Source: Ulota crispa (Eukaryota; Streptophyta; Bryopsida; Orthotrichales; Orthotrichaceae). From it: a stretch of 64,000 nt of DNA. The translations under genes and the position numbers were made by a program. Below the pieces are notes generated by a model. The model was not told the origin of the DNA. It made no database searches and saw only the letters and a list, made by a program, of their open reading frames with translations. Positions within the stretch are counted from its first letter, which is position 1. Every line of letters begins with the position of its first letter. Shown one piece after another: positions 1 through 64,000 of the stretch. Location: positions 30,032,002 through 30,096,001 of the forward strand of contig OY987242.1 in assembly GCA_963920765.1 (NCBI GenBank), given 5' to 3'.

Positions 1-460
1 NNNNNNNCTCCACCATAGATGCTTCTAATTTGGAACCCTTTGTGACTTCATCTCTACAATTGTCCGCTTCTAATCAAGATCTCTTCAACTCCACCATTGT
101 CACTTCTCGTGCATTGTGATTCCTTGAATGGCCTTGACCTAGCAACCAACTCTACATCTAAACTGTCTAGAGGCACGGAGCGAGTGCCAGACGCGGAGCT
201 AGAGTCAAGAGGTGCGGAGCAAGAGCCAAGAGGCAGGCAACAACACAAACAAGCACGGGAGCAACAAAAACATAACCAGAGCTAGCAAGAGAGACAAGAA
301 GGGAGAGGCTGGCTTCAAGTTGTTCATGTTTGAACAAGCCATGAGGACCTCTTGGAAGTCCTCATGGATGGTTCACTTTTGTGACTCCATATTCACCAAT
401 GAACAAAAACTCATTCACTACCATTCATTCATCATTTTTTTGAGGTATCTAGAACCCCCT
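1..460. other. Intergenic, no gene recognised
   Basis: Bases 1-7 are N. The rest has short overlapping reading frames on both strands without family resemblance, biased composition or splice structure that would support a gene. It includes the short direct repeat GGAGCnAGAGnCAAGAGG near 195-232. I see nothing further. Confidence 0.5.
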
Positions 461-892
461 AATGTGTGCACTGGGAATGGGCTAGTCCTACATTTCTTTG
501 GGTGGGGGTCACTTTAATGGGAACTATAGGTACTTTTAAGGCTCCAATGTTGCCACTAGAACAAAAACGCTGGACATGACCCCGTTAAAACCACCTCCTA
601 GACAGCATATTGTCTTGTTTTTCCGTGTCCCAGCTTGTCTTCCAGTGAGCACTGCATTTGCTGGTGGAATGACACGATGCTTGTGATAGCTTACAATAGC
701 TTACAATTTCCGAGCAACAACTTGCAAATACTTACATTCTTCTACTACCGTGCTTGAAAGTGCAATGGGAGTTGCGTCAACATTGGGAGGATCCAGCTGG
801 TGAAAGAAACTGCATAGTTAAGGGGCGGGGAGCGACGCAGGACCGGCTATTTTTGAGTCCCATTTGCAGCGTACACTTGATGATGCTCTAAG
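461..892 (-). mobile_element. MITE, GAGCATCAT-ended family, copy 1
   Basis: About 430 bp that recurs in opposite orientation at 44842-45298. Shared landmarks are GTGCACTGGGAATGGGCTAG at one end, a central stretch on repeated GCTTACAATAGCTTACAAT, GTTGATGCAACT/AGTTGCGTCAAC and GGATCCAGC near the other, then TGATGATGCTCTAAG. The distal copy has both ends (TTAGAGCATC ... GATGATGCTCTTA), which form a terminal inverted repeat; this copy seems to have lost the outer bases at its left end. No coding capacity. Superfamily not determined. Confidence 0.7.
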
Positions 893-1478
893 CTTAAAGC
901 TTCTCCACTCTTCCTCCCCAAGTGGGACACGCCACACAAGGTTTGCAGCACCCCAACTTGTTTGCAATGAGCAGGTCCGAGCTGGAGAGCCACCATTTCT
1001 TGCCACACACAAATGCCAAGTGCAATAGTGGGGCTGTTGCCTTGTGTTTGCACAAACTTTCTTTGTCAAACTCGCTCTGAATTTGTCTCTTGTGATTCCC
1101 TCTGACAGCTATTGAATCCTGGAGCTAGCCAGAAGCGAGAATCTAGCTCACTAGAATTTGCAAAACACACTAGATTTTGGTGTCTCGGAAGGGGAGCTTG
1201 GCAAGGCCTAGGAGATTTTACAATTTTGCAACTCAGCGGTGGACCTCTGTTGGGCCAGGTTGAGCTAGGGCCCAATATTTCCCCGTTTGAAGAGGAAGAG
1301 TGGAGATGCTCTTACATCTCACTTCCTAAGAGCAGCAGCAATGGTTGCGCTATGTAGGACCTCTAACAATAAAATGAAAGTGACAAATAAAAAAAAAGAA
1401 AAGAAAAGAAAAAACTAGGGACTCAATGGGAATGGTAAGCAGGTGAGTGCTTGTGGTTAGGGTGCATGCCAATAATGA
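893..1478. other. Intergenic, no gene recognised
   Basis: Moderately GC-rich up to about 1330, then an A-rich stretch near 1387-1415. Reading frames overlap on both strands without a recognisable product. Confidence 0.5.
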
Positions 1479-2470
1479 AACACCATATTCATTAACCCCT
1501 AAAGGACCACTTGTCTCTACGGGGGACAAATGAGATTTCAGGCATGTACTTATGGCTAAACTACTTTGAGTAATTTTTTGAAACTTTTATGGAAGATGGA
1601 GATGGAATTCAAAGATCTGTGTGGGCATCTAAATTTTCCTCATTCTGAAATTTATTGAAGAAGTTAAAAATGAATTGATGAGAATTTTTGTTTGGCAGGC
1701 AACCCAGAATTTTCTTTAAAAATTGCATTTTTTAAAAATAAAAAATTTGAGGTTAGTTCTTTAGACTTATGTATATGTAGGAAGCTTTGATTCATTCAAT
1801 CCTAATTGATGAGATAAAAGTTATGAGAAGTTTTAATTTGCGGGTAGATGTGGAAAATCTCAAAACTATGCCTACACGCAAACAAAAACTTCTCATAACT
1901 TTCATCTCATCAATTAGAATTGAATGATTCAAAGCTTCCCACATGTACGTAACTCTAAAGAACTAACCTCAAATTTTTATTTTTAAAAAATGCAATTTTT
2001 AAAGAAAATTCTGGGTTGCCTGCCAAACAAAAATTCTCATCAATTCATTTTTAACTTCTTCAATAAATTTCAGAATGAGGAAAATTTAGATGCCCACACA
2101 AATCTTTGAATTCCATCTCCACCTTCCATAAAAGATTCTAAAAATTACACAAAGTAGTTTAGCCATAAGTACATGCTCAAAATCCCATTTGTCCCCCATA
2201 GGGACAAGTGGTCCTTTACGGATTAAATTGGGTAAAAGGGAGGTACCTTTTTGTACTCCACCTTAAACGCAAAAAATTATCTTAAATCATATTCAAAGGT
2301 ATCAAATTCTGTCTGAGCCATTAAAAAAATTTCCCTCACAAATTCCTCCTCTCAAGTGAGGGCACGTATACCCAAAAAAGAGCTGCAAGCTCATCAATTT
2401 TAGGTGATCACCTGAAACATTCAGAAATTCCAAAATGTACTCTTTTTCCCAATTCAACAAATATGGGCTT
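1479..2470. mobile_element. AACACC-family element (copy H1), split by a TTAA foldback
   Basis: The left end AACACCATATTCATTAA lies at 1479-1495 and the right end TTTTTCCCAATTC...ATATGGGCTT at about 2444-2470. Removing the inserted 1496-2226 segment leaves about 260 bp, the usual size of this family, and restores the family sequence ATTCATTAAATTGGG. Flanking 4-mers are ATGA and AAGA, a degraded 4-bp duplication. No coding capacity. Confidence 0.75.
1496..2222. mobile_element. TTAA-flanked foldback element, ~720 bp class (E1)
   Basis: The whole element is an inverted repeat: arm 1496-1858 pairs with arm 1866-2222 around a loop of a few bases. Eight mismatches appear in the first 61 bases of the arms. 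TTAA stands at 1492-1495 and at 2223-2226. It interrupts the AACACC-family element at a TTAA of that host, so the duplication of TTAA can be read directly. A transcript would form a hairpin of about 350 bp. No transposase frame. Confidence 0.85.
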
Positions 2471-2686
2471 AAGAGCTTTGAAGTGGCATTTTGCAAGTTG
2501 TTATTGCACAAGTCAAATGAAGCAAAAAGGTTTGGTCAATAACACCATGGCAACTATTGAGCCTATTCAAGAAAAAAAGAGGAAGAACTATTAGTCTCAC
2601 TCAAAACTCCTTGTAGTCTCACACCCTCACTTTGGACGGCCTCAACCTTGTATCAAGAACTAAATTAGCTTTTTGTGTGAGCTTGT

Positions 2687-2940
2687 AACACAATATTCAT
2701 TAATTTGGGAAACGGCAATTCCCAATTTATATGTCTTCTTAATTTGAAACTCTCATCTTAATCTTGTTTGGCACACATGTGAGAAAACAACTGATACTTT
2801 ACAGATACTTTACAAATGACAGATGTCTAGATCTGAATTAGTCACAAAGAAGTGGAAATAAAATGGTCATGGCATGAAATGAAAATGTGGCCAAAAGTCC
2901 CAAAATGTGCTGGAATTCCCAAATTAATGAATATCGTGTT
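2687..2940. mobile_element. AACACC-family element (H2), intact, 254 bp
   Basis: Left end AACACAATATTCATTAATTT at 2687 and the inverse at the right, ending ATATCGTGTT at 2940. TTGT stands on both sides (2683-2686 and 2941-2944), a perfect 4-bp target-site duplication. Non-coding. Confidence 0.85.
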
Positions 2941-2944
2941 TTGT

Positions 2945-4913
2945 TGTGTCAACCCCGCATGCCAACAAGTTCCTCACTTAGTAGAAGGACAATTGGGTCC
3001 CTCCCATCTAAATAAATCCAACACTCTATCCACAAGAACCTACTAATGCAACCTATAATCTTTTTATAATTCTCGTATGCAATCTTATCATTGAGGCTAC
3101 TCTAACATTGCAATTGGCATTTCCATCTACAAGAAAATTCCAACTTGTTGAATTGCAGCATGTAAAAGGAAATACTTGGAAAGCCTTGAATATTTTAAGC
3201 AAACAAATTGGAGAAATTTGGCTTTAGGAGTGAGTCTCTATTTTTGTTTAACATTTAATTCTTAAATAAAATCTCACATTCTTAACACCAAAATTTTTTA
3301 AAAATTTGACAATACAAACATTTATAAGTGAACTAGCACTCACTACAAGGACATACTGTAGATTAAGTCACAATCTTTATCAACTTTTTGTAGATTTGAC
3401 CATGGTTTCCTTGTAGTGACTTTAGATAGAATGTGTAACATTAAGACCTCATTTTCAACTCTGAATCAATTGGACTATGAGAGTTTACTGGGACTTGGGA
3501 CGTAATGTGAATCACCCTTATTTCATGAGCATACTGTGATATTAGACAGGGAGTCCAGCCAATTCAGCAGTTCTTCTGTGGAGTCAATGTCACTGTACTT
3601 TCACAAGTGCTTGGGTCTAGGTTCAAGTCTTAGGGTAATTTAACGAAGTAAACGCAAGTTTTCTAGAAAAAAAAAACTCATGTTTATTGGACATCGTCAA
3701 GAATTGTGCTATAGCGACCAAAATGCAAAACCAAATCCGGAAAACTTTGACCAACCATATTCTCCAAGCAATTCTCCAAGCAAAATAAAAGAGTGAGTGA
3801 AGAAAAGAAACAGCGATGTGAACTTGAAAGAGGAAAACAATTGCAAAAACTTGGAAAACCTGATGGGACTGATAGTATTTTCTCATTAGTTGGTATGTCT
3901 CACAAAGGCCAAGAGTACCTTACGGTTTCCATTTTTTTTGGTGAGAGTCTACTTTCTACAACAACTCTACTTAACTCTTAAATGCCCAAGACATCAAATT
4001 TTGGTGTTCAAATTTTTAGGAAATTTTGAAACCCTGTTGAAGGCATAGCTTTTATTGTTTTAAAGTTTTTTTTTTGAGAAGTTGCGGATTGAAGTTAGCT
4101 TTAGCATTTAGTTTTAGTTTCTTCCATACTTTATTCCAATTTTTTAAATGGAAGCCAAATTGCAAGCATACTTTTTGTGTCATTAATAGTGTCATGAATA
4201 GTGTCATGAATAGTGTCAAAGAGCCTATGACAAGTTGCCACATTGAAAAGCTGAGTAGCAAGTTGAAAATAAAGTGAAGATTTCCCTTGGGCACTCCCTT
4301 TGGCAGTGAGGGCCCTTTCATTGAAATTTTGTCATCTAACAAAATCTAAAAGTACTTTTGGACTAATTTCACATGGAATGTCTTTTTTTTATAGAAATCA
4401 TAATTCATTCCTTATTGAATTTTCATTCATTCATAATGATTTTTGGTCAATACTTGAAGTTGAAAAAATCCTTTATATTAGGCAGTCGTACTTTGACAAT
4501 TGCATTGCAAGCCCATTTGTGAAATGTGATCATAGATTTGGAAGGGGGGACATTAGTTGTCAAGTAACAACAACAAACACTAAAGTATCTTAAGTGGTTG
4601 CTTCCCAATTTTGTATCCAAAAATTGTTAATTTGCATTAGAAGTTTTGGGCATCTCCAAAAAGCAAAAAATTCCATACTCACCCACATTCAATCACAAAT
4701 ACCTTAAAATACGCTTGATTGTTTTGGATTTATGAAATTTTTGAATTAAAAAAATGTCAACTCATAGTGTAGATCAATACAAAGGCATTCAATAGGTGCA
4801 CCTCTCAACCTTCTTCTAAAAATAGATCCAAAATCATTCTCCAAAGGCTCCATCATATTGTAATTACATTGAATCACATTCAATAGATAAACTCATCCTT
4901 AATATTGCTTTTA
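2945..4913. other. Intergenic AT-rich DNA, no gene recognised
   Basis: Contains a 78-bp mini-CACTA (annotated separately), a doubled TTCTCCAAGCAA near 3761-3781 and a short tandem run of GAATAGTGTCAT units near 4185-4220. The overlapping frames around 4052-4342 are composed of simple AT-rich and repeat sequence. No gene seen. Confidence 0.5.
3341..3418. mobile_element. Mini-CACTA element, 78 bp
   Basis: Starts CACTACAAGGA and ends TTTCCTTGTAGTG, the terminal inverted repeat typical of plant CACTA (En/Spm) transposons. ACT lies immediately outside both ends (3338-3340 and 3419-3421), which fits the 3-bp target duplication of this superfamily. It is far too short to encode anything. Confidence 0.85.
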
Positions 4914-5324
4914 GGGAATTGATATGTGCACATTGGGGGTTGATATTTGCACACTGCCTGGGAATTAAACTATATATTTTGACCATCAAAAAGCTGAATT
5001 TGAGAAATTTGAATTTAGATTTGGACTAAGAGATCATAGTTTACTCCAGAACCATAAAAAGAAGTTGCAATTCAAGACCACCCATTGAAACAACTTAGCT
5101 AGGGGAAAAAGTATTACTTTTATTTTTGTTTGCAAAAAAATATAAGTTTCTTCATTTAGTGTTGTTCATTTACAACCTTTTTTTATGGTTCTAGAGTAAA
5201 CCACGGTCTCTAAGTCTAAATCTGAATTCCAATTTCTCAAATTTAACTTTTCAATGGTAAAAATCTATAATTTACCTCCCAGAGGTGTGCAAATATCAAC
5301 CTCGGCGTGCACAGATCAATTCCC
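4914..5324. mobile_element. Foldback element, GGGAATTGAT-ended family (G1)
   Basis: About 410 bp, bounded by GGGAATTGATATGTGCAC and GTGCACAGATCAATTCCC. The arms are long inverted repeats: AAAAAGCTGAATTTGAGAAA and CAGATTTGGACT-type blocks at the left recur inverted at the right. The same family occurs at 62935-63341 and, more diverged, at 34901-35307. Non-coding; a transcript would be a hairpin. Confidence 0.8.
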
Positions 5325-5615
5325 TATTTTTATCATAGGAATATTTTGTAAAAATAATACTAAATATCAATACCATCAAGCAGGGATTAGGTACATTGAA
5401 TATTCTAGTTTGTGGATCCAAGGGGTGGAAACGTTAGATTTTCCTACAAATAAGGAAAAAGGTGAAAAAACGAATTTAAAATTGGAGTTTCCACAAATGT
5501 CCACAAACTAGTATGTCTCAAATTAGATTATTAGTCCCAAATGCAATTTTTGTAATTAGCCTAATCGACAAACTGAAGATACTACTAAATGCTTGTGCTA
5601 GAAATATATATTTAA

Positions 5616-6552
5616 CCCCTAAAGGCTCTTGACTATGTTCTCATCAAAACTGCCCTAAAACTATCATTTGTGGTACAAGTATCAGATTTTAGATAAAAAT
5701 TCTATTTGGACACATCTAATCATAAGATCTTGTAGTACACTAGTATTCAAATATGTGGAAAAAAATTTAGAGATTTTTGCCATGTGGATGGTTAGGTGAT
5801 TGAGTTTGAATTGACAAAAAGTTGTTTTTTGTCCCTGCAAAAATTTGGGCAGCTGCACTTCACAAGGTCATATTTGTATGAAAAAAGTTTCAAAATGGTT
5901 GTAATTATTATTTTTAATTCTTCAAGGCAAGCCAGGTGCACACTTGAAAAATTTCAAATCATTTGAAAATGTATAACACATAGGAAAAACATAGTAAGTA
6001 AAAAGATGTAGAGAATGATACAAAACACTAAATTTTTAAGAATTTAATTATGAAAAACAAAAATTCCAATTCCAATGGTCAAAATATTCTAATAAACAAT
6101 CTACATACTTGGGCTTTACTTTTTTTTCCAAAATAGTAAAAATTGAGTAAAACATAGGACTTAAAAGTTTTTTTTAGAGTAGGGAATCCATAACTGCTTG
6201 CAAACAGAATCTCCTCACAACTTTCATCTCCTTGATGAAAATTGAAGGATTCAAAGCTTCCCAAGGATATACATATCTAAAGAACCTATTTCAAAAAACA
6301 AAATTCAAAAAATGTAATTTTTAAAAAAGTTTTTTGAGCTGCCTGGGCTGCCCCTAGAATAAAGAAAACTACATATCATGCAATAACTTTTGAACCATGA
6401 AGTCAAAAGTTATGAAATTTGTTGGGCCTTAAAGCTACTCCTTGGACACATCATGTGTGAAAATTTCAAAGAAAAAAATGAAAAATCTATTTGTATTGAG
6501 CTGCCCAAAATTGCTATTTTGCCAAAAAAACACTGTTTGGGCCTTTTAGGGG
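5616..6552. mobile_element. TTAA-flanked element, ~930 bp class (E5)
   Basis: TTAA at 5612-5615 followed by CCCCTAAAGG; GGCCTTTTAGGGG followed by TTAA at 6553-6556. Its 937 bp match the size class of five other elements here. The interior shares blocks with the element at 13161-14340, for example GTAGAGAATGA, CAAAACACTAAAT and ATTCAAAGCTTCCCA. No transposase frame. Confidence 0.75.
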
Positions 6553-6988
6553 TTAATATTATGTTATTTTTGTAACACTAAAAGTGTTTTGAAATAAGAT
6601 TTTCTTAATTTAGGTTGCTATGCGCTACGAGTTAAGAACATTTTGCAATTGGGGCTGCTTGAATTCCTAACTTCTCATTGATTGATTTAATAAAAAAGTA
6701 CCCCAAGACCTTTACACAACGGGAGGCAAGGTCAAAATTTTAGAACACATCTTATAGTTTAGTAGAAAAGTTTTGACAAGGCTTAAACTTCAAGGATTGG
6801 GTCTGTACCCAAACTAGAAGGTGAATTCATAACCCTGGGGCCATTGTCATGTTTTACCAGAATATAATTATTTGACTGAAAAAAAATCATTTAGGACAGT
6901 CAACATTTTAGGATGTAAGAGCAATATTAACAAGTCTACAACGCCATATTTGTTAATCTGGGAAGAAACCCTGATTTTTGGAGTTTAA

Positions 6989-7935
6989 CCCCAAAAGGCC
7001 CAAGTGGTCCCATTGGGGCCAAGTGGGGTTTTGGGCATGTACCTATAGCTATACTATTTTATGTAATTTTTTGAAACCTTTATTGAAGGTGGGCAATTCA
7101 AAGGTCTACGTGGGCATCTAAGTTTTTCTTCATTATGACACTTATTGAAGAAGTTATGCATGAATAACTGAAAAACAAGGAAGAAGCGGGCAACCCAAAA
7201 AAAAGTTTGTGTTTTTTTAAACAAAAATCTGAAATTGGTTCTTTAGATTTTTATGTAATTGGAAAGCTTTGAATCATTCCATTTTGATTGATGAGATGAA
7301 AGTTATGAGAAGATTTAGTTTGCGGGTAGGTATGGGACTCCCAAACCTCCATTCTTTCTGCTCCTTGTAAAATTTGTTGCTTTATTTTTTTGAGCTCTTT
7401 GTATTTTTATTTTTTTGACTTTTTTTTTTCCAAGTTGTAGTAGACTAATATTCCTTGGTTTTGACCATTTCAAACAAAGTAATTCAGATTTCTGAATTTT
7501 ACATAAATTCTCCAATTTTGCCTAGTGTATATGCCATTTTCATGGCCTTATAGCATTGCAGGATTTTACAAAGTATGATTCACAACTCCAGTTCATTTGA
7601 AAATTCTCGCATACATACCTAACTTGGTTTTCTACATGGGAAAAAAAACCTCAAATTTGCGTAGAGTCATTTTTTTAATATAGGAGTGGTCAAAGGCTTC
7701 TAAAATTTTTGGGCAACAAGGAAATAAACTTTTTTATTCACTTCAGATATCAATATCGCACTCCTTTACATCTAAAATGAGATGATTTTTTTCCCACAAG
7801 TACCTCCCATAGTCTAGGGTAAGATTTTATGGTTGGATTTTTGAAAAAAAGATTTTTCCTACCATTTTACTTATTCCCCCAAAAGTGGCAGTTTTCAGTG
7901 ACTTTCACAGAAAAAAGGGCTTGGGCCTTTAGGGG
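6989..7935. mobile_element. TTAA-flanked element, ~930 bp class (E3)
   Basis: 947 bp between TTAA at 6985-6988 and 7936-7939. The left part resembles the arm of the 720-bp foldbacks (GGGACAA/GGGGCCAAGTGG, then GGGCATGTACCTATAG). The right part is a different module ending in CAGAAAAAAGGGCTTGGGCC. Same family as 13161-14340, 14352-16218, 17581-19798 and 55702-56894. Non-coding. Confidence 0.85.
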
Positions 7936-7953
7936 TTAAGGTAACCACCTTAA

Positions 7954-8600
7954 CCCCTCACCGCCTAAGGGGACCAAAACTGTCCATCCTGCATTTTCAT
8001 TTGGAATTTTTTTACTTTTCTTGAAGATTCATTTTAGCGGTTATTTTTTTTAATTATTCTTACTGAAGTCTTTTTTTAGTATCAAAAATTCAATTTTGAA
8101 AATGAATAACTATGATTTTTCTATTCAAGATTTTGTGCAAGGGTGTCCACTGCAAATCTTCACATTCTAGTGTTGAGAGCTCTTGGAAATGAGCCTAAAG
8201 TACACTAGAACTTGGAGAATCAGTCAGATTAGAAACTTAATTTAAAAAGTTGTAAAGTAGATTTTAAGAAGCTGTAAATTGATTAGGGTTATAAATTTTG
8301 TACTTTGCATCTTCATTTTTTTTTGATATCCTTAATTTTAAATTTGAAATGTGAAAAGAGGATTGAAAGACTTCAAACCACTTTCACAGTTTCAACACCC
8401 ACATGATCAAATCTTATAATCTTTCAATCCATAAGTGATATTGTTGTGTTTTCTTTTCCTATGTGATCTCTAACACGTCTAGTTCAAATTTGTACGGTTA
8501 CAGTTTTTTCTAAAATGATGCAACTTATCAAAATGTTGCTATTCTATTCATCCAAGAGCAGATTGTGAGATAGTCAAGAACGTCTGTGGGCGGTGAGGGG
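7954..8600 (+). mobile_element. TTAA-flanked element, ~650 bp class (E4)
   Basis: 647 bp beginning CCCCTCACCGCC and ending GGGCGGTGAGGGG, with TTAA at 7950-7953 and 8601-8604. It contains AAGGGTGTCCACTGCAAATC, which is found inverted in the copies at 12499-13156 and 41954-42599. Not a foldback; only the outer ~13 bases are inverted. Non-coding. Confidence 0.85.
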
Positions 8601-8677
8601 TTAAACCAAGCTCTAGATGTAAGGTGAGTACAACTTGGGAATCTGGTTTTCCCAATTTAATGAATATGGCGTTCTAC

Positions 8678-9239
8678 TCTCTTCACGTTGTGTCTTACCA
8701 TTTCTAGCATGTGTTTAGCAAGGGCCCTTCAAGGCACAATTCAGCACCATTCATTTTAAGTTTAATGCACTTTATCTTCTACTTTCCTTAATAAGTGGTC
8801 AAATGATTATTTATGGGATGTGTTGAAGTGCAAGGCCACCTCATTGAAGAACATGGATGGAGATCAAGGAGCTTGAGGGCTGTCCAAAACAGATGAAAAA
8901 CTTTGAAAGAGCCCACACCTGTGGAGATGCCCTAATACTACTTTGCACATCCCACTAAAATTTAAGAATTTGACTAGCAACAGTTAGAACAACACTACAC
9001 GTTACATCCCACATCCCATGTTTCAATTAACTACATTTTGTTTCCATGACAACACTTTTTGAAGATTTTGACCCCAAAGTTTTAACACCAAAGAAAATAA
9101 GACCTCACTCAAGATTTGGGTTGATCATTTTGTCAAATCCAACTTTCAACCCAAGGCCCCAAATCCCACCAATATTTTTTGTATTAAATTTTCATAGCTT
9201 CTTTCAATACTCCTTTTTGCTTTTAATAACCCTTGAGGT
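8678..9239. other. Intergenic, no gene recognised
   Basis: AT-rich sequence without a supported gene, RNA or clear element boundary. Confidence 0.5.
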
Positions 9240-9900
9240 ATGACGTGGAGGTGGGACTTGCAGACATAGGACGTGGGACGTAGTCTGCACCGCTCCCTTG
9301 GAGAACACCGGTGTGCGGTACACCTAGCCGCAATCAGGGAGCTGTACCTTGGAAAATGGAGCAACAGATTTTGCTTTAAATCACACCGTATCTTTTATAA
9401 AGAGAAAAGACGGCGAAGTAGAAGAAGAAAAGGAATGATTCCGAAGCAGCTGCAAGGAGAATGATTCGTCTGCTGCAGACGAGAGCGCAGTTGCGTAATG
9501 GTGAGCACCTCCGGAGTCCAATTAAGAAACGCCGTCCGAGTAGACGTGATCACCACCAATAAACCAGGGGTGGGGGGACCGTATTCACCGTAATGAAGAC
9601 TCTTCACCCTCCGGAGAATGAATAATTCTCCTTCTTCTGTACAATCACTGCAACGCATGCAGCCCTCCGCCCCAATATCCCCATGTAAAACGGGGAATCA
9701 TGCTCCACAAAATTCCTTCCTTGCTTCCCTGCCAGTGCCAGTGCCAGCCCAGGTTCTACATCTAGCCTCGAGAGTCTACAAAAGTGGCTAGAAAATCCGC
9801 ACTTCCATGAGTCCCAATCAGCCTTAAAATCTGATTTTTCTTTGGTCGCGCAACAGGCACCCAACTATGCAAGCAGGTAAGAGAAATTTGGACAGAAATG
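9240..9900. other. GC-richer island, possible decayed gene fragment
   Basis: Composition rises sharply above the surroundings. Reading frames of 86-87 codons overlap on the minus strand (9395-9658 and 9604-9864) and 63 codons on the plus strand (9273-9464). None shows a domain I recognise. It could be a captured or decayed exon, or a non-coding RNA. I do not assign a gene. Confidence 0.35.
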
Positions 9901-10171
9901 GTTAGAATTCATGACTTGTGCACATTCATCCATAACATATGCTAATTTTAGTAGCTTTCATTCAAATTTTGGCAAATGTCGTGCATGCTTGCGGAGGGAT
10001 TTGGCTATTTTGTCCATTTTCTCACGTGATTTTTCTAGTGTTACGGGAGCCAATGTGAAAAAGAGGTAAGCTTTAGGCAAAAATTTGCCTAGATTTTAAA
10101 GGCGGGTCCCATGACTCCCATCTTGTTATTTCCAAAGTTACTAGTAACTTACCACCTATCAGAGGAACTTG

Positions 10172-10477
10172 TACGCTGAATATTGTATTTAGGTTGCCTT
10201 GACAATTAGGTCGCCTTACCCTAGTGAGTTACCTTATGACTCATCACTTGGTCACTTGGAAGCCTATGCAACTCACTAAATATTTAAATTTCACATGGTT
10301 TATGACTTAGAAATCACTAGTTTGTCTTTTTTCAGCTTCATTGTTGTTGATAGACCCTCTAAAAATGGTTTGCTACAGCAATTTTTGATGAAAAATACTG
10401 TAGCAACGATAAATATTTAAAAAGTGAAAAATGTCGAGAAATTAGTGCGGGGCAACCTAAACGCAATATCCAGTGTA
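10172..10477. mobile_element. MITE, AGGTTGCC-ended family (M1)
   Basis: Starts CTGAATATTGTATTTAGGTT and ends GGCAACCTAAACGCAATATC plus CAGTGTA, a terminal inverted repeat of about 25 bases. Other copies lie at 11027-11302, 23542-23847 and 62855-63829. Shared interior blocks are CACTTGGCCACTTGGAAG and CATGGTTTATGACTT. Non-coding. Confidence 0.75.
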
Positions 10478-10683
10478 GAAGCGGGGCGAGGAGTGAATTG
10501 GCAGTCCTGCTCTTCGGAGTTCCGACTACGGGATCGGTGGCGTCCAAATTTGCACTTTCTGTTGATCGGAGGGATCGCGAGGTTCAGCAAAAGCAAAGGA
10601 TTACACACCAACGACCGAGTGCCACGATTGCCTTGAGAAGCGGAACTGGACAAATGAGGAGCATGTTGCGCTTGCCTGGAGTA
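10478..10683. other. GC-richer segment between two MITEs
   Basis: About 200 bp with open frames on both strands (10417-10737 minus, 10424-10636 plus) but no recognisable product. It sits between the M1 element and a TIR element, so it may be residual host DNA of an older insertion. Confidence 0.4.
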
Positions 10684-11004
10684 AGGCCCGGTCCAGACTA
10701 GCGACGGGCAGAGACACTGAAATCGGCACCATGTCATGTGTTTTGTGCAATAGAAATTTTTTTGTATAATTATGTGTCATACAAGAGTGTATCTCTATTG
10801 GATAAGTTTGGTATTGCCCTTGGAGCAAGTCTTAAAACTTCACTATCTTGGTCGCTGATGTGACTATATTGGTTGGTGAAAATGAATGTAAAAGTACGGA
10901 CAAACCCTCAGTTTGAATGCTGCAAGTCCACAATGGTTGAAACCCAAATTTCATCCAATCACGTTCAAGAATTTTTTGGCCGGTTGCTAGTCTGAACCAA
11001 GCCT
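10684..11004. mobile_element. Short TIR element, AGGCCCGGTCCAGACTAGC ends
   Basis: Left end AGGCCCGGTCCAGACTAGCG; right end TTGCTAGTCTGAACCAAGCCT, its inverse with a few changes. 321 bp, non-coding. The GC-rich terminal sequence recalls hAT-type elements, but I could not define a clean target duplication, so the superfamily is open. Confidence 0.65.
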
Positions 11005-11026
11005 AAGAGCATCTCTACCAAGCCTC

Positions 11027-11302
11027 TACACCAAATATTGCATTTAGGTTGCCTTACCCCGGTAAGTTATCTCATGACTTATCACTTGGCCACTTGGAAG
11101 AGCAAGCAACTGTATAAATACTTGGATTGCACATGGTTTATGACTTGGAAACTGCTATTTTGACTCTTTTGTTGAAGGGCCCTTTAAAAACCGTTTATTT
11201 GCAATGGTTTTGATGAAAATTATTGTAGAAATAAAAAATACTTATATAGTGTGAAATGTTGAGAAATTTGTGTGTTGCAACTTAAATGCAATATTCAGTG
11301 TA
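11027..11302. mobile_element. MITE, AGGTTGCC-ended family (M2)
   Basis: Ends TACACCAAATATTGCATTTA and AAATGCAATATTCAGTGTA form the terminal inverted repeat of the M family. It shares CACTTGGCCACTTGGAAG and ATGGTTTATGACTTGG with M1. Non-coding. Confidence 0.75.
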
Positions 11303-11661
11303 GTTCTTCATTGGAGGGAAACACCATGTCCCTTGTTTCCCGTGTTCAAGTGTAATTTCCTCCACCCATACAAATAAGTAGAATAGTGTTCAACTAATAA
11401 CCAGCCTCCTTGTTTAAAAATATATATATAGGTTTTCCATCACTACTTACTCAACCTAGTAATTGATAAAAAATACAAAACAATGTTTAGACGGAAGTTG
11501 TTGTGCACTAGGAAAATACAAGTTTTGCAATGAAGGACATAGTATCTTGACAAGTCTAAGCATTGACTGCTCTATTTTCATTCAGAAGTGTCCCTAACAC
11601 AACACTTTGCAACACAACACTTTGCAGGATAAGTGGAAATGATCAAAGGGAGTCCTTCCAA

Positions 11662-11777
11662 GTGAGGGGTGGGGGTGAAGCTCACCAATAATTGATAAAA
11701 TGGAGCTCCAACAAAACAATGACAACCGATTATTGGTGAGCTCCACCGCCACCCCCACCCCCACCCCCACCCCCCTC
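11662..11777. repeat. Inverted repeat with expanded CCCCCA tract
   Basis: GTGAGGGGTGGGGGTGAAGC followed by TCACCAATAAT (11662-11692) pairs with ATTATTGGTGAGCTCCACCG (from 11729) and the C-rich tract at 11749-11776. The right arm has CCCCCA units expanded to at least four C-runs, so the minus strand has runs of five G separated by one base, a strong G-quadruplex pattern. Upstream (about 11597-11628) a 15-base unit AACACAACACTTTGC occurs twice. Confidence 0.75.
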
Positions 11778-11811
11778 ACATGGAAAAGATGCCATAAGAA
11801 GTAAATAGCTA

Positions 11812-12140
11812 AGGTAGAAGGCTCAAAAACTGTCTAGGCTCTAAAATTGCTCACCCTACAAAATGTTCTCACTCTGTACATGTATTTTTTCATAAATTTC
11901 CAAAATGTACAAGTGATGTACATTTGAAGAAGTGAGCGGTTATAGAGCCCTATGCCACTTCAACTTCAAAATTTCATAACTAATTTTACAAAACTCCAAA
12001 AAATATGAAAACAACTTAAATTAGATGTCAATTCTTTTTGTTTGTCTTTCAAAGAAATTTACTGAAAAATATTTCAAGAAGTTCTACCTCCCAAAATTCA
12101 GTTTCAGCCCTTAGATGGTCGGTTTTCGAGCCTTCTACCT
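11812..12140. mobile_element. TA-flanked MITE, AGGTAG-ended family (K2)
   Basis: Ends TA-AGGTAGAAGGCTC and GAGCCTTCTACCT-TA. Opposite orientation copy of the element at 36702-37013, sharing for example CAAAGAAATTTACTGAAAA, AAGAAGTTCTACCTCCC and CCCTTAGATGGTCGGTTT. Flanking TA fits a Tc1/mariner-like (Stowaway-type) insertion. Non-coding. Confidence 0.75.
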
Positions 12141-12142
12141 TA

Positions 12143-12494
12143 GTCGTCTGCAAATGGTTTGAGTCACAAGTCCTCTCAAGGACTCTCCAGGCAGACAAAG
12201 ACGTCAGAGTTGCAGGGGGCGGAGGGCTACACCGATGCTTGTCATTTCTATCGAACACACTGCTCATCAGTCACGGTAGCAGCTGCTTTCAGAAGCATCT
12301 AAAGAACATTTCAAACTTACCGTACCTCCTCGAGGTAAGCTCCGGCGTTCCTACTTCCGATGTTTTGTGGGACAGTGTACCACTCTACAGTGGTATTGAC
12401 CTCATATGATATAAGCCTATAAGAGCATCTCCACCGTTGCAGTTCAAACTTGGCACTCCTCGAAATTGAAATTGAATTTAATTTGGAAGGATCC
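12143..12494. other. GC-richer segment, no gene assigned
   Basis: A frame of 123 codons runs across the end of the preceding element and this segment (12038-12409, plus). The part inside this segment is not recognisable and the frame starts inside transposon DNA, so I treat it as fortuitous. Confidence 0.4.
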
Positions 12495-12498
12495 TTAA

Positions 12499-13156
12499 CC
12501 CCTAAATGCCCAAGCCCTCTCCCTCTCTGAGCTTCTTAGACTTTCTATGAAACTAAACAATCGATCAACTTCTTCATGAATTCCATCAAGTTTTTTTCAA
12601 TTGTAATTGTACGAATTTAAATTAAACATGTTAGAGGTCTAACATTACATGGAAAAAGAAAACACAACAGTATCACTTATAGTTTGAAAGATTTTAATGT
12701 TTGAACATGAGGGTGTTAAAACTGCAAAAGTGACTTAAAGTCTTCCAATCCTCGTTTCACATGTCAAATCCAAAAAGTTGGTCACCATAAAAATATGAGG
12801 TTTAAGGTCATTACATGCCTAACTCAAATCAATTTATGGTTTTGAAATTCTACTCCTACATTATTTTTAAATGGATTTCTAATGTGGATTTTTCTCCAAG
12901 CTCTAGTGTATTTGAGGCTCATTTTCAAGATGTTCCAAAACTAGAAAACTCAAGATTGCAGTGGACACCCTTGTACAAAATCTCAAGTAGAAAAATCCTC
13001 AACTTTCATATTCAAAATCAGATTTTTGATGTTGAAAGTAGACTTCAAAACAAACTTATATTGAAAATAAAAAATTGAAAATAATAATTTGATGAGGTTT
13101 TATCCATCTTCAAAGTTTCCCCGCAACCCAAATCTGGTCGGTTGGGCATTTAGGGG
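12499..13156 (-). mobile_element. TTAA-flanked element, ~650 bp class (E6)
   Basis: 658 bp between TTAA at 12495-12498 and 13157-13160. It is an inverted copy of the element at 7954-8600, with GTGGACACCCTTGTACAAAA, CATGAGGGTGTTAAAACTGC and TCTCCAAGCTCTAGTGTA as shared blocks. It shares its right TTAA with the next element, so the two are joined end to end. Non-coding. Confidence 0.85.
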
Positions 13157-13160
13157 TTAA

Positions 13161-14340
13161 CCCCTCAAGGATAAACCTGTTTTTCTACCAAAATCACTAA
13201 AAATTGCCACTTTTAGAAGGTTTAGAAAAAAGGGATTTTATATTTTGTTTATGGTAAATTCAACTATAGGATCTTGCCTCAGACTAGAAAAAACTCGATA
13301 TTTGTTAATTTGGGAAAAATAGGTGTCCTACTTTGCATTCCACTTGAAACCCAAAAGTTACTTTAAACCAGATTAGAAGGTATCAGATTTAGTCTAAGCC
13401 AGTAAGATTTTTTCCCTTGCAAATTCCTCCTCTCAAATGAGGACACATGCAAATTTTAGGAGGCCACCTAAAACCTTCATACAAAATTCTGAAAGTCCCA
13501 AAATGTACAATTTTTCCCAAATTAATGAATATCAGGTTAAGAGGTATTTGTGGAAAAAAATCAGCTCATTCCAAATGAAGAAGAGTGAGATATTTACATC
13601 CAAAGTGAAAGGAAAGGTTTTTTCCATGCTGCCCAAAATTTTCAGAAGCCTTTGACCAATCTTATAACAAAAAAATTTCTCTATCCAAAGTTGCGCTTTA
13701 TTTTTTTCATGAAGGAATTCAAGTTAGGTATGTGTGGGAGAATTTTCAAATCAATTGGAACTATGCAACACATGGGAAAAAATAGAAAGTAAAAAGAAGT
13801 AGAGTATGAGTCAAAACACTAAATTGTTAAGAATTTAATTGTGGAAATGAAAAATGCTAATCCCAACAGTGATAATGTTGTGATCAACAATCTACTTCCT
13901 TGGGGGTTTTTTATTTTCCAAAATATTGAAAATTGAGTAAAATAAAGGACTTCAAAGTTTATTTTAGAGTAGAGATTCCACAATTGCCTGCAAACAAAAA
14001 CTCCTCATAACTTTCATGTCATTGATTGCAATTGAATGATTCAAAGCTTCTCATGAATAAAAAAATCTAAAGAACCAATTTCAAATTTGTATTTTTTTTA
14101 TAAAAAAATAAATAAAGAAGTTTTTGGGCTGCCCGGATGGGCAGTCCTCTTCAAGTTTTCATAAATTCATGCATATCTTCTTCATCAAACCTTGGAATGA
14201 AGAAAAAATTAGATGCCCACATAGATCTTTGAATTCCCCACCTTCCATAAAACTTTCAAAAAATGACACAAAGTAGTTTTGCCATAGGTACATGCCCGAT
14301 GTCCAACTTGTCCCCCAAAGGGACAATGGTCCTTTTGAGG
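13161..14340 (+). mobile_element. TTAA-flanked element, ~930 bp class (E7), with nested H4
   Basis: TTAA at 13157-13160 and 14341-14344. Left module has CACTAAAAATTGCCACTTTT; right module ends in the 720-bp foldback arm (ACTTGTCCCCCAAAGGGACA). Subtracting the nested AACACC element (13292-13538) and a 4-bp duplication leaves about 929 bp, matching the class. Non-coding. Confidence 0.85.
13292..13538. mobile_element. AACACC-family element (H4) nested in a TTAA element
   Basis: Ends AACTCGATATTTGTTAATTT and AAATTAATGAATATCAGGTT. Flanking 4-mers AAAA and AAGA are a near-duplication. The surrounding sequence resumes the family order seen at 7690-7830 (GACTAGAAA, then AGGTATTTGTGGGAAA-type sequence). 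247 bp, non-coding. Confidence 0.75.
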
Positions 14341-14351
14341 TTAAGTCTTAA

Positions 14352-16218
14352 TCCCTAAAGGTCCAAGTGGCCCCTTGGGGTCAAGTGGGGTTTTGGGCAT
14401 GTACTTATAGCTAATCTACTTTGTGTGATTGTCTAAGTTTTTTATGAAAGATGGGGAATTCAAAGATTTGCGTGGGCATCTAATTTTCTCCTCATCTTGA
14501 CATTTTTTGAAGAAGTCATGCATGAATTTATAAAAAACAAGGGAGGGTGAATAGCCCAAAAACCTTTTTTAAAATGGCTTTTTTTAAAATAAAAATATGA
14601 AATTGGTTTTTTAGACTTATATATATGTGGAAAGCTTTGAATCATTCAGTTTTTTTTTATGAGTGAGAAGTTTTAGTTTGCAGGTATGGGACTCCCAAAC
14701 CTCCATTCCTTTTGCTCCTTGTAAAATTTGGTGCTTTATTATTTTGAGCTCTTTGTGTATTTGTATTTTGACTCTTATTTTCCTCTAGGTTGTAGTAGAC
14801 TAAGATTCTTGGGTTTTTACCATTTTGATTAAAGTAATTCAGATTTTTGAATTTTACATAAATTCTCCAATTTTGCCTAGTGTAAATGTAAATTTTATGG
14901 CCTTATGGCATTGCAAGATTTTACAAAGTATGATTCACACTTCCAATTCATTTGAAAATTCTCCCACACTTACTTAACTTGATCTTCTACATGGGAAAAA
15001 TAAACCTCAACTTTGTATAGAGCAATTCTTTTGATATAGGAGCAATTAACCCCTAAATCCCTAAGTGTCCCCTCTAGAGACAAATGGAATTTTGGGCAGG
15101 TACCTATAGCCTCAATTTTTGTCCTAATTTTTTGAAACTCTTTTTGAAGATAGAAAAACACATTAGCTTTTGGGGAATATAACTTTTATTCCAATCTATG
15201 CCTAAAAGCAAAAGTTATGCCTAGATAAGCAAAAATTTACGAAGATCCGACAAAAATTATTTTTTTACAAAAACTTTTTTTTCTTTTTCTGATTTTTTTT
15301 TTCTTATAGGTTATAGTATTTTCTACATTAGAAGCTTTGATTCATTCCATTTGGACTAGTTATGAGAAAGTTATGGACAATCTTTATTTTTTGGGCACCT
15401 CAAGCATCTTCTTGAAAAAATAACTTGTAAACTTCATTTTTGAATGTAATTTTAACATTTTTTCAAAAAAATTGCTGGAAAGGGTAAAGTTTGCTTTCTA
15501 GAACAATTTTTTTATTGGGATTATTGCACATCAATTCCATGGCAGGATTATTAACAATATAAGATTTTGTTCAGTCTCATACCTTCTTCTACCTAATGTT
15601 TTATTTAAGAATGAAAATCATGTATTTTTTGTTTTGATTTTTTTCCAAAGATTCTCAACTTAACTTCCCACCATGAAAAAATAAACCCCAAAATTTTGTG
15701 GTGCAAAAAATTTAAGTTGAAAAAGTTCAAAGTCAAATAATCTAGTCATGCAAGGTGCAAATTTTTTTGTTTTTGACACTTAAAACTCAAATAACTTGCA
15801 AACTGTGATGTCAAAGTTTTTGAATTTTTGTTTCCTCATTCCTACACTGGTCTAGTATAAGATCCTATAGTTAGATAGGCAAAAAGACTAATTTCAAATA
15901 TTTTACTCTTTGCAATAGAAATGGTAATTTTGAGTGTCTTTTTACAAAATAAAGGCCTCAGAAATTTAGGGGTTAAAGGCTTTTGAAATTTTTGGGCAGC
16001 AAGGGAAAAGACTTGTTTTTTTCACTTCAGATGTCAATATCTCACCTCTCTACACCTAGAATGAGCTGATATTTTTCCCACAAGTACCTCCCAAAGTCAA
16101 GGGCAAGACCTTCCAATTGGATTTCCAAAAAAACTTATTTTCCTACATTTCTACTCATTCCCCCAAAATTGGCAATTTTCAATGATTTTCACAAAAAAAA
16201 GTCTCGGGCCTTTAGAAG
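14352..16218 (-). mobile_element. TTAA-flanked element, ~930 bp class (E8), with nested E9
   Basis: TTAA at 14348-14351 and 16219-16222. Same order as the element at 6989-7935, including TATGGGACTCCCAAACCTCC and GCTCCTTGTAAAATTTG. Removing the nested element at 15050-15972 with one TTAA leaves about 940 bp. Non-coding. Confidence 0.85.
15050..15972 (-). mobile_element. Nested TTAA-flanked element (E9), 923 bp
   Basis: TTAA at 15046-15049 and 15973-15976. Left: CCCCTAAATCCCTAAGTGTC; right: CAGAAATTTAGGGG. The host reads GATATAGGAGCAA before it and AGGCTTTTGAAATTTTTGGG after it. The relative at about 7677-7712 reads continuously through that junction (AATATAGGAGTGGTCAAAGG), which shows this is an insertion at TTAA. 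Non-coding. Confidence 0.85.
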
Positions 16219-16222
16219 TTAA

Positions 16223-16579
16223 TCCTTCACCAAGGGAAATAGTGGATGAAAGTTACTAAACTTTGGATGATAAATGATTTCAAGGGCCGTTGCTTTACAA
16301 GCTCAATCTAAGTTTCAAGAAAACTTTTTGAGGGGCCCAAGCATTTATCATCCATGTATTACATTTGAGAGGCTCTAAGTACGTGTGAGTGCGGATGCTC
16401 TAAGGAAGTGGACTCTCATTAGATTGTAATTGTTAGTACCTCTTTGCCTCATGTGGATAGACTGTACAGTGCCCCTCAATATGTTTACGTTTGGGCTCAT
16501 TTTGCCCCTCAAAGAAATTTGGTTAAAATAGTGTATAATTTGCATTTTAAAACTTGAATCATGGTTTTATAATTCTTAT
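16223..16579. other. Intergenic, no gene recognised
   Basis: AT-rich, without a supported gene or element end. Confidence 0.5.
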
Positions 16580-17245
16580 GCACTCCCAATCCAGCATACC
16601 AAATTTTAGTTCCAAAAAATCAAAACCCCATTTTTGATGAATTGTTTTGTATTTAAATCACAATTTTACATGAAAATTAATTGAAGAAAATTGGTGATGA
16701 ATTTTTGAGATTTGATTGCATGGGTATATAAGAAACATCCACATACACCATTTTCATGTTGAGAAAATATCAATAAATAACACAAACATGATCTACAAAG
16801 AAATCAATGTCAAATCAACATGGGGTGTGGTTGGACCACAATTTGTAAAATAGATATTTCTTTATTTTAGTCATATTTTGCTATTTGACTTATATGCTAT
16901 GAATAAGTTTGTACCAATGAGCATGACAGTATGTTCACTTAACCCAAAACCAATTAAAAAATAGAGATATTTATTTTACAAATTGTGGTCCAACCACATG
17001 CCACATTGATTTGACATTGATTTCTTTGTAGATCATGTTTGTGTTACTTATTGATATTTTCTCAACATGAAAAGGGTGTATATGGATGTTTCCCACATAC
17101 CCATGCAATCAAATCTCACAAATTCATCATCAATGTTTTTCAATCAATTTTCTTGTAAAACCATGAATTTTGAACAAAATTACTGACCAAAAATGGAGTT
17201 TTGATTTTTAGGAATCCAAACTTGGTATGCTTGATGGGGATCACA
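16580..17245. mobile_element. Foldback element (F), ~670 bp
   Basis: Left arm about 16580-16868 pairs with right arm about 16975-17245 around a loop of roughly 105 bases. Matching blocks include GTGTGGTTGGACCACAATTT with AAATTGTGGTCCAACCACAT, ATCAATGTCAAATCAA with TTGATTTGACATTGAT, and CCAGCATACCAAATT with CTTGGTATGCTTGA. A related half-copy brackets the element at 17581-19798. Non-coding. Confidence 0.8.
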
Positions 17246-17580
17246 TACAAATCAAGTTAATGTGATTCAAATCAACAAAACAATAATTGCATTCCGTATG
17301 ATGCAAAGTTTGCTTGGTTGGAAAAACAAAGTGACACAAATTTATGAGAGAGTATTGTATTGTACAATTTCCAAAAGAAAGTATAAGTAAGTTTTTTTTT
17401 TTGCATTCAAAGAAGTTGGTGTAACAAAGAATATAATTGGCATTTGGTCCTCATATGTTTTGAATTTGATCCTTGTGCAATCCTAGCCAAGCATACCAAA
17501 TTCAGCTACTGATAACCAAAATTCTATTTTTGATTAATCATTTTAATTAAAATTCAAGATTTTACATAATTACTGATTAA

Positions 17581-19798
17581 CCCCTAAAGGACCAAGCCAT
17601 TTTTTCTGTGAAAAATGCAAAAAAACACCACTTTTGGAGGAGCAAGTGGAATGGTAGGAATTTAAAAAAAAAAATCCAACTATAGCTTGGGGGGTCACAC
17701 CCCTTTATGATTGGATACCACTTGCAATAATGGGATAATTAAATGGGGGGTATTTAGATTTTTTAAGGTAATTTTTCCTCCCTTTCTTTAGATAAAAAGC
17801 TACTTTAGTGTATTTTAGGGGACCTTATACTTACTTCTAAATGGTTATATGACCTAATTTTTCAAACCCTATTTTTTTTACAAACACAAAAGTATCATAA
17901 GACAAAATTATGTGTATACAATGCGTTTATAGAAGACTTTGGCTTGCAAGAAAATAGCGTAAGAATTCTAACACATAGCAAGTTCCTCAAACCATACTTA
18001 CAAAGCACCCTCCCAAAACCACAACTCATTCCTAAAAGTTCAGATTACCCTCAACCACATGCATATTCAAGAAATGGCAAACCACAAGCTTTGAAGCACT
18101 GAATCCTAAAATGGAGAAGAAAAGAGGAAAGGAAGAAAACTAGGCAGAGGACAGCTAGTAAGTTTGAACGTGAACCCAAGCTCTTATTGTCAAGGACTGT
18201 AGAAAGAACGGAGCAATAACGCCAACGTCCACCACTGTCATTGGCAGAAGAAGATAAGTAATCCAAACTTGAATGGACCAACAAAAAAAACAAATTCAAC
18301 CTTGAATGCAAACTCCACAAAGCTCGCACTCCCGCACTTGCAAGTACAGCATTGTGAGGAAATTTTGTAAGGAGGATGAAAAGCTTCAATTGCACAGCAC
18401 CCTCGCTGCCACTTTCAAGGCGCTCAGATAATCTAGGGAGAGAAAATTTGCAAAAAGCAAAAAGCAAAAAGCAATCTCAAATATGAGAATCCTAAGTGCC
18501 AACAAGAGCAACGATAAGATTAGCATAACAAAGTGTAAAGAAGCCAACGTGTAAAGAATCCAATGTGCTCGCCAGTACAAACCCTACTCTTGAGATTCCA
18601 CAACAATGCCAGCCTTTGCCAGCACGCTTGACCCTTTTTCAAGTACCCTACAGCTTGTTGCTAAACCCTAAATTGTTACAACCTAAAACCTGGACAGAAA
18701 AAACCATTTTTCATCCATATTGCTCATGAACTCTAAACCCTACACTCATCCTACTAAACTCTTTTAGGATAATCCTATAATTCTCACCTTTTTTTTTCTA
18801 CAATATTCTAAAATGGAGGATTATATACCACCCTATTTTACATATAATGAAGCAAGACATATTTTTCGAATGCTATGTTAAATCTAAAAAATATACAAAA
18901 TTTATCTCCAATGAATAAAATTGACCCTATTTTTTATCTCACGTAGTTTACTAAAAATTGGAGAGTGACCTCCCCAAGAACCGTAAGATCTTACAATAAA
19001 CTACAAGAGGTACACGTGGTAAAAAAATGAGCTCAATCTAGAGAAAAGTGAGTGAGAAATTTACTTCCAAAGTGAGGAAAAGAGCTTTTTTTTCTTGCTG
19101 CCCAGAAATTTCAAAAGACTCTGACCACTCTTAGAGCAAAATAATTACTCTACGCAAAGTTGTGCTTTATTTTATTCATGTAGGGGACCAAGTTAGGTAT
19201 GTGTGGGAGAATTTTCAAATCAATTGGAACTATACAACACATGGGGGAAATAGTAAGTAAAAAGAAGTAGAGAATGAGTCAAAACATTAAATTGTTAAGA
19301 ATTTAGTTATTAAATTGAAAAATGCAAATTCCAAGGGTTATTATGTTGTGATAAACAATCTACATCCTTTGATTTTGTTTTTATCCTAAAATAATGAAAA
19401 TTGAGTAAAATAAAGGACTTCAATATTTATCTTAGAGTAGAGAATCTAGAACTACCCGCAAACAAAAACTCCTCATAACTTTCATCTCATCTATTAGAAT
19501 TGAATGTTTCAAAAGCTCCCCACGTCTATATAAGTCTAAAGAACCTATTTCAGATTTTTATTTGAAAAAAATGAGATATTTAAAGAAGTTTTGGGTTGCC
19601 TGGGGAGCAGTATTTTCCATATTTTCATGCATAACTTCTTCAATAAATTTCAAAATGAAGAAAAAATTAGATGCACACGTAGATCTTTGAATTCCTCACC
19701 TTCAATAAAAGTTTCAAAAAATCACGCAAAGTAATTTAGCCATAGGTACATGCCCAAAATCCCAATTGTTCCCTGAGGGGACAACGGTCTTTTAGGGG
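17581..19798 (+). mobile_element. TTAA-flanked element, ~930 bp class (E10), with nested N1
   Basis: TTAA at 17577-17580 and 19799-19802. Left module has AAGCCATTTTTTCTGTGAAA; right module ends with the foldback-type arm (GGGGACAACGGTCTTTTAGGGG). Removing the nested segment 17687-18977 leaves 927 bp. It interrupts an F-family sequence (17460-17576 continuing at 19803). Non-coding. Confidence 0.8.
17687..18977. mobile_element. TIR element (N1), 1.29 kb, possible captured fragment inside
   Basis: Ends TTGGGGGGTCAC and GTGACCTCCCCAA form a short terminal inverted repeat. AACTATAG stands before it and AACCGTAAG after it, a possible decayed 8-9 bp target duplication as made by hAT or Mutator-like elements. 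The interior at 18050-18620 is less AT-rich and has a 138-codon minus-strand frame (18051-18467) whose product I do not recognise. It could be a captured host fragment. No transposase motif seen. Confidence 0.65.
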
Positions 19799-19802
19799 TT
19801 AA

Positions 19803-22407
19803 AAGCAATTGTGTTGAATTTTTGAGACTTGATTGCATGGATATGTAGGAAACATCCATACACACATCTATCATTTTACCAAACATCTTCAGAAAGTATC
19901 AAAATTCCTTCTAAAGAGGTTTTAATGTTAGGGTGATCATGACCAAATTTAATAAAATAGCTCATTCTATTTTTTACTTAGCTTTTGGCAAAGTAAACAT
20001 ATTAAAGTTCTTGCACTTTTTAGTTTTCCCTATTTGATTTACTCATATCTAGATTTAAGTAAATAGTTCAAGGTAAAAGTTTTATCTAATAATCAAATGA
20101 TCAAATGGATACTTAATAATTTTCAATACAATAAGCAGCTAATTTATTACTTTTAAATTTTATGAAAACAGGTTCTTGTGCTTTTGGGACTTCACCACTT
20201 GTTGCTAAAAATATAGGTTTTTTTACTCAAAATATTGGTCATCAATTAGATGTTACTTCTTCTCTAGAGCAACCTCAATGGTGAGGCTGTAACAAAATGC
20301 AGTAACAGAGCTTGTAGTGCACTCTTGTATAAACTGCATCTCATTGTGAGTGAGAGCACCCAATGGAGCTTGATAATCTGGGTTCACTAACACATCTCAC
20401 ACGAGAGTTGACACAAGAGTTGACGCACATATTGATAGAATATGTGAAATTCATGGGCCCATTGGTTAAAATTAGAGAAGTGCAAGCTCTCTCACACAAG
20501 TTATGACATGGGGTGGAGTAACTCTTAAAATTTGGAGAACAAACATGCTATCTTCTGACATGGAGTGAGGTCTTTGCTTCACTTGGTGGGCACAATAACC
20601 AATTGCAAAATACTACTTCAAAGCTCTCTTTTGGTGCACACTCTAAATAGATGTGTTGATTATTGCTTCGTTTAAATCATGTGGTCATACTAAAAAAATC
20701 CAACTCATATTTGATGTTGAAAAAATATTTTTCCTTTCTAAATGGAATTTAACGACATTTAACCATCATTGTTGAACAATATTACAAACTCAACCGTTCT
20801 TTTCCACAAGAAGTATATCCAAACCTTGATGGAAAAGAAAAATGGTACAGCTTTAAGCATGTAGAAAATATAAAGAAGGAAATTGCACTTATTTAGCTCA
20901 ATATTTTACAATTGATCTTTTTGCAATTATTGTTGCAAATCGCACTTCGCAATAATGCAGCCACCAAAAAAACAATAAAAGTTTTAAGCAAAAACATGCT
21001 AGAACTTTCGTAGTGAAAATCAAATTCTTGGAGAATAATTACAAAGTATGGAAACAAGAAAGGTGCATGCTGAAAGGAGAAGAATTCTTTGTGGTAGTGC
21101 AAGAAGGTATTGATTAAAATACAAATTGTTTCAAATAGTTTTAACTGAGTGCAGATAGATGATCCAACTAGGTAGTTGACCAAGCAATTGTGTTTCTATC
21201 TACATGTGATCAGGCTCTTGAAATTACTAATTACATCGTTTAGAATAATACGCTTTGTTGAGGGCTTTCCAGTACATACAAAAGAAACTACAAAAGTTAA
21301 TGTTTTTAAATTCCACTCATTAGGGCATCATCAACCTGGACACATGATCAAGGGCAACAAACAGGCCATTCTTGAATCTATTGTTGTCTTGTCAATTTTG
21401 TGCCAATTGCAAATCAATTTTTGCTCATTTCTTATACAGGTTCATGCTCCTCCTCTAAATAGATGTTGTCCCCTCTTGTGAAAACGGAAGCCATTGTGGT
21501 CCTTGAGCACTTGCTGCAAACTCACTACAAGGATAGTCTAAAGGCATTAGGAAACGAGCAACTTTGCGGTGCAAAAACATTGTTTTGACGAGGCCTTATT
21601 TGGATTCAATGTAACGAGCAGATTTGCGTTGCAGGAACGTTGTTTTGAGAGGCCCTAGTCATGGTTTCATGTTGCCGTGGCAACAGTGGAGCCTGAAAGT
21701 ACTTCCAACTCTCAAAAAATTAACCCCCACAAACGGAAGTATTGTTGGAATCCCATCCACAATCCTGCTTTGATGATGCTCTTGCACGGTTGTCGCCAAA
21801 GAAATAGGAGAAAGAGACAAACTGAGAAGACACCCACAAACAGCAACATCGCCAGAATTAAGTTACATGAATGATCAGGAGGTATTGGATTTGGGGGTCA
21901 ATACAAGTCTGCATGCAGATATGATTATTCCTGGTACTACCGGTAGGTTGAGACTTGAGAGTCACTACTCACTACTCACTACCCACTACCCACTACTCAC
22001 TACTCACTACTCACTACCCACTACGCACTACTCACTACTCACTACTCACTACCCACTACTCACTACCCTTTTCGTTGTTCCTCGTTTCCCTAATCCCCCA
22101 AAAGAGACTATTCCAAAACATTATGTTCAACTATGCTGGTTCACAAGAGAGTTGTACAACATGTTTGCTTTGAAGACAATTGACTCAGCAATTCCAGTAC
22201 AGCTCATGCCCCCGTTCGCACTGGCACGTGCACTGACTGGTCAAGGCCGGTCCACACAGAACAAAATCGATGTTTCAAAACGTTATTTTGTGAAAAAGGT
22301 GGCAGCATTTACTCCTTACTATAAAATAAGAAGATTCCTTGATTTTTTACCCTTGTTTTTATGGTCTCTTCAAAATTGAAATTTTTGAGAGTTCACGAAT
22401 TGGTGTC
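19803..22407. other. Intergenic with simple repeats, no gene recognised
   Basis: Begins with the remainder of an F-family foldback (to about 20000). At 21553-21655 a ~45 bp unit (AACGAGCA...TTTGCG.TGCA...GTTTTGA.GAGGCC) occurs twice with a ~59 bp period. The overlapping 170- and 72-codon frames at 21867-22379 run through a 7-bp simple repeat. No gene supported. Confidence 0.5.
21961..22070. repeat. Heptanucleotide microsatellite
   Basis: About 15 tandem 7-base units, alternating CACTACT and CACTACC with one CACTACG. Because 7 is not a multiple of 3, all three frames stay open through it, which explains the long spurious reading frames here. Confidence 0.9.
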
Positions 22408-22411
22408 TTAA

Positions 22412-23492
22412 CCCTTAGCCTCTAAACGTCGGCACGGACAAAAAACGTCCTTTACCTCAGACAAACGACTCTGTATCCCAAAAAAAGACTGATTTTTATT
22501 TGGTTTTTTTCAAGAAGTGATCATAAATGCGTAGTGCATTGTGGAAGACAAAAAATTACCTCTTGAGATACATTCGTTTTGTTTTGTAATCCAAATTGTG
22601 ATACATGGTGTTAGCTCCCAAGCTGCCCTTCTTGCAATTTTCATGAGGGCACCATGCACTGTTGACTTTTCCAAATTTTTGAAACAATACTACTGGTGCC
22701 CATGTGCAAAACACTGTAGAATGCTACAAGGAGGGCAAGCCATGGTGATCCATCCGTCCTTTCAAGGTTAAAGGACAGGCCTACAACCATGGATTTTCCA
22801 TGGAATTGCAATCATCTTTTAAGAGTTATTTTGGCAATGTAATCAACATCAAAATTCAATATTATAATTTTAGTAGAAGAAGGTATGTGCATACTACATG
22901 TATAAAAAATGTTCATAAATTTTGGTGAAAATTTGAAATTATTGTAATTTTTTGAAGCAAATGCTAAAGAAATTAATATAAATTACAAAATGTATTGAAT
23001 TATGCCAAAAAAATTTATTGTGGATGTGAATCATGATGAAGATCATCATGATGGAATTTTTCTTCCCATGTTGGTAAAATTAGAAAAAGTAACCATTCTG
23101 TGGTAATAGGTACTCAACTTGTGACAGTAATAAAATTTTCAACTTATGTTTTTTCAAAATCTTAAAGTACAAGGAGAAACTAGATTTGGTAAACTTTCTA
23201 TAGCTTGTTATGCTCAAACTAAAAACACATCATTTTAATAACTTAAATTGAGTTTTGGTAAAAAGATCCTCAGAATTCAAAATACACTACACGGTGGTGC
23301 ATCTTTATTACTCAATTGGTAAGTGAGACCCTTTTGTGAACATCGTGCATGCAAAAGCTATCTATCTACATACTCTAGAATTGCACTATTCATATCCCAA
23401 CGGAATCTTGGATGAAAAACAATGTTATTCCACTCTGAGAGCACTTTTTAGTCATCGAGAAGCCACAAAATGGCTCTTGCGACGTTTAAGGG
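22412..23492 (-). mobile_element. TTAA-flanked element, AAACGTYG class, 1.08 kb (E19)
   Basis: TTAA at 22408-22411 then CCCTTAGCCTCTAAACGTCG; GCGACGTTTAAGGG then TTAA at 23493-23496. Interior blocks such as AGAAGTGATCATAAATGC and TTGTGGAAGACAAAAAATTA are found inverted in the elements at 52383-52703 and 57901-58259. Non-coding. Confidence 0.75.
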
Positions 23493-23541
23493 TTAAACCT
23501 CTTGCCCTAGAATGGTGAAGAGGTTATCTTTAGTACAACAA

Positions 23542-23847
23542 TACACTAAAAATTGCATTTAGGTTACCCACACTAATCTCTCAACATTTACACTATATCA
23601 ATATTTATAACTGCTATAGTAATTTTATCAGAAATCACTATAAGAAATTATTTTTAAAGGACATGTCAACAATAATGAAGTTGTAGAAAGACAAACCAAT
23701 AGTTTCCAAATCATAAACCATGTGAACTCCAAATGTATAGAAAATTACATGCATCTCAAGTGGCCAAGTGATAAATCATGAGGTAGTTTACCAAAATAAG
23801 GCAACCTAATTATGAGGCAACGAGGCAACCTAAATGCAATATTCAAC
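23542..23847. mobile_element. MITE, AGGTTGCC-ended family (M3)
   Basis: Ends TACACTAAAAATTGCATTTA and GGCAACCTAAATGCAATATT. It contains CATGTGAACTCCAAAT and AAGTGGCCAAGTGATAAATC, inverted relative to M1. GAGGCAAC is repeated at 23815-23827. Non-coding. Confidence 0.75.
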
Positions 23848-24510
23848 CTTGAAAAAACTGCTATCTCTCAATTTTACAAAAATACAAGTTACTTTTTCAA
23901 ACAGGCTGTTTTTGCCTGTGTAGCCCCGGCATCAAGGGCAACGGTCCAGCCGAGATCCCGACCCAGCTGTTTGGGACCTTGTCCTTCTTCCAGTGCGGGC
24001 TGGAAAGCGGAAATCGAAAAGCAAGGGGGGGTTGGGTGCTTGAATGTGTTGCGTCCAAGTGGGCCACCCACAGGATTTGGTGCAGGCATCCTCCGCGGGA
24101 TGCTTGCGACATGATTCGCATCGTGGCCGAAGACTTTTATCGCCACGAGCGTCAATTCATTCCGCCTGTGCACGCCCAATAGGGGCTTCAAACATAAAAT
24201 CTGGCCTTCGAACTTCTCACCTCACAGAATCTCTGCTCACCAGTGAATTTTTTTTGTTCCCTCGCATGCGCAAAGTTTGGGACATTCATGAGTTTGTTGA
24301 AGTTTTTGCAAAAGAAGTTTCGGGGTTTGAGGACGCAGGTGGATGAGCCCTGCAAAGGCATGAAATTAAGTTTTTGAAATTCACTCCTCACATGAATCAC
24401 GTTAGGAGTGACGTCCAGAGGTGAGTCACATCACGGTTCACTAGTGAATCCACAAAGGTGAATTGCAACATGAGTCACCTGAAAAAATTTAAGTTTGAAG
24501 CCCCCTAATG

Positions 24511-24787
24511 CCTAAATCTTGCTTGGAAATCCTTGTGGCTGCCAGAGTGCCAATACACTAAGAAATTAGGCTCAAAAAGTGGATGAAATTGTCAATTGTC
24601 TCCTTAAGCAAACACAAAATTTACTAGCTTTTGGATGAAAGTAGTTTGTATAAGTAAACTTGTTTGATGAACGTGTACACATCATTCATTCCTTCCAATA
24701 TTAGCCAATTTTTCCTTACTTGCATACTTTCTAGGGTACAAGTCAATCTACCTTGACAAAAGCATAAAAAAAATACTATGCACGCTA
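24511..24787 (+). repeat. Dispersed repeat R, copy 1
   Basis: About 270 bp that recurs in the same orientation at 42973-43230. Shared blocks: AATTAGG.TCAAAAAGT.GAT, TTTTGGATGAAAGTAG, CCAATTTTTCCTTAC and GGCAAAAGCATAAAAAAAA-like sequence. Element ends and type not defined. Confidence 0.7.
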
Positions 24788-25015
24788 GCAAACCTAGCAC
24801 CTTTGCAAAAGGCCCATTTTCATTGGGCCCTTGGATGCACTTAGGTGAGAATCTTTTTATCTTCTTCGTTGACGTGGGTCCACCAACATGGTTTTGAAAT
24901 GAGTCTCTCAAATGTATGGGAGAATGCATCAATAAATCACGTTCTCTCTACAGATGCATTCCCCCATTATAAGCAACCAATGAGAAGGTTCCATGTATGA
25001 CCTCAAAAGGTGATA

Positions 25016-25426
25016 AAGTAGTGTGCTCATAAACCTCTCGCACATTTTGAACTGTCCAAGTAGCCTGTAGTGAAATGGTGGAGTGGGTGATTCTTAAATT
25101 GGCCTCTTAGAGTCATCGAATGCATGGAAGTAAATGTGATTTTAATTACAAGAGCCAATCATTCTCCTTGCTTTTCCAAATCTCTTCACAACTTGCAAGT
25201 GCACAGTTCTTGGAAGGTCTAGGGTCATAAATAGGGACCTATGACATATGCGCTTTGAGAATTCATAAGTGATTCAAAAATGTTTTAGAAAATACGAAAC
25301 GACTTGTGTTACATTCCGCATCTATTTCTCTTTGTTTGAAAAATGAATAGAAAATCCTCCCATCCACAAAAAACCATGAAAAAGATGGATGAGCCCATAG
25401 ATGGACGGTTTATGAGCACACTACCT
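25016..25426. mobile_element. TA-flanked MITE, AGGTAG-ended family (K3)
   Basis: TA then AAGTAGTGTGCTCATAAACC; GGTTTATGAGCACACTACCT then TA. Terminal inverted repeat of about 20 bases. 411 bp, non-coding. Confidence 0.75.
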
Positions 25427-25737
25427 TAGTAATGATGTGCGACCTTCCTTGTGGTGGGGTTTGAAACTTTCTTGTGTTTTTAGTTTTTGTTTGTCTATTT
25501 TTATTCATGTATATTCATGTGACGCATGTTGCTAATGAGAATGAGATTTCTAGTGACTCTTGTGAGCTTAGAACGGTGTGCACGGCTGACTGAACTGTTG
25601 GTGAATGTGTCAATGAGAACGGGGCATAACTCTCCCGCAACTCTGCAAGGCCTCCGTCATCCAGTCAAATTCCCACCAATAGTCTTGAACTCATTGCGCA
25701 TTCTCGGGCAGCTTTGGACCCTTTGGACTTCGAGAAA

Positions 25738-25919
25738 AGACACCCTTCCATGTGAGGGGATGCCCGGTGAAAGCCAAAACAATCGACTGTTTATCAGTCA
25801 GATTGAGTTTTGATTTTTTTGGAACCCTATCCAATTTTGATTTTTTTGGAACCCTATCCAACCAATTGGTAGCTTGTTATTGCTTTCACCGGATGCGCCC
25901 CTCGCATGGAAGGGTGCCC
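25738..25919. repeat. Inverted repeat with internal tandem duplication
   Basis: GACACCCTTCCATGTGAGGG plus GATGCCCGGTGAAAGC (25739-25775) is inverted at 25875-25919 (GCTTTCACCGGATGCGCCCC plus TCGCATGGAAGGGTGCC). Between them TTGATTTTTTTGGAACCCTA with TCCAA is present twice in tandem (about 25808-25861). Confidence 0.8.
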
Positions 25920-26489
25920 TAAATTAGGATAAGATATGTTCGTTTGTGAGATGTAGGATTGTGGTGATGTACCCGACACGCTGCCAGAAATCCATGCCGC
26001 CTTCCCTTCCCTTCGATTGGCTGCTTGATGGAGAGAACTCACAGTACCTAACCTACTCCAATTAGTGCATTTGGGTTGCCATAAAAAATTCATCCTTGAC
26101 GGGGTTTTTTTTTTGCATTATTCATTATCTTTGTTTTAGCACACGTTGAGCTCAATTTCTCAAGATATTCCCCATATCTTACAAGCTAAAATGCTTATTT
26201 TAATTGTTCATGGTATTTCTACCTTATTGATGTATTGTAGATTTGGTGTATTGTAGGAAACGTTAGAGCTTTTCTAGCCTTTCTTTCCAAATGGAGAACT
26301 AGAAATAGATTTTCCCGTGTGACTTTCTTTGTGGAGGGTGCTGCTCCAGGCGGGAGGTCCAGCATGACTTGCCAAATCGAGGATGAAAATAGAAAACTAT
26401 GGGACCATTGTCCAGAATTGTCAAAAGCAATATATGCTGGCAGTGGGTAGTGCCGTAGCAGCAAACAAGCTTCCAAAATAAGAACACAT

Positions 26490-26960
26490 CAAATTTCCTA
26501 AACGTACTAGAAATTATAATTTTGGAAGAGAAGTTTGAGGAGCCCGGCCTTCTTTTTGAGTTTGACGAGCCTGCACTAGACCAGGATTCCGAGTCCTTGC
26601 AAGCCGGGGCCCAGAGCTTCGCCGTCTGGCGAGCAAGGCTGGAGCTGCTCTTACCGCCCGAGTTGGGGGGAAGGAATCGTTGATGGATCTTGGGGCACAT
26701 GGCCTTGTCGATTGCGCTGGCTGTAGTCATGGCGACACGGATTCACACCTGCCAGCTGCCACCCCTCGAGAATTAAAAATTTCAACTGACCTGGGGAATG
26801 AGGGATCTCCACTTGTCTGGAATCCGGATAAACAAACAGAAGTGAAGAATGCATGAATGTCCGGACCCGGTGGAAACGGGGACATCCTCTGGTTGAATTC
26901 TTCCAACTTCCAAGGTGCCAGGGCATCGGAATGTAAACAAATGATTCCATTTGAAGTTGC
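26490..26960 (-). other. GC-rich island, possible captured exon
   Basis: Minus-strand frame from an ATG at 26730 gives a Ser- and Lys-rich N-terminus (SSSSLARQTAKLW, then WSSAGSSNSKRRPGSSN), with codon composition unlike the AT-rich DNA around it. A second overlapping frame lies at 26651-26950. I recognise no domain and no splice structure. Its position inside the 23.9-27.2 kb unit suggests captured host sequence, but this is inference. Confidence 0.35.
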
Positions 26961-27278
26961 GTGACTTGCGTCTGGCTGTCGTTTACACCGCTTTCTCAAG
27001 TAATCTTGCCAAGTAAAATTCACTGCGAGTGTTGCTATGTTTTCTTTATTTCGGAAAGCGGTTCGGAAACGTTCGTTTGTGTGGAGAGTGTGCCCGACGC
27101 CGCGCATGCTGAATTGCTGATGCCGGGGCCACACAGGCCCAAAACCGGCAGTATGAAACGGTTGAAGAGTAACTTGTATTTTTGAATGAAATAGATAAAG
27201 AGTAACTTGTATTTTTGGATAACTAAGAGACAATCACTTTTCCAAATTTTCATTTATTGTTCACTCAAAGATAACCTC

Positions 27279-27342
27279 TCCACCATTTTAGGACAAGAGG
27301 TTTGAGACTCTCCACCATTTTAGGACAAGAGGTTTGAGACGT
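27279..27342. repeat. Tandem duplication, 32-base unit x2
   Basis: CTCTCCACCATTTTAGGACA followed by AGAGGTTTGAGA occurs twice head to tail without visible mismatch, so it is recent. Just upstream, AAGAGTAACTTGTATTTTTG is also doubled (about 27165-27217). Confidence 0.9.
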
Positions 27343-28844
27343 TGGTTTGTGGACTCCCAAACTAATAATTTTGAACAAACTAGAAAAATGGACCCTAGAA
27401 AGTCGAGGAGTCTACTTTTACAAAAACCAGTAATTCCTCCACCTGGTTTTTACAAACTGCCTGTTTGAACTGCCAGTTCTAGTCTGTGTGGCCCAGCCGA
27501 GAGGTCTTGGTCAGGGTTTTTTTTAGCGATAAACAGCCAAATTCGATACATTAAAGTTTGAAGTACATGAATGCGATGCGGTCCCTCGAAATTTCCACCT
27601 CACTGCAGAGGACATGTCTGGGTATTTACTGTGCAGCTACAGTACCAAAAAAAACCCCTGATCATGGTTATGGAAGTGAGCAGTGGGCTGTGATTGTGTG
27701 ATTGGGTCGAGGGTATATCCGAATTGCTAGGGAGATATTTGCGCCACGCTATCAGATGTTCCGACGCCGCCCCTCCTCTTTCACAAGTCATCACTGTGGC
27801 GCCATCTGTGCGGTGTCTGCGCCAAGATCGAATCACTTGGTTCGATTTTTCGATCTTTGCTATTGCCTTTCGGTGGTCATATATTCTTCTCGAATGTCGT
27901 GGCGTAATTGACTAGAATCAATCATACTCGGTGTCACTTGAGACTTGAGAGAACCTGCAACAAAATTCTTTGAACTGGCTAAATTTTGCAGGATTGCTAA
28001 TAATTCAGCTAAAAAATATTAACTTTCTTATGTTAAACTTGAAAATTCTTGAAAGTTATTGCTTTTTAGCTAGTGTTTTTAGCCACTTGTGCTAAAAGTG
28101 AAAATCATATTTGGTACACTGGCAACAGGCCTACAAGAGCATTTGACGTGGTTGCTCAATTTGGTGCCCCTTAGCATGGACGTGTCATAACATGCTTGCT
28201 CAATTTCAACTCAAAAACAAGAAGGTTGAGGATTTGGGTATTTGTTAGCATGTCCAAATCCAAAACAATCTCACTAGTTGATCGACAATAAAAGTTTGCA
28301 ATTGAAGTTTGACACCTATATTTGTAAAATGCATTTTGTTCTTATTTGAGGACAACAATGGGACATCTAAGATTTAAACAAGCCTGCAATTGTGGACGCA
28401 TCCTTGACACCTGCTTTTGAGAGCTCCAGTTACGTGTAAGGGTGCTGATGCTCTTAAGGTTTCGTGTCCAAGCTCCCGCATTGACTCCAGAGTTTCCGAA
28501 ATTGGTTCGCCCCTATTCCTATTTATCAATGACGCAAACCTCTGGACCCATTTGCCATATGGAATAATAACAAGTATGCAAAGTAGAATTAGTGCTCAAA
28601 TCCTTTGATTGGAAGCTTGAGAAACCAAAATCAAAAGTCCCAATTCCATTAGCTATGGCCGGGCATTGTGTTGCGGAGAACTTGGAAAAGATGCCCAAGA
28701 GACCAAGATTTTTGGTAAAATCCAATACATAGAATATCATGAGCTCTTGCAGGGAAATCAATACTGGTATCACTCAAAAGTGTAGCTTGAAAAGATTTGA
28801 AGCGTTGAAGAATTGTCCAAATTGCATGGCGCTTGTCACCAGCT
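27343..28844. other. Intergenic, GC-richer 27600-27930, no gene assigned
   Basis: At 27450-27500 there is another copy of the GTCTGTGTGGCCC-type terminal sequence seen at the 3.3 kb unit. At 27694-27915 overlapping frames of 73 and 69 codons are open on the plus strand, without a recognisable product. The rest is ordinary. Confidence 0.4.
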
Positions 28845-28848
28845 TTAA

Positions 28849-29089
28849 CCCCTGAGCGCCCAAGCGACCAATATGTGGTTGCTCAATTTTGAAAAATGTC
28901 CATGTTTGACTCTTATCCTCTTCTTAATGGTAAAGTTAGAGGGCTTGTACTTTTTCATGTACCTTTAGGTATGTGTCTACTACCACTTAAAAAAAATTCA
29001 AGCTATTTGACTTTACTTAGGTAATACTTTTATTGAACTAAGTACACAAGGATATGGATTTGAGTGAATATGGCCTAAGCGCTCAGGGG
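28849..29089. mobile_element. TTAA-flanked MITE, ~240 bp (E13)
   Basis: TTAA at 28845-28848 then CCCCTGAGCGCCCAAGCG; CCTAAGCGCTCAGGGG then TTAA at 29090-29093. 241 bp, non-coding. The terminal repeat is about 15 bases with few mismatches. Confidence 0.85.
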
Positions 29090-29219
29090 TTAAAGTTTTA
29101 TTGAATGTCTTTTGATAAACTTCTACCTTTCATGAAAATTCACCTTTTTTCTTGCAACACTTGCCGATTTCATCAACGTACTTCCCAATTCTTTTGGTTT
29201 TATTCAAAATGAAACTTTT

Positions 29220-29368
29220 CACTACAAGAAATTGTGTCCTAATTAACATGTCCAAATTGACTAAATGTTTCCAAAATGACAAAAAATTGTCAAATTGAAC
29301 AATTTTGTAATTTTAGCCATGTTAACTTGGACATATTTTTGTCATTTTGGACAGTTTTCCTTGTAGTG
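29220..29368. mobile_element. Mini-CACTA element, 149 bp
   Basis: CACTACAAGAAATTG at the left and TTTTCCTTGTAGTG at the right, with TTT on both sides (29217-29219 and 29369-29371). This is the end sequence and 3-bp duplication of CACTA transposons. The interior is nearly palindromic (CATGTCCAAATTGA / TAACTTGGACAT). Confidence 0.85.
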
Positions 29369-29371
29369 TTT

Positions 29372-29619
29372 CCACTAAGATATTTGATTAAAATTTAAAT
29401 GTGTCACCTTGAATCCTAAACAAAAACAACTTCCTAATAATTTTGATGCTACGATTGTTAGTTGCAAGTACCAGAAGTTTGAAAACCTAAAAGTAGAATT
29501 GATAAGGTGTTGTTTGAAGAAGTAAGAGAAGAGGAGGTGAGTGGAAAAATGAAGGCAATTGCACAAATAAGGATAGGAGCCCCTTAGTAGCAAGATCTTT
29601 TCAATGTCACAAGCGCACC
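29372..29619. other. Short intergenic segment
   Basis: Nothing supported; an 83-codon minus-strand frame (29375-29626) runs into the adjacent transposon and is taken as fortuitous. Confidence 0.5.
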
Positions 29620-29623
29620 TTAA

Positions 29624-30341
29624 CACCTAAAGGACCAAGGGCCCTTTTGGGGGACAAATGGGATTTCGGGCATGTACCTATGGCTAAATTACTTTGCGTG
29701 ATTTTTTGAAACTTTTATTGAAGATGAGGAATTCAAAAATCTACATGGGAATGTAATTTTTTCTTCATTCCAACATTTATTGAAGAAGGTAAAATTGAAT
29801 AAATGAAAAATAGGGGACTATTGGGCAGCCAAAAACTTCTTTAAAAATTTCATTTTTTTCAAATAAAAATCTGAAATAGGTTCTTTAGACTTATATAGAC
29901 TTGGGGAGTTTTGAAACATTCAATTTTGATTAATGAGATAAAAGTTATGAGAAATTTTCAATTGCAAGCAAGTGTGATTTTGAGGGAAACCACACCTACC
30001 CGCAAACTAAAACATTTCTTAACTTTCATCTCATTTATCAAAATTGAATGATTCAAAACCTCCCAAGTCTATATAAGTCTAAAGAACCTATTTCATTTTT
30101 TATTTGAAAAAAATGAAGTTTTTAAAGAAGTTTTTGGCTGCCCAATAGTCCCCTGTTTTTCAGTTATTCATTTTTGACTTCTTCAATAAATGTCGGAATG
30201 AAGAAAAAATTACATTCCCACGTAGATCTTTGAATTCCTCACCTTCCGTAAAAGTTTCAAAAAATTACGCAAAGTAGTTTAACCATAGGTACATGCCCGA
30301 AATCCCATTTGTCCCCTAAAGGGACACTGGTCCTTTAGGGG
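29624..30341. mobile_element. TTAA-flanked foldback element, ~720 bp class (E11)
   Basis: 718 bp between TTAA at 29620-29623 and 30342-30345. The two halves are inverted repeats throughout; for example GGGACTATTGGGCAGCCAAA pairs with TTTGGCTGCCCAATAGTCCCC, and the loop is near 29970-29985. Second copy of the family at 1496-2222. Non-coding; a transcript would be a long hairpin. Confidence 0.9.
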
Positions 30342-30345
30342 TTAA

Positions 30346-33241
30346 ACCTGTATCCAAATTGTCCACTTCTACAGCAATTTTGAAGCATTTCTCAGCATTG
30401 AAACCATCAACCCAATTGAAATCATGTCTTACAGAAAGATAGTGTGCTAAAATCTACGGCCATTAGGGGTTAAACCAAACTCATGAATGCGGACCATGTC
30501 ACAAATCCACAAGACCCAATTTGTTCAACTAAATCAGTTTAATACAAGGTGAATAAAAACTCATTGTTCCACTTGTTTTTAAACCAAAAACGTTGCTTTT
30601 ACATATTTCTATCTGCGTTGCAAATAAATGGATGGTAATGTTTTACACAACGTTTGAGAATATTACAAAAGCTCTAGATAAGTTCGTGTAGGCTTAATTG
30701 GTACAACTAAAGGTTTGCTTAATTAACCTAAAGTCAAGAGGTTTGTTTAACTCAACTAGAGCTATATTTCAACTCATCCAAAGGTTTTTGTTAGGAATAA
30801 ATAGAGGTAGAAGGTTTTTAATGCTTTGAGGAGGTGCAAAAAACTTGGAAGGACTTTTATGGAAAGACATATTGGACATTAAGAAAGCACAAGGTGAGGA
30901 ATGAAGAAGAAACTCAAGAATTTCCTTATCAAGCACTCTAAACAATGAAGAAGAAATGGGTGCATTGATAAATATTCTAGATATGGTACTAATTGTCACA
31001 ATTTTTTACAAACGTGCACATCACTATCTAAGATTCATGTAGAGACTAAGCACCAACAATAAGTTATGATATCTTGTTTGAAAAACATGTATTTTATGAT
31101 GAAGGAAACTACAAAATATTATACAACAAATCCTGTGATATATAAAACATGACGTATATTGAATTTGATGTAAATGTTTCAAGTGATACAAAAACAAAAT
31201 GGGTTTTGATTATTTAACACCATGATTGTAAATTGATGAATTAATGTATTACGGTTGTGGTTTTGGCATATATTTTTCAAAAATCTATCTTCTAGGTAAA
31301 ATCAATACAAAAAATAAGATCATTTTATAATTACTGTCTTTTCAAAACTTCTTTGCAATAAAAACGAGATGCAATTTTTAAAACTGATTCAAGTGAAATG
31401 TGGATTTTAAGATAACAACATAAACATATCTAAATGACAACCTTTATATTGGTAAAAAACAAACAAATGTGGATGAATTGTATGTGATTATCTTGAATTG
31501 TTTACAGCATATTCACGTTATTTGACAAATAAGTTTGAATTCCAAAAGCCCTTGTGTCATTATTTTATTGTTAAAACTAGCAAACAATGTTTAGGAAAGG
31601 TCTTACAAATGCTTTCATATTCAGGTTGCAATTTTAGAGGCTAGGTCATACTTAGGTTTAGATTTTTATGATATACTACAAATGGCAAAACAAAAGTTGA
31701 AACACAAATCTCCTAAGCCTATTGATTCGGATGAATTCAATCCATCTTTGGTCCTTTTATTATTTCTAATAACATTTTTGTTCATTACCGATCAAGAAAG
31801 AAAGAAAAAATGAAGAGAAATATTGTACTCCAACATAAAAGACATGCATAACAAACTAAACAACAAGCAACATTCGTAGTTAAATCTAATTAAATAAACA
31901 TTCTAGTTATGGACAGAAAAGACCAAGATTTGGCAAGTGTTGAAGAGAGGTTCAAATTGAGCAGAACATTTTTTATGTTGTTTGTATTATTTTGTGTCAT
32001 GTTTCAAGCAAGACCAGAATCGAATAATGATTTAAAAACATTTCATTTTTTTCTACAACATATTTGAAAAGTTTGCAAATATTTTTAAGACCTTAATATG
32101 CATTACATAAATCTTTAAATACAGATCCTTCATAGCATGCGCATTGGAAAGTGTGTTTTGACACTATCTTGGAAACTTTGCACTATTTATACCAAACAAT
32201 GTACTAGTAGAAGTTGTTTTTGTGAGGTGTTTGGCGTTATTTCTATGGTTATTAAGCTTTTGAAAATTATATTACCAGATATAAAATATCAAATTCATAT
32301 TTTGCAATTGAACTATACTATGTTGTAATAGATAACGATCCATTCATGAAGGTTATGCAAACATTGATAGGAGTTGTTTTAATGTATCTATTTAATTTAC
32401 ATTTTGGGAACGACAAACATTTTTTTAATGCACACATAATCAAGAGATATCTTGTATTTTAACACATTCATATTGAGGTGTTACTATCAGTTTAATAACT
32501 CATAAATATCATTCTAAGAAGTACATGTTTGAAAATTCACCATTTACATGGAATAAGATTAATATAATTATATTTGTTCTAATTAAGTATTTGCTAAAAA
32601 CGTAGTGTAAAATTGTATAAATTCTGTTCATCAATTGACATGTATTAGCTTGAGTTTGTGTTAGATAGGATTTCAAAGACCATCATATTAAAATAAATCT
32701 TTGCAAATAGGCATAAAAACATACTCCTGTCTTAAAACTACCAGTTTTTTTACTTGTTTTTTGTCTAAAAAAACCCCATGTTTGTATGTTGACTTGATTT
32801 TTATCACAAAAAAACCTTTGCTTATCTCTGAAATAAATATTAATTGACATGTTTGGTGATATTTTTTGGGCATTTTATGCTTATTAATTGCTAATGTTAG
32901 CATTATAAATTTGATTTAGTGATTTTTGTTTGCAAATTGTGTCTATCATTAACTTAGAATCATCAATAGTATCAACATTAGGATTTAGTTTTTTGATAAA
33001 TGGGACAACTTGGGCAGTTAGGCTAACTTGTTCTTTACTTACAATTGCATTGAAACACTTTGTATCAATCTTTTTCTTAATTATTGGCAACAATAACAAA
33101 ACACTTCAAACTTCAAAACTTTGACACTAAATTCTTTTTCTTTTTAGAAAACACTAATTCTTGAAATTTTTAAAATTGTGTTTGGAATAGTTTAAACCTA
33201 ATATCCAATAACTTCCAATTACAATTTGTTGATAGTATTTC
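30346..33241. other. AT-rich intergenic DNA, no gene recognised
   Basis: A lone right end of the TTAA type (CCATTAGGGG-TTAA, ending at 30473) has no partner I can find, so it marks a truncated element. The rest is AT-rich with short frames only. Confidence 0.5.
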
Positions 33242-34564
33242 TTAACCCCTCACAAATTCTCAAACACCATTAGGAAAAAATTGAGCCCTCCAAGGGGCTG
33301 CAAGTTTGGTTGTTCCCAATGCTAGGAACTAGCCCTTACTGGACGTCAGAAAAATATAATAATACAATAATAAAATATAAAAAAAATAATAATAATTTTA
33401 AATTATTGCATTTCATTTTTTCTCCCTTATTCAATTTGGTAATAGATTTTGTCAAATTTGTATCTTTATGCTTTATGTATATGCTTGTAGTCCTAATTTA
33501 TGACTCTTCAAATTTCAAATTATTTTAGCTCCTTGAAAAAAAAAATGATGTCAATATTATGTTTATTTCTAAGAAATTCAACCTATTAACCGCCTCCTTT
33601 GATTCAAACTTGTTTGGGCCCAAGTGCTAGCATGGGCTTTTTTGTGTGAGAGAACAAAGAGATCACAAAGAACGACCAAATTTATTTTCTAGCAAAAAGG
33701 CTTGGAAGAGAAAAACAAACTTTCTTGCAAAATGTATTGGGCTTTGAAACCCTTGTTGTTTAAGGTTTCAAAAATGAGATTTTTCAACTTTTTCCAAGTG
33801 GTAATGTTATGGTATAATTAATTGATTATAGATTGTATTAAACCTCAAAATAAGAATATAAAAAAAGGAAATTTTGGAAGATGTTTGCACAATATCAAGA
33901 TTTCTATTGTACTCTTTTCTAATCATATATATATTAGCTTCATAAATATATTATAGATTTTCAACTAGAAAATTTTCACCATTTCAAGAGTCTTTAGTAG
34001 TTTGATAAACATGTAGTGCAATATATAATTGACAAGTGGTTCTAATTTTTGGTTTACAAAATGTCAAAAGAAATGCATTAAGGGGATTAAAAAACAAAGC
34101 ATTTTGTTCAGAAAAAACTTGGCATATTTAGCATGAAAGAATTGGATTTGTGTAGAATGAAAATGGGGTTCCAAAGTGGAGAAAAAGAAAGTAATGCAGG
34201 CTTCCCATGTCAAAGGATGTTTGTTGAACTCTAACAACTGTTTGCACTTCCATTTTAATTAGAGTTGTAAAGGGGAATATTTGTTGACCCAATGCATGCA
34301 AAGGGTATTTTTATTCATATGTAGTATGTAAAAAGAATTCTCTCCACACAAAACATGTCACAAGTGGTCCTTTTCTTGTAGCTTCCCTTTCTAGTTCCTT
34401 GCATATACCTTGCATGAAAATTGTCACATTTTTCCCACATTTGGATATTTTTCTCCCATATTTGGTTTGTTTTTCCTATATTTGAATTGTGTATTGGGAC
34501 ATTGGGCATTATGAGGAAAAAAAAGTTGAAAACACACTAGAAGCATCCCAACAAGGATTGCTAT
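33242..34564. other. AT-rich intergenic DNA, no gene recognised
   Basis: Opens with a possible lone left end (TTAA-CCCCTCACAAATTC at 33242-33259). Nothing else supported. Confidence 0.45.
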
Positions 34565-34890
34565 TGGGAAAATTTCATGGATATTCTTGAAGTTTGCAAT
34601 ATTTACATAGATACCCCCGCTTTTTTTCAGAATTGCACAAATACCCTTGGACCAAATTTTTTAGGCATTTGTTTTGTTGTGCATGCCACTTCCCTTCTTT
34701 CTTTGTGTGCATGTTGCTTCTTTTTTGTATCATTACATTCCTTTCCTCAACATTGGTCATGAAGGAAGTACAAGCACAAAAAATAAATGCCTAAAATTTT
34801 ATGGTCCAAGATTATTTGTGTAATTTCAGAAAAAGCAGGGGTATCTATGTAAATATTGTAAACTTCAAAGATATCCATGAAATTTTCCCA
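34565..34890. mobile_element. Foldback element A, copy 1
   Basis: TGGGAAAATTTCATGGATAT at the left is inverted at the right as ATATCCATGAAATTTTCCCA. The arms continue through ACATAGATACCCCCGC / GCAGGGGTATCTATGT. About 326 bp, non-coding. Same family as 35321-35633. Confidence 0.85.
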
Positions 34891-34900
34891 TTATTATTTT

Positions 34901-35307
34901 GGAAACTGATACATTTACCACCCTTTTTTGACTATTCTACCACACCCTACTATATACGGTGAATATTTATAATATTTAAATAGGTGTGCATCACGGAAAA
35001 ACATCACTAATTTCAAAATACAACTTGACATAGAAGTTGCAACTTTAATGTTGTTTTTTAGCTTCAAATTTTGCTCATAGTGTCAGTTAAAAAATCTAAA
35101 TTATTTAGATTTTTTAAATTGATACTATAAATGGGGTTAAGAGCTGGAAAAACAAAACTATAATTGCATCTTCTATGTCAAATTGCATTTTCAAATTAGT
35201 GATGTTTTTCCGTGATGCACACCTATTTAAATATTGTAAAATATTTGCCGTATATAGTAGGGTGTGGTAGAATAGTCAAAAAGGGGGTGGTACATGTATC
35301 AATTCCC
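34901..35307. mobile_element. Foldback element G3 (GGGAATTGAT-related)
   Basis: Arms GGAAACTGATACATTTACCA... and ...GGTACATGTATCAATTCCC. Internal inverted blocks: GGTGTGCATCACGGAAAAAC with GTTTTTCCGTGATGCACACC. ATTATTTT stands beside both ends, a possible 8-bp duplication. Non-coding. Confidence 0.8.
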
Positions 35308-35320
35308 TATTATTTTTTAA

Positions 35321-35633
35321 GGAAAATTTCATGGATACCCCTAAAGTTTGCTGTATTTTCATAGATACCCTTGCATTTTCAAAAATTTCACAAATACCCT
35401 TGGACCATAATTTTCAAACGTTTTTTTGTTGTTGTGCATGCCATTTCCCTTCTCCCTTTGTGTGCATACTACTTCTTTTTTGTTACGTGTGTGCACAAGG
35501 AAGAAGGAAAGTGGCATGCACAACAAAAAAAACGCTTGAAATTATGATCTAAGGATATTTATGTAATTTTTGAAAAAGCAAGGGTATCTATGACTGAATT
35601 ATTGCAAACTTCAAGGGTATCCATGAAATTTTC
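35321..35633. mobile_element. Foldback element A, copy 2
   Basis: GGAAAATTTCATGGATACCC at the left and GGGTATCCATGAAATTTTCT at the right. It shares with copy 1 CACAAATACCCTTGGACCA and GTTGTGCATGCCA. Non-coding. Confidence 0.85.
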
Positions 35634-35651
35634 TCATTCTTATTTTATTTT

Positions 35652-36088
35652 GGGGAAATTACAAATATGGACACAAAAATGAAAAATATTACAAATAGGG
35701 GCGCAATTTCAAAATAATTACAAATAGGGGCACAATTTCCAAAATGATTTGTAAATTTTTGTAGTGTTTTTTGGTTTGGACAATGGTTGAAATAGATACA
35801 TCACATTAAATGTAAGTTGATTTCCTAAAAACTTAAAGGCCTCTATGAATCAAGTCTAAATAAAAAAAAATTATTAAAGGGGATGGCTTTTTCAGAGAGG
35901 CTTTTCAATTTTTTTGAAGATTAACTTACATTTGATGTGATGTATCTAAATCAACCATTGTCCAAACCAAAAAACACTATAAAAATTTACAAATCATTTT
36001 GAAATTGTGCCCCTATTTGTAATTATTTTGAAACTGTGCCCCTATATGTAATATCTTTCATTTTTGTGCCCCTATTTGTAATTTCCCC
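35652..36088. mobile_element. Foldback element C
   Basis: GGGGAAATTACAAATATGGA at the left is inverted as CCTATTTGTAATTTCCCC at the right. The unit TTACAAATAGGGGC is repeated within each arm. TGGTTTGGACAATGGTTGA pairs with TCAACCATTGTCCAAACCA. About 437 bp, non-coding. Confidence 0.85.
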
Positions 36089-36701
36089 TTTTACTTTCCT
36101 TGTCACATTATCTCCGCCGGTCCTGAAGGAGACGGCTTTCCGCTGGCTCCCTTGCGTTGCTCGCATCCGCAGCTATGGCAGTATCAAAACCCTAACCCTA
36201 ATTTCCCTGCCATTGCCATTGCGTGGCCATTCACTATGGAACGTCGCAGCATAGCCGGCGGGCATGTTTGCCGCACAGGCTCTTTAACTTACGCTCTGTC
36301 TATTCCAGACCGTGGCGATGACTTCCTACTGTCAACCGATAAAAAACGCGTCGAGATTGTATGGCGAGATACAACCTCCGATCGCCATATTACCGAGTTG
36401 AGAAAGATGAGCGGTCCTTGTTCAACATCGGCCACAAGTTGAAATCAGCTTCAAGGCGGATTATCATTTATCTGGCACCATTTGTGATCATCACCACTCC
36501 CGCCATAAAGATCAGGGGCGAAATTAGGGTTGTGGAGCCGTGGCACAGCGTAGGTCAGAATCGGAATACTCCACCCTAAACCGTTTGATCTGTTTGACCA
36601 AGTGCATTCATTTTCAACAAATCTTCGATCGCACACATTTCAAGTTCAGCGTGGATTGATTTGTTGTCATCAAGTCCATTTTTTCTCCCTTTCATACATT
36701 A
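36089..36701 (+). promoter_or_regulatory. GC-rich island with telo-box, possible leader of the BTB gene
   Basis: Sharp rise in GC after four foldbacks. AAACCCTAACCCTAA lies at 36187-36201; such telo-box motifs are common in promoters and leaders of expressed plant genes, especially translation genes. Frames of 72-96 codons (36036-36579) show no known domain. It lies 1.8 kb upstream of the BTB start, so it could be its promoter and first untranslated exon, or a small unrecognised gene. Transcript data would be needed to choose. Confidence 0.35.
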
Positions 36702-37013
36702 AGGTAGGAGGCTCATAAACCGACCATCTAAGGGTTGAAACTGAATTTTGGGGAGGTAGAACTTCTTGAACTATTTTCCAGTAAATTTTCCTTGAAAGAC
36801 AAGAAGAATTGGCATCTAATCCAAGTTGTTCCATATTTTTTAGAGCTTTGTGAAATTAGTTGTGAAATTTTGAAGCTGAAGTGGCATAGGGCCCACCTCC
36901 TCAAATGTAAACTACTTGTACATTTTGAAAACCTTTGAAAAAAGCATGTACCGAGGGAGTACATTTTAGGGTGGGCGGTTTTAGAACCTGGACGGTTTAT
37001 GAGCCTCCTACCT
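36702..37013. mobile_element. TA-flanked MITE, AGGTAG-ended family (K1)
   Basis: TA then AGGTAGGAGGCTCATAAACC; GGTTTATGAGCCTCCTACCT then TA (37014-37015). A near-perfect terminal inverted repeat of about 20 bases; 312 bp; non-coding. Inverted relative to 11812-12140. Confidence 0.85.
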
Positions 37014-37542
37014 TAAATCCACTTCATAAATCTTTCAAGAGCTTTTTGAAAATGCAGATTGCAACCTCTTCCACCAGCCATTCTTTTTTGAGCTAAATAT
37101 TGTCAGATACGTGACTGTTTTGTAATTTTAAAGAAGAGATACGATTATAGTGCCAGATTTCATATACACTTCGTTTTTTTTGGTGAACACCTAGAAATTA
37201 TATTGCAACGACCAAAATATCAAAAATCCGAAAAGTATCATGCACAAGTTGTTAGAACCGGTAGCGCTGAACTGAAGTTCTTGGAGCCACTTTAATAAAA
37301 AGCAAAAAAGATAAGAAAAGAATGACTGCTTTTCATGGCCGTGTGTGTTTGCAAGGGTTTAGGGTTAGTTATGAGTAAAGAGACAAAAAAGATGTTAACA
37401 TTTTGTGGATTTCTTTTTCTCAACATGCATAGCATTCTTGAAAGGATCTCGTAACACCTTGAGTCCATCAGTTCGGGTAATGAAGAATGAGAGTAATCAT
37501 CCAGATATCGAGATTTTTCTCTCTTTCACATACATCCTCTTA
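37014..37542. other. Region upstream of the BTB gene
   Basis: No coding frame. Contains AGGGTTTAGGGTTAG-like sequence near 37356-37370, again telo-box related. It may belong to the BTB promoter or to a 5' intron. Confidence 0.4.
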
Positions 37543-37846
37543 TAGTAGCAGCACCAATAAGGGTTTTGAACATGATGATTATTGACAAACATCTAGCAAA
37601 TTATAGGATCCTATTAGCAAGAGAAAAATGAAAATTTTGTACTTTCAAATGTATTATTTGAATACTGTAAAAATAAGTTGTGAATTTTTAAAGAGCCAAC
37701 TACAATTGCACTTAATATCAACACTAAGATTTCATGTTCACTTGTTGTTTACATCCTTGAAATTACATCTATTTACTTTCACAAATTTTCCAAAAATTTA
37801 GAGGTGATGGTTATGGATACACTGATGGTTATGGGTATTGCTATCT
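37543..37846 (+). mobile_element. TA-flanked MITE, GTAGCAGCACC family (K5)
   Basis: About 300 bp, older sister of the element in RPL37 intron 2 (40794-41171) in the same orientation. Shared: AAGGGTTTTGAACATGATGA, CATCTAGCAAATTATAGGAT and GATGGTTATGG near the right end. Ends are degraded (TAGTAGCAGCACC / GGTATTGCTATCT). It ends 175 bp before the BTB start codon. Confidence 0.75.
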
Positions 37847-38021
37847 TATATCTTGTATTTACGAAGTTTGGAGAGAGAGAGAAACTATTGACATTGATAC
37901 CAATCATATTTCAGTAGCTCACTAATGAACCCTAAAAAGCAGAAGAAGCACGTGAGGGAGAAACTTTATGTGCCATTTCGTTGTTTTTCAAAGGTTCTGA
38001 ATCAGGGTGTTTGATGAGCAG

Positions 38022-39269
38022 ATGGAACAGAAGGTACCGGGCCCGTTACCGGAGGAGAGGACGCTGGGAGGAGACCCCGGCACAGGTCAAGATGTGACCA
38101 TTATCTTGGTACCCAACGGGGTACCATTATCATGGTACAAAGATAAAAAGTTGGCACTTATCAACCTCCATTCCCATGTTTTGAGCACACATTGCAAGTA
38201 CTTCAACACATGCCTAAGTGATAGATGGCGAAAGTCCACATTGCCGTCTACCTCAACGGAGTTTGTGCTTGAAGTCCAAACAGATGTCGAATACTACTTC
38301 GACTGTTTTTCCAACATGTACGCGCCATTTGTCAAGAGTTTCAAAGGCGTCAAACGAAGTGTGGAGCTTCTCAAAGTAGCCTCCCAGATTGATTTTCAAG
38401 AGCTCATGGAGCGGATCTCTCTGTACTTGTCCACCATATTTTGGTCCGATGAAGATGAGATCAAAATTCGAGAGTACTCGTCTTGCCCAGATTTTCCTCG
38501 GACACGTGTCAAGGATTTAGTTGCTCGGTTGGGGTTGGAGGAAAGTGAAGAGGATTGTCGGAAGCAATTGTACAACTTGGTTCGGCAGTGCATTCGTATT
38601 GCTCTCAATGGAACAGATCGTCGTCCACGAGCTTTTTTCAGTGAGTTTTTACAGAGCGTTGGACGTGCTGATTTTGCTGGGATGGTTGTTGCAATTGTCA
38701 GCAGAGAGGCCATAGACATGTTTGTGAAGACTGGGAATGATTGGGATGTTTGCATTTGGAGCAATCAGCTTGCGAATAGTACTTGGAGCCATCAGCTGGA
38801 ATCCATGTGTTGGATTTTGGAGACTTTGCTGATGGTTCAAGTGGCTGATGAGTTAGTACAAGGCTTTGTGCATTTGGATGTGATTCCGAAGTGTATCAGT
38901 AAAGTCGATACGGATTGGTACATGCCAGCGAAGCACAAATTTGCGGAGCTTGTTCTTCTGATGTACCAGGAGGTGGCACTTGGACATTTACTGTTGAGAT
39001 TGCCTGAAAGAATTGCCCTGTTGACGAATTGGCACTCGGTGATGAAATCGAAGCTGAAGAAAGTGAATTATGAACAGGCAACTCGAAACTTGTTCTCGAC
39101 TTTGCCCTTGAAGCAGCAGACGGAGTTCCTCAATTTGCGAAAGGAGAACTTTGATGATTACATCAGTTCGAGTTCTTTGATGTCGATGCTTGCTAGCAGG
39201 AGTTGGTCAGATTTCGACGTCTCTGAACCAGAAACTGTTGGATCTGTTAGTTCGAGACAAGAAGTTTGA
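38022..39269 (+). CDS. BTB/POZ domain protein, plant At3g05675-like type
   Basis: Intronless frame of 415 codons. I start at the ATG at 38022 because an in-frame stop (TGA, 37998) lies just upstream and no earlier ATG exists in frame. Residues ~22-130 form a BTB/POZ domain: DVTIILVPNG, then the HSHVLSTHCKYFNTCLSDRW segment typical of the fold's central helices, then the conserved YYFDCFSNMY and VELLKVASQIDF region. The rest is the helical C-terminal half found in the plant group of BTB/POZ At3g05675 and At1g63850, with W-S-D-E-D-E after the BTB part. BTB proteins of this kind are thought to be Cullin-3 adaptors or scaffold proteins; no catalytic activity is expected. Substrate unknown. A MITE ends 175 bp upstream and a TTAA element starts 82 bp after the stop. 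An additional 5' untranslated exon is likely but unproven. Confidence 0.87.
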   Translation: MEQKVPGPLPEERTLGGDPGTGQDVTIILVPNGVPLSWYKDKKLALINLHSHVLSTHCKYFNTCLSDRWRKSTLPSTSTEFVLEVQTDVEYYFDCFSNMYAPFVKSFKGVKRSVELLKVASQIDFQELMERISLYLSTIFWSDEDEIKIREYSSCPDFPRTRVKDLVARLGLEESEEDCRKQLYNLVRQCIRIALNGTDRRPRAFFSEFLQSVGRADFAGMVVAIVSREAIDMFVKTGNDWDVCIWSNQLANSTWSHQLESMCWILETLLMVQVADELVQGFVHLDVIPKCISKVDTDWYMPAKHKFAELVLLMYQEVALGHLLLRLPERIALLTNWHSVMKSKLKKVNYEQATRNLFSTLPLKQQTEFLNLRKENFDDYISSSSLMSMLASRSWSDFDVSEPETVGSVSSRQEV

Positions 39270-39350
39270 GTTTCATTTCGTCCATAAGTTTGAAGAGGTG
39301 CAACAATGCTTAAAACAAGTTATTGGGGTACTTGCACTTTCTCATCTTAA

Positions 39351-39574
39351 CCCCTAAAGGACTGAGCGCGCCGCTGCGACCAATACAATACAGGATATTT
39401 CTCTTGTATTTGGAATGGATCCATACCTCTAATACATTTGAGATCAACAAAAAAATTGGAGAATAGATTAAAGTGGTTCTAGTGAGCTACTTGAGATCCC
39501 AAATTAAAAGTTCTTACTAGTAGCAAATACCAATTATATTGCAGCGTATATACTATGCCCTATGGTCCTAAGGG
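39351..39574 (-). mobile_element. TTAA-flanked MITE, ~225 bp (E14), in BTB 3' flank
   Basis: TTAA at 39347-39350 then CCCCTAAAGGACTGAGCGC; CCCTATGGTCCTAAGGG then TTAA at 39575-39578. Inverted copy of 58304-58529; shared CTAGTGAGCTACTTGAGATC. Only 81 bp behind the BTB stop codon, so it probably lies in the 3' untranslated region and may supply the polyadenylation region. Confidence 0.8.
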
Positions 39575-39578
39575 TTAA

Positions 39579-39774
39579 CCCCTGAAGGGTCCTTGGGCTC
39601 TAGAGCTACAATACCAAATATGGTTGCAATCAATATTCAGAAATTTGAATTAGCTGGAAATTAAGTATTACAACCATACATGATGAAGAGGGTTGTATGA
39701 TGATAGATGCATAAAAAGTTTTGAAAAGCCCTCGGAGCAGCTCAAATACGTCTGTACATACGATCATACAGGGG
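39579..39774. mobile_element. Probable TTAA-flanked element (E15), abutting E14
   Basis: Starts CCCCTGAAGGGTCCTTGGGC directly after the TTAA that ends E14; ends CGATCATACAGGGG with TTAA at 39775-39778. About 196 bp. The terminal repeat is short and imperfect, so the right boundary is less certain. Confidence 0.5.
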
Positions 39775-39778
39775 TTAA

Positions 39779-40236
39779 GCTCTGAGAGTCCTTTTCTTTG
39801 CCCAAAAGAGCATGAAGTGAGTGTCCTTGTGGAGCTATAGTGAACGTTACAAATAATGCACTTCGGTGTAGCTTTTGGAAGTGAGAAACAAATCACGGTA
39901 GCGTCCTGGTCTTGTTCATTAGAGGGGGTAAACCATGAGAGTGAATTCAACACACGCCAATCTCTAGTTGAACATCGTTCATCACTTGCCAGAGTGATGC
40001 TAACACATTGGAAGAGACTCATCCTGGAGTATATAATACACTTCATATTACGAATACAAATGCCATGAATCATATAAGATTGAGATCCCACAATACGAAG
40101 TTCAAGAAAGAGTTGCTTGATCAGCATTCATTCCTTTCAATACGTCTTAATCATTAGGTCACAAAGAAGCTCAATACATGCGAAATAAAAATAGTGAGAC
40201 TAATTATTTCATCATGTTGCTAATTCTGTTTCCGTT
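39779..40236 (-). other. Between BTB and RPL37; 3' flank of RPL37
   Basis: Contains a 165-codon minus-strand frame (39630-40127) that runs through transposon sequence and has no recognisable domain; I reject it as a gene. The part next to 40237 is the 3' untranslated region of RPL37 in all likelihood (AATAAA-like ATTTTTATTTCGCAT on the minus strand at about 40178-40192). Confidence 0.45.
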
Positions 40237-41723
<1,487 letters not shown>

Positions 41724-41949
41724 GGCGAAGAGACGGCGATGGAAATCTCCAGATAGCGACGAAGCAACAGCAGCGTCGGAAAAGAAATTTTCCCGTCGGA
41801 GACCGAGGGTTTGTGTCCGCTTTCCGAAACCCTAAATTCTTTTTACCCGGAATTACGATAACCAGGAAGATGACTCTTCTATTCGCCTGGTTCTGTGCAT
41901 GCCCGCTGATACCCGCCAGTGGCAAGGCTGGGTATACATAGTGGCAGCT
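41724..41949 (-). promoter_or_regulatory. RPL37 5' leader and promoter
   Basis: GC-richer than its surroundings. Minus-strand reading gives TTAGGGTTTCGG (telo-box 41827-41835), then a pyrimidine-rich leader to the ATG at 41723. The motif also occurs in intron 1 at about 41600-41608. A TTAA-type element (41954-42599) starts about 120 bp upstream of the telo-box, so the promoter is compact or includes transposon sequence. Confidence 0.6.
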
Positions 41950-41953
41950 TTAG

Positions 41954-42599
41954 CCCCTCACTGCCCACGGTAGTTTTGAGTATCTCATAATTTGCTTGAA
42001 TGTGAACAAAGTGCCAGGATTTTGATCAATCTTATCGATTTTCTCTGAAACGCAACCGTACAAATTTAAATTAGACATGTTATAGATCACATAGGAAAAG
42101 CAATCACAACAATATCATTTACGGATTGAAAGATTATAATGTTTGATCATGAGGGTGTTAAAATTGCAAAAGTGATTTGAAGTCTTTCAATCTTTTTTTT
42201 GCATTTCAAACATAAAATTGAGGGTACCAAAAAAATATGAGTATGAACAATATAACATGCATAACCCCAATCAGTTTACGGCTTCTCAAAATCTATTTTA
42301 CAATTTTTTAAATTGAATTTTTAATGTGATTTTTTCTCCAAGTTCTAGTGTACTTGAGGCTCATTTCCAAGAGCCTTCAACACTAGAAAGTGAAGATTTG
42401 CAATGGACACCCTTGCACAAAATCTTGAATAGACAAATCACTTTAATTCATTTTCAAAATCAAACTCTTGATGCTGAAACTAGACTTCAATAAGAATTTA
42501 AACATAATAATAATCACTAAAAAAAATCTTGAAGAAAGGTCAATCAACTCTATATAAAATTCAGAGGGGCCTAGTTTGGGCTCCTTGGGCGGTGAGGGG
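41954..42599 (-). mobile_element. TTAA-flanked element, ~650 bp class (E17)
   Basis: 646 bp. Left TTAG (41950-41953, a changed TTAA) then CCCCTCACTGCCCA; right CTTGGGCGGTGAGGGG then TTAA (42600-42603). Inverted copy of 7954-8600, same orientation as 12499-13156, sharing TCATGAGGGTGTTAAAATTG and CAATGGACACCCTTGCAC. Non-coding. Confidence 0.85.
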
Positions 42600-42603
42600 T
42601 TAA

Positions 42604-44841
42604 ACAGCTTATGGCCTATGGGGTCTAGGGCTTTTTTTTTGGCTTTTTGGTGCCAGATTGCACCAAAAAAAATAGTTTGTCTAGAAAATGCCAAAAAACT
42701 TGGATGAAATTCCCAAAAGGCTTCAATTTTTTTTTAAATTGGATAAAATTGCCAAATTATGGATGAAAATCAAATTATAAACATGTAATATGTACTAATG
42801 TGATAATTTTTATCCAATATGTGGATGAATGTTGAAATTTGGAGCACCACTATAACATTTTAAATCGCCACTTTTGCACTTCTTAAAAAATGAAAAAAAT
42901 CCCTTGTTGGGGTCCTCTTTCAAAAAATCACACTACTTTCACGCATCGTTTTTTTGATTGACAAATTTTTGCCTAAATCTTACCTCAAAATCCTTGTAGC
43001 TCCCACTTCACTAAAAAATTAGGTTCAAAAAGTAGATGAAATTGCTAGATGTCTCCTTGAGCAAACATACAATTTGCCAAGCTTTTGGATGAAAGTAGCT
43101 TATATTGGTAAACTTGTTGGATGAACAAGCACAAATCATTCATTTGTTCCAATAATTGCCAATTTTTCCTTACATGTGCGCTTTCTAAGGTGCAAGTTGC
43201 TCTAACTTGGCAAAAACATAAAAAAAACATGTGAACTTTTCATATGTGTGCCAAAATCTTTAAAATTAGTATGGTTCTTAGTAAACATTTAATTTCATTT
43301 ATAATAAAAATAAATAAATAACTCAAAATTAATCATATTTCGTTCATCAAGATTTGAGTTTATGGTCATATGCCTAGGTATTTCAAGGGTAGATACTAAC
43401 TTATCCTTTGTTCCAAAATTGTGAAGGAGGGCAAGCATGCTGAAATGAACCATGAAGCTCAATTTCTTATAAATAAAAATCCACTTTTTACTTAGATACA
43501 AAGTCGTTGCAAATATTAGTATAGGAAAATGTCTCAATTCTTTCTGTTTTTCATGCTTGGCTTTTGTTATGGTTTGAACAGTAAAGAGATGGAAACTTCC
43601 CACATTCGTAAGTCATAATTTATCACTCAAGTTAGTGAAGCAAATTTTTTTATAAATTAAGTTTTTATTGTTGGCTTCAAAATTCGTAGAAAATATACAC
43701 AATGGTTTTAGAAAACTTTGGCAACCAATAATTCGATGAGTATATAAAACGTGTAAGCTTATTAAGAAAGTGATAGCTTTAACTTTTCTATTCAAATAAT
43801 GTTATATTTGATTTTTGTAACCGAATTCTCTAATTGACTAAGCTTGATGCATAACAAATCAATGCCTAAGATCAAAGTTTCTAAATTGGATATTGCATTC
43901 TCCGGAACAAAGCATGCTTTTGTTTAAAGTCACTGCAAGATCGGCTATCAGACCACTTTATTCTTTTAAGATCTGAACTCCTTAAAAATTCTTTAAGTTA
44001 TATCCAAGCATTTCAACATATGTACTGTTATGATAACTTTCTTGTCCTTATAGATTGCCAAGATAAATATTACCTTTCTATTATTCAAGGATTCCTCTAT
44101 AATGCTTATGTGAACACAAAATGACTACTCTTATTTGAAAATGGTTTGGCATAGAGTGTCTTACTTTTGCTAGACAAGTTCATTGCAAGGCTCCATAACC
44201 TAACATTATTTCATACTTGTTGATAGACCTAAGATTTCATAATCTCTTACATGTTTTTATCCTAGATCTTAGTTCCAAAATTTTGAGACAAAAGATCCCA
44301 AATTTGTACTAGTGGATGCCCAAGTTTTGGTAAACAATTATTCTCCAAATTCTCTCATAATCTTCTCCCATCAACTTCCACATATGGTCCATTGCATTTG
44401 AAAAATAAAAAATAATGTAATCTTAGAATGACATTCTTTAAAATCCAAATTCTAACGGTCTTGGTCTAGTTTGTGGGGCCTCAAGACTCTTTTCTAGTTT
44501 TCTATTAGGAGCTTCTCTAGCTTTGCACTGGCAGGGTTTGACACATGCCAAGTTCGGATGATAAGTGCTCGGGGCCCATCAAAATTCTCTCATGGCACTT
44601 CATTCTAGTGTGTCAAAACAATGACCCTTCAAAAATTTATTCATCCTAACTTTAGTGAGCTTTATCCTATATTCCCTTTGATGGATGGTCAAATGACTAA
44701 TTATGGGGCATGCTTGGAGTGCAAGGACCATGTTTGAAGTGCATGGCTAGAGAGCAAAACATTTGAGGGCCCTTCAAAAATAGATGTAATGATTGTAATC
44801 TCTTGAAGTGTCAAGTTTGAAGTGCAAGGCTAGTGATGCTC
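42604..44841. other. Intergenic AT-rich DNA, contains repeat R copy 2
   Basis: Repeat R (see 24511-24787) recurs at 42973-43230. The remainder (43240-44841) is AT-rich with short frames only, no gene supported. Confidence 0.5.
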
Positions 44842-45298
44842 TTAGAGCATCATTAGTATGCACACTGCGAATGGGACTTGGAAGTAGCCGGTCGTGCGTT
44901 GCTCCCCACCCCTTAAGTATTCAGTTTCTTTCACCGGCTGGATCCTCCCAATGTTGATGCAACTCCAATCAAAGTTTCAAGCACGGTAGTAGAAGAATGT
45001 AAGCACTTGCAAGTTGTTGTTGGGAAATTGCAGGCTATTGCAAGCTATTGTAAGCCATCACAAGCAATGTGTCACTCTGTCAACAAATGCAATGCGCACA
45101 AGGAAAACAAATTGGGTCATGGGAAAATGAAACAATATGCCACTTTAGGAGGTGGTTTTAATGGGGTTAGATTTGGCATTTCTGTTCCAGTGGCAACGTT
45201 GAAACCCTAAAAGTACCTATACTTCCCGTTAAAATGGCCCCCACCCAGAGAAATGGAGGACTAGCCCATTCCCAGTGCACACATTGATGATGCTCTTA
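44842..45298 (+). mobile_element. MITE, GAGCATCAT-ended family, copy 2
   Basis: TTAGAGCATCATTAGTATGC at the left and CACATTGATGATGCTCTTA at the right: a terminal inverted repeat. Inverted relative to 461-892; shared GGCTGGATCCTCCCAATGTT and AAGCACGGTAGTAGAAGAAT. Ends shortly before the HTATSF1 upstream region. Non-coding. Confidence 0.8.
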
Positions 45299-47013
45299 TA
45301 TTACATGAATTTTTCGAATTGGTTTCCTTTTTTCTTCTTTCAGCTGCCCGTACTGCCCAGAAGCTCGGTCAGGTCGTCTCTCTCAGCGGAGCTCGACGAG
45401 GAACTCCGCTGCAACCAAGCAAGCAAGCGCGAGTGCAGATGTTACGTTGCTGTGGAAATCGAAATCGAGGAACACACGCTCATCACACTTGAATCTCCAG
45501 GTCAGTTTCTTCGTCAATTCGTCTTTCTTCGCTACCGAATCTCCTGCTTTTCGCTGTCGATTGACGTCTTTCGCAAACATCAAGACCCTCTCAGATTGAC
45601 AAACCTCGGATCCGTCGCCAACGATCGTTATGGTGGATGTGTGCAATCGCCGAGGGTCACTGTCCGAAAACCGTAGCTTAATAAGTCATCTGCCGCATCA
45701 TAACGTAGGCCTAAACCTTTGTTCAGGATGAAGACGGGCTTACGTGGTCGAGGGTTTATGGTCCGAGGTTTTTCCAAAGAGGCCTCGATTAGGGTTAGGG
45801 TTTGGGAACAGGTCAGCTGCTCTTGAGTAGGATTTCGGAGTGCCATTCAACAACTGTATAGGTCACTTCTCATTTACCTTAACTTGGTGAACACGAGTCT
45901 TGAGATTTTTCCGAAGGTATGAGTAGAGTTCGCCAGTAGAAATCTTACGTAGTACATCAGAGTGTAGATTGAACTACCAAATAATTCGGACCATATTTTG
46001 TTTTTTGTGCTGGAAGTCTTGACTTATTCGTTTGTTTGTGTATGCTTATGTGTTGCCATTGTCTTTGTATGTAGGTTCTAATGTATTCATGGAGGCAACT
46101 CAGCTTCTTCAATTCAGATGTATTTTGATGCGAGAATATTTTGAGTTTGGAGGTACGTAATTTTGAAGTGATCACGTAATCATTGGATGTCAATCAAGGG
46201 TAATATTGTAGCTTCAGTCTAAAGCTTTTGTATCCGTCAACTTATCTCACAATTTTGCGCCAGGTTTTGTTTCTTGTGGTCGGGGTTTAATTTCGGTTGT
46301 TCTCAAGTCGGAGGTCATTTTCAAAAACTTGCACTTATTGATGATCACCTTTCAGATTATATTGATTACATGGATGCTATTTGCATTTCTTTTAAGTATT
46401 TTAACCAGTATGTAGGAGTATGCTTTCATTGGGAGGTCACTTTAGAACTGTGGAGAGATCACTTTGACACTACAAGAGTTACGTCTGTTGAGATCGAAAT
46501 TTTGCCATTTTGAACTAATATTTTATGCAATCTCGAAGTAGGATTTTGTAGACCAGTGGTCAGAGAAATTCAGCCTAGTATTAGTTGCACCACAAGCTAA
46601 CAAGTCCAACCAAGTATACGGATATATGATTTCATGTTGGTCCCAGGGGCCAATATATGGGATTGGATCAGGGTTTTTACGGTACTAGTGTTCACTATCT
46701 TATTTTTCTGGTTGAGGGTTTCACTCTGAGGATTCAGTCAGGTTTCACATACGTTATCATTTATTTTATGTTGTGGTTTGAGTCCGCAGGAACTTTGGTG
46801 TTGTCAAATATTTAATATGATTAGGCTTTGCAGTTGTTGACCTTGTCGAGGAGAAGAACTTTAATATAATTCTAGTGGGGTTTCTGCAGTTTATGTCGCT
46901 CCTTTCTGCGTGTCACGAAATACTGGTGAGAACGACGTGGAATTCGTGTAACGAACCGTGAGTAACCAATCGACGGCCACTCAATCTCTGGACCTGGCGA
47001 ATAGATACCAGTG
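45299..47013 (+). promoter_or_regulatory. Promoter and probable 5' leader of the HTATSF1-like gene
   Basis: A GC-richer block at 45340-45850 holds TTAGGGTTAGGGTTT (45789-45803, telo-box type). TCTCCAG|GTCAGTTTCT at about 45499 looks like a splice donor and TTTCTGCAG at 46881-46889 like an acceptor, so a 5' untranslated intron of about 1.4 kb is possible. A 133-codon frame (45275-45676) starts inside the MITE and has no domain; I do not treat it as a gene. This is inference. Confidence 0.4.
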
Positions 47014-50000
47014 ATGGATCAGAGCAGCGAAGACCTGGGCACAAATGGCCAGGCAGCAGCAGCAGCTACAACGGATGCGGATGACGACTATTTACGATGG
47101 CAAGAAGAGATACGTCTTGCTGAGGAAGAGGCAGAAGCCATGAAAGCTGGCAAGTTACACAGATACCACAAGGACTTTCGCAAGCAAGTTGAATTTGCAG
47201 AGGAGCCTGCTGCTTTGGCTGCGGTTGAAGAGGAGCCTGTTGTGGAAGCAAGCGTTCCAGAAGTTGAGACAGAGTTCACTGATGATGATGGAACTGTGTA
47301 CGAATGGGACCCTCATCGCAATGCTTGGATTCCACTGGCAAGTTTTGAATAAATCCTCTACCTGTGCTATGTGCAACCAACACCATATTAGTTAAATTGG
47401 GAAAAACGGAGGGACCATTTTGTGCTCCACCTTAATCTTACATACAATTAATGTAGGCATAGCTATAGCTCAAAGTTGTAATTATTTGAAATTCTTGGAG
47501 GTAATCATTGAGATTTCACTATTGTACAAGAAAGTGCACGCTTATTCTTTTGTAATTTGCTAAATTGTACATAATGACAGAAATACTGAAAGTCCCAAAA
47601 TGTATTGATTTTCCCACTTTATCTAATATGGTGTTAACCTCTTCTTAGGGTGTTTTGTACCTAGTTGCCCTATTAGAGTGCTGATGGTTGGGCTCCACCT
47701 TCTGTACTCTGCATCTGGTAACTTGAGTGTCTATGTGATGCTCTCTTTCAAGAATGAAGTTGGTATGCCCGCTGTTTTTATAGTAACAGTCGGAATTATG
47801 CAGGAGGGCGTTGTCGAGCTACCTGCCTATGGAGCGGATGATATGACATTTGTACAGGAGGAGGAGGTATTTCCGGTGCTTCCGGATGTGATACCTACTT
47901 TACTACCGGTACATGATGGCGATAGCGTCGATGATGAAGTTGCTGACGTTCCAGGAAAGAAAGTGGACTCCAAAGTAGGCGGTAAGCGGAAAACTGCTGA
48001 CGCAGAAGAGGCGGCACCTAAGAAGGTACTTCTTTCTTACAAATGAATAAATTTGTTGGAGTCCTTCACATTTAAGCTTACAGCGCTTGTAGATGGTGTC
48101 AGTAACAGCTCCGCGTAGCTTTTGTGAAGGAATTATGCTTTGGTTCATCTTACGGAGTAAATGAAATGCACATATCTTGTAGTGTGAAGCCGAGGGCATT
48201 GCTATTGATCTCATTATGCGACTTAGGGGGTTACCCTAGCCCGATTTCAATTCCTCATGTAATAATTGTTGGTGGTCTCATTTAGCACTTCCCTTGAAAC
48301 GCAATTGCTGCAGGTTGTGTCATAGGAAGAGATCGGTTATTTGCCCGATTTTTTGCCTGCGTGTCTTAGATTTGTTAGATGAGGTACAGGGATTCGCCAA
48401 ATTAGTACGTAGCAGCTGCTTACTGGGTTTTGCATTTGGTTGTGGTGCATAGGAGGCACAGAAGGAACCGGAAGCATGGTTTGATCTGAAGGTTAACACG
48501 CACGTGTATATCGATGGGCTCCCTGAAGATGCAACTATGGATGAGGTAAATTTTCTCTTGCAATCACATTAGGTCTGTCCTTGTTCTCTCATTCTGCATA
48601 ATCATCAAGATTTGTTCTTATAGGATCACGATTAATCGATTTGTTTTGTACAACCATGTTAACAGACTTTCAACTTATTGAAACTTCGCCTTTGTGCTAT
48701 ATTTGGGCTTGCCGCTTATGTGACTACTTGTTTTTTGTGGTTTTGTGTACAGGTTATAGAAGTTTTCTCAAAATGTGGTGTTATTAAGGAGGTTAGTCCC
48801 TCCTCCTTAATGCTCCAATGTATTTGTCTTGATCTGTTGATGTCTATACTCTGCTGATACTGTGATACTTGACACTTCGTGGCCGTATGTGATAAGATTT
48901 AAATGCTTTTCACTTTGACAGGACCCAGACACTAAGAAACTACGAATCAAACTTTACGTAGACAGAGCAACAGGCAAACAGAAAGGTGACGGTTTGGTTA
49001 CATATCTGAAGGTGAGATTTTTCTTGTCCACGTATCTCAAAGAGTGCAATCACTTCAGTGGTTTTATTAATATCAGAGACCGAATTTTAGTATTCTTTCC
49101 GTTTTGTCGATTGTTGCTACAATTGCCGTGCATACATGCTCACACTGTTTTGTGGTTTGATGCGAGCAGGAACCATCAGTGGATTTAGCATTAAGTATTT
49201 TGGACGGGACTTCTTTGAGACCTGGAGGTAGCCCAATTATGTCTGTGACGCGTGCAAAATTTGAGCAGAAAGGTATTTGTAGTATGTTTAGATACTAAAG
49301 TTCCTTTCAGGTCGCTTGTGTATTTGTTGGTTTAATCCCGATTTTTATGTCCCACTTTATCTTCTTTTTTAAGGTCTCATTTAAGTGATTTATAACTAGC
49401 TTATCAAATTTTCACGTTCATCTAGATTGGTCATGTGTCGTTTTGTAGATGATATATTAATGCCCTGGATGGTTTCCGCAGGGGAGGTGTTTATGAAGAA
49501 GCAGCAAAATAAGCAAAAGAAGAAGAAACTGAAACAACAGGAACAGAAAGCACTTGGCTGGGGTATTGATCATCTCCTTGCTTTCTGCTTTGGGTGGTAC
49601 AGCAGTGGCTATGGCACTTGTGCCTGCATGTATGCAGCGATCAATCATAACAATTGCTGTGCTCTTACTGCTTATTAGATTTTTTCTAGTGTCGCTTCCT
49701 AGTTAATGGTATCTGGCAATTAAACAGTTTTAACCAAAGAGATGGGCCTTTGTGTGCGTGTTTTTTGGAGGATTGATGTGGTTAACCATAGTACATTGTG
49801 CGAAACTTTCGTTTTTTTCCATATTCCAGTTACTTGGGTTTACTGGTTACTTTTGTTGAACTTCAGGAGGATTTGATGACAAGAAGAAGGAAGAATCTAT
49901 GACAGTGATTCTGAAGCACATGTTCACACGCTCGGAGCTCCTGGTAAGCAGGCTGACATTCATGTCATGCTCTACTAGTGTTACTCCTGCGAAGGAATAG

Positions 50001-51239
50001 TGACCTCACAGTGCCCATGCTTCCGAAAGTGTCTACATCTGTAACCTGTGGTAGTTGAGATGAGATCTTTAGTGAGATGAGATCTTTAGAAAGCGTCAAG
50101 GAAGGACATCTTTTGTGCCGACGGAAAGAAGAAAGAATGGTTTTGTTTTGTTTGTGGTATGTAGGATGGCTTCTGAGAATGCACTTAATGTTTGGGGCCT
50201 GGCACTTGCGGGGTTATCAGACGCAAAGTTTTAGGGCTATCACAACTGGCCCATGAGCCTCTACGCGCATTGGTTCTATTGATGCCTTGTTGGTTATCCC
50301 TTGAGCTTGATGACGTAGTATTTTAGCATAAATTAACACGACTCTTGGGCTCTTGATTCTTTGACAGGCTGATCCAAGTTTGTTGCCTGAGGTGGAGGAG
50401 GATGTGATGACTGAATGCACCAAAATTGGACCCATCGAGAGACTCCGAGTAAGTCCAGGCTCTTCTGAAGCTCCATTTCGGTCCATAGATCTATTCTGTT
50501 TTGGGCGTGGTTTGTATTTGTAACGGCATGCACTTTTGCATGCGACTCTGTTCGGCTAGGGTTTGGTTGAAGTTGATGTTTTGAGTCTTGCATTAGCAAT
50601 AGTTGAATTTTTGAAGGAGTGAGAGTATATGGAGTAGGAGTCCACCTTGTGTCTGATTGAGAATGGTTTCTGAGGTTACATGGTACAATGATTCTCATCG
50701 TGTTTTTATTGAACTTCTCGGATCAGGTTTATGAAAATCATCCAGACGGAGTTGTGATGGTGAAGTTCAAGGATAAAGCAGCTGGCTTGAAGTGCATCCA
50801 GATTATGAATGGCCGTTGGTAAGTTTTATCGCTATCACCGCACCAAGCAAGTAGCGCCCTAAGTGAGGGTTTTAAGGGTCCATTAGCTAGTTGGAAGTTA
50901 AACTAACCTATGGTTTGCAAGGTAAAATTTTGGCGAGTTCGTCTTTGAATTCAGCTATCTGTTGCTGCTTTTTTGGTGTAGGCAAATTTAGTTGATTGGC
51001 GCTGTTTGCTTCTTGCAGAAATTCCCATGCATACTCTTCTTGTTAGCAGAGAGTAGGTCCTCTTTCTAGTGCGTTTTTTTGTGCTTTCACTGATTGTTTC
51101 ATTCTGTGAATGAAGGTTCGGTGGAAAACAAATCGAGGCTTTTGAAGACCCAGGAACAGTAAATTATGCAACGGTCCGAGATGTTGCAGAGGAAGAAGCA
51201 AGGTTGGAACAGTTTGGGCGTGAACTTGAGGCTGAGTAA
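47014..51239 (+). CDS. HTATSF1: Tat-SF1/CUS2-type splicing factor (RRM + UHM)
   Basis: Eleven coding exons: 47014-47337, 47804-48025, 48453-48545, 48753-48791, 48922-49011, 49170-49272, 49482-49562, 49867-49943, 50368-50448, 50727-50818, 51116-51239. They sum to 441 codons plus stop with phases kept at every junction. N-terminus: acidic, with the [17 protein letters not shown] box conserved in Tat-SF1 proteins (~92-108) and [14 protein letters not shown]1 ~198-290, RNP2 VYIDGL (200-205), RNP1 KGDGLVTY (247-254). A Lys/Gln-rich linker follows. The second RRM is a U2AF-homology motif, with RWF at 400-402 in place of RNP1 function. Family members act with the U2 snRNP and bind SF3B1 through the UHM; nuclear. 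Intron 1 is GC-AG (CTG|GCAAGT) and mostly a transposon. Exon 3 has a tandem acceptor (TAGGAG). Confidence 0.94.
47379..47635 (+). mobile_element. AACACC-family element (H6) in HTATSF1 intron 1
   Basis: AACACCATATTAG at the left and CTAATATGGTGTT at the right are exact inverses. AACC stands on both sides (47375-47378 and 47636-47639), a perfect 4-bp duplication. 257 bp of the 466-bp intron; begins 41 bases after the last exonic base. Non-coding. Confidence 0.9.
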
Positions 51240-52378
51240 GGTAGCTACTGTCTACCTCACCGTGGAGGATTGAGTTTTTTTTTACTTTCCTCTGCCCTTT
51301 GCATTCCCGAGACTCGTGTCCTTCTATATCATATCCCCTAGAAGACCACTGTTACGAGCCAGTTCCTTTGCGCTCTAGTTTGACTAAGAAGCAGAGATTT
51401 CCAATATCACTCCATTTATTTCTTCTATTTTCCACCTTAGTTGTTGGGAATCAAACGAAATGGGAAAATGTTTGTCTCTTTTTCTTGGCCCGGTTGAGGA
51501 TTGGCGATATTTGATAGAGTCTTGGGGCAAAATCCTTTCCGCCACTTGCCATGTTTTTATAGATTTAGCAATTGGCCTGCTCACACCCAAAATGAGAAAA
51601 CTACTGCTCTTCCCTCTCAGAGCCATCACCACCATCCTCTTGAGCGATGGTACACAGCTATTTTAAGGGGTTGCACACTTTTGGAACACTTCTCAGTAAA
51701 TTTTACTTTTCTTAGAAGACAATTGGAACGAATTTTGTGTAACCTGCTTTTCTTCATGTTTTTGGACTTGGTGTGGATTAGTTATGAATATCTGAGGCTA
51801 GACTGGTGTAGTTATTTATCACCATCTTCATATTGAAATGCTCATTGTCTGTACATGGGATTCAGTGTTTGCTACTTGGACAATGCTTATTAAGTGGGGA
51901 TGTCCCTTTTTTTCTTTTCAAACTGAACCTAGAAATTGGTAGTTCCTCTTTGTAATTATGTTGATGAAACTTAAAAAGTTTGGTTGCCGAAGGAACACTT
52001 AGATGTTCATGTTCATTTTAGAAAGCGTGAGAGAAAATCTTGGAAAATTTGACATGTTGTGAAACCATGTTGATTTATCACTTTTTAGATGCCTTGTGAT
52101 TTCATTTTTCGAGTTTGGTAAAGTTCATTTATATAATGAGTGGTTTTTGCACCTCTCATATGAATACTTATAGATTTATATGGGTTATGGATTTTGAAAT
52201 TAATTTGTGACTATTATTAAAAAAATGAAGCAGTTTGGGTTAGATGTGGCTTCCTCTTACCTTTTCAAGGAAATTCTACTAAAAATGCCTTCCGCAGTGG
52301 AAGAATTTCCTTTCCTGGAATTCATATAAATCACCTTGTGGGTTAGGTTTGCAAAGACTTCAATTAGGGTTCAGTTCT
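51240..52378 (+). other. 3' untranslated region and downstream of HTATSF1-like gene
   Basis: Composition stays gene-like to about 51850, then becomes AT-rich. Frames of 68-111 codons (51299-51836) are open in several phases and show no domain; they are best explained as 3' untranslated sequence, although a separate small gene cannot be excluded. Confidence 0.45.
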
Positions 52379-52382
52379 TTAA

Positions 52383-52703
52383 CCCTTAAACGTTGGGCTG
52401 GTCACCACAACCGCTCAACAATTATAATATTGTTTCCAAAAGCTACAAAAGTCAATAGTACATGTTGATCTGAAAATTATAGAAAGGACAATATGGGACC
52501 AAAGATTGTGTTTGTGGATCTTCTCACAATTTGGGTTGCCTAAAAATATGAGTGCATTTGGTGAGGTTATTTTTTGCCTTTCATGATGCACCATGTGTTT
52601 ATGATCACTTCTAAAAAAAATCAAATAAAAAACAGCTTTTTTTGGTTGATAAAAAGTTTTTTAGAGCTAGAGGACAAAAAACATCCTCCTCAACGTTCAG
52701 GGG
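52383..52703 (+). mobile_element. TTAA-flanked element, AAACGTTGG class, 321 bp (E18)
   Basis: TTAA at 52379-52382 then CCCTTAAACGTTGGGC; CTCAACGTTCAGGGG then TTAA at 52704-52707. Shares GCATTTGGTGAGGTTATTTT with the element at 57901-58259. Non-coding. Confidence 0.85.
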
Positions 52704-52707
52704 TTAA

Positions 52708-55697
52708 GGACCAAGGGATAATATAGATTCCCAAAAATGTGAAGATGAGTCATATAGTGCAATTCAAAAAAATAATTAAATGAGAATTTTCAAAAGGAAT
52801 TATAATAATACAATCCATAAATTGTATCCACACGGTTGGATGTACTATTGCAGTCTCAAATGTTTTTCAAAATATTCACACAAAAGACTTAAAATTCCTT
52901 CTAAAATTGATCATGGAATGAAAATTAATGATTTTCACAAAAAGATTCTTTCACCTTTTTTATTAGGTTCTAATTGTGATAGTTTTTTAACATAAGTCAC
53001 AATATAGTAAATTAGAATGTGAAAATAAAAAGAAATTTATTTTAGAGAAGAAATTCTAGGTTTGAACATCAAATCTTTGAGAAAAATAGAAGGAGAACCA
53101 ATGTAGATAACTTAATTTAAAAAGTTAATAATGCATAGTACACTATCTCTGAATACATTTAAATTTTTATTGATATATTGATGTGCCCCTATATGTAGGA
53201 ATTCATTTATTTCATAGATGATGGTGGTTCATTTCATTAGCTAAATGTAGAAGTTCAAACATATCTATATAAATGATGTATCAATATTGTTTAAATATGT
53301 ACTAGAGAGAATAAAAACTCATAAAGATCTACTTGAGCAACTAATCATTGTTCACCTTATTGTACTATGTCCAACTAGTTTGCTAATGACTATCTCTTCT
53401 CCCCTATTGGTTTGCCAATAAATATTATAAATCTTATATAATAATAGACTTGGTTTGCATTATGTTTGTTAGTCTAGCAAAGTATCACTAGCATTTGATT
53501 TAAAAATTTGTGATTGTTCAAGGGCCAAGGCACAAAGTGAAAAATTTGTGATTGGCCTAGGGCCAAGGAGCAAAGTGATGAACATGGGTGTTGGTTGTGA
53601 AAGGATATCTTTGGTGGAACCCATTGAATTTTTTCCCAACTTGAATTTGAAATTTAGATACAAAGAGGTGGGGAGGGAGATAAAAAGGCAAATTGATTTG
53701 AATCTAAAATTGGATTTGAGTTTATTTTATCCCATAGAATAATTTTTAGTGTGAACTGGGCCATGTCGTAGGGCCATGGAGGGCATGACACCGTTGGTAC
53801 AACGAGCGCATAGGGTGTACTAGTATCTTTACAATATCTCATTGTTTTGTTGGTCACTATCTCCTTTACCTTATTGGTTAGAATGTCACTATCTTGTTTA
53901 CCGTACTTGTTTGTTGGTCTCTTTTTTATGGTCTATTGTTGATCATTATCTCTAGAAGGTCCTATTGACTTGGTCACTATCTCTTTTACCAAAATGGTTT
54001 AGTAGCTACTATCTTTACTAAATGTAAATTTTTTGTCCTTTTGATTTGCTAATTACTATGTGTTTTATATGCAACACTCTCCTTGATCTCCTAGTGCCTT
54101 GTGAAGTGATTTAAAAAAAAATTCAAAATGTACAATTTCAACTAACAATAATTTTTTAATTTTTTTGATAGTTATATGACAGTTGACTGATATGCATGTG
54201 CAAGTTTGTTTAGTACTAACTTTTTATGAATAATGAACTCAACGTATGTAAAGCCAAAAAAATATGTAGTTTTTAGATTATGAAGCATCACCATTCAAAA
54301 TGATTTTGACACATTCATATGTTACAACTATTTTGAAATAAGCACATTAAGATTATGCATTTGTAGTTTATTACCATATTTATTTTCAATATTTGATAAG
54401 TAATCAAAATTTGAAGATCTCAAATTTCAAATGATATATGCTTTTATAAAAATAAAGTATAAATAACATAAATACAATCACAATTGTAAATATGCAATCC
54501 AAAAATATAAAATCAACAAGTTTTGTTCAAACAATATCAAATCTCTCTTCTAAGCTGCATTTTACAATTTGCTATTTAAGTTTTTCAAATTTTCAAATAA
54601 TTTTAAAACTTAGATAGACTAAAGAGACATAAATGACTCAAGTAACTCTTTACAATACTTGTGAACTTTTCAATTTCACCATAGAAGAGGATTACATCTT
54701 TGTTCATGCAACAAATCCTTCACACAACAATCACAAAGTTATGGCAAAAATAAAAAATGATTATCCATCTTGTTTTACAATTTATGTGCTTTGTCCTACT
54801 TACAATTTCCTTGTCCACAATGTACCACAATATGTCTCCATGTCCCACATTTTGTCTCAAGTCTCTTGAACATTGAGATGTTTCATAGCAAAACCTCATT
54901 TGCCTTTTCAAAAAGAGACAAATCTTTTAAGTCCCAATTCTAAACAATTTTTAACAAATCCATCTTGAACTTCTACAATAACTAGACTTTGTACATTTCT
55001 ATGGCATAATGCATTACTATTGAGTGAATAGTAATTAGTGCATTAAACCATGTATAAGAGCAAACTTCCATGAGTGGTCAACTTAAGGTAATGTAGTAAA
55101 AATAAATAATGAGCAATACTGATTCATGAAATTGTGATTGATTGGCCCAAAAAATAACTACAAAACTTTAATGGCACAAACTAAGCAAAAAGGTGAGAGT
55201 TGTTGATTAAAAACTCTCTCAAAGTTGGGGATTGAATGTGATTTTTGGCAGAAGGATACTGTCATTTTGTGACATACTATAAAAAACACAATTTGTGTTA
55301 GCTTAATTCCAAATGATGCATATAATATACTATTGGAAAGGTGCTATTGAGATGTTTCTTATAAAGTATCATGTATCCAAGTGAAATAAAAACTTTGCAT
55401 ATTGAACTCTATTAAAAGAGCCAAATAATAGGAGATTCTATAAGGTTTTAAACATTTATCACATTTACACTTAACACAAGTATGCCTTGTACACTCTTCT
55501 CAATGCATCTCTCTTGATTGTCTTTCTTAAATTTTGGTGATTTTTTAGATGACTTTTTACCCTCTTTTTCCTTGCTACAAGGAAAGACCCCTCTTGAATT
55601 TCTAATGACTTTTCACCCTCCCTTTGGACCCTAGCATTTCCTCTTCCTCTTCTTTTTTGAATTTCTAATTTGGGTGAAAAAAAAAAACACCTATTGC
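52708..55697. other. AT-rich intergenic DNA, degenerate tandem repeats, no gene
   Basis: At about 53504-53578 a ~37 bp unit (AAAATTTGTGATTG...GGGCCAAGG...CAAAGTGA) is doubled. From 53370 to 54060 the phrase CACTATCTC.TTTACC recurs irregularly, often after TTGGT, a worn tandem repeat. No gene supported; frames are short. Confidence 0.5.
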
Positions 55698-55701
55698 TTA
55701 A

Positions 55702-56894
55702 CCCCTAAAGGCCCAAGCCCTTTTATCTATGAAAACCACAAAAAACTACCACTTTTGGGGAAATGAGTAGAAGAGTAGGAAAATAGTTTTTTCTTAAAAT
55801 CCAACCATAGGATCTTGCCCTAGAGGCCTAGACTATGTAAGGTACTTGTGGGAAAAATCAACTCATTCTAGATGAAGAGGAGTGAGAAATCGACATTTGA
55901 AGTGACAAAAAAAAAGTTTTTTTCCTTGCTGCTCAAAATTTCAAAAGCCTTTGACCACTCTTATAGCAAATAAATTGATCTACACAAAGTTGAGGTTTAT
56001 TTTATCTGTGTAGAAGACAAAGTTAGGTATGGGTGGGAGAATTTTCAGATTAATTGGAGGCATAAAACATACTTCAAAAAATCTTTGAATGCTCAAAGGT
56101 CTTGAAGTTTGCAAGTACATTGGGCAAAATTGGAGGATTTATATAAAATTCAGCAATTTTAATTACATTAATCTAAATGGTAAAAAACTAAGAAGTCTTA
56201 GCCTACTACAACTTGGGAACAAATTTAATCAAAAATCAATTGGTCAAACCGCTTAAAAAATTAAAGCACCAAATTTTACAAGGGGCAAAAGGAATGGAGG
56301 TTTGGGAGTCCTTCAAGATAGGCATCTTCCACTCCACCCCTTTGCCTAAGTGTCCACACCTTGTGCCCACAAGGGCTGGCCCTCTTTGCAGTCAACACCC
56401 ACTTACAAAGAAGATCTATGCCTTGTCCAAATTGCCCCTTCTTGCCTAGTTTCAAAAAATTCTTGATAACTTTTTCATCATATGTCAAAATAGCATCATA
56501 TTAATTAAATTGGGAAAAACAATATATTTTTGGGACTTTCAAAGGATTAAGGTGATCACCTTAATTTGAGCTCTAGCATTTTTTTTGGTACACATGCCCT
56601 CACCTGAGAGGAGGAATTTGGGAGGGAAATAATCTTAGTGGCTCAAACTAGATCTGATACCTTCAAATCTGGTTTAGGGTAACTTTTTGGGTTTAAGATG
56701 GAGTACAAAATGGGACCCTTGTTTTTCCCAATTTAATTAATAAGGTGTTAAATGAAGAAAAATTAGATACCTGCATAGGTTGTTAAATTCTCTACCTTCA
56801 ATAAAAGTTTTAAAAAATCACACAAACTAGTTTAGTTATAGATACATGCCTGAAATCCATTTGTCCCCCAAGGGGACAATTGGGCCTTTAGCGG
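55702..56894 (+). mobile_element. TTAA-flanked element, ~930 bp class (E12), with nested H5
   Basis: TTAA at 55698-55701 and 56895-56898. Left module: CCCCTAAAGGCCCAAGCCC and ACTACCACTTTTGGGGAAAT; right module: TTTGTCCCCCAAGGGGACAA. Subtracting the nested 258-bp element and its 4-bp duplication leaves 931 bp. Non-coding. Confidence 0.85.
56492..56749. mobile_element. AACACC-family element (H5) nested in a TTAA element
   Basis: AGCATCATATTAATTAAATT at the left and AATTTAATTAATAAGGTGTT at the right. AAAT stands on both sides (56488-56491 and 56750-56753). The central palindrome TTAAGGTGATCACCTTAA is intact here, which makes this the reference for reading the double insertion in 6940-8673. 258 bp, non-coding. 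Confidence 0.9.
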
Positions 56895-56898
56895 TTAA

Positions 56899-57447
56899 CA
56901 CCCAATGCTTAACACCCAATGTTTTATAATAGAGATTTTGAAATTTTAATGCTAATAAAGAATTTTGAATATTGCATAACATATACGCTTTGTAGTATAG
57001 ATTTGAGAGCTTTACAATGGCTACTTCTTCACTTATTTTCTCCTTGCATGGAATAACTTAACCTTTAAATGAGGGCAAGCTTTTTTTTTTTTTTTGATAT
57101 GATTGCATGATTCACAAAAAAAAAACCCAACACGTTATAGGTCTTCTCTTTAATTTTTTTTAAGCTGTATTATGTTGTGAATGTCCAATTATAAGTGGTC
57201 TCAACTCCCAAGCATTGGTACCTTTGCTTGATGCAGAAGGACCACTATTTTTCTTAGTGTAAATATGTGAACAAAAATATAGGAAATCTGAAAAATTAAG
57301 TTATAGTTTACACAACCTATACATGTTTTTAGCACTTGGAAACAAAACAAGTTAAATTTGAAATTCAAGTGTAAACCCTACTCAAATGTGGAGTTTGTAC
57401 ATATTCTCTGCCCACATTATCAGTCTAAGTAGGATTAGCCACTTTAG
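56899..57447. other. Intergenic, no gene recognised
   Basis: CACCCAATG.TTAACACCCAATG is doubled at its start (56898-56922). A 13-base T tract lies near 57083. Nothing else seen. Confidence 0.5.
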
Positions 57448-57896
57448 CCCTTAAACGTCAATGCAGACGTGTTTTGTCCAATGCATGACAAAAAAAAAAA
57501 GTCTGTTAGATGTAACTCGTAAGGTCATTTTTCATTTGTTTTTTTACAAAAGTTATTATGGAGACATGGTCCATCACGGAAGGCAAAAATCAACTTCATT
57601 GAATGCACTCATATATTTAAATATTCCATATTGTGAGAAAATTCACAAAAAATGATGTTAGATCTCATGTTACCCTTCTTGCAATTTTCATGAGGGTAAC
57701 ATTGCATGCAGATTATGCAATTTTTGAGATAGTTTTGAATTTTTTAGAGAATAGTATTGAGTTTTGTAAGCACTTTATCATACTAGTCACACCACTCTAA
57801 CAAATGGCCACCATCACAAACCCATCATTTAAGGGAGGAGTACTTTGGCAGTTTGGCATTGATATGTGCTTGATCCATAATATTGTAAACTCAATT
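57448..57896 (-). mobile_element. Partial TTAA-type element, AAACGTC class (E21)
   Basis: Begins CCCTTAAACGTCAATGCAGA after TTAG and contains CTTCTTGCAATTTTCATGAG, shared with 22412-23492. The right terminus is not convincing; it may have been lost or may lie at the next TTAA (57897-57900). Confidence 0.55.
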
Positions 57897-57900
57897 TTAA

Positions 57901-58259
57901 CCCTCAATCGCCGGGCAGGTGACTGCAGACTGCCCTCATTGTAGCTTTTATAGTGTTTTCAGAGGTGGGCACTAGTAATATTGTTTCTAAAGGTTGCAAA
58001 AGTTGATAATGTTTGCTGGTCTCATGAAAATTGCAATAAGGGCAACTTGGGACCTAACACCGTGATTTTGAATTTTCTCACAATTTTAATTACCAAAAAA
58101 TATCAATGCATTTGGTGAGATTATTTTTTGCCTTCCACTATGAATCACATATTTATGATCGCTTCTGAAAAAAATCAGATGAAAAATTGCTTTTGCCTAT
58201 AGTACAGTATATTTTTTTTAGGCCAAAGGACAAAAAACGACCTCCTTGGCGTTTTAGGG
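57901..58259 (+). mobile_element. TTAA-type element, AAACGTYG class, ~360 bp (E20)
   Basis: TTAA at 57897-57900 then CCCTCAATCGCCGGGC; right end CCTTGGCGTTTTAGGG followed by ATAAA, a changed TTAA. Shares GCATTTGGTGAGATTATTTT and TTTATGATCGCTTCTGAAAA with 52383-52703. Non-coding. Confidence 0.7.
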
Positions 58260-58303
58260 ATAAATCATGAAGAACTAGAAATTGATAAAATCTGTGCACT
58301 TAA

Positions 58304-58529
58304 CGCTTAAACGACCATAGGGCATAGTATAAACGCTAACGTATATTTGTCAATTGCTACCAATAAGAAATTTTGATATGGGATCTCAAGTAGCTCACTA
58401 GAATCACATTGATCTATTCTCCAACTTCTTTGTTGGTCTCAAATGTAGTAAAGGTGAGGATGCATTCCAAATACAAGAAAAATATCCCATATTGTACTGG
58501 TTGCAAAGAGCCTTTTGGTCGTTTAAGGG
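58304..58529 (+). mobile_element. TTAA-flanked MITE, ~225 bp (E16)
   Basis: TTAA at 58300-58303 then CGCTTAAACGACCATAGGGC; TTTGGTCGTTTAAGGG then TTAA at 58530-58533. Inverted copy of 39351-39574; both contain GATCTCAAGTAGCTCACTAG or its inverse. 226 bp, non-coding. Confidence 0.85.
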
Positions 58530-58533
58530 TTAA

Positions 58534-59974
58534 GTGCATTAAAGAGTGACATAAATAGATGGAAAAAAAAAAGCTCCATTTCAAAGTTTCATGACCAACC
58601 CCCTTCCAAAAATATTAATAACCCCTAACGTAAACTATAAAGCTGCACCCACTAATCACTATTTTTGCAGAAAAGTGGTAAGTAACTAAAAAAACTTGCA
58701 GAAAACTTCATTTTTGCACAAAAGATAAGCTTCATTTGCCAAATCAAACAACCACTTTTCAGCAAATTTTGAAGTTCACACAAGCATGCTTTCTTTACCA
58801 GCTTCAAAGTCTGGAATTTGTTAAATATGGCAGTACAAGAAAACCTCAATCTGGATGTTGGAGGATTAGAAAAACTCCTTCGTTGCAAGCTAACGCAAGT
58901 TATCTTGTATTGTCATATCTATAATGTAAAGCGTGGATTGTTTGTTTGTCACGGGTATTCAAAATCCTCTATTTACACCAAAAATTCCCCAATTTTCTAT
59001 TAGAGAGGACTCAGAGGAGGGAGGGAGAAGAAAAGGTAAGGAAAGGGAGGGTGAAAAGTCACAAATTAAGATAAGATAGACTACGCAAATTACGCAAATC
59101 TCAAGCAAGGCATACTCGTTTCACAAATTCCGGACTTTGAAAGCAAATTTTGGACTGTGCAGTACCATGGTGATTGAGAGATGATCCAGTATCAAGCATA
59201 TTCTCTAAAAACAAACTCTCCAACCATGAATTAGCTAGCTCTCTACCAAGGAGCAACATTGCCCACAATTTTCAATTTCTCATTTTTGTTTTTTATTTTT
59301 TATTTTGGTAATTCTGGACCTTAAAGTATCCGAAACTTGTGTTAAAACATGGCATTGTGTCTCTTTGCATGTTGTCATTTTTCAATCCAAAATATAATGA
59401 AGTAATTCGAAAGTTCTGATTCCATGAGGTTCTGATTCCATGAAAGTAACGGAAATACTTTTTTTACAGAACCAAGAGGCTAGAGAGAGAAAGATGCTCA
59501 AAGGACTTGGGCATATTACATACAAACTTAGCCAGTTAGCCTTCGGAGTCTCTCCGATCCTGTACTGATTGTTCAGGAGATCCCGTTTCAGGAGATCCGT
59601 CGAGAAGAACTCAATCTGATCAGAATCCATGGTTTGCAAAGGAAGCGACCACCCCTTCTCTTCGATCCACACTCGTCTGTCTGTCATGTCAAGTCCCAAA
59701 GCTTTCTAGCATGGCTTCTCCTCCACTTTCTGCAGAGCTTGGTAAAATTGCTGAACATGATCTGCTATGACAGACTTACTGTAGTATGCTCATTGCAGAT
59801 ACAAAAGTGTATACAAACAAGTTGTTTTTCACCGACTTGCTAGAGGTTTCATCTGGCATTTATGGCTTTCAAGAGTTAACTACACTTACTTTTAGCAGGT
59901 TTGAAGTTGGCTCCTACCAGGAGGTCGACTTAAGTGCAGGTTTGTATTGCAAGTTTGTTTGGGAAGTCGGTGCT
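58534..59974 (+). other. Upstream region of the P450 gene
   Basis: No gene supported. GTTCTGATTCCATGA is doubled near 59415-59445. The P450 frame is open back to an ATG at 59786, which would add 63 residues lacking any P450 feature; I take that as leader. A 105-codon minus-strand frame (59382-59699) is unrecognised. Confidence 0.45.
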
Positions 59975-62644
59975 ATGGAGTACCTTAACAAATGGTTTGC
60001 AAGCATTCTCTCCGCCATGCAATACGCACCAGGCGAAGCGCAGATGGTGGTTGCATTCTTGGTGGCTGTGATCTCCATTTTGCTTATGCCCTTGGTGCTC
60101 CTGAGATTGCACAAGCAAATGCGCAACGTGCTGCCGCCATCGCCTCCGGGCGCCTGGCCAATTGTCGGGCACTTACCCCTGCTGGGGAAGCAGCCACACA
60201 TCACCATGGAAAAATGGGCCAATGAGTTAGGCGGTATTTTTCTGCTTCGATTGGGATCAGTTCCAACAATTGTGGTCTCTTCACCAGAAATGGCGCGCGA
60301 AGTGCTGCTTACTCAGGACAAGACCTGGGCGTCCCGCCCGAAACGAAAAATCTCGGCGTTCTACTTTTCTTATAACTACCGAGGTTTGTGAATCGGACTA
60401 CTCCTTTGATTCCAATCATTTGAAAATTCAAACTGTTCATGTGTGTAATGAGCTTATCTGTGATGTTCGGGTGGGACTAGGCATTGCGTTTGCTCAGTAC
60501 ACGCCTATGTGGCGCCAGCTTCGGAAGATTGCAACGCTGGAGCTCCTGACGACGAAAAGGTTGGAAGCAATGAAGCCGGTGCGTTTCGAAGAATCGCAGC
60601 ACATGATTAGGTAAATCAAGCTGTCTTCATAACAGATTCTGAAGCTTTCGGTTAAAGTTTTTGAAAAACACAGCAAGTTTCTAACGACTCTTTGTCACGT
60701 ATAATAGCTTAAGAACAGAGTCTCTAAAAGCAGAATTGAAGTTACTCAGTGTAAGGCAATCACAAAGCGAAATCAAAAAAAATGTGAGAAGGAGAACTTA
60801 GCTGAACTTGCTGCACAGAAGAAACTGTGTTGATTGTAAAACGGAGATGTTTTGCAACACTTGCTGACATGTTTGCTTGGCAGGTCGATAATGCAGGATG
60901 TTGCAAAGGCAGGGAAGCTGGTGGACGTGAAGCTGAGGCTGAACATCAAAGTGGCGAACGAGATCTTCCGAATGGTGTTAGGACACCGATTTTCCGGCTC
61001 AATTCGTGAAGAGGAGGAAGAGGACGTGGAAGGGCGCAAGTTCAAGGACATAATCGACGAGCTTCAGCAACTGAAAGGCTTATTCATGTTCGGCGATTTC
61101 GTCCCGTGGCTGCGCTTCTTGGACATCGGCGGTATTGAGAAGCGGATGAAGGCGGTGCAAGGGAGCCTCGACACGTTCTTGAACAAAGTCGTGGACGAGC
61201 ACGAGGCGAAATGGCGCAAGGGACCGCTTGCGGAGACGGACAAGGACATGGTCGACGTGCTCTTGCGCACAATGCGTACACAACACCACAATGAAGCCTT
61301 GAAGCTTGACGTGGAGAGCATCAAAGCAACCGCCATGGTACTCACTCACGCAACTCTTGCTGCTAAGATCTCAATTCAAAGTGCCAGCAGTAAGTTTTCA
61401 AACAAAACGGCGCAACTCCCGCTGTCACAATTCCTAATCGCATGCTCCTCTTAGACTCTGTTCTCTGATTCTGCATTTAGATACTCTGTTCTTTAGTTGC
61501 AGGTACACAAATAAAGATTTAAAAACGTTTAAAAAAACTTGCAAAATTAGAAAATGGAGAACAAGAGTAACTTAACTTTACTCCGTTCCTTTTCGAATTA
61601 GGTGACGGCGCAGTTCCCGCTGTCATAATTTCTCTAATCGCGTGATCCTTAAACTCTGTTTTCTGAATCTGTATTTTGATACTCTGTTCTTTAGTTGCAC
61701 GTACAAATACAAAGATTCAAAAACGGTGAAAAAACTTGCAGAATTAGAAACTGGAGAAAAGAAAGTAACTTAACATACGGATGTCACAATTTCTAATCGC
61801 GTGCTCCTTAGACTCTGTTTTCTAATTCTACATTCAGATACTCTGGTCTTAAGTTGCAGGTACGCATATCAAGATTCAAAAATGGTGAAAAAACTTGCGG
61901 AATTAGAAACTGGAGACGCGAGAGTAACTTAACTTACTCCGTTTCTTTCCGAATCACGTGACGGAGTATCAATGGCTTGATTCTGATCATGGACTGGCTG
62001 TAAAACAGAGCATGATAGCAGCGGGAGTGGACACATCCTCGGTGACAGTGGAATGGGGAATGGCAGAGCTCATCCGTAACCCTACCGTTCTCAAATCGCT
62101 AACCTCCGAGCTCGACAACGTCGTCGGGAAAGACCGGCTGGTGCAAGAAACCGATATTCCGAGTCTCAAGTACCTTCAAGCATTCGTGAAAGAAGTCTTT
62201 CGTCTACATCCACCAGCGCCGTTGCTGATCCCGCACGAATCAACGCACGATTGCGAGATAACCGGCTACTTTGTCCCTGCAGGCACACGGCTACTCGTGC
62301 ACGCACATGCCATCGGTCGGAACAAGAGGGCGTGGGACAATCCTCTCCAGTTCGACCCGGAGAGGTTCATGCGTCGGTCGGAGATTGACGTGAAGGGCCA
62401 AGACTTCGGTCTCCTCCCATTCGGATCTGGAAGGAGAGCATGCCCCGCTATTGCCCTGGGCACCGTGTCTATGCAGTGGACGCTGGCGTTGCTGGTTCAG
62501 GCGTTTGATTGGTCTCTTCCTGTTGGTCAGAACTGTAAGGATCTGGACATGACGAAAGAGTTCGGGATTACGACCCCGCGGGCACACACGCTCTTCCTGC
62601 ACGCAGTCCCTCGTTTGAATCCCGACCTGTACCCGTCGCCATAG
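59975..62644 (+). CDS. Cytochrome P450, CYP71 clan (A-type), ER-anchored
   Basis: Four exons: 59975-60383, 60481-60610, 60884-61337, 62009-62644; introns 97, 273 and 671 bp, all GT-AG; 542 residues. N-terminal membrane anchor ~22-45, then the hinge PPSPPGAWPIVGHLP (54-68). C-helix WRQLR (Trp147, Arg151). I-helix AGVDTS (336-341) with the acid-Thr pair. ExxR in KEVFR (Glu393, Arg396). PERF at 448-451. Heme loop PFGSGRRACPAIALG with ligand Cys476; the usual Gly two residues after the Cys is Ala478. Start chosen at the Met directly before the anchor. The protein should be an ER mono-oxygenase using NADPH-P450 reductase. Substrate and exact CYP family cannot be read from sequence alone. The phase-0 intron before the I-helix motif fits the conserved A-type intron position. 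Intron 3 is built of tandem repeats. Confidence 0.94.
61408..61966 (+). repeat. Three ~160-200 bp tandem repeats in P450 intron 3
   Basis: The phrase TGTCAnAATTnCTAATCGCrTG-like begins units near 61423, 61621 and 61782. Each unit continues through AGACTCTGTT, ATACTCTGTTCTTTAGTTGC, AAAAACTTGCAGAATTAGAA and GTAACTTAAC. Units 1 and 2 carry an extra TACTCCGTT...GACGGCGCAGTTCCCGC part; its TACTCCGTTTCTTTCCGAAT version recurs at the end of unit 3. Confidence 0.85.
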
Positions 62645-62854
62645 CCGGACCGTCGATTGTTGCGTGCTTTTGCGTTTTTGCTTGTGTCGTTGCTGTGTCG
62701 AGCGGTACTGCAACACAATCATGTTGCTTTGAATTGTCCACTTTGCAGAGAGACAGATGTGTGATCATAGTAAAGGTACTCCCAATCTCTGGGCATGTGC
62801 TTTACCAACAGACTTATAGCTAGCAACTGTAATGACAGGCAGCTCCAGCTACCG
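62645..62854 (+). other. 3' flank of the P450 gene
   Basis: GC-rich to about 62710, consistent with 3' untranslated sequence. A minus-strand frame of 143 codons (62291-62722) is the antisense shadow of exon 4. Confidence 0.5.
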
Positions 62855-63829
62855 ACACTGAATATCGCGTTTGGGTTGCCCCACACTAGTTATTTGACAT
62901 TTTATACTACATAAATACTTACCGTTTATATAAAGGGAATTGGTATGTGTACCGCACCCTTTCAATTATTGTACCACACCCCAAAGTAAATTTTAGATTT
63001 CTACCATCAAAAAGCTGAATTTGAGAATTTGGGATTCAGATTTGGACTTAGAGACCATGATTTAGTCTAGAACCAAAAAAAAAGTTGCAATTCAATAACA
63101 TTCAATGAAAAATTTTAACTAGAGAGAAAATTGTTACTTTTACCTTTGTTTGTAAAAAAGATAAGCTTTTTCATTAGGTGTTGTTAAATTGCAATTTTTT
63201 TGTGGTTTTAGACTAAAAGCATGGCCCTAAGTCCAAATCTGAATTCCAAATTCTCAAATTCAGCTTTTTGATGGTAGAAATCTAAAATTTACTCTTGTGT
63301 GGTATAGTAATTGAAAGGGTGAGGTACACATATCAATTCCCTTACATAAATACTTACTGTTACAATCATTTCCATCAACAATTACTAAAAGAAACTATTT
63401 TTAAAGGGCTTGGCAACAACAATGAAGTTGTAAAAAAACAAACTAGAGGCATCTATGTTGTAAGTTGTGTGAAATTCCTAATGTAGAGTTGCATGTATCT
63501 CTAAGTGGACAACACTATTTCATCGGCATAAAATGGTGAGCCTATGAGCGGTGAGCCAAGATTTTGTGAGCGGGAACTAATCTTGAGCTCAAAATCAATA
63601 AAAAACTCAAAAAACAACAAATTTTCCAAGAGATGAATGTTTATAATACACAATTATAAGGCCCTATATATGCATGTATAGGTGAACTTTAATATTTAGG
63701 AAAAAAATAAGGCTCATGGCTCATGGATCCTTGCTTATGATTTAGCATTCCCCGCCTCTAAGTTACCAAGCAATGAGTAATGAGGTGACTTTTCAAGATA
63801 AGACAACCTAAATGCACAATTCACTATAG
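62855..63829. mobile_element. MITE, AGGTTGCC-ended family (M4), interrupted
   Basis: Left CACTGAATATCGCGTTTGGG plus TTGCC; right GACAACCTAAATGCACAATT plus CACTATAG. Interior order matches M3 (AACTATTTTTAAAGGGCTTG, AACAATGAAGTTGTA). Interrupted by the foldback at 62935-63341 and probably by a second insertion around 63520-63760. Confidence 0.65.
62935..63341. mobile_element. Foldback element G2, nested in M4
   Basis: GGGAATTGGTATGTGTACCG at the left is inverted at the right (GGTACACATATCAATTCCC). AAAAGCTGAATTTGAGAATT pairs with AATTCTCAAATTCAGCTTTT. 407 bp, non-coding. ACATAAATACTTAC.GTT occurs a few bases outside each end (62909-62926 and 63344-63361), a long flanking direct repeat. Confidence 0.8.
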
Positions 63830-64000
63830 AAAAAGCCCCTTTCAGGGAAAAAAAACCTGTTCGTCCGGAGACATTGCACAAATCACTATAGTATCAAAGG
63901 CTCTATTCATGTAGCAAGGCAGCTTTAACGGTATTAGTACACAAACACACAATATGCACAAGTTGGTGGTACGTGATATAGGAAAAGTGCTTGATATTGT
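63830..64000. other. Window end, nothing recognised
   Basis: Short stretch without a gene or element boundary. Confidence 0.5.

Follow-up and report, generated by a model that had tools for sequence, protein, structure and literature searches.

Results

The window analyzed here, a 64,000-bp stretch of moss DNA, contains 19 paired TTAA-bounded elements and one fragment. With the fragment counted in, these cover 14,779 of the 64,000 bp (23.1%), in keeping with a preliminary description that had put them at roughly a fifth of the window. The same description had correctly assigned the DNA to a land plant; more precisely, the source is a moss, as a LEAFY exon is identical at 104/106 positions to PDB 4bhk, from Physcomitrium. 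A tblastn search of the window with nine transposase pieces detected no transposase remnants (best E 0.35).

Fold-back MITEs lie at 1492-2226 (TTAA-CCCCTAAAGG class, with a self inverted match of 91% over 740 columns, its whole length) and at 29620-30345 (self-complementary, 88% over 728 columns). The CCCCTAAA-class element at 5612-6556 has a mosaic interior, and CCCCTAAAGGCCCAAG-class elements occupy 6985-7939 and 55698-56898. MITEs of the CCCCTCACCGCC class are located at 7950-8604 and, in inverse orientation and 80% identical, at 41950-42603. The CCCCTAAATGCC-class MITE at 12495-13160 was full-length or near-full-length at 40/40 genome candidates scored, its own copy included; its TTAA at 13157-13160 is also the left TTAA of the element at 13157-14344. 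Farther along are a 6985-type element (14348-16222) interrupted by the nested element 15046-15976, a 2.2-kb CCCCTAAAGGACCAAG-class element without recognizable transposase (17577-19802), CCCTTAAACG-class elements at 22408-23496 (left end degraded) and 52379-52707 (a short MITE), and a CCCCTGAGCGCC-class MITE (28845-29093). The short MITE at 39347-39578 is related to the short CCCTTAAACGACC-class MITE at 58300-58533 (81% over 234) and has its TTAA at 39575-39578 in common with another short MITE, 39575-39778. A further MITE is found at 57897-58263, and the fragment at 57444-57700 (right limit approximate) has no right partner that we could find. Of the 19 starts listed originally, 18 could be paired, the exception being this apparently truncated copy (57448 in that list); we added 39575-39778, which the list lacked, and read 14348-16222 as a single element split by the nested insertion.

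The ends of these elements carry short terminal inverted repeats beginning with CCC, weak in 39347, 22408, and 13157. TTAA flanks both sides of 17/19 paired elements, the exceptions being 41950, with TTAG on the left, and 57897, whose mutated right flank reads TTAT inward. Some inverted-repeat pairings are weak, matching at 7/16 (39347), 8/16 (22408), 9/16 (13157), and 10/16 (5612) bases, and these four were paired partly by position and by homology to other elements. Degraded ends were seen at 2226, 14344, 16222, and 22408, and no partner could be assigned to one good end, at 30473. Within two mismatches of TTAACCCCTAAAGG, a motif derived from this same window, we counted 27 ends compared to a mean of 0.5 in 10 second-order Markov shuffles. 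Likewise, C-starting inverted pairs bounded by TTAA or TTAG numbered 15, some with an end in common, against a mean of 0.3 in 10 shuffles. With ends and pairs this far above the shuffles, the TTAA-flanked CCC...GGG elements first described from the letters are real, and their interiors are homologous between copies.

Copy number and target site across the genome

The ends are abundant throughout the 274.8 Mb searched (ten contigs of 15.8-41.4 Mb). The degenerate end TTAACCCYTNANNGNC matched 42,149 times compared to 92 for the reversed pattern, and exact TTAACCCCTAAAGG was found 15,411 times compared to 1 for its reversed control. TTAA precedes 4,746 of 5,668 exact occurrences of CCCCTAAAGGNCCAAG (83.7%).

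Joining the flanks of each element allowed a search for paralogous empty sites. Full-length empty sites with one TTAA-like site were recovered for 15046, whose joined flanks match unoccupied copies bearing just one 4-bp site, and for 17577, which matches unoccupied repeat copies in loci L023 and L027. The joined flanks of 22408 gave a short match (82 columns, 75%) and those of 7950 a marginal, partial one; the remaining 15/19 elements had no empty site in the window and 34 loci with which they were compared. Both the flanks and the empty sites fit a 4-bp TTAA target rather than a 3-bp TTA/TAA duplication.

piggyBac transposases in the same genome

The genome holds at least 120 matches to PF13843, the piggyBac transposase family, all above the cut-off, compared to 0/14 control genomes. 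A stop codon interrupts 110 of the 120. Among structures in the PDB, a moss transposase matched piggyBat (9c0f, E 1.7e-16) and piggyBac (6x67, E 3e-13). Across 26 coding loci, Asp is present at the three catalytic positions in 25/26, 20/26, and 24/26, respectively, and pairwise transposase identity ranges from 27 to 83% with a median of 36%. The transposase of L020, the one locus looked at for this feature, has a Cys-rich C-terminus.

TTAA-bounded, C-rich inverted pairs surround the gene at 6/26 loci when at most 2/14 mismatches are allowed (0 in 20 shuffles) and at 13/26 with at most 4/14 (0.2 in 20 shuffles). Of these 13 we accepted nine, graded one as weak, and regard three as doubtful. Thus, paired TTAA ends 5.0-5.7 kb apart enclose 9/26 coding loci, and 16/26 have no clear end pair.

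Relating the short elements to coding elements

In end-anchored alignments, 8 of the 16 coding loci compared matched a window end, and the other eight (L011, L012, L013, L015, L016, L021, L027, and L028) did not. The left end of 28845 matches L010 at 18/18 bases and that of 7950 matches coding element L018 (37 bp, 86%), while the right end of 6985 resembles L019 (86%, 58 columns) and L023 (75%, 401 columns), and the ends of 12495 resemble L020 and L024. For the CCCTTAAACG class, the coding link consists of modest matches, 10-12/16 bases in its clearest ends. Seven of the 20 window elements (13157, 22408, 39575, 52379, 57444, 57897, and 58300) had no anchored match to a coding locus. Window and coding elements resemble one another over just 15-58 bp of their ends, apart from the 401 columns of L023, whose left end was not found, and no direct, two-ended coding parent of any window element was found among the coding loci compared. 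One-sided coding ends were chosen for likeness to TTAACCCCTA, and the resemblance of their first 10 bases to the window ends is partly a result of that choice; the paired coding ends were not chosen in this way. Transposase identity correlates with end identity (Mantel r 0.48, 0/20,000 permutations, n=18).

In 12495-13160 and its relatives 41950-42603 and 7950-8604, the cores are 54-92% identical per 50-column block and most of the outer 100 bp is 30-60% identical. The end classes of these elements correspond to separate branches in the transposase tree.

Alternative origins

We considered whether the elements could be Tourist-like MITEs, mobilized by a transposase of the PIF/Harbinger type that duplicates a 3-bp TTA/TAA target. 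TTAA does include both TTA and TAA, and PF13359 (DDE_Tnp_4) is abundant in this genome, with at least 150 matches. However, when about 3.2 kb was read on each side of four PF13359 loci, 0/4 had TTAA-CCC ends on both sides. L035 and L038 have such an end on a single side (weak and good, respectively), and L037 shows a 3.6-kb element with a TTA target site duplication and GGCCCGCTTTACATATGGAG ends. Two of the four have no clear end pair of any type. Moreover, a 3-bp target would not fix the fourth base, which is what the flanks show both in the window and genome-wide. A Harbinger origin, rejected here on these four loci, is therefore very improbable.

Sola3 and Kolobok also duplicate TTAA, and either could in principle be the mover, the piggyBac link being a coincidence. 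We regard this as very improbable given that PF13843 genes are flanked by paired CCC-type ends far more often than in shuffles and that these ends show class-specific matches to window ends. A further objection is that TTAA-CCC words reflect base composition or an assembly artifact, as TTAA is common in a window of 63% A+T. The shuffle and reversed-pattern controls above refute a chance origin, and the homology of interiors between copies also speaks against chance words, leaving this explanation with practically no probability.

Discussion

We are very confident that the window elements are non-autonomous members of the piggyBac superfamily, mostly MITE-sized, in a moss nuclear genome. This assignment follows from the TTAA-bounded CCC...GGG ends, the empty copies with one site, and the piggyBac genes lying between resembling ends. 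The earlier suggestion of a TTAA-specific transposase holds, as many piggyBac genes are present in elements with resembling ends. Neither of the two outcomes that it had named as contrary, autonomous relatives with a PIF/Harbinger transposase or a 3-bp duplication at empty sites, was observed in the loci and sites read. Its further claim, that this is not the usual plant set, is right in that piggyBac is unusual in plants, but reviews do list it among plant superfamilies. The kind of element is already known; what is unusual is the scale, the host lineage, and the number of co-existing transposase lineages.

Transposases of several piggyBac lineages probably recognize the short terminal repeats in trans, and would cut the elements out and reinsert them at TTAA sites. 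A TTAA beside an earlier insertion may also be targeted, which would yield neighbors with one TTAA in common. Copies grew to tens of thousands, and most transposase matches now bear stop codons. More tentatively, and with rather less than even confidence, we suggest that this moss lineage harbors a long-lived piggyBac community of many deeply diverged, co-existing transposase lineages, whose short derivatives may be a leading DNA-transposon fraction (by extrapolation, roughly a tenth of the genome or more) and may switch lineages by changing ends. If true, plant annotation lacking a piggyBac class would put such elements elsewhere.

A superfamily mostly discussed in animals and fungi proves to be a major part of a moss genome. 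That genome can serve as a natural experiment on the joint evolution of transposase lineages and their ends, and it could provide a lead toward a system that is adapted to plants and excises without a footprint.

In the accessible portions of earlier surveys, piggyBac is counted among seven angiosperm MITE superfamilies (PMC10004981) and among superfamilies that occur in every group, land plants among them (PMC4438587), and the fern Ceratopteris is given 1,230 copies, 0.00% (PMC6890710). Those portions describe no expansion of such scale, and none in a moss; nor did the matches listed in our literature searches include reports of piggyBac in mosses. The word piggyBac is absent from the accessible text of a 2025 MITE survey that covers 207 plant genomes, including four from bryophytes, and names five main plant superfamilies (PMC12550479), so such elements may be misfiled in plant surveys.

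Like piggyBac of Trichoplusia ni and piggyBat of Myotis lucifugus, the moss elements combine a TTAA target, CCC-type ends, and a PF13843 DDD transposase. According to the available part of PMC10813416, the CCC start is conserved in animal piggyBac, and piggyBac measures 2,472 bp, compared to 5.0-5.7 kb for the moss coding elements. Unlike either animal element, the moss coding elements mostly carry stop codons and form many co-existing lineages with very many short elements alongside. Animal piggyBac MITEs, such as those of Helicoverpa, are short TTAA-bounded derivatives; the moss set differs from them in its plant host, its full fold-back forms, and its several end classes occurring together. 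Plant Tourist (PIF/Harbinger) MITEs, as portrayed in the accessible part of PMC10004981, are similarly short and high-copy, with an AT-rich target overlapping TTA/TAA. They differ in their 3-bp duplication and their other ends, both of which are displayed by L037 in this same genome.

Results

The preliminary description of this window proposed elements of the form TTAA-CCC...GGG-TTAA making up about a fifth of it, and both parts of that proposal hold. Examined individually, the ends resolved into 19 paired elements, named here by window coordinates, and one unpaired fragment (57444), whose union is 14,779 bp, or 23.1% of the window. A scan for TTAACCCCTAAAGG with up to two mismatches found 27 ends, compared to 0 or 1 in each of ten second-order Markov shuffles, and a search for TTAA/TTAG-bounded inverted ends starting with C found 15 pairs (some with a common end) against 0–1 in ten shuffles. 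The ends fall into the classes CCCCTAAAGG, CCCCTAAATGCC, CCCCTCACCGCC, CCCCTGAGCGCC and CCCTTAAACG. Inverted-repeat pairing is weak in 39347, 22408, 13157 and 5612 (7–10 of 16 bases), which were paired partly on position and homology. Lengths range from about 0.2 to 2.2 kb, and therefore the longest are non-autonomous elements, not MITEs in the narrow sense. All-against-all comparison demonstrated that the families are related and their interiors mosaic. Two elements are inverted along their entire length, 1492-2226 (91% over 740 columns) and 29620-30345 (88% over 728 columns), the latter with a predicted single-stranded DNA fold of −311.8 kcal/mol (z −50 vs 20 shuffles). No transposase remnant was recognizable in the window by tblastn (best E 0.35).

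A good GGGTTAA-type end (one mismatch) at 30473, 128 bp past element 29620-30345, had no partner in the window. The 7-mer TCACTAC forms a fifteen-copy tandem array at 21962-22066, roughly 340 bp ahead of element 22408. The window also carries a plant-type cytochrome P450 gene (PF00067) at 59771-62644 (+) in several open pieces; tandem duplications with periods of 198 and 159 at 61407-61937 overlap the end of one of its open frames and reach the next. An open 422-aa frame at 38001-39269 (+) gave no Pfam match (E up to 0.1), and by eye its product presumably resembles plant BTB/POZ proteins.

The window covers positions 30032002-30096001 of contig C1. Across the genome (274.8 Mb, 157 contigs), TTAACCCCTAAAGG occurs 7,719 + 7,692 times (reversed control, 1) and TTAACCCYTNANNGNC 21,051 + 21,098 times (control, 43 + 49). 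The window holds 17 copies of TTAACCCYTNANNGNC, among them the orphan end at 30473, and is therefore above the genome average in these ends (0.27 vs 0.15 per kb). By extrapolation, the genome would contain some 40,000–50,000 elements, occupying about a tenth of it or more. Element 12495-13160 (666 bp), itself counted, has at least 40 full-length or nearly full-length places at 89–100% identity plus one partial, with 40 of 3,738 initial candidates scored.

The TTAA target claimed from the sequence was borne out. TTAA directly precedes 4,746 of 5,668 exact CCCCTAAAGGNCCAAG occurrences genome-wide (83.7%), which speaks against a 3-bp TAA target, since that would leave the fourth base free. TTAA lies at both flanks of 17 of the 19 paired elements, and a single TTAA is common to 12495-13160 and 13157-14344, as it is to 39347-39578 and 39575-39778. 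Empty sites were sought among repeat copies in the same genome, by comparing the joined flanks of the 19 elements with the window and 34 genome loci; they are convincing for two elements, each with a single 4-bp TTAA-like site, and 22408 provides a short third one. Element 15046-15976 sits within a 6985-type element, and its joined flanks (244 bases) align without a gap at the junction to uninterrupted 6985 (205/244 identical) and 55698 (196/238), where the one 4-bp site reads TCAA; they also match places in L016, L028, L010, L024 and L023, all genome loci with piggyBac transposase matches. For 17577-19802, the joined flanks align across the junction at 76–77% to two places in L023, with a one-base gap next to the site, and to three in L027; L022 contributed two weaker matches.

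The piggyBac transposase family PF13843 (DDE_Tnp_1_7) has at least 120 genome matches above the curated cut-off, a lower bound given that 116 of 528 candidates were scored, with a few loci counted as two pieces. A stop codon interrupts 110 of the 120; ten are stop-free. Part of the L020 copy matches piggyBat 9c0f (E 1.7e-16) and piggyBac 6x67 (E 3e-13). We read 26 coding loci: 20 were picked in most cases because they had few stops or scored high (4 kb per side), and six for high score (1.7–3.1 kb per side). When they are aligned on one frame, Asp occupies the three catalytic positions in 25, 20 and 24 loci, and a fourth nearby Asp is present in 23. TTAA-bounded C-rich inverted pairs surround the gene at 6 of 26 loci with up to 2/14 mismatches (0 in shuffles) and at 13 with up to 4/14 (mean 0.2), the control being 20 shuffled sets that do not model the short elements crowding this genome. 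We accepted pairs 5.0–5.7 kb apart at nine loci (L016, L017, L018, L020, L021, L026, L027, L028 and L030) and graded that of L032 weak; those of L013, L015 and L024 are doubtful, since the outer ends there could be those of neighboring short elements. The other 13 loci have one end or none. At L012 (3941-5632), where no paired ends were found, the copy consists of stop-free pieces of 164 and 309 aa about 270 bp apart, which makes it a candidate for an intron-bearing or domesticated gene.

Longer coding elements with similar ends, for which the preliminary description suggested a search, are present. Anchored comparison of 24 ends from 16 of the 26 loci with 40 ends of 20 window elements matched 13 window elements and eight loci (L010, L017, L018, L019, L020, L023, L024 and L026); the other eight loci had no anchored match. 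L020 and L024 link to 12495 and 15046, L018 and L026 to 7950 and 41950, L010 (18/18) and L026 to 28845, and L019 (58 columns, 86%) and L023 (401 columns, 75%) to 6985 and 55698. The remaining matches are often just 15–20 bp long (E up to 0.022). Coding matches to the CCCTTAAACG class are modest. One-sided coding ends were selected for likeness to TTAACCCCTA, which makes the resemblance of their first ten bases partly a product of selection; paired ends were found without this motif. None of the loci read proved to be a complete coding parent of a window element. In a transposase tree made from pieces and carrying no support values, loci largely cluster by end class. Transposase and end identity co-vary (Mantel r 0.48, 0/20,000 permutations; 18 loci whose right end could be used, leaving out L012 and L013 as doubtful), also without three near-duplicates (r 0.46, 0/20,000).

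LEAFY was found at one genome locus, with two exon matches to its DNA-binding domain. The second exon is identical at 104/106 positions to FLORICAULA/LEAFY homolog 1 (PDB 4bhk, 245 bits; the four remaining LEAFY sequences in PDB score 109–174), which we take to be the Physcomitrium patens protein, and it carries Asp and Cys at positions that presumably mark moss type II. Positions 312, 345 and 387 set the types, and members of class Bryopsida are type II, according to PMC6588583. On this evidence the host is a moss. Five weaker SAM_LFY matches lie elsewhere, at L040 and four further places.

Discussion

We are highly confident that the window elements are non-autonomous piggyBac elements, holding back from certainty because half of the compared coding loci lack an anchored end match. 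Movement by a PIF/Harbinger transposase is very improbable. Such transposases are common here (PF13359, at least 150 matches), yet none of the four stop-free loci read with flanks is enclosed by TTAA-CCC ends on its two sides. The sole element that could be bounded, L037:2380-5990, looks ordinary and unlike those of the window: 3.6 kb, with a TTA target duplication and inverted ends GGCCCGCTTTACATATGGAG that agree at each of the first 16 positions compared. No clear end pair emerged at the remaining three loci. We retain a slight probability for this explanation because the sample is only four loci.

In the piggyBac mechanism and timing that we infer, several co-existing lineages would mobilize the elements in trans, their transposases cutting at the CCC...GGG ends, with footprint-free excision and insertion of the cut elements at TTAA. 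Elements may also have changed lineage. In 12495-13160 and two relatives, cores are 54–92% identical per 50-column block and most of the outer 100 bp 30–60%, against 35% for an aligned shuffled pair, a pattern that may reflect a change of ends and, with it, of transposase. Gradual change is a possible explanation as well, as the two closer relatives are likewise most diverged near their ends.

Among the papers listed in our literature searches, which left out most subscription papers, none reported an expansion of piggyBac in a moss. In their available parts, a 207-genome plant MITE survey names five main superfamilies without the word piggyBac and gives group averages of 0.7–2.2% MITE content, with rice at 6.04% (PMC12550479), and a fern genome annotation lists piggyBac at 0.00% (PMC6890710). 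Reviews and surveys mention piggyBac in plants (PMC10004981; PMC10794571; PMC8086355; PMC4438587). The kind of element is already known; what stands out here is its scale and its host.
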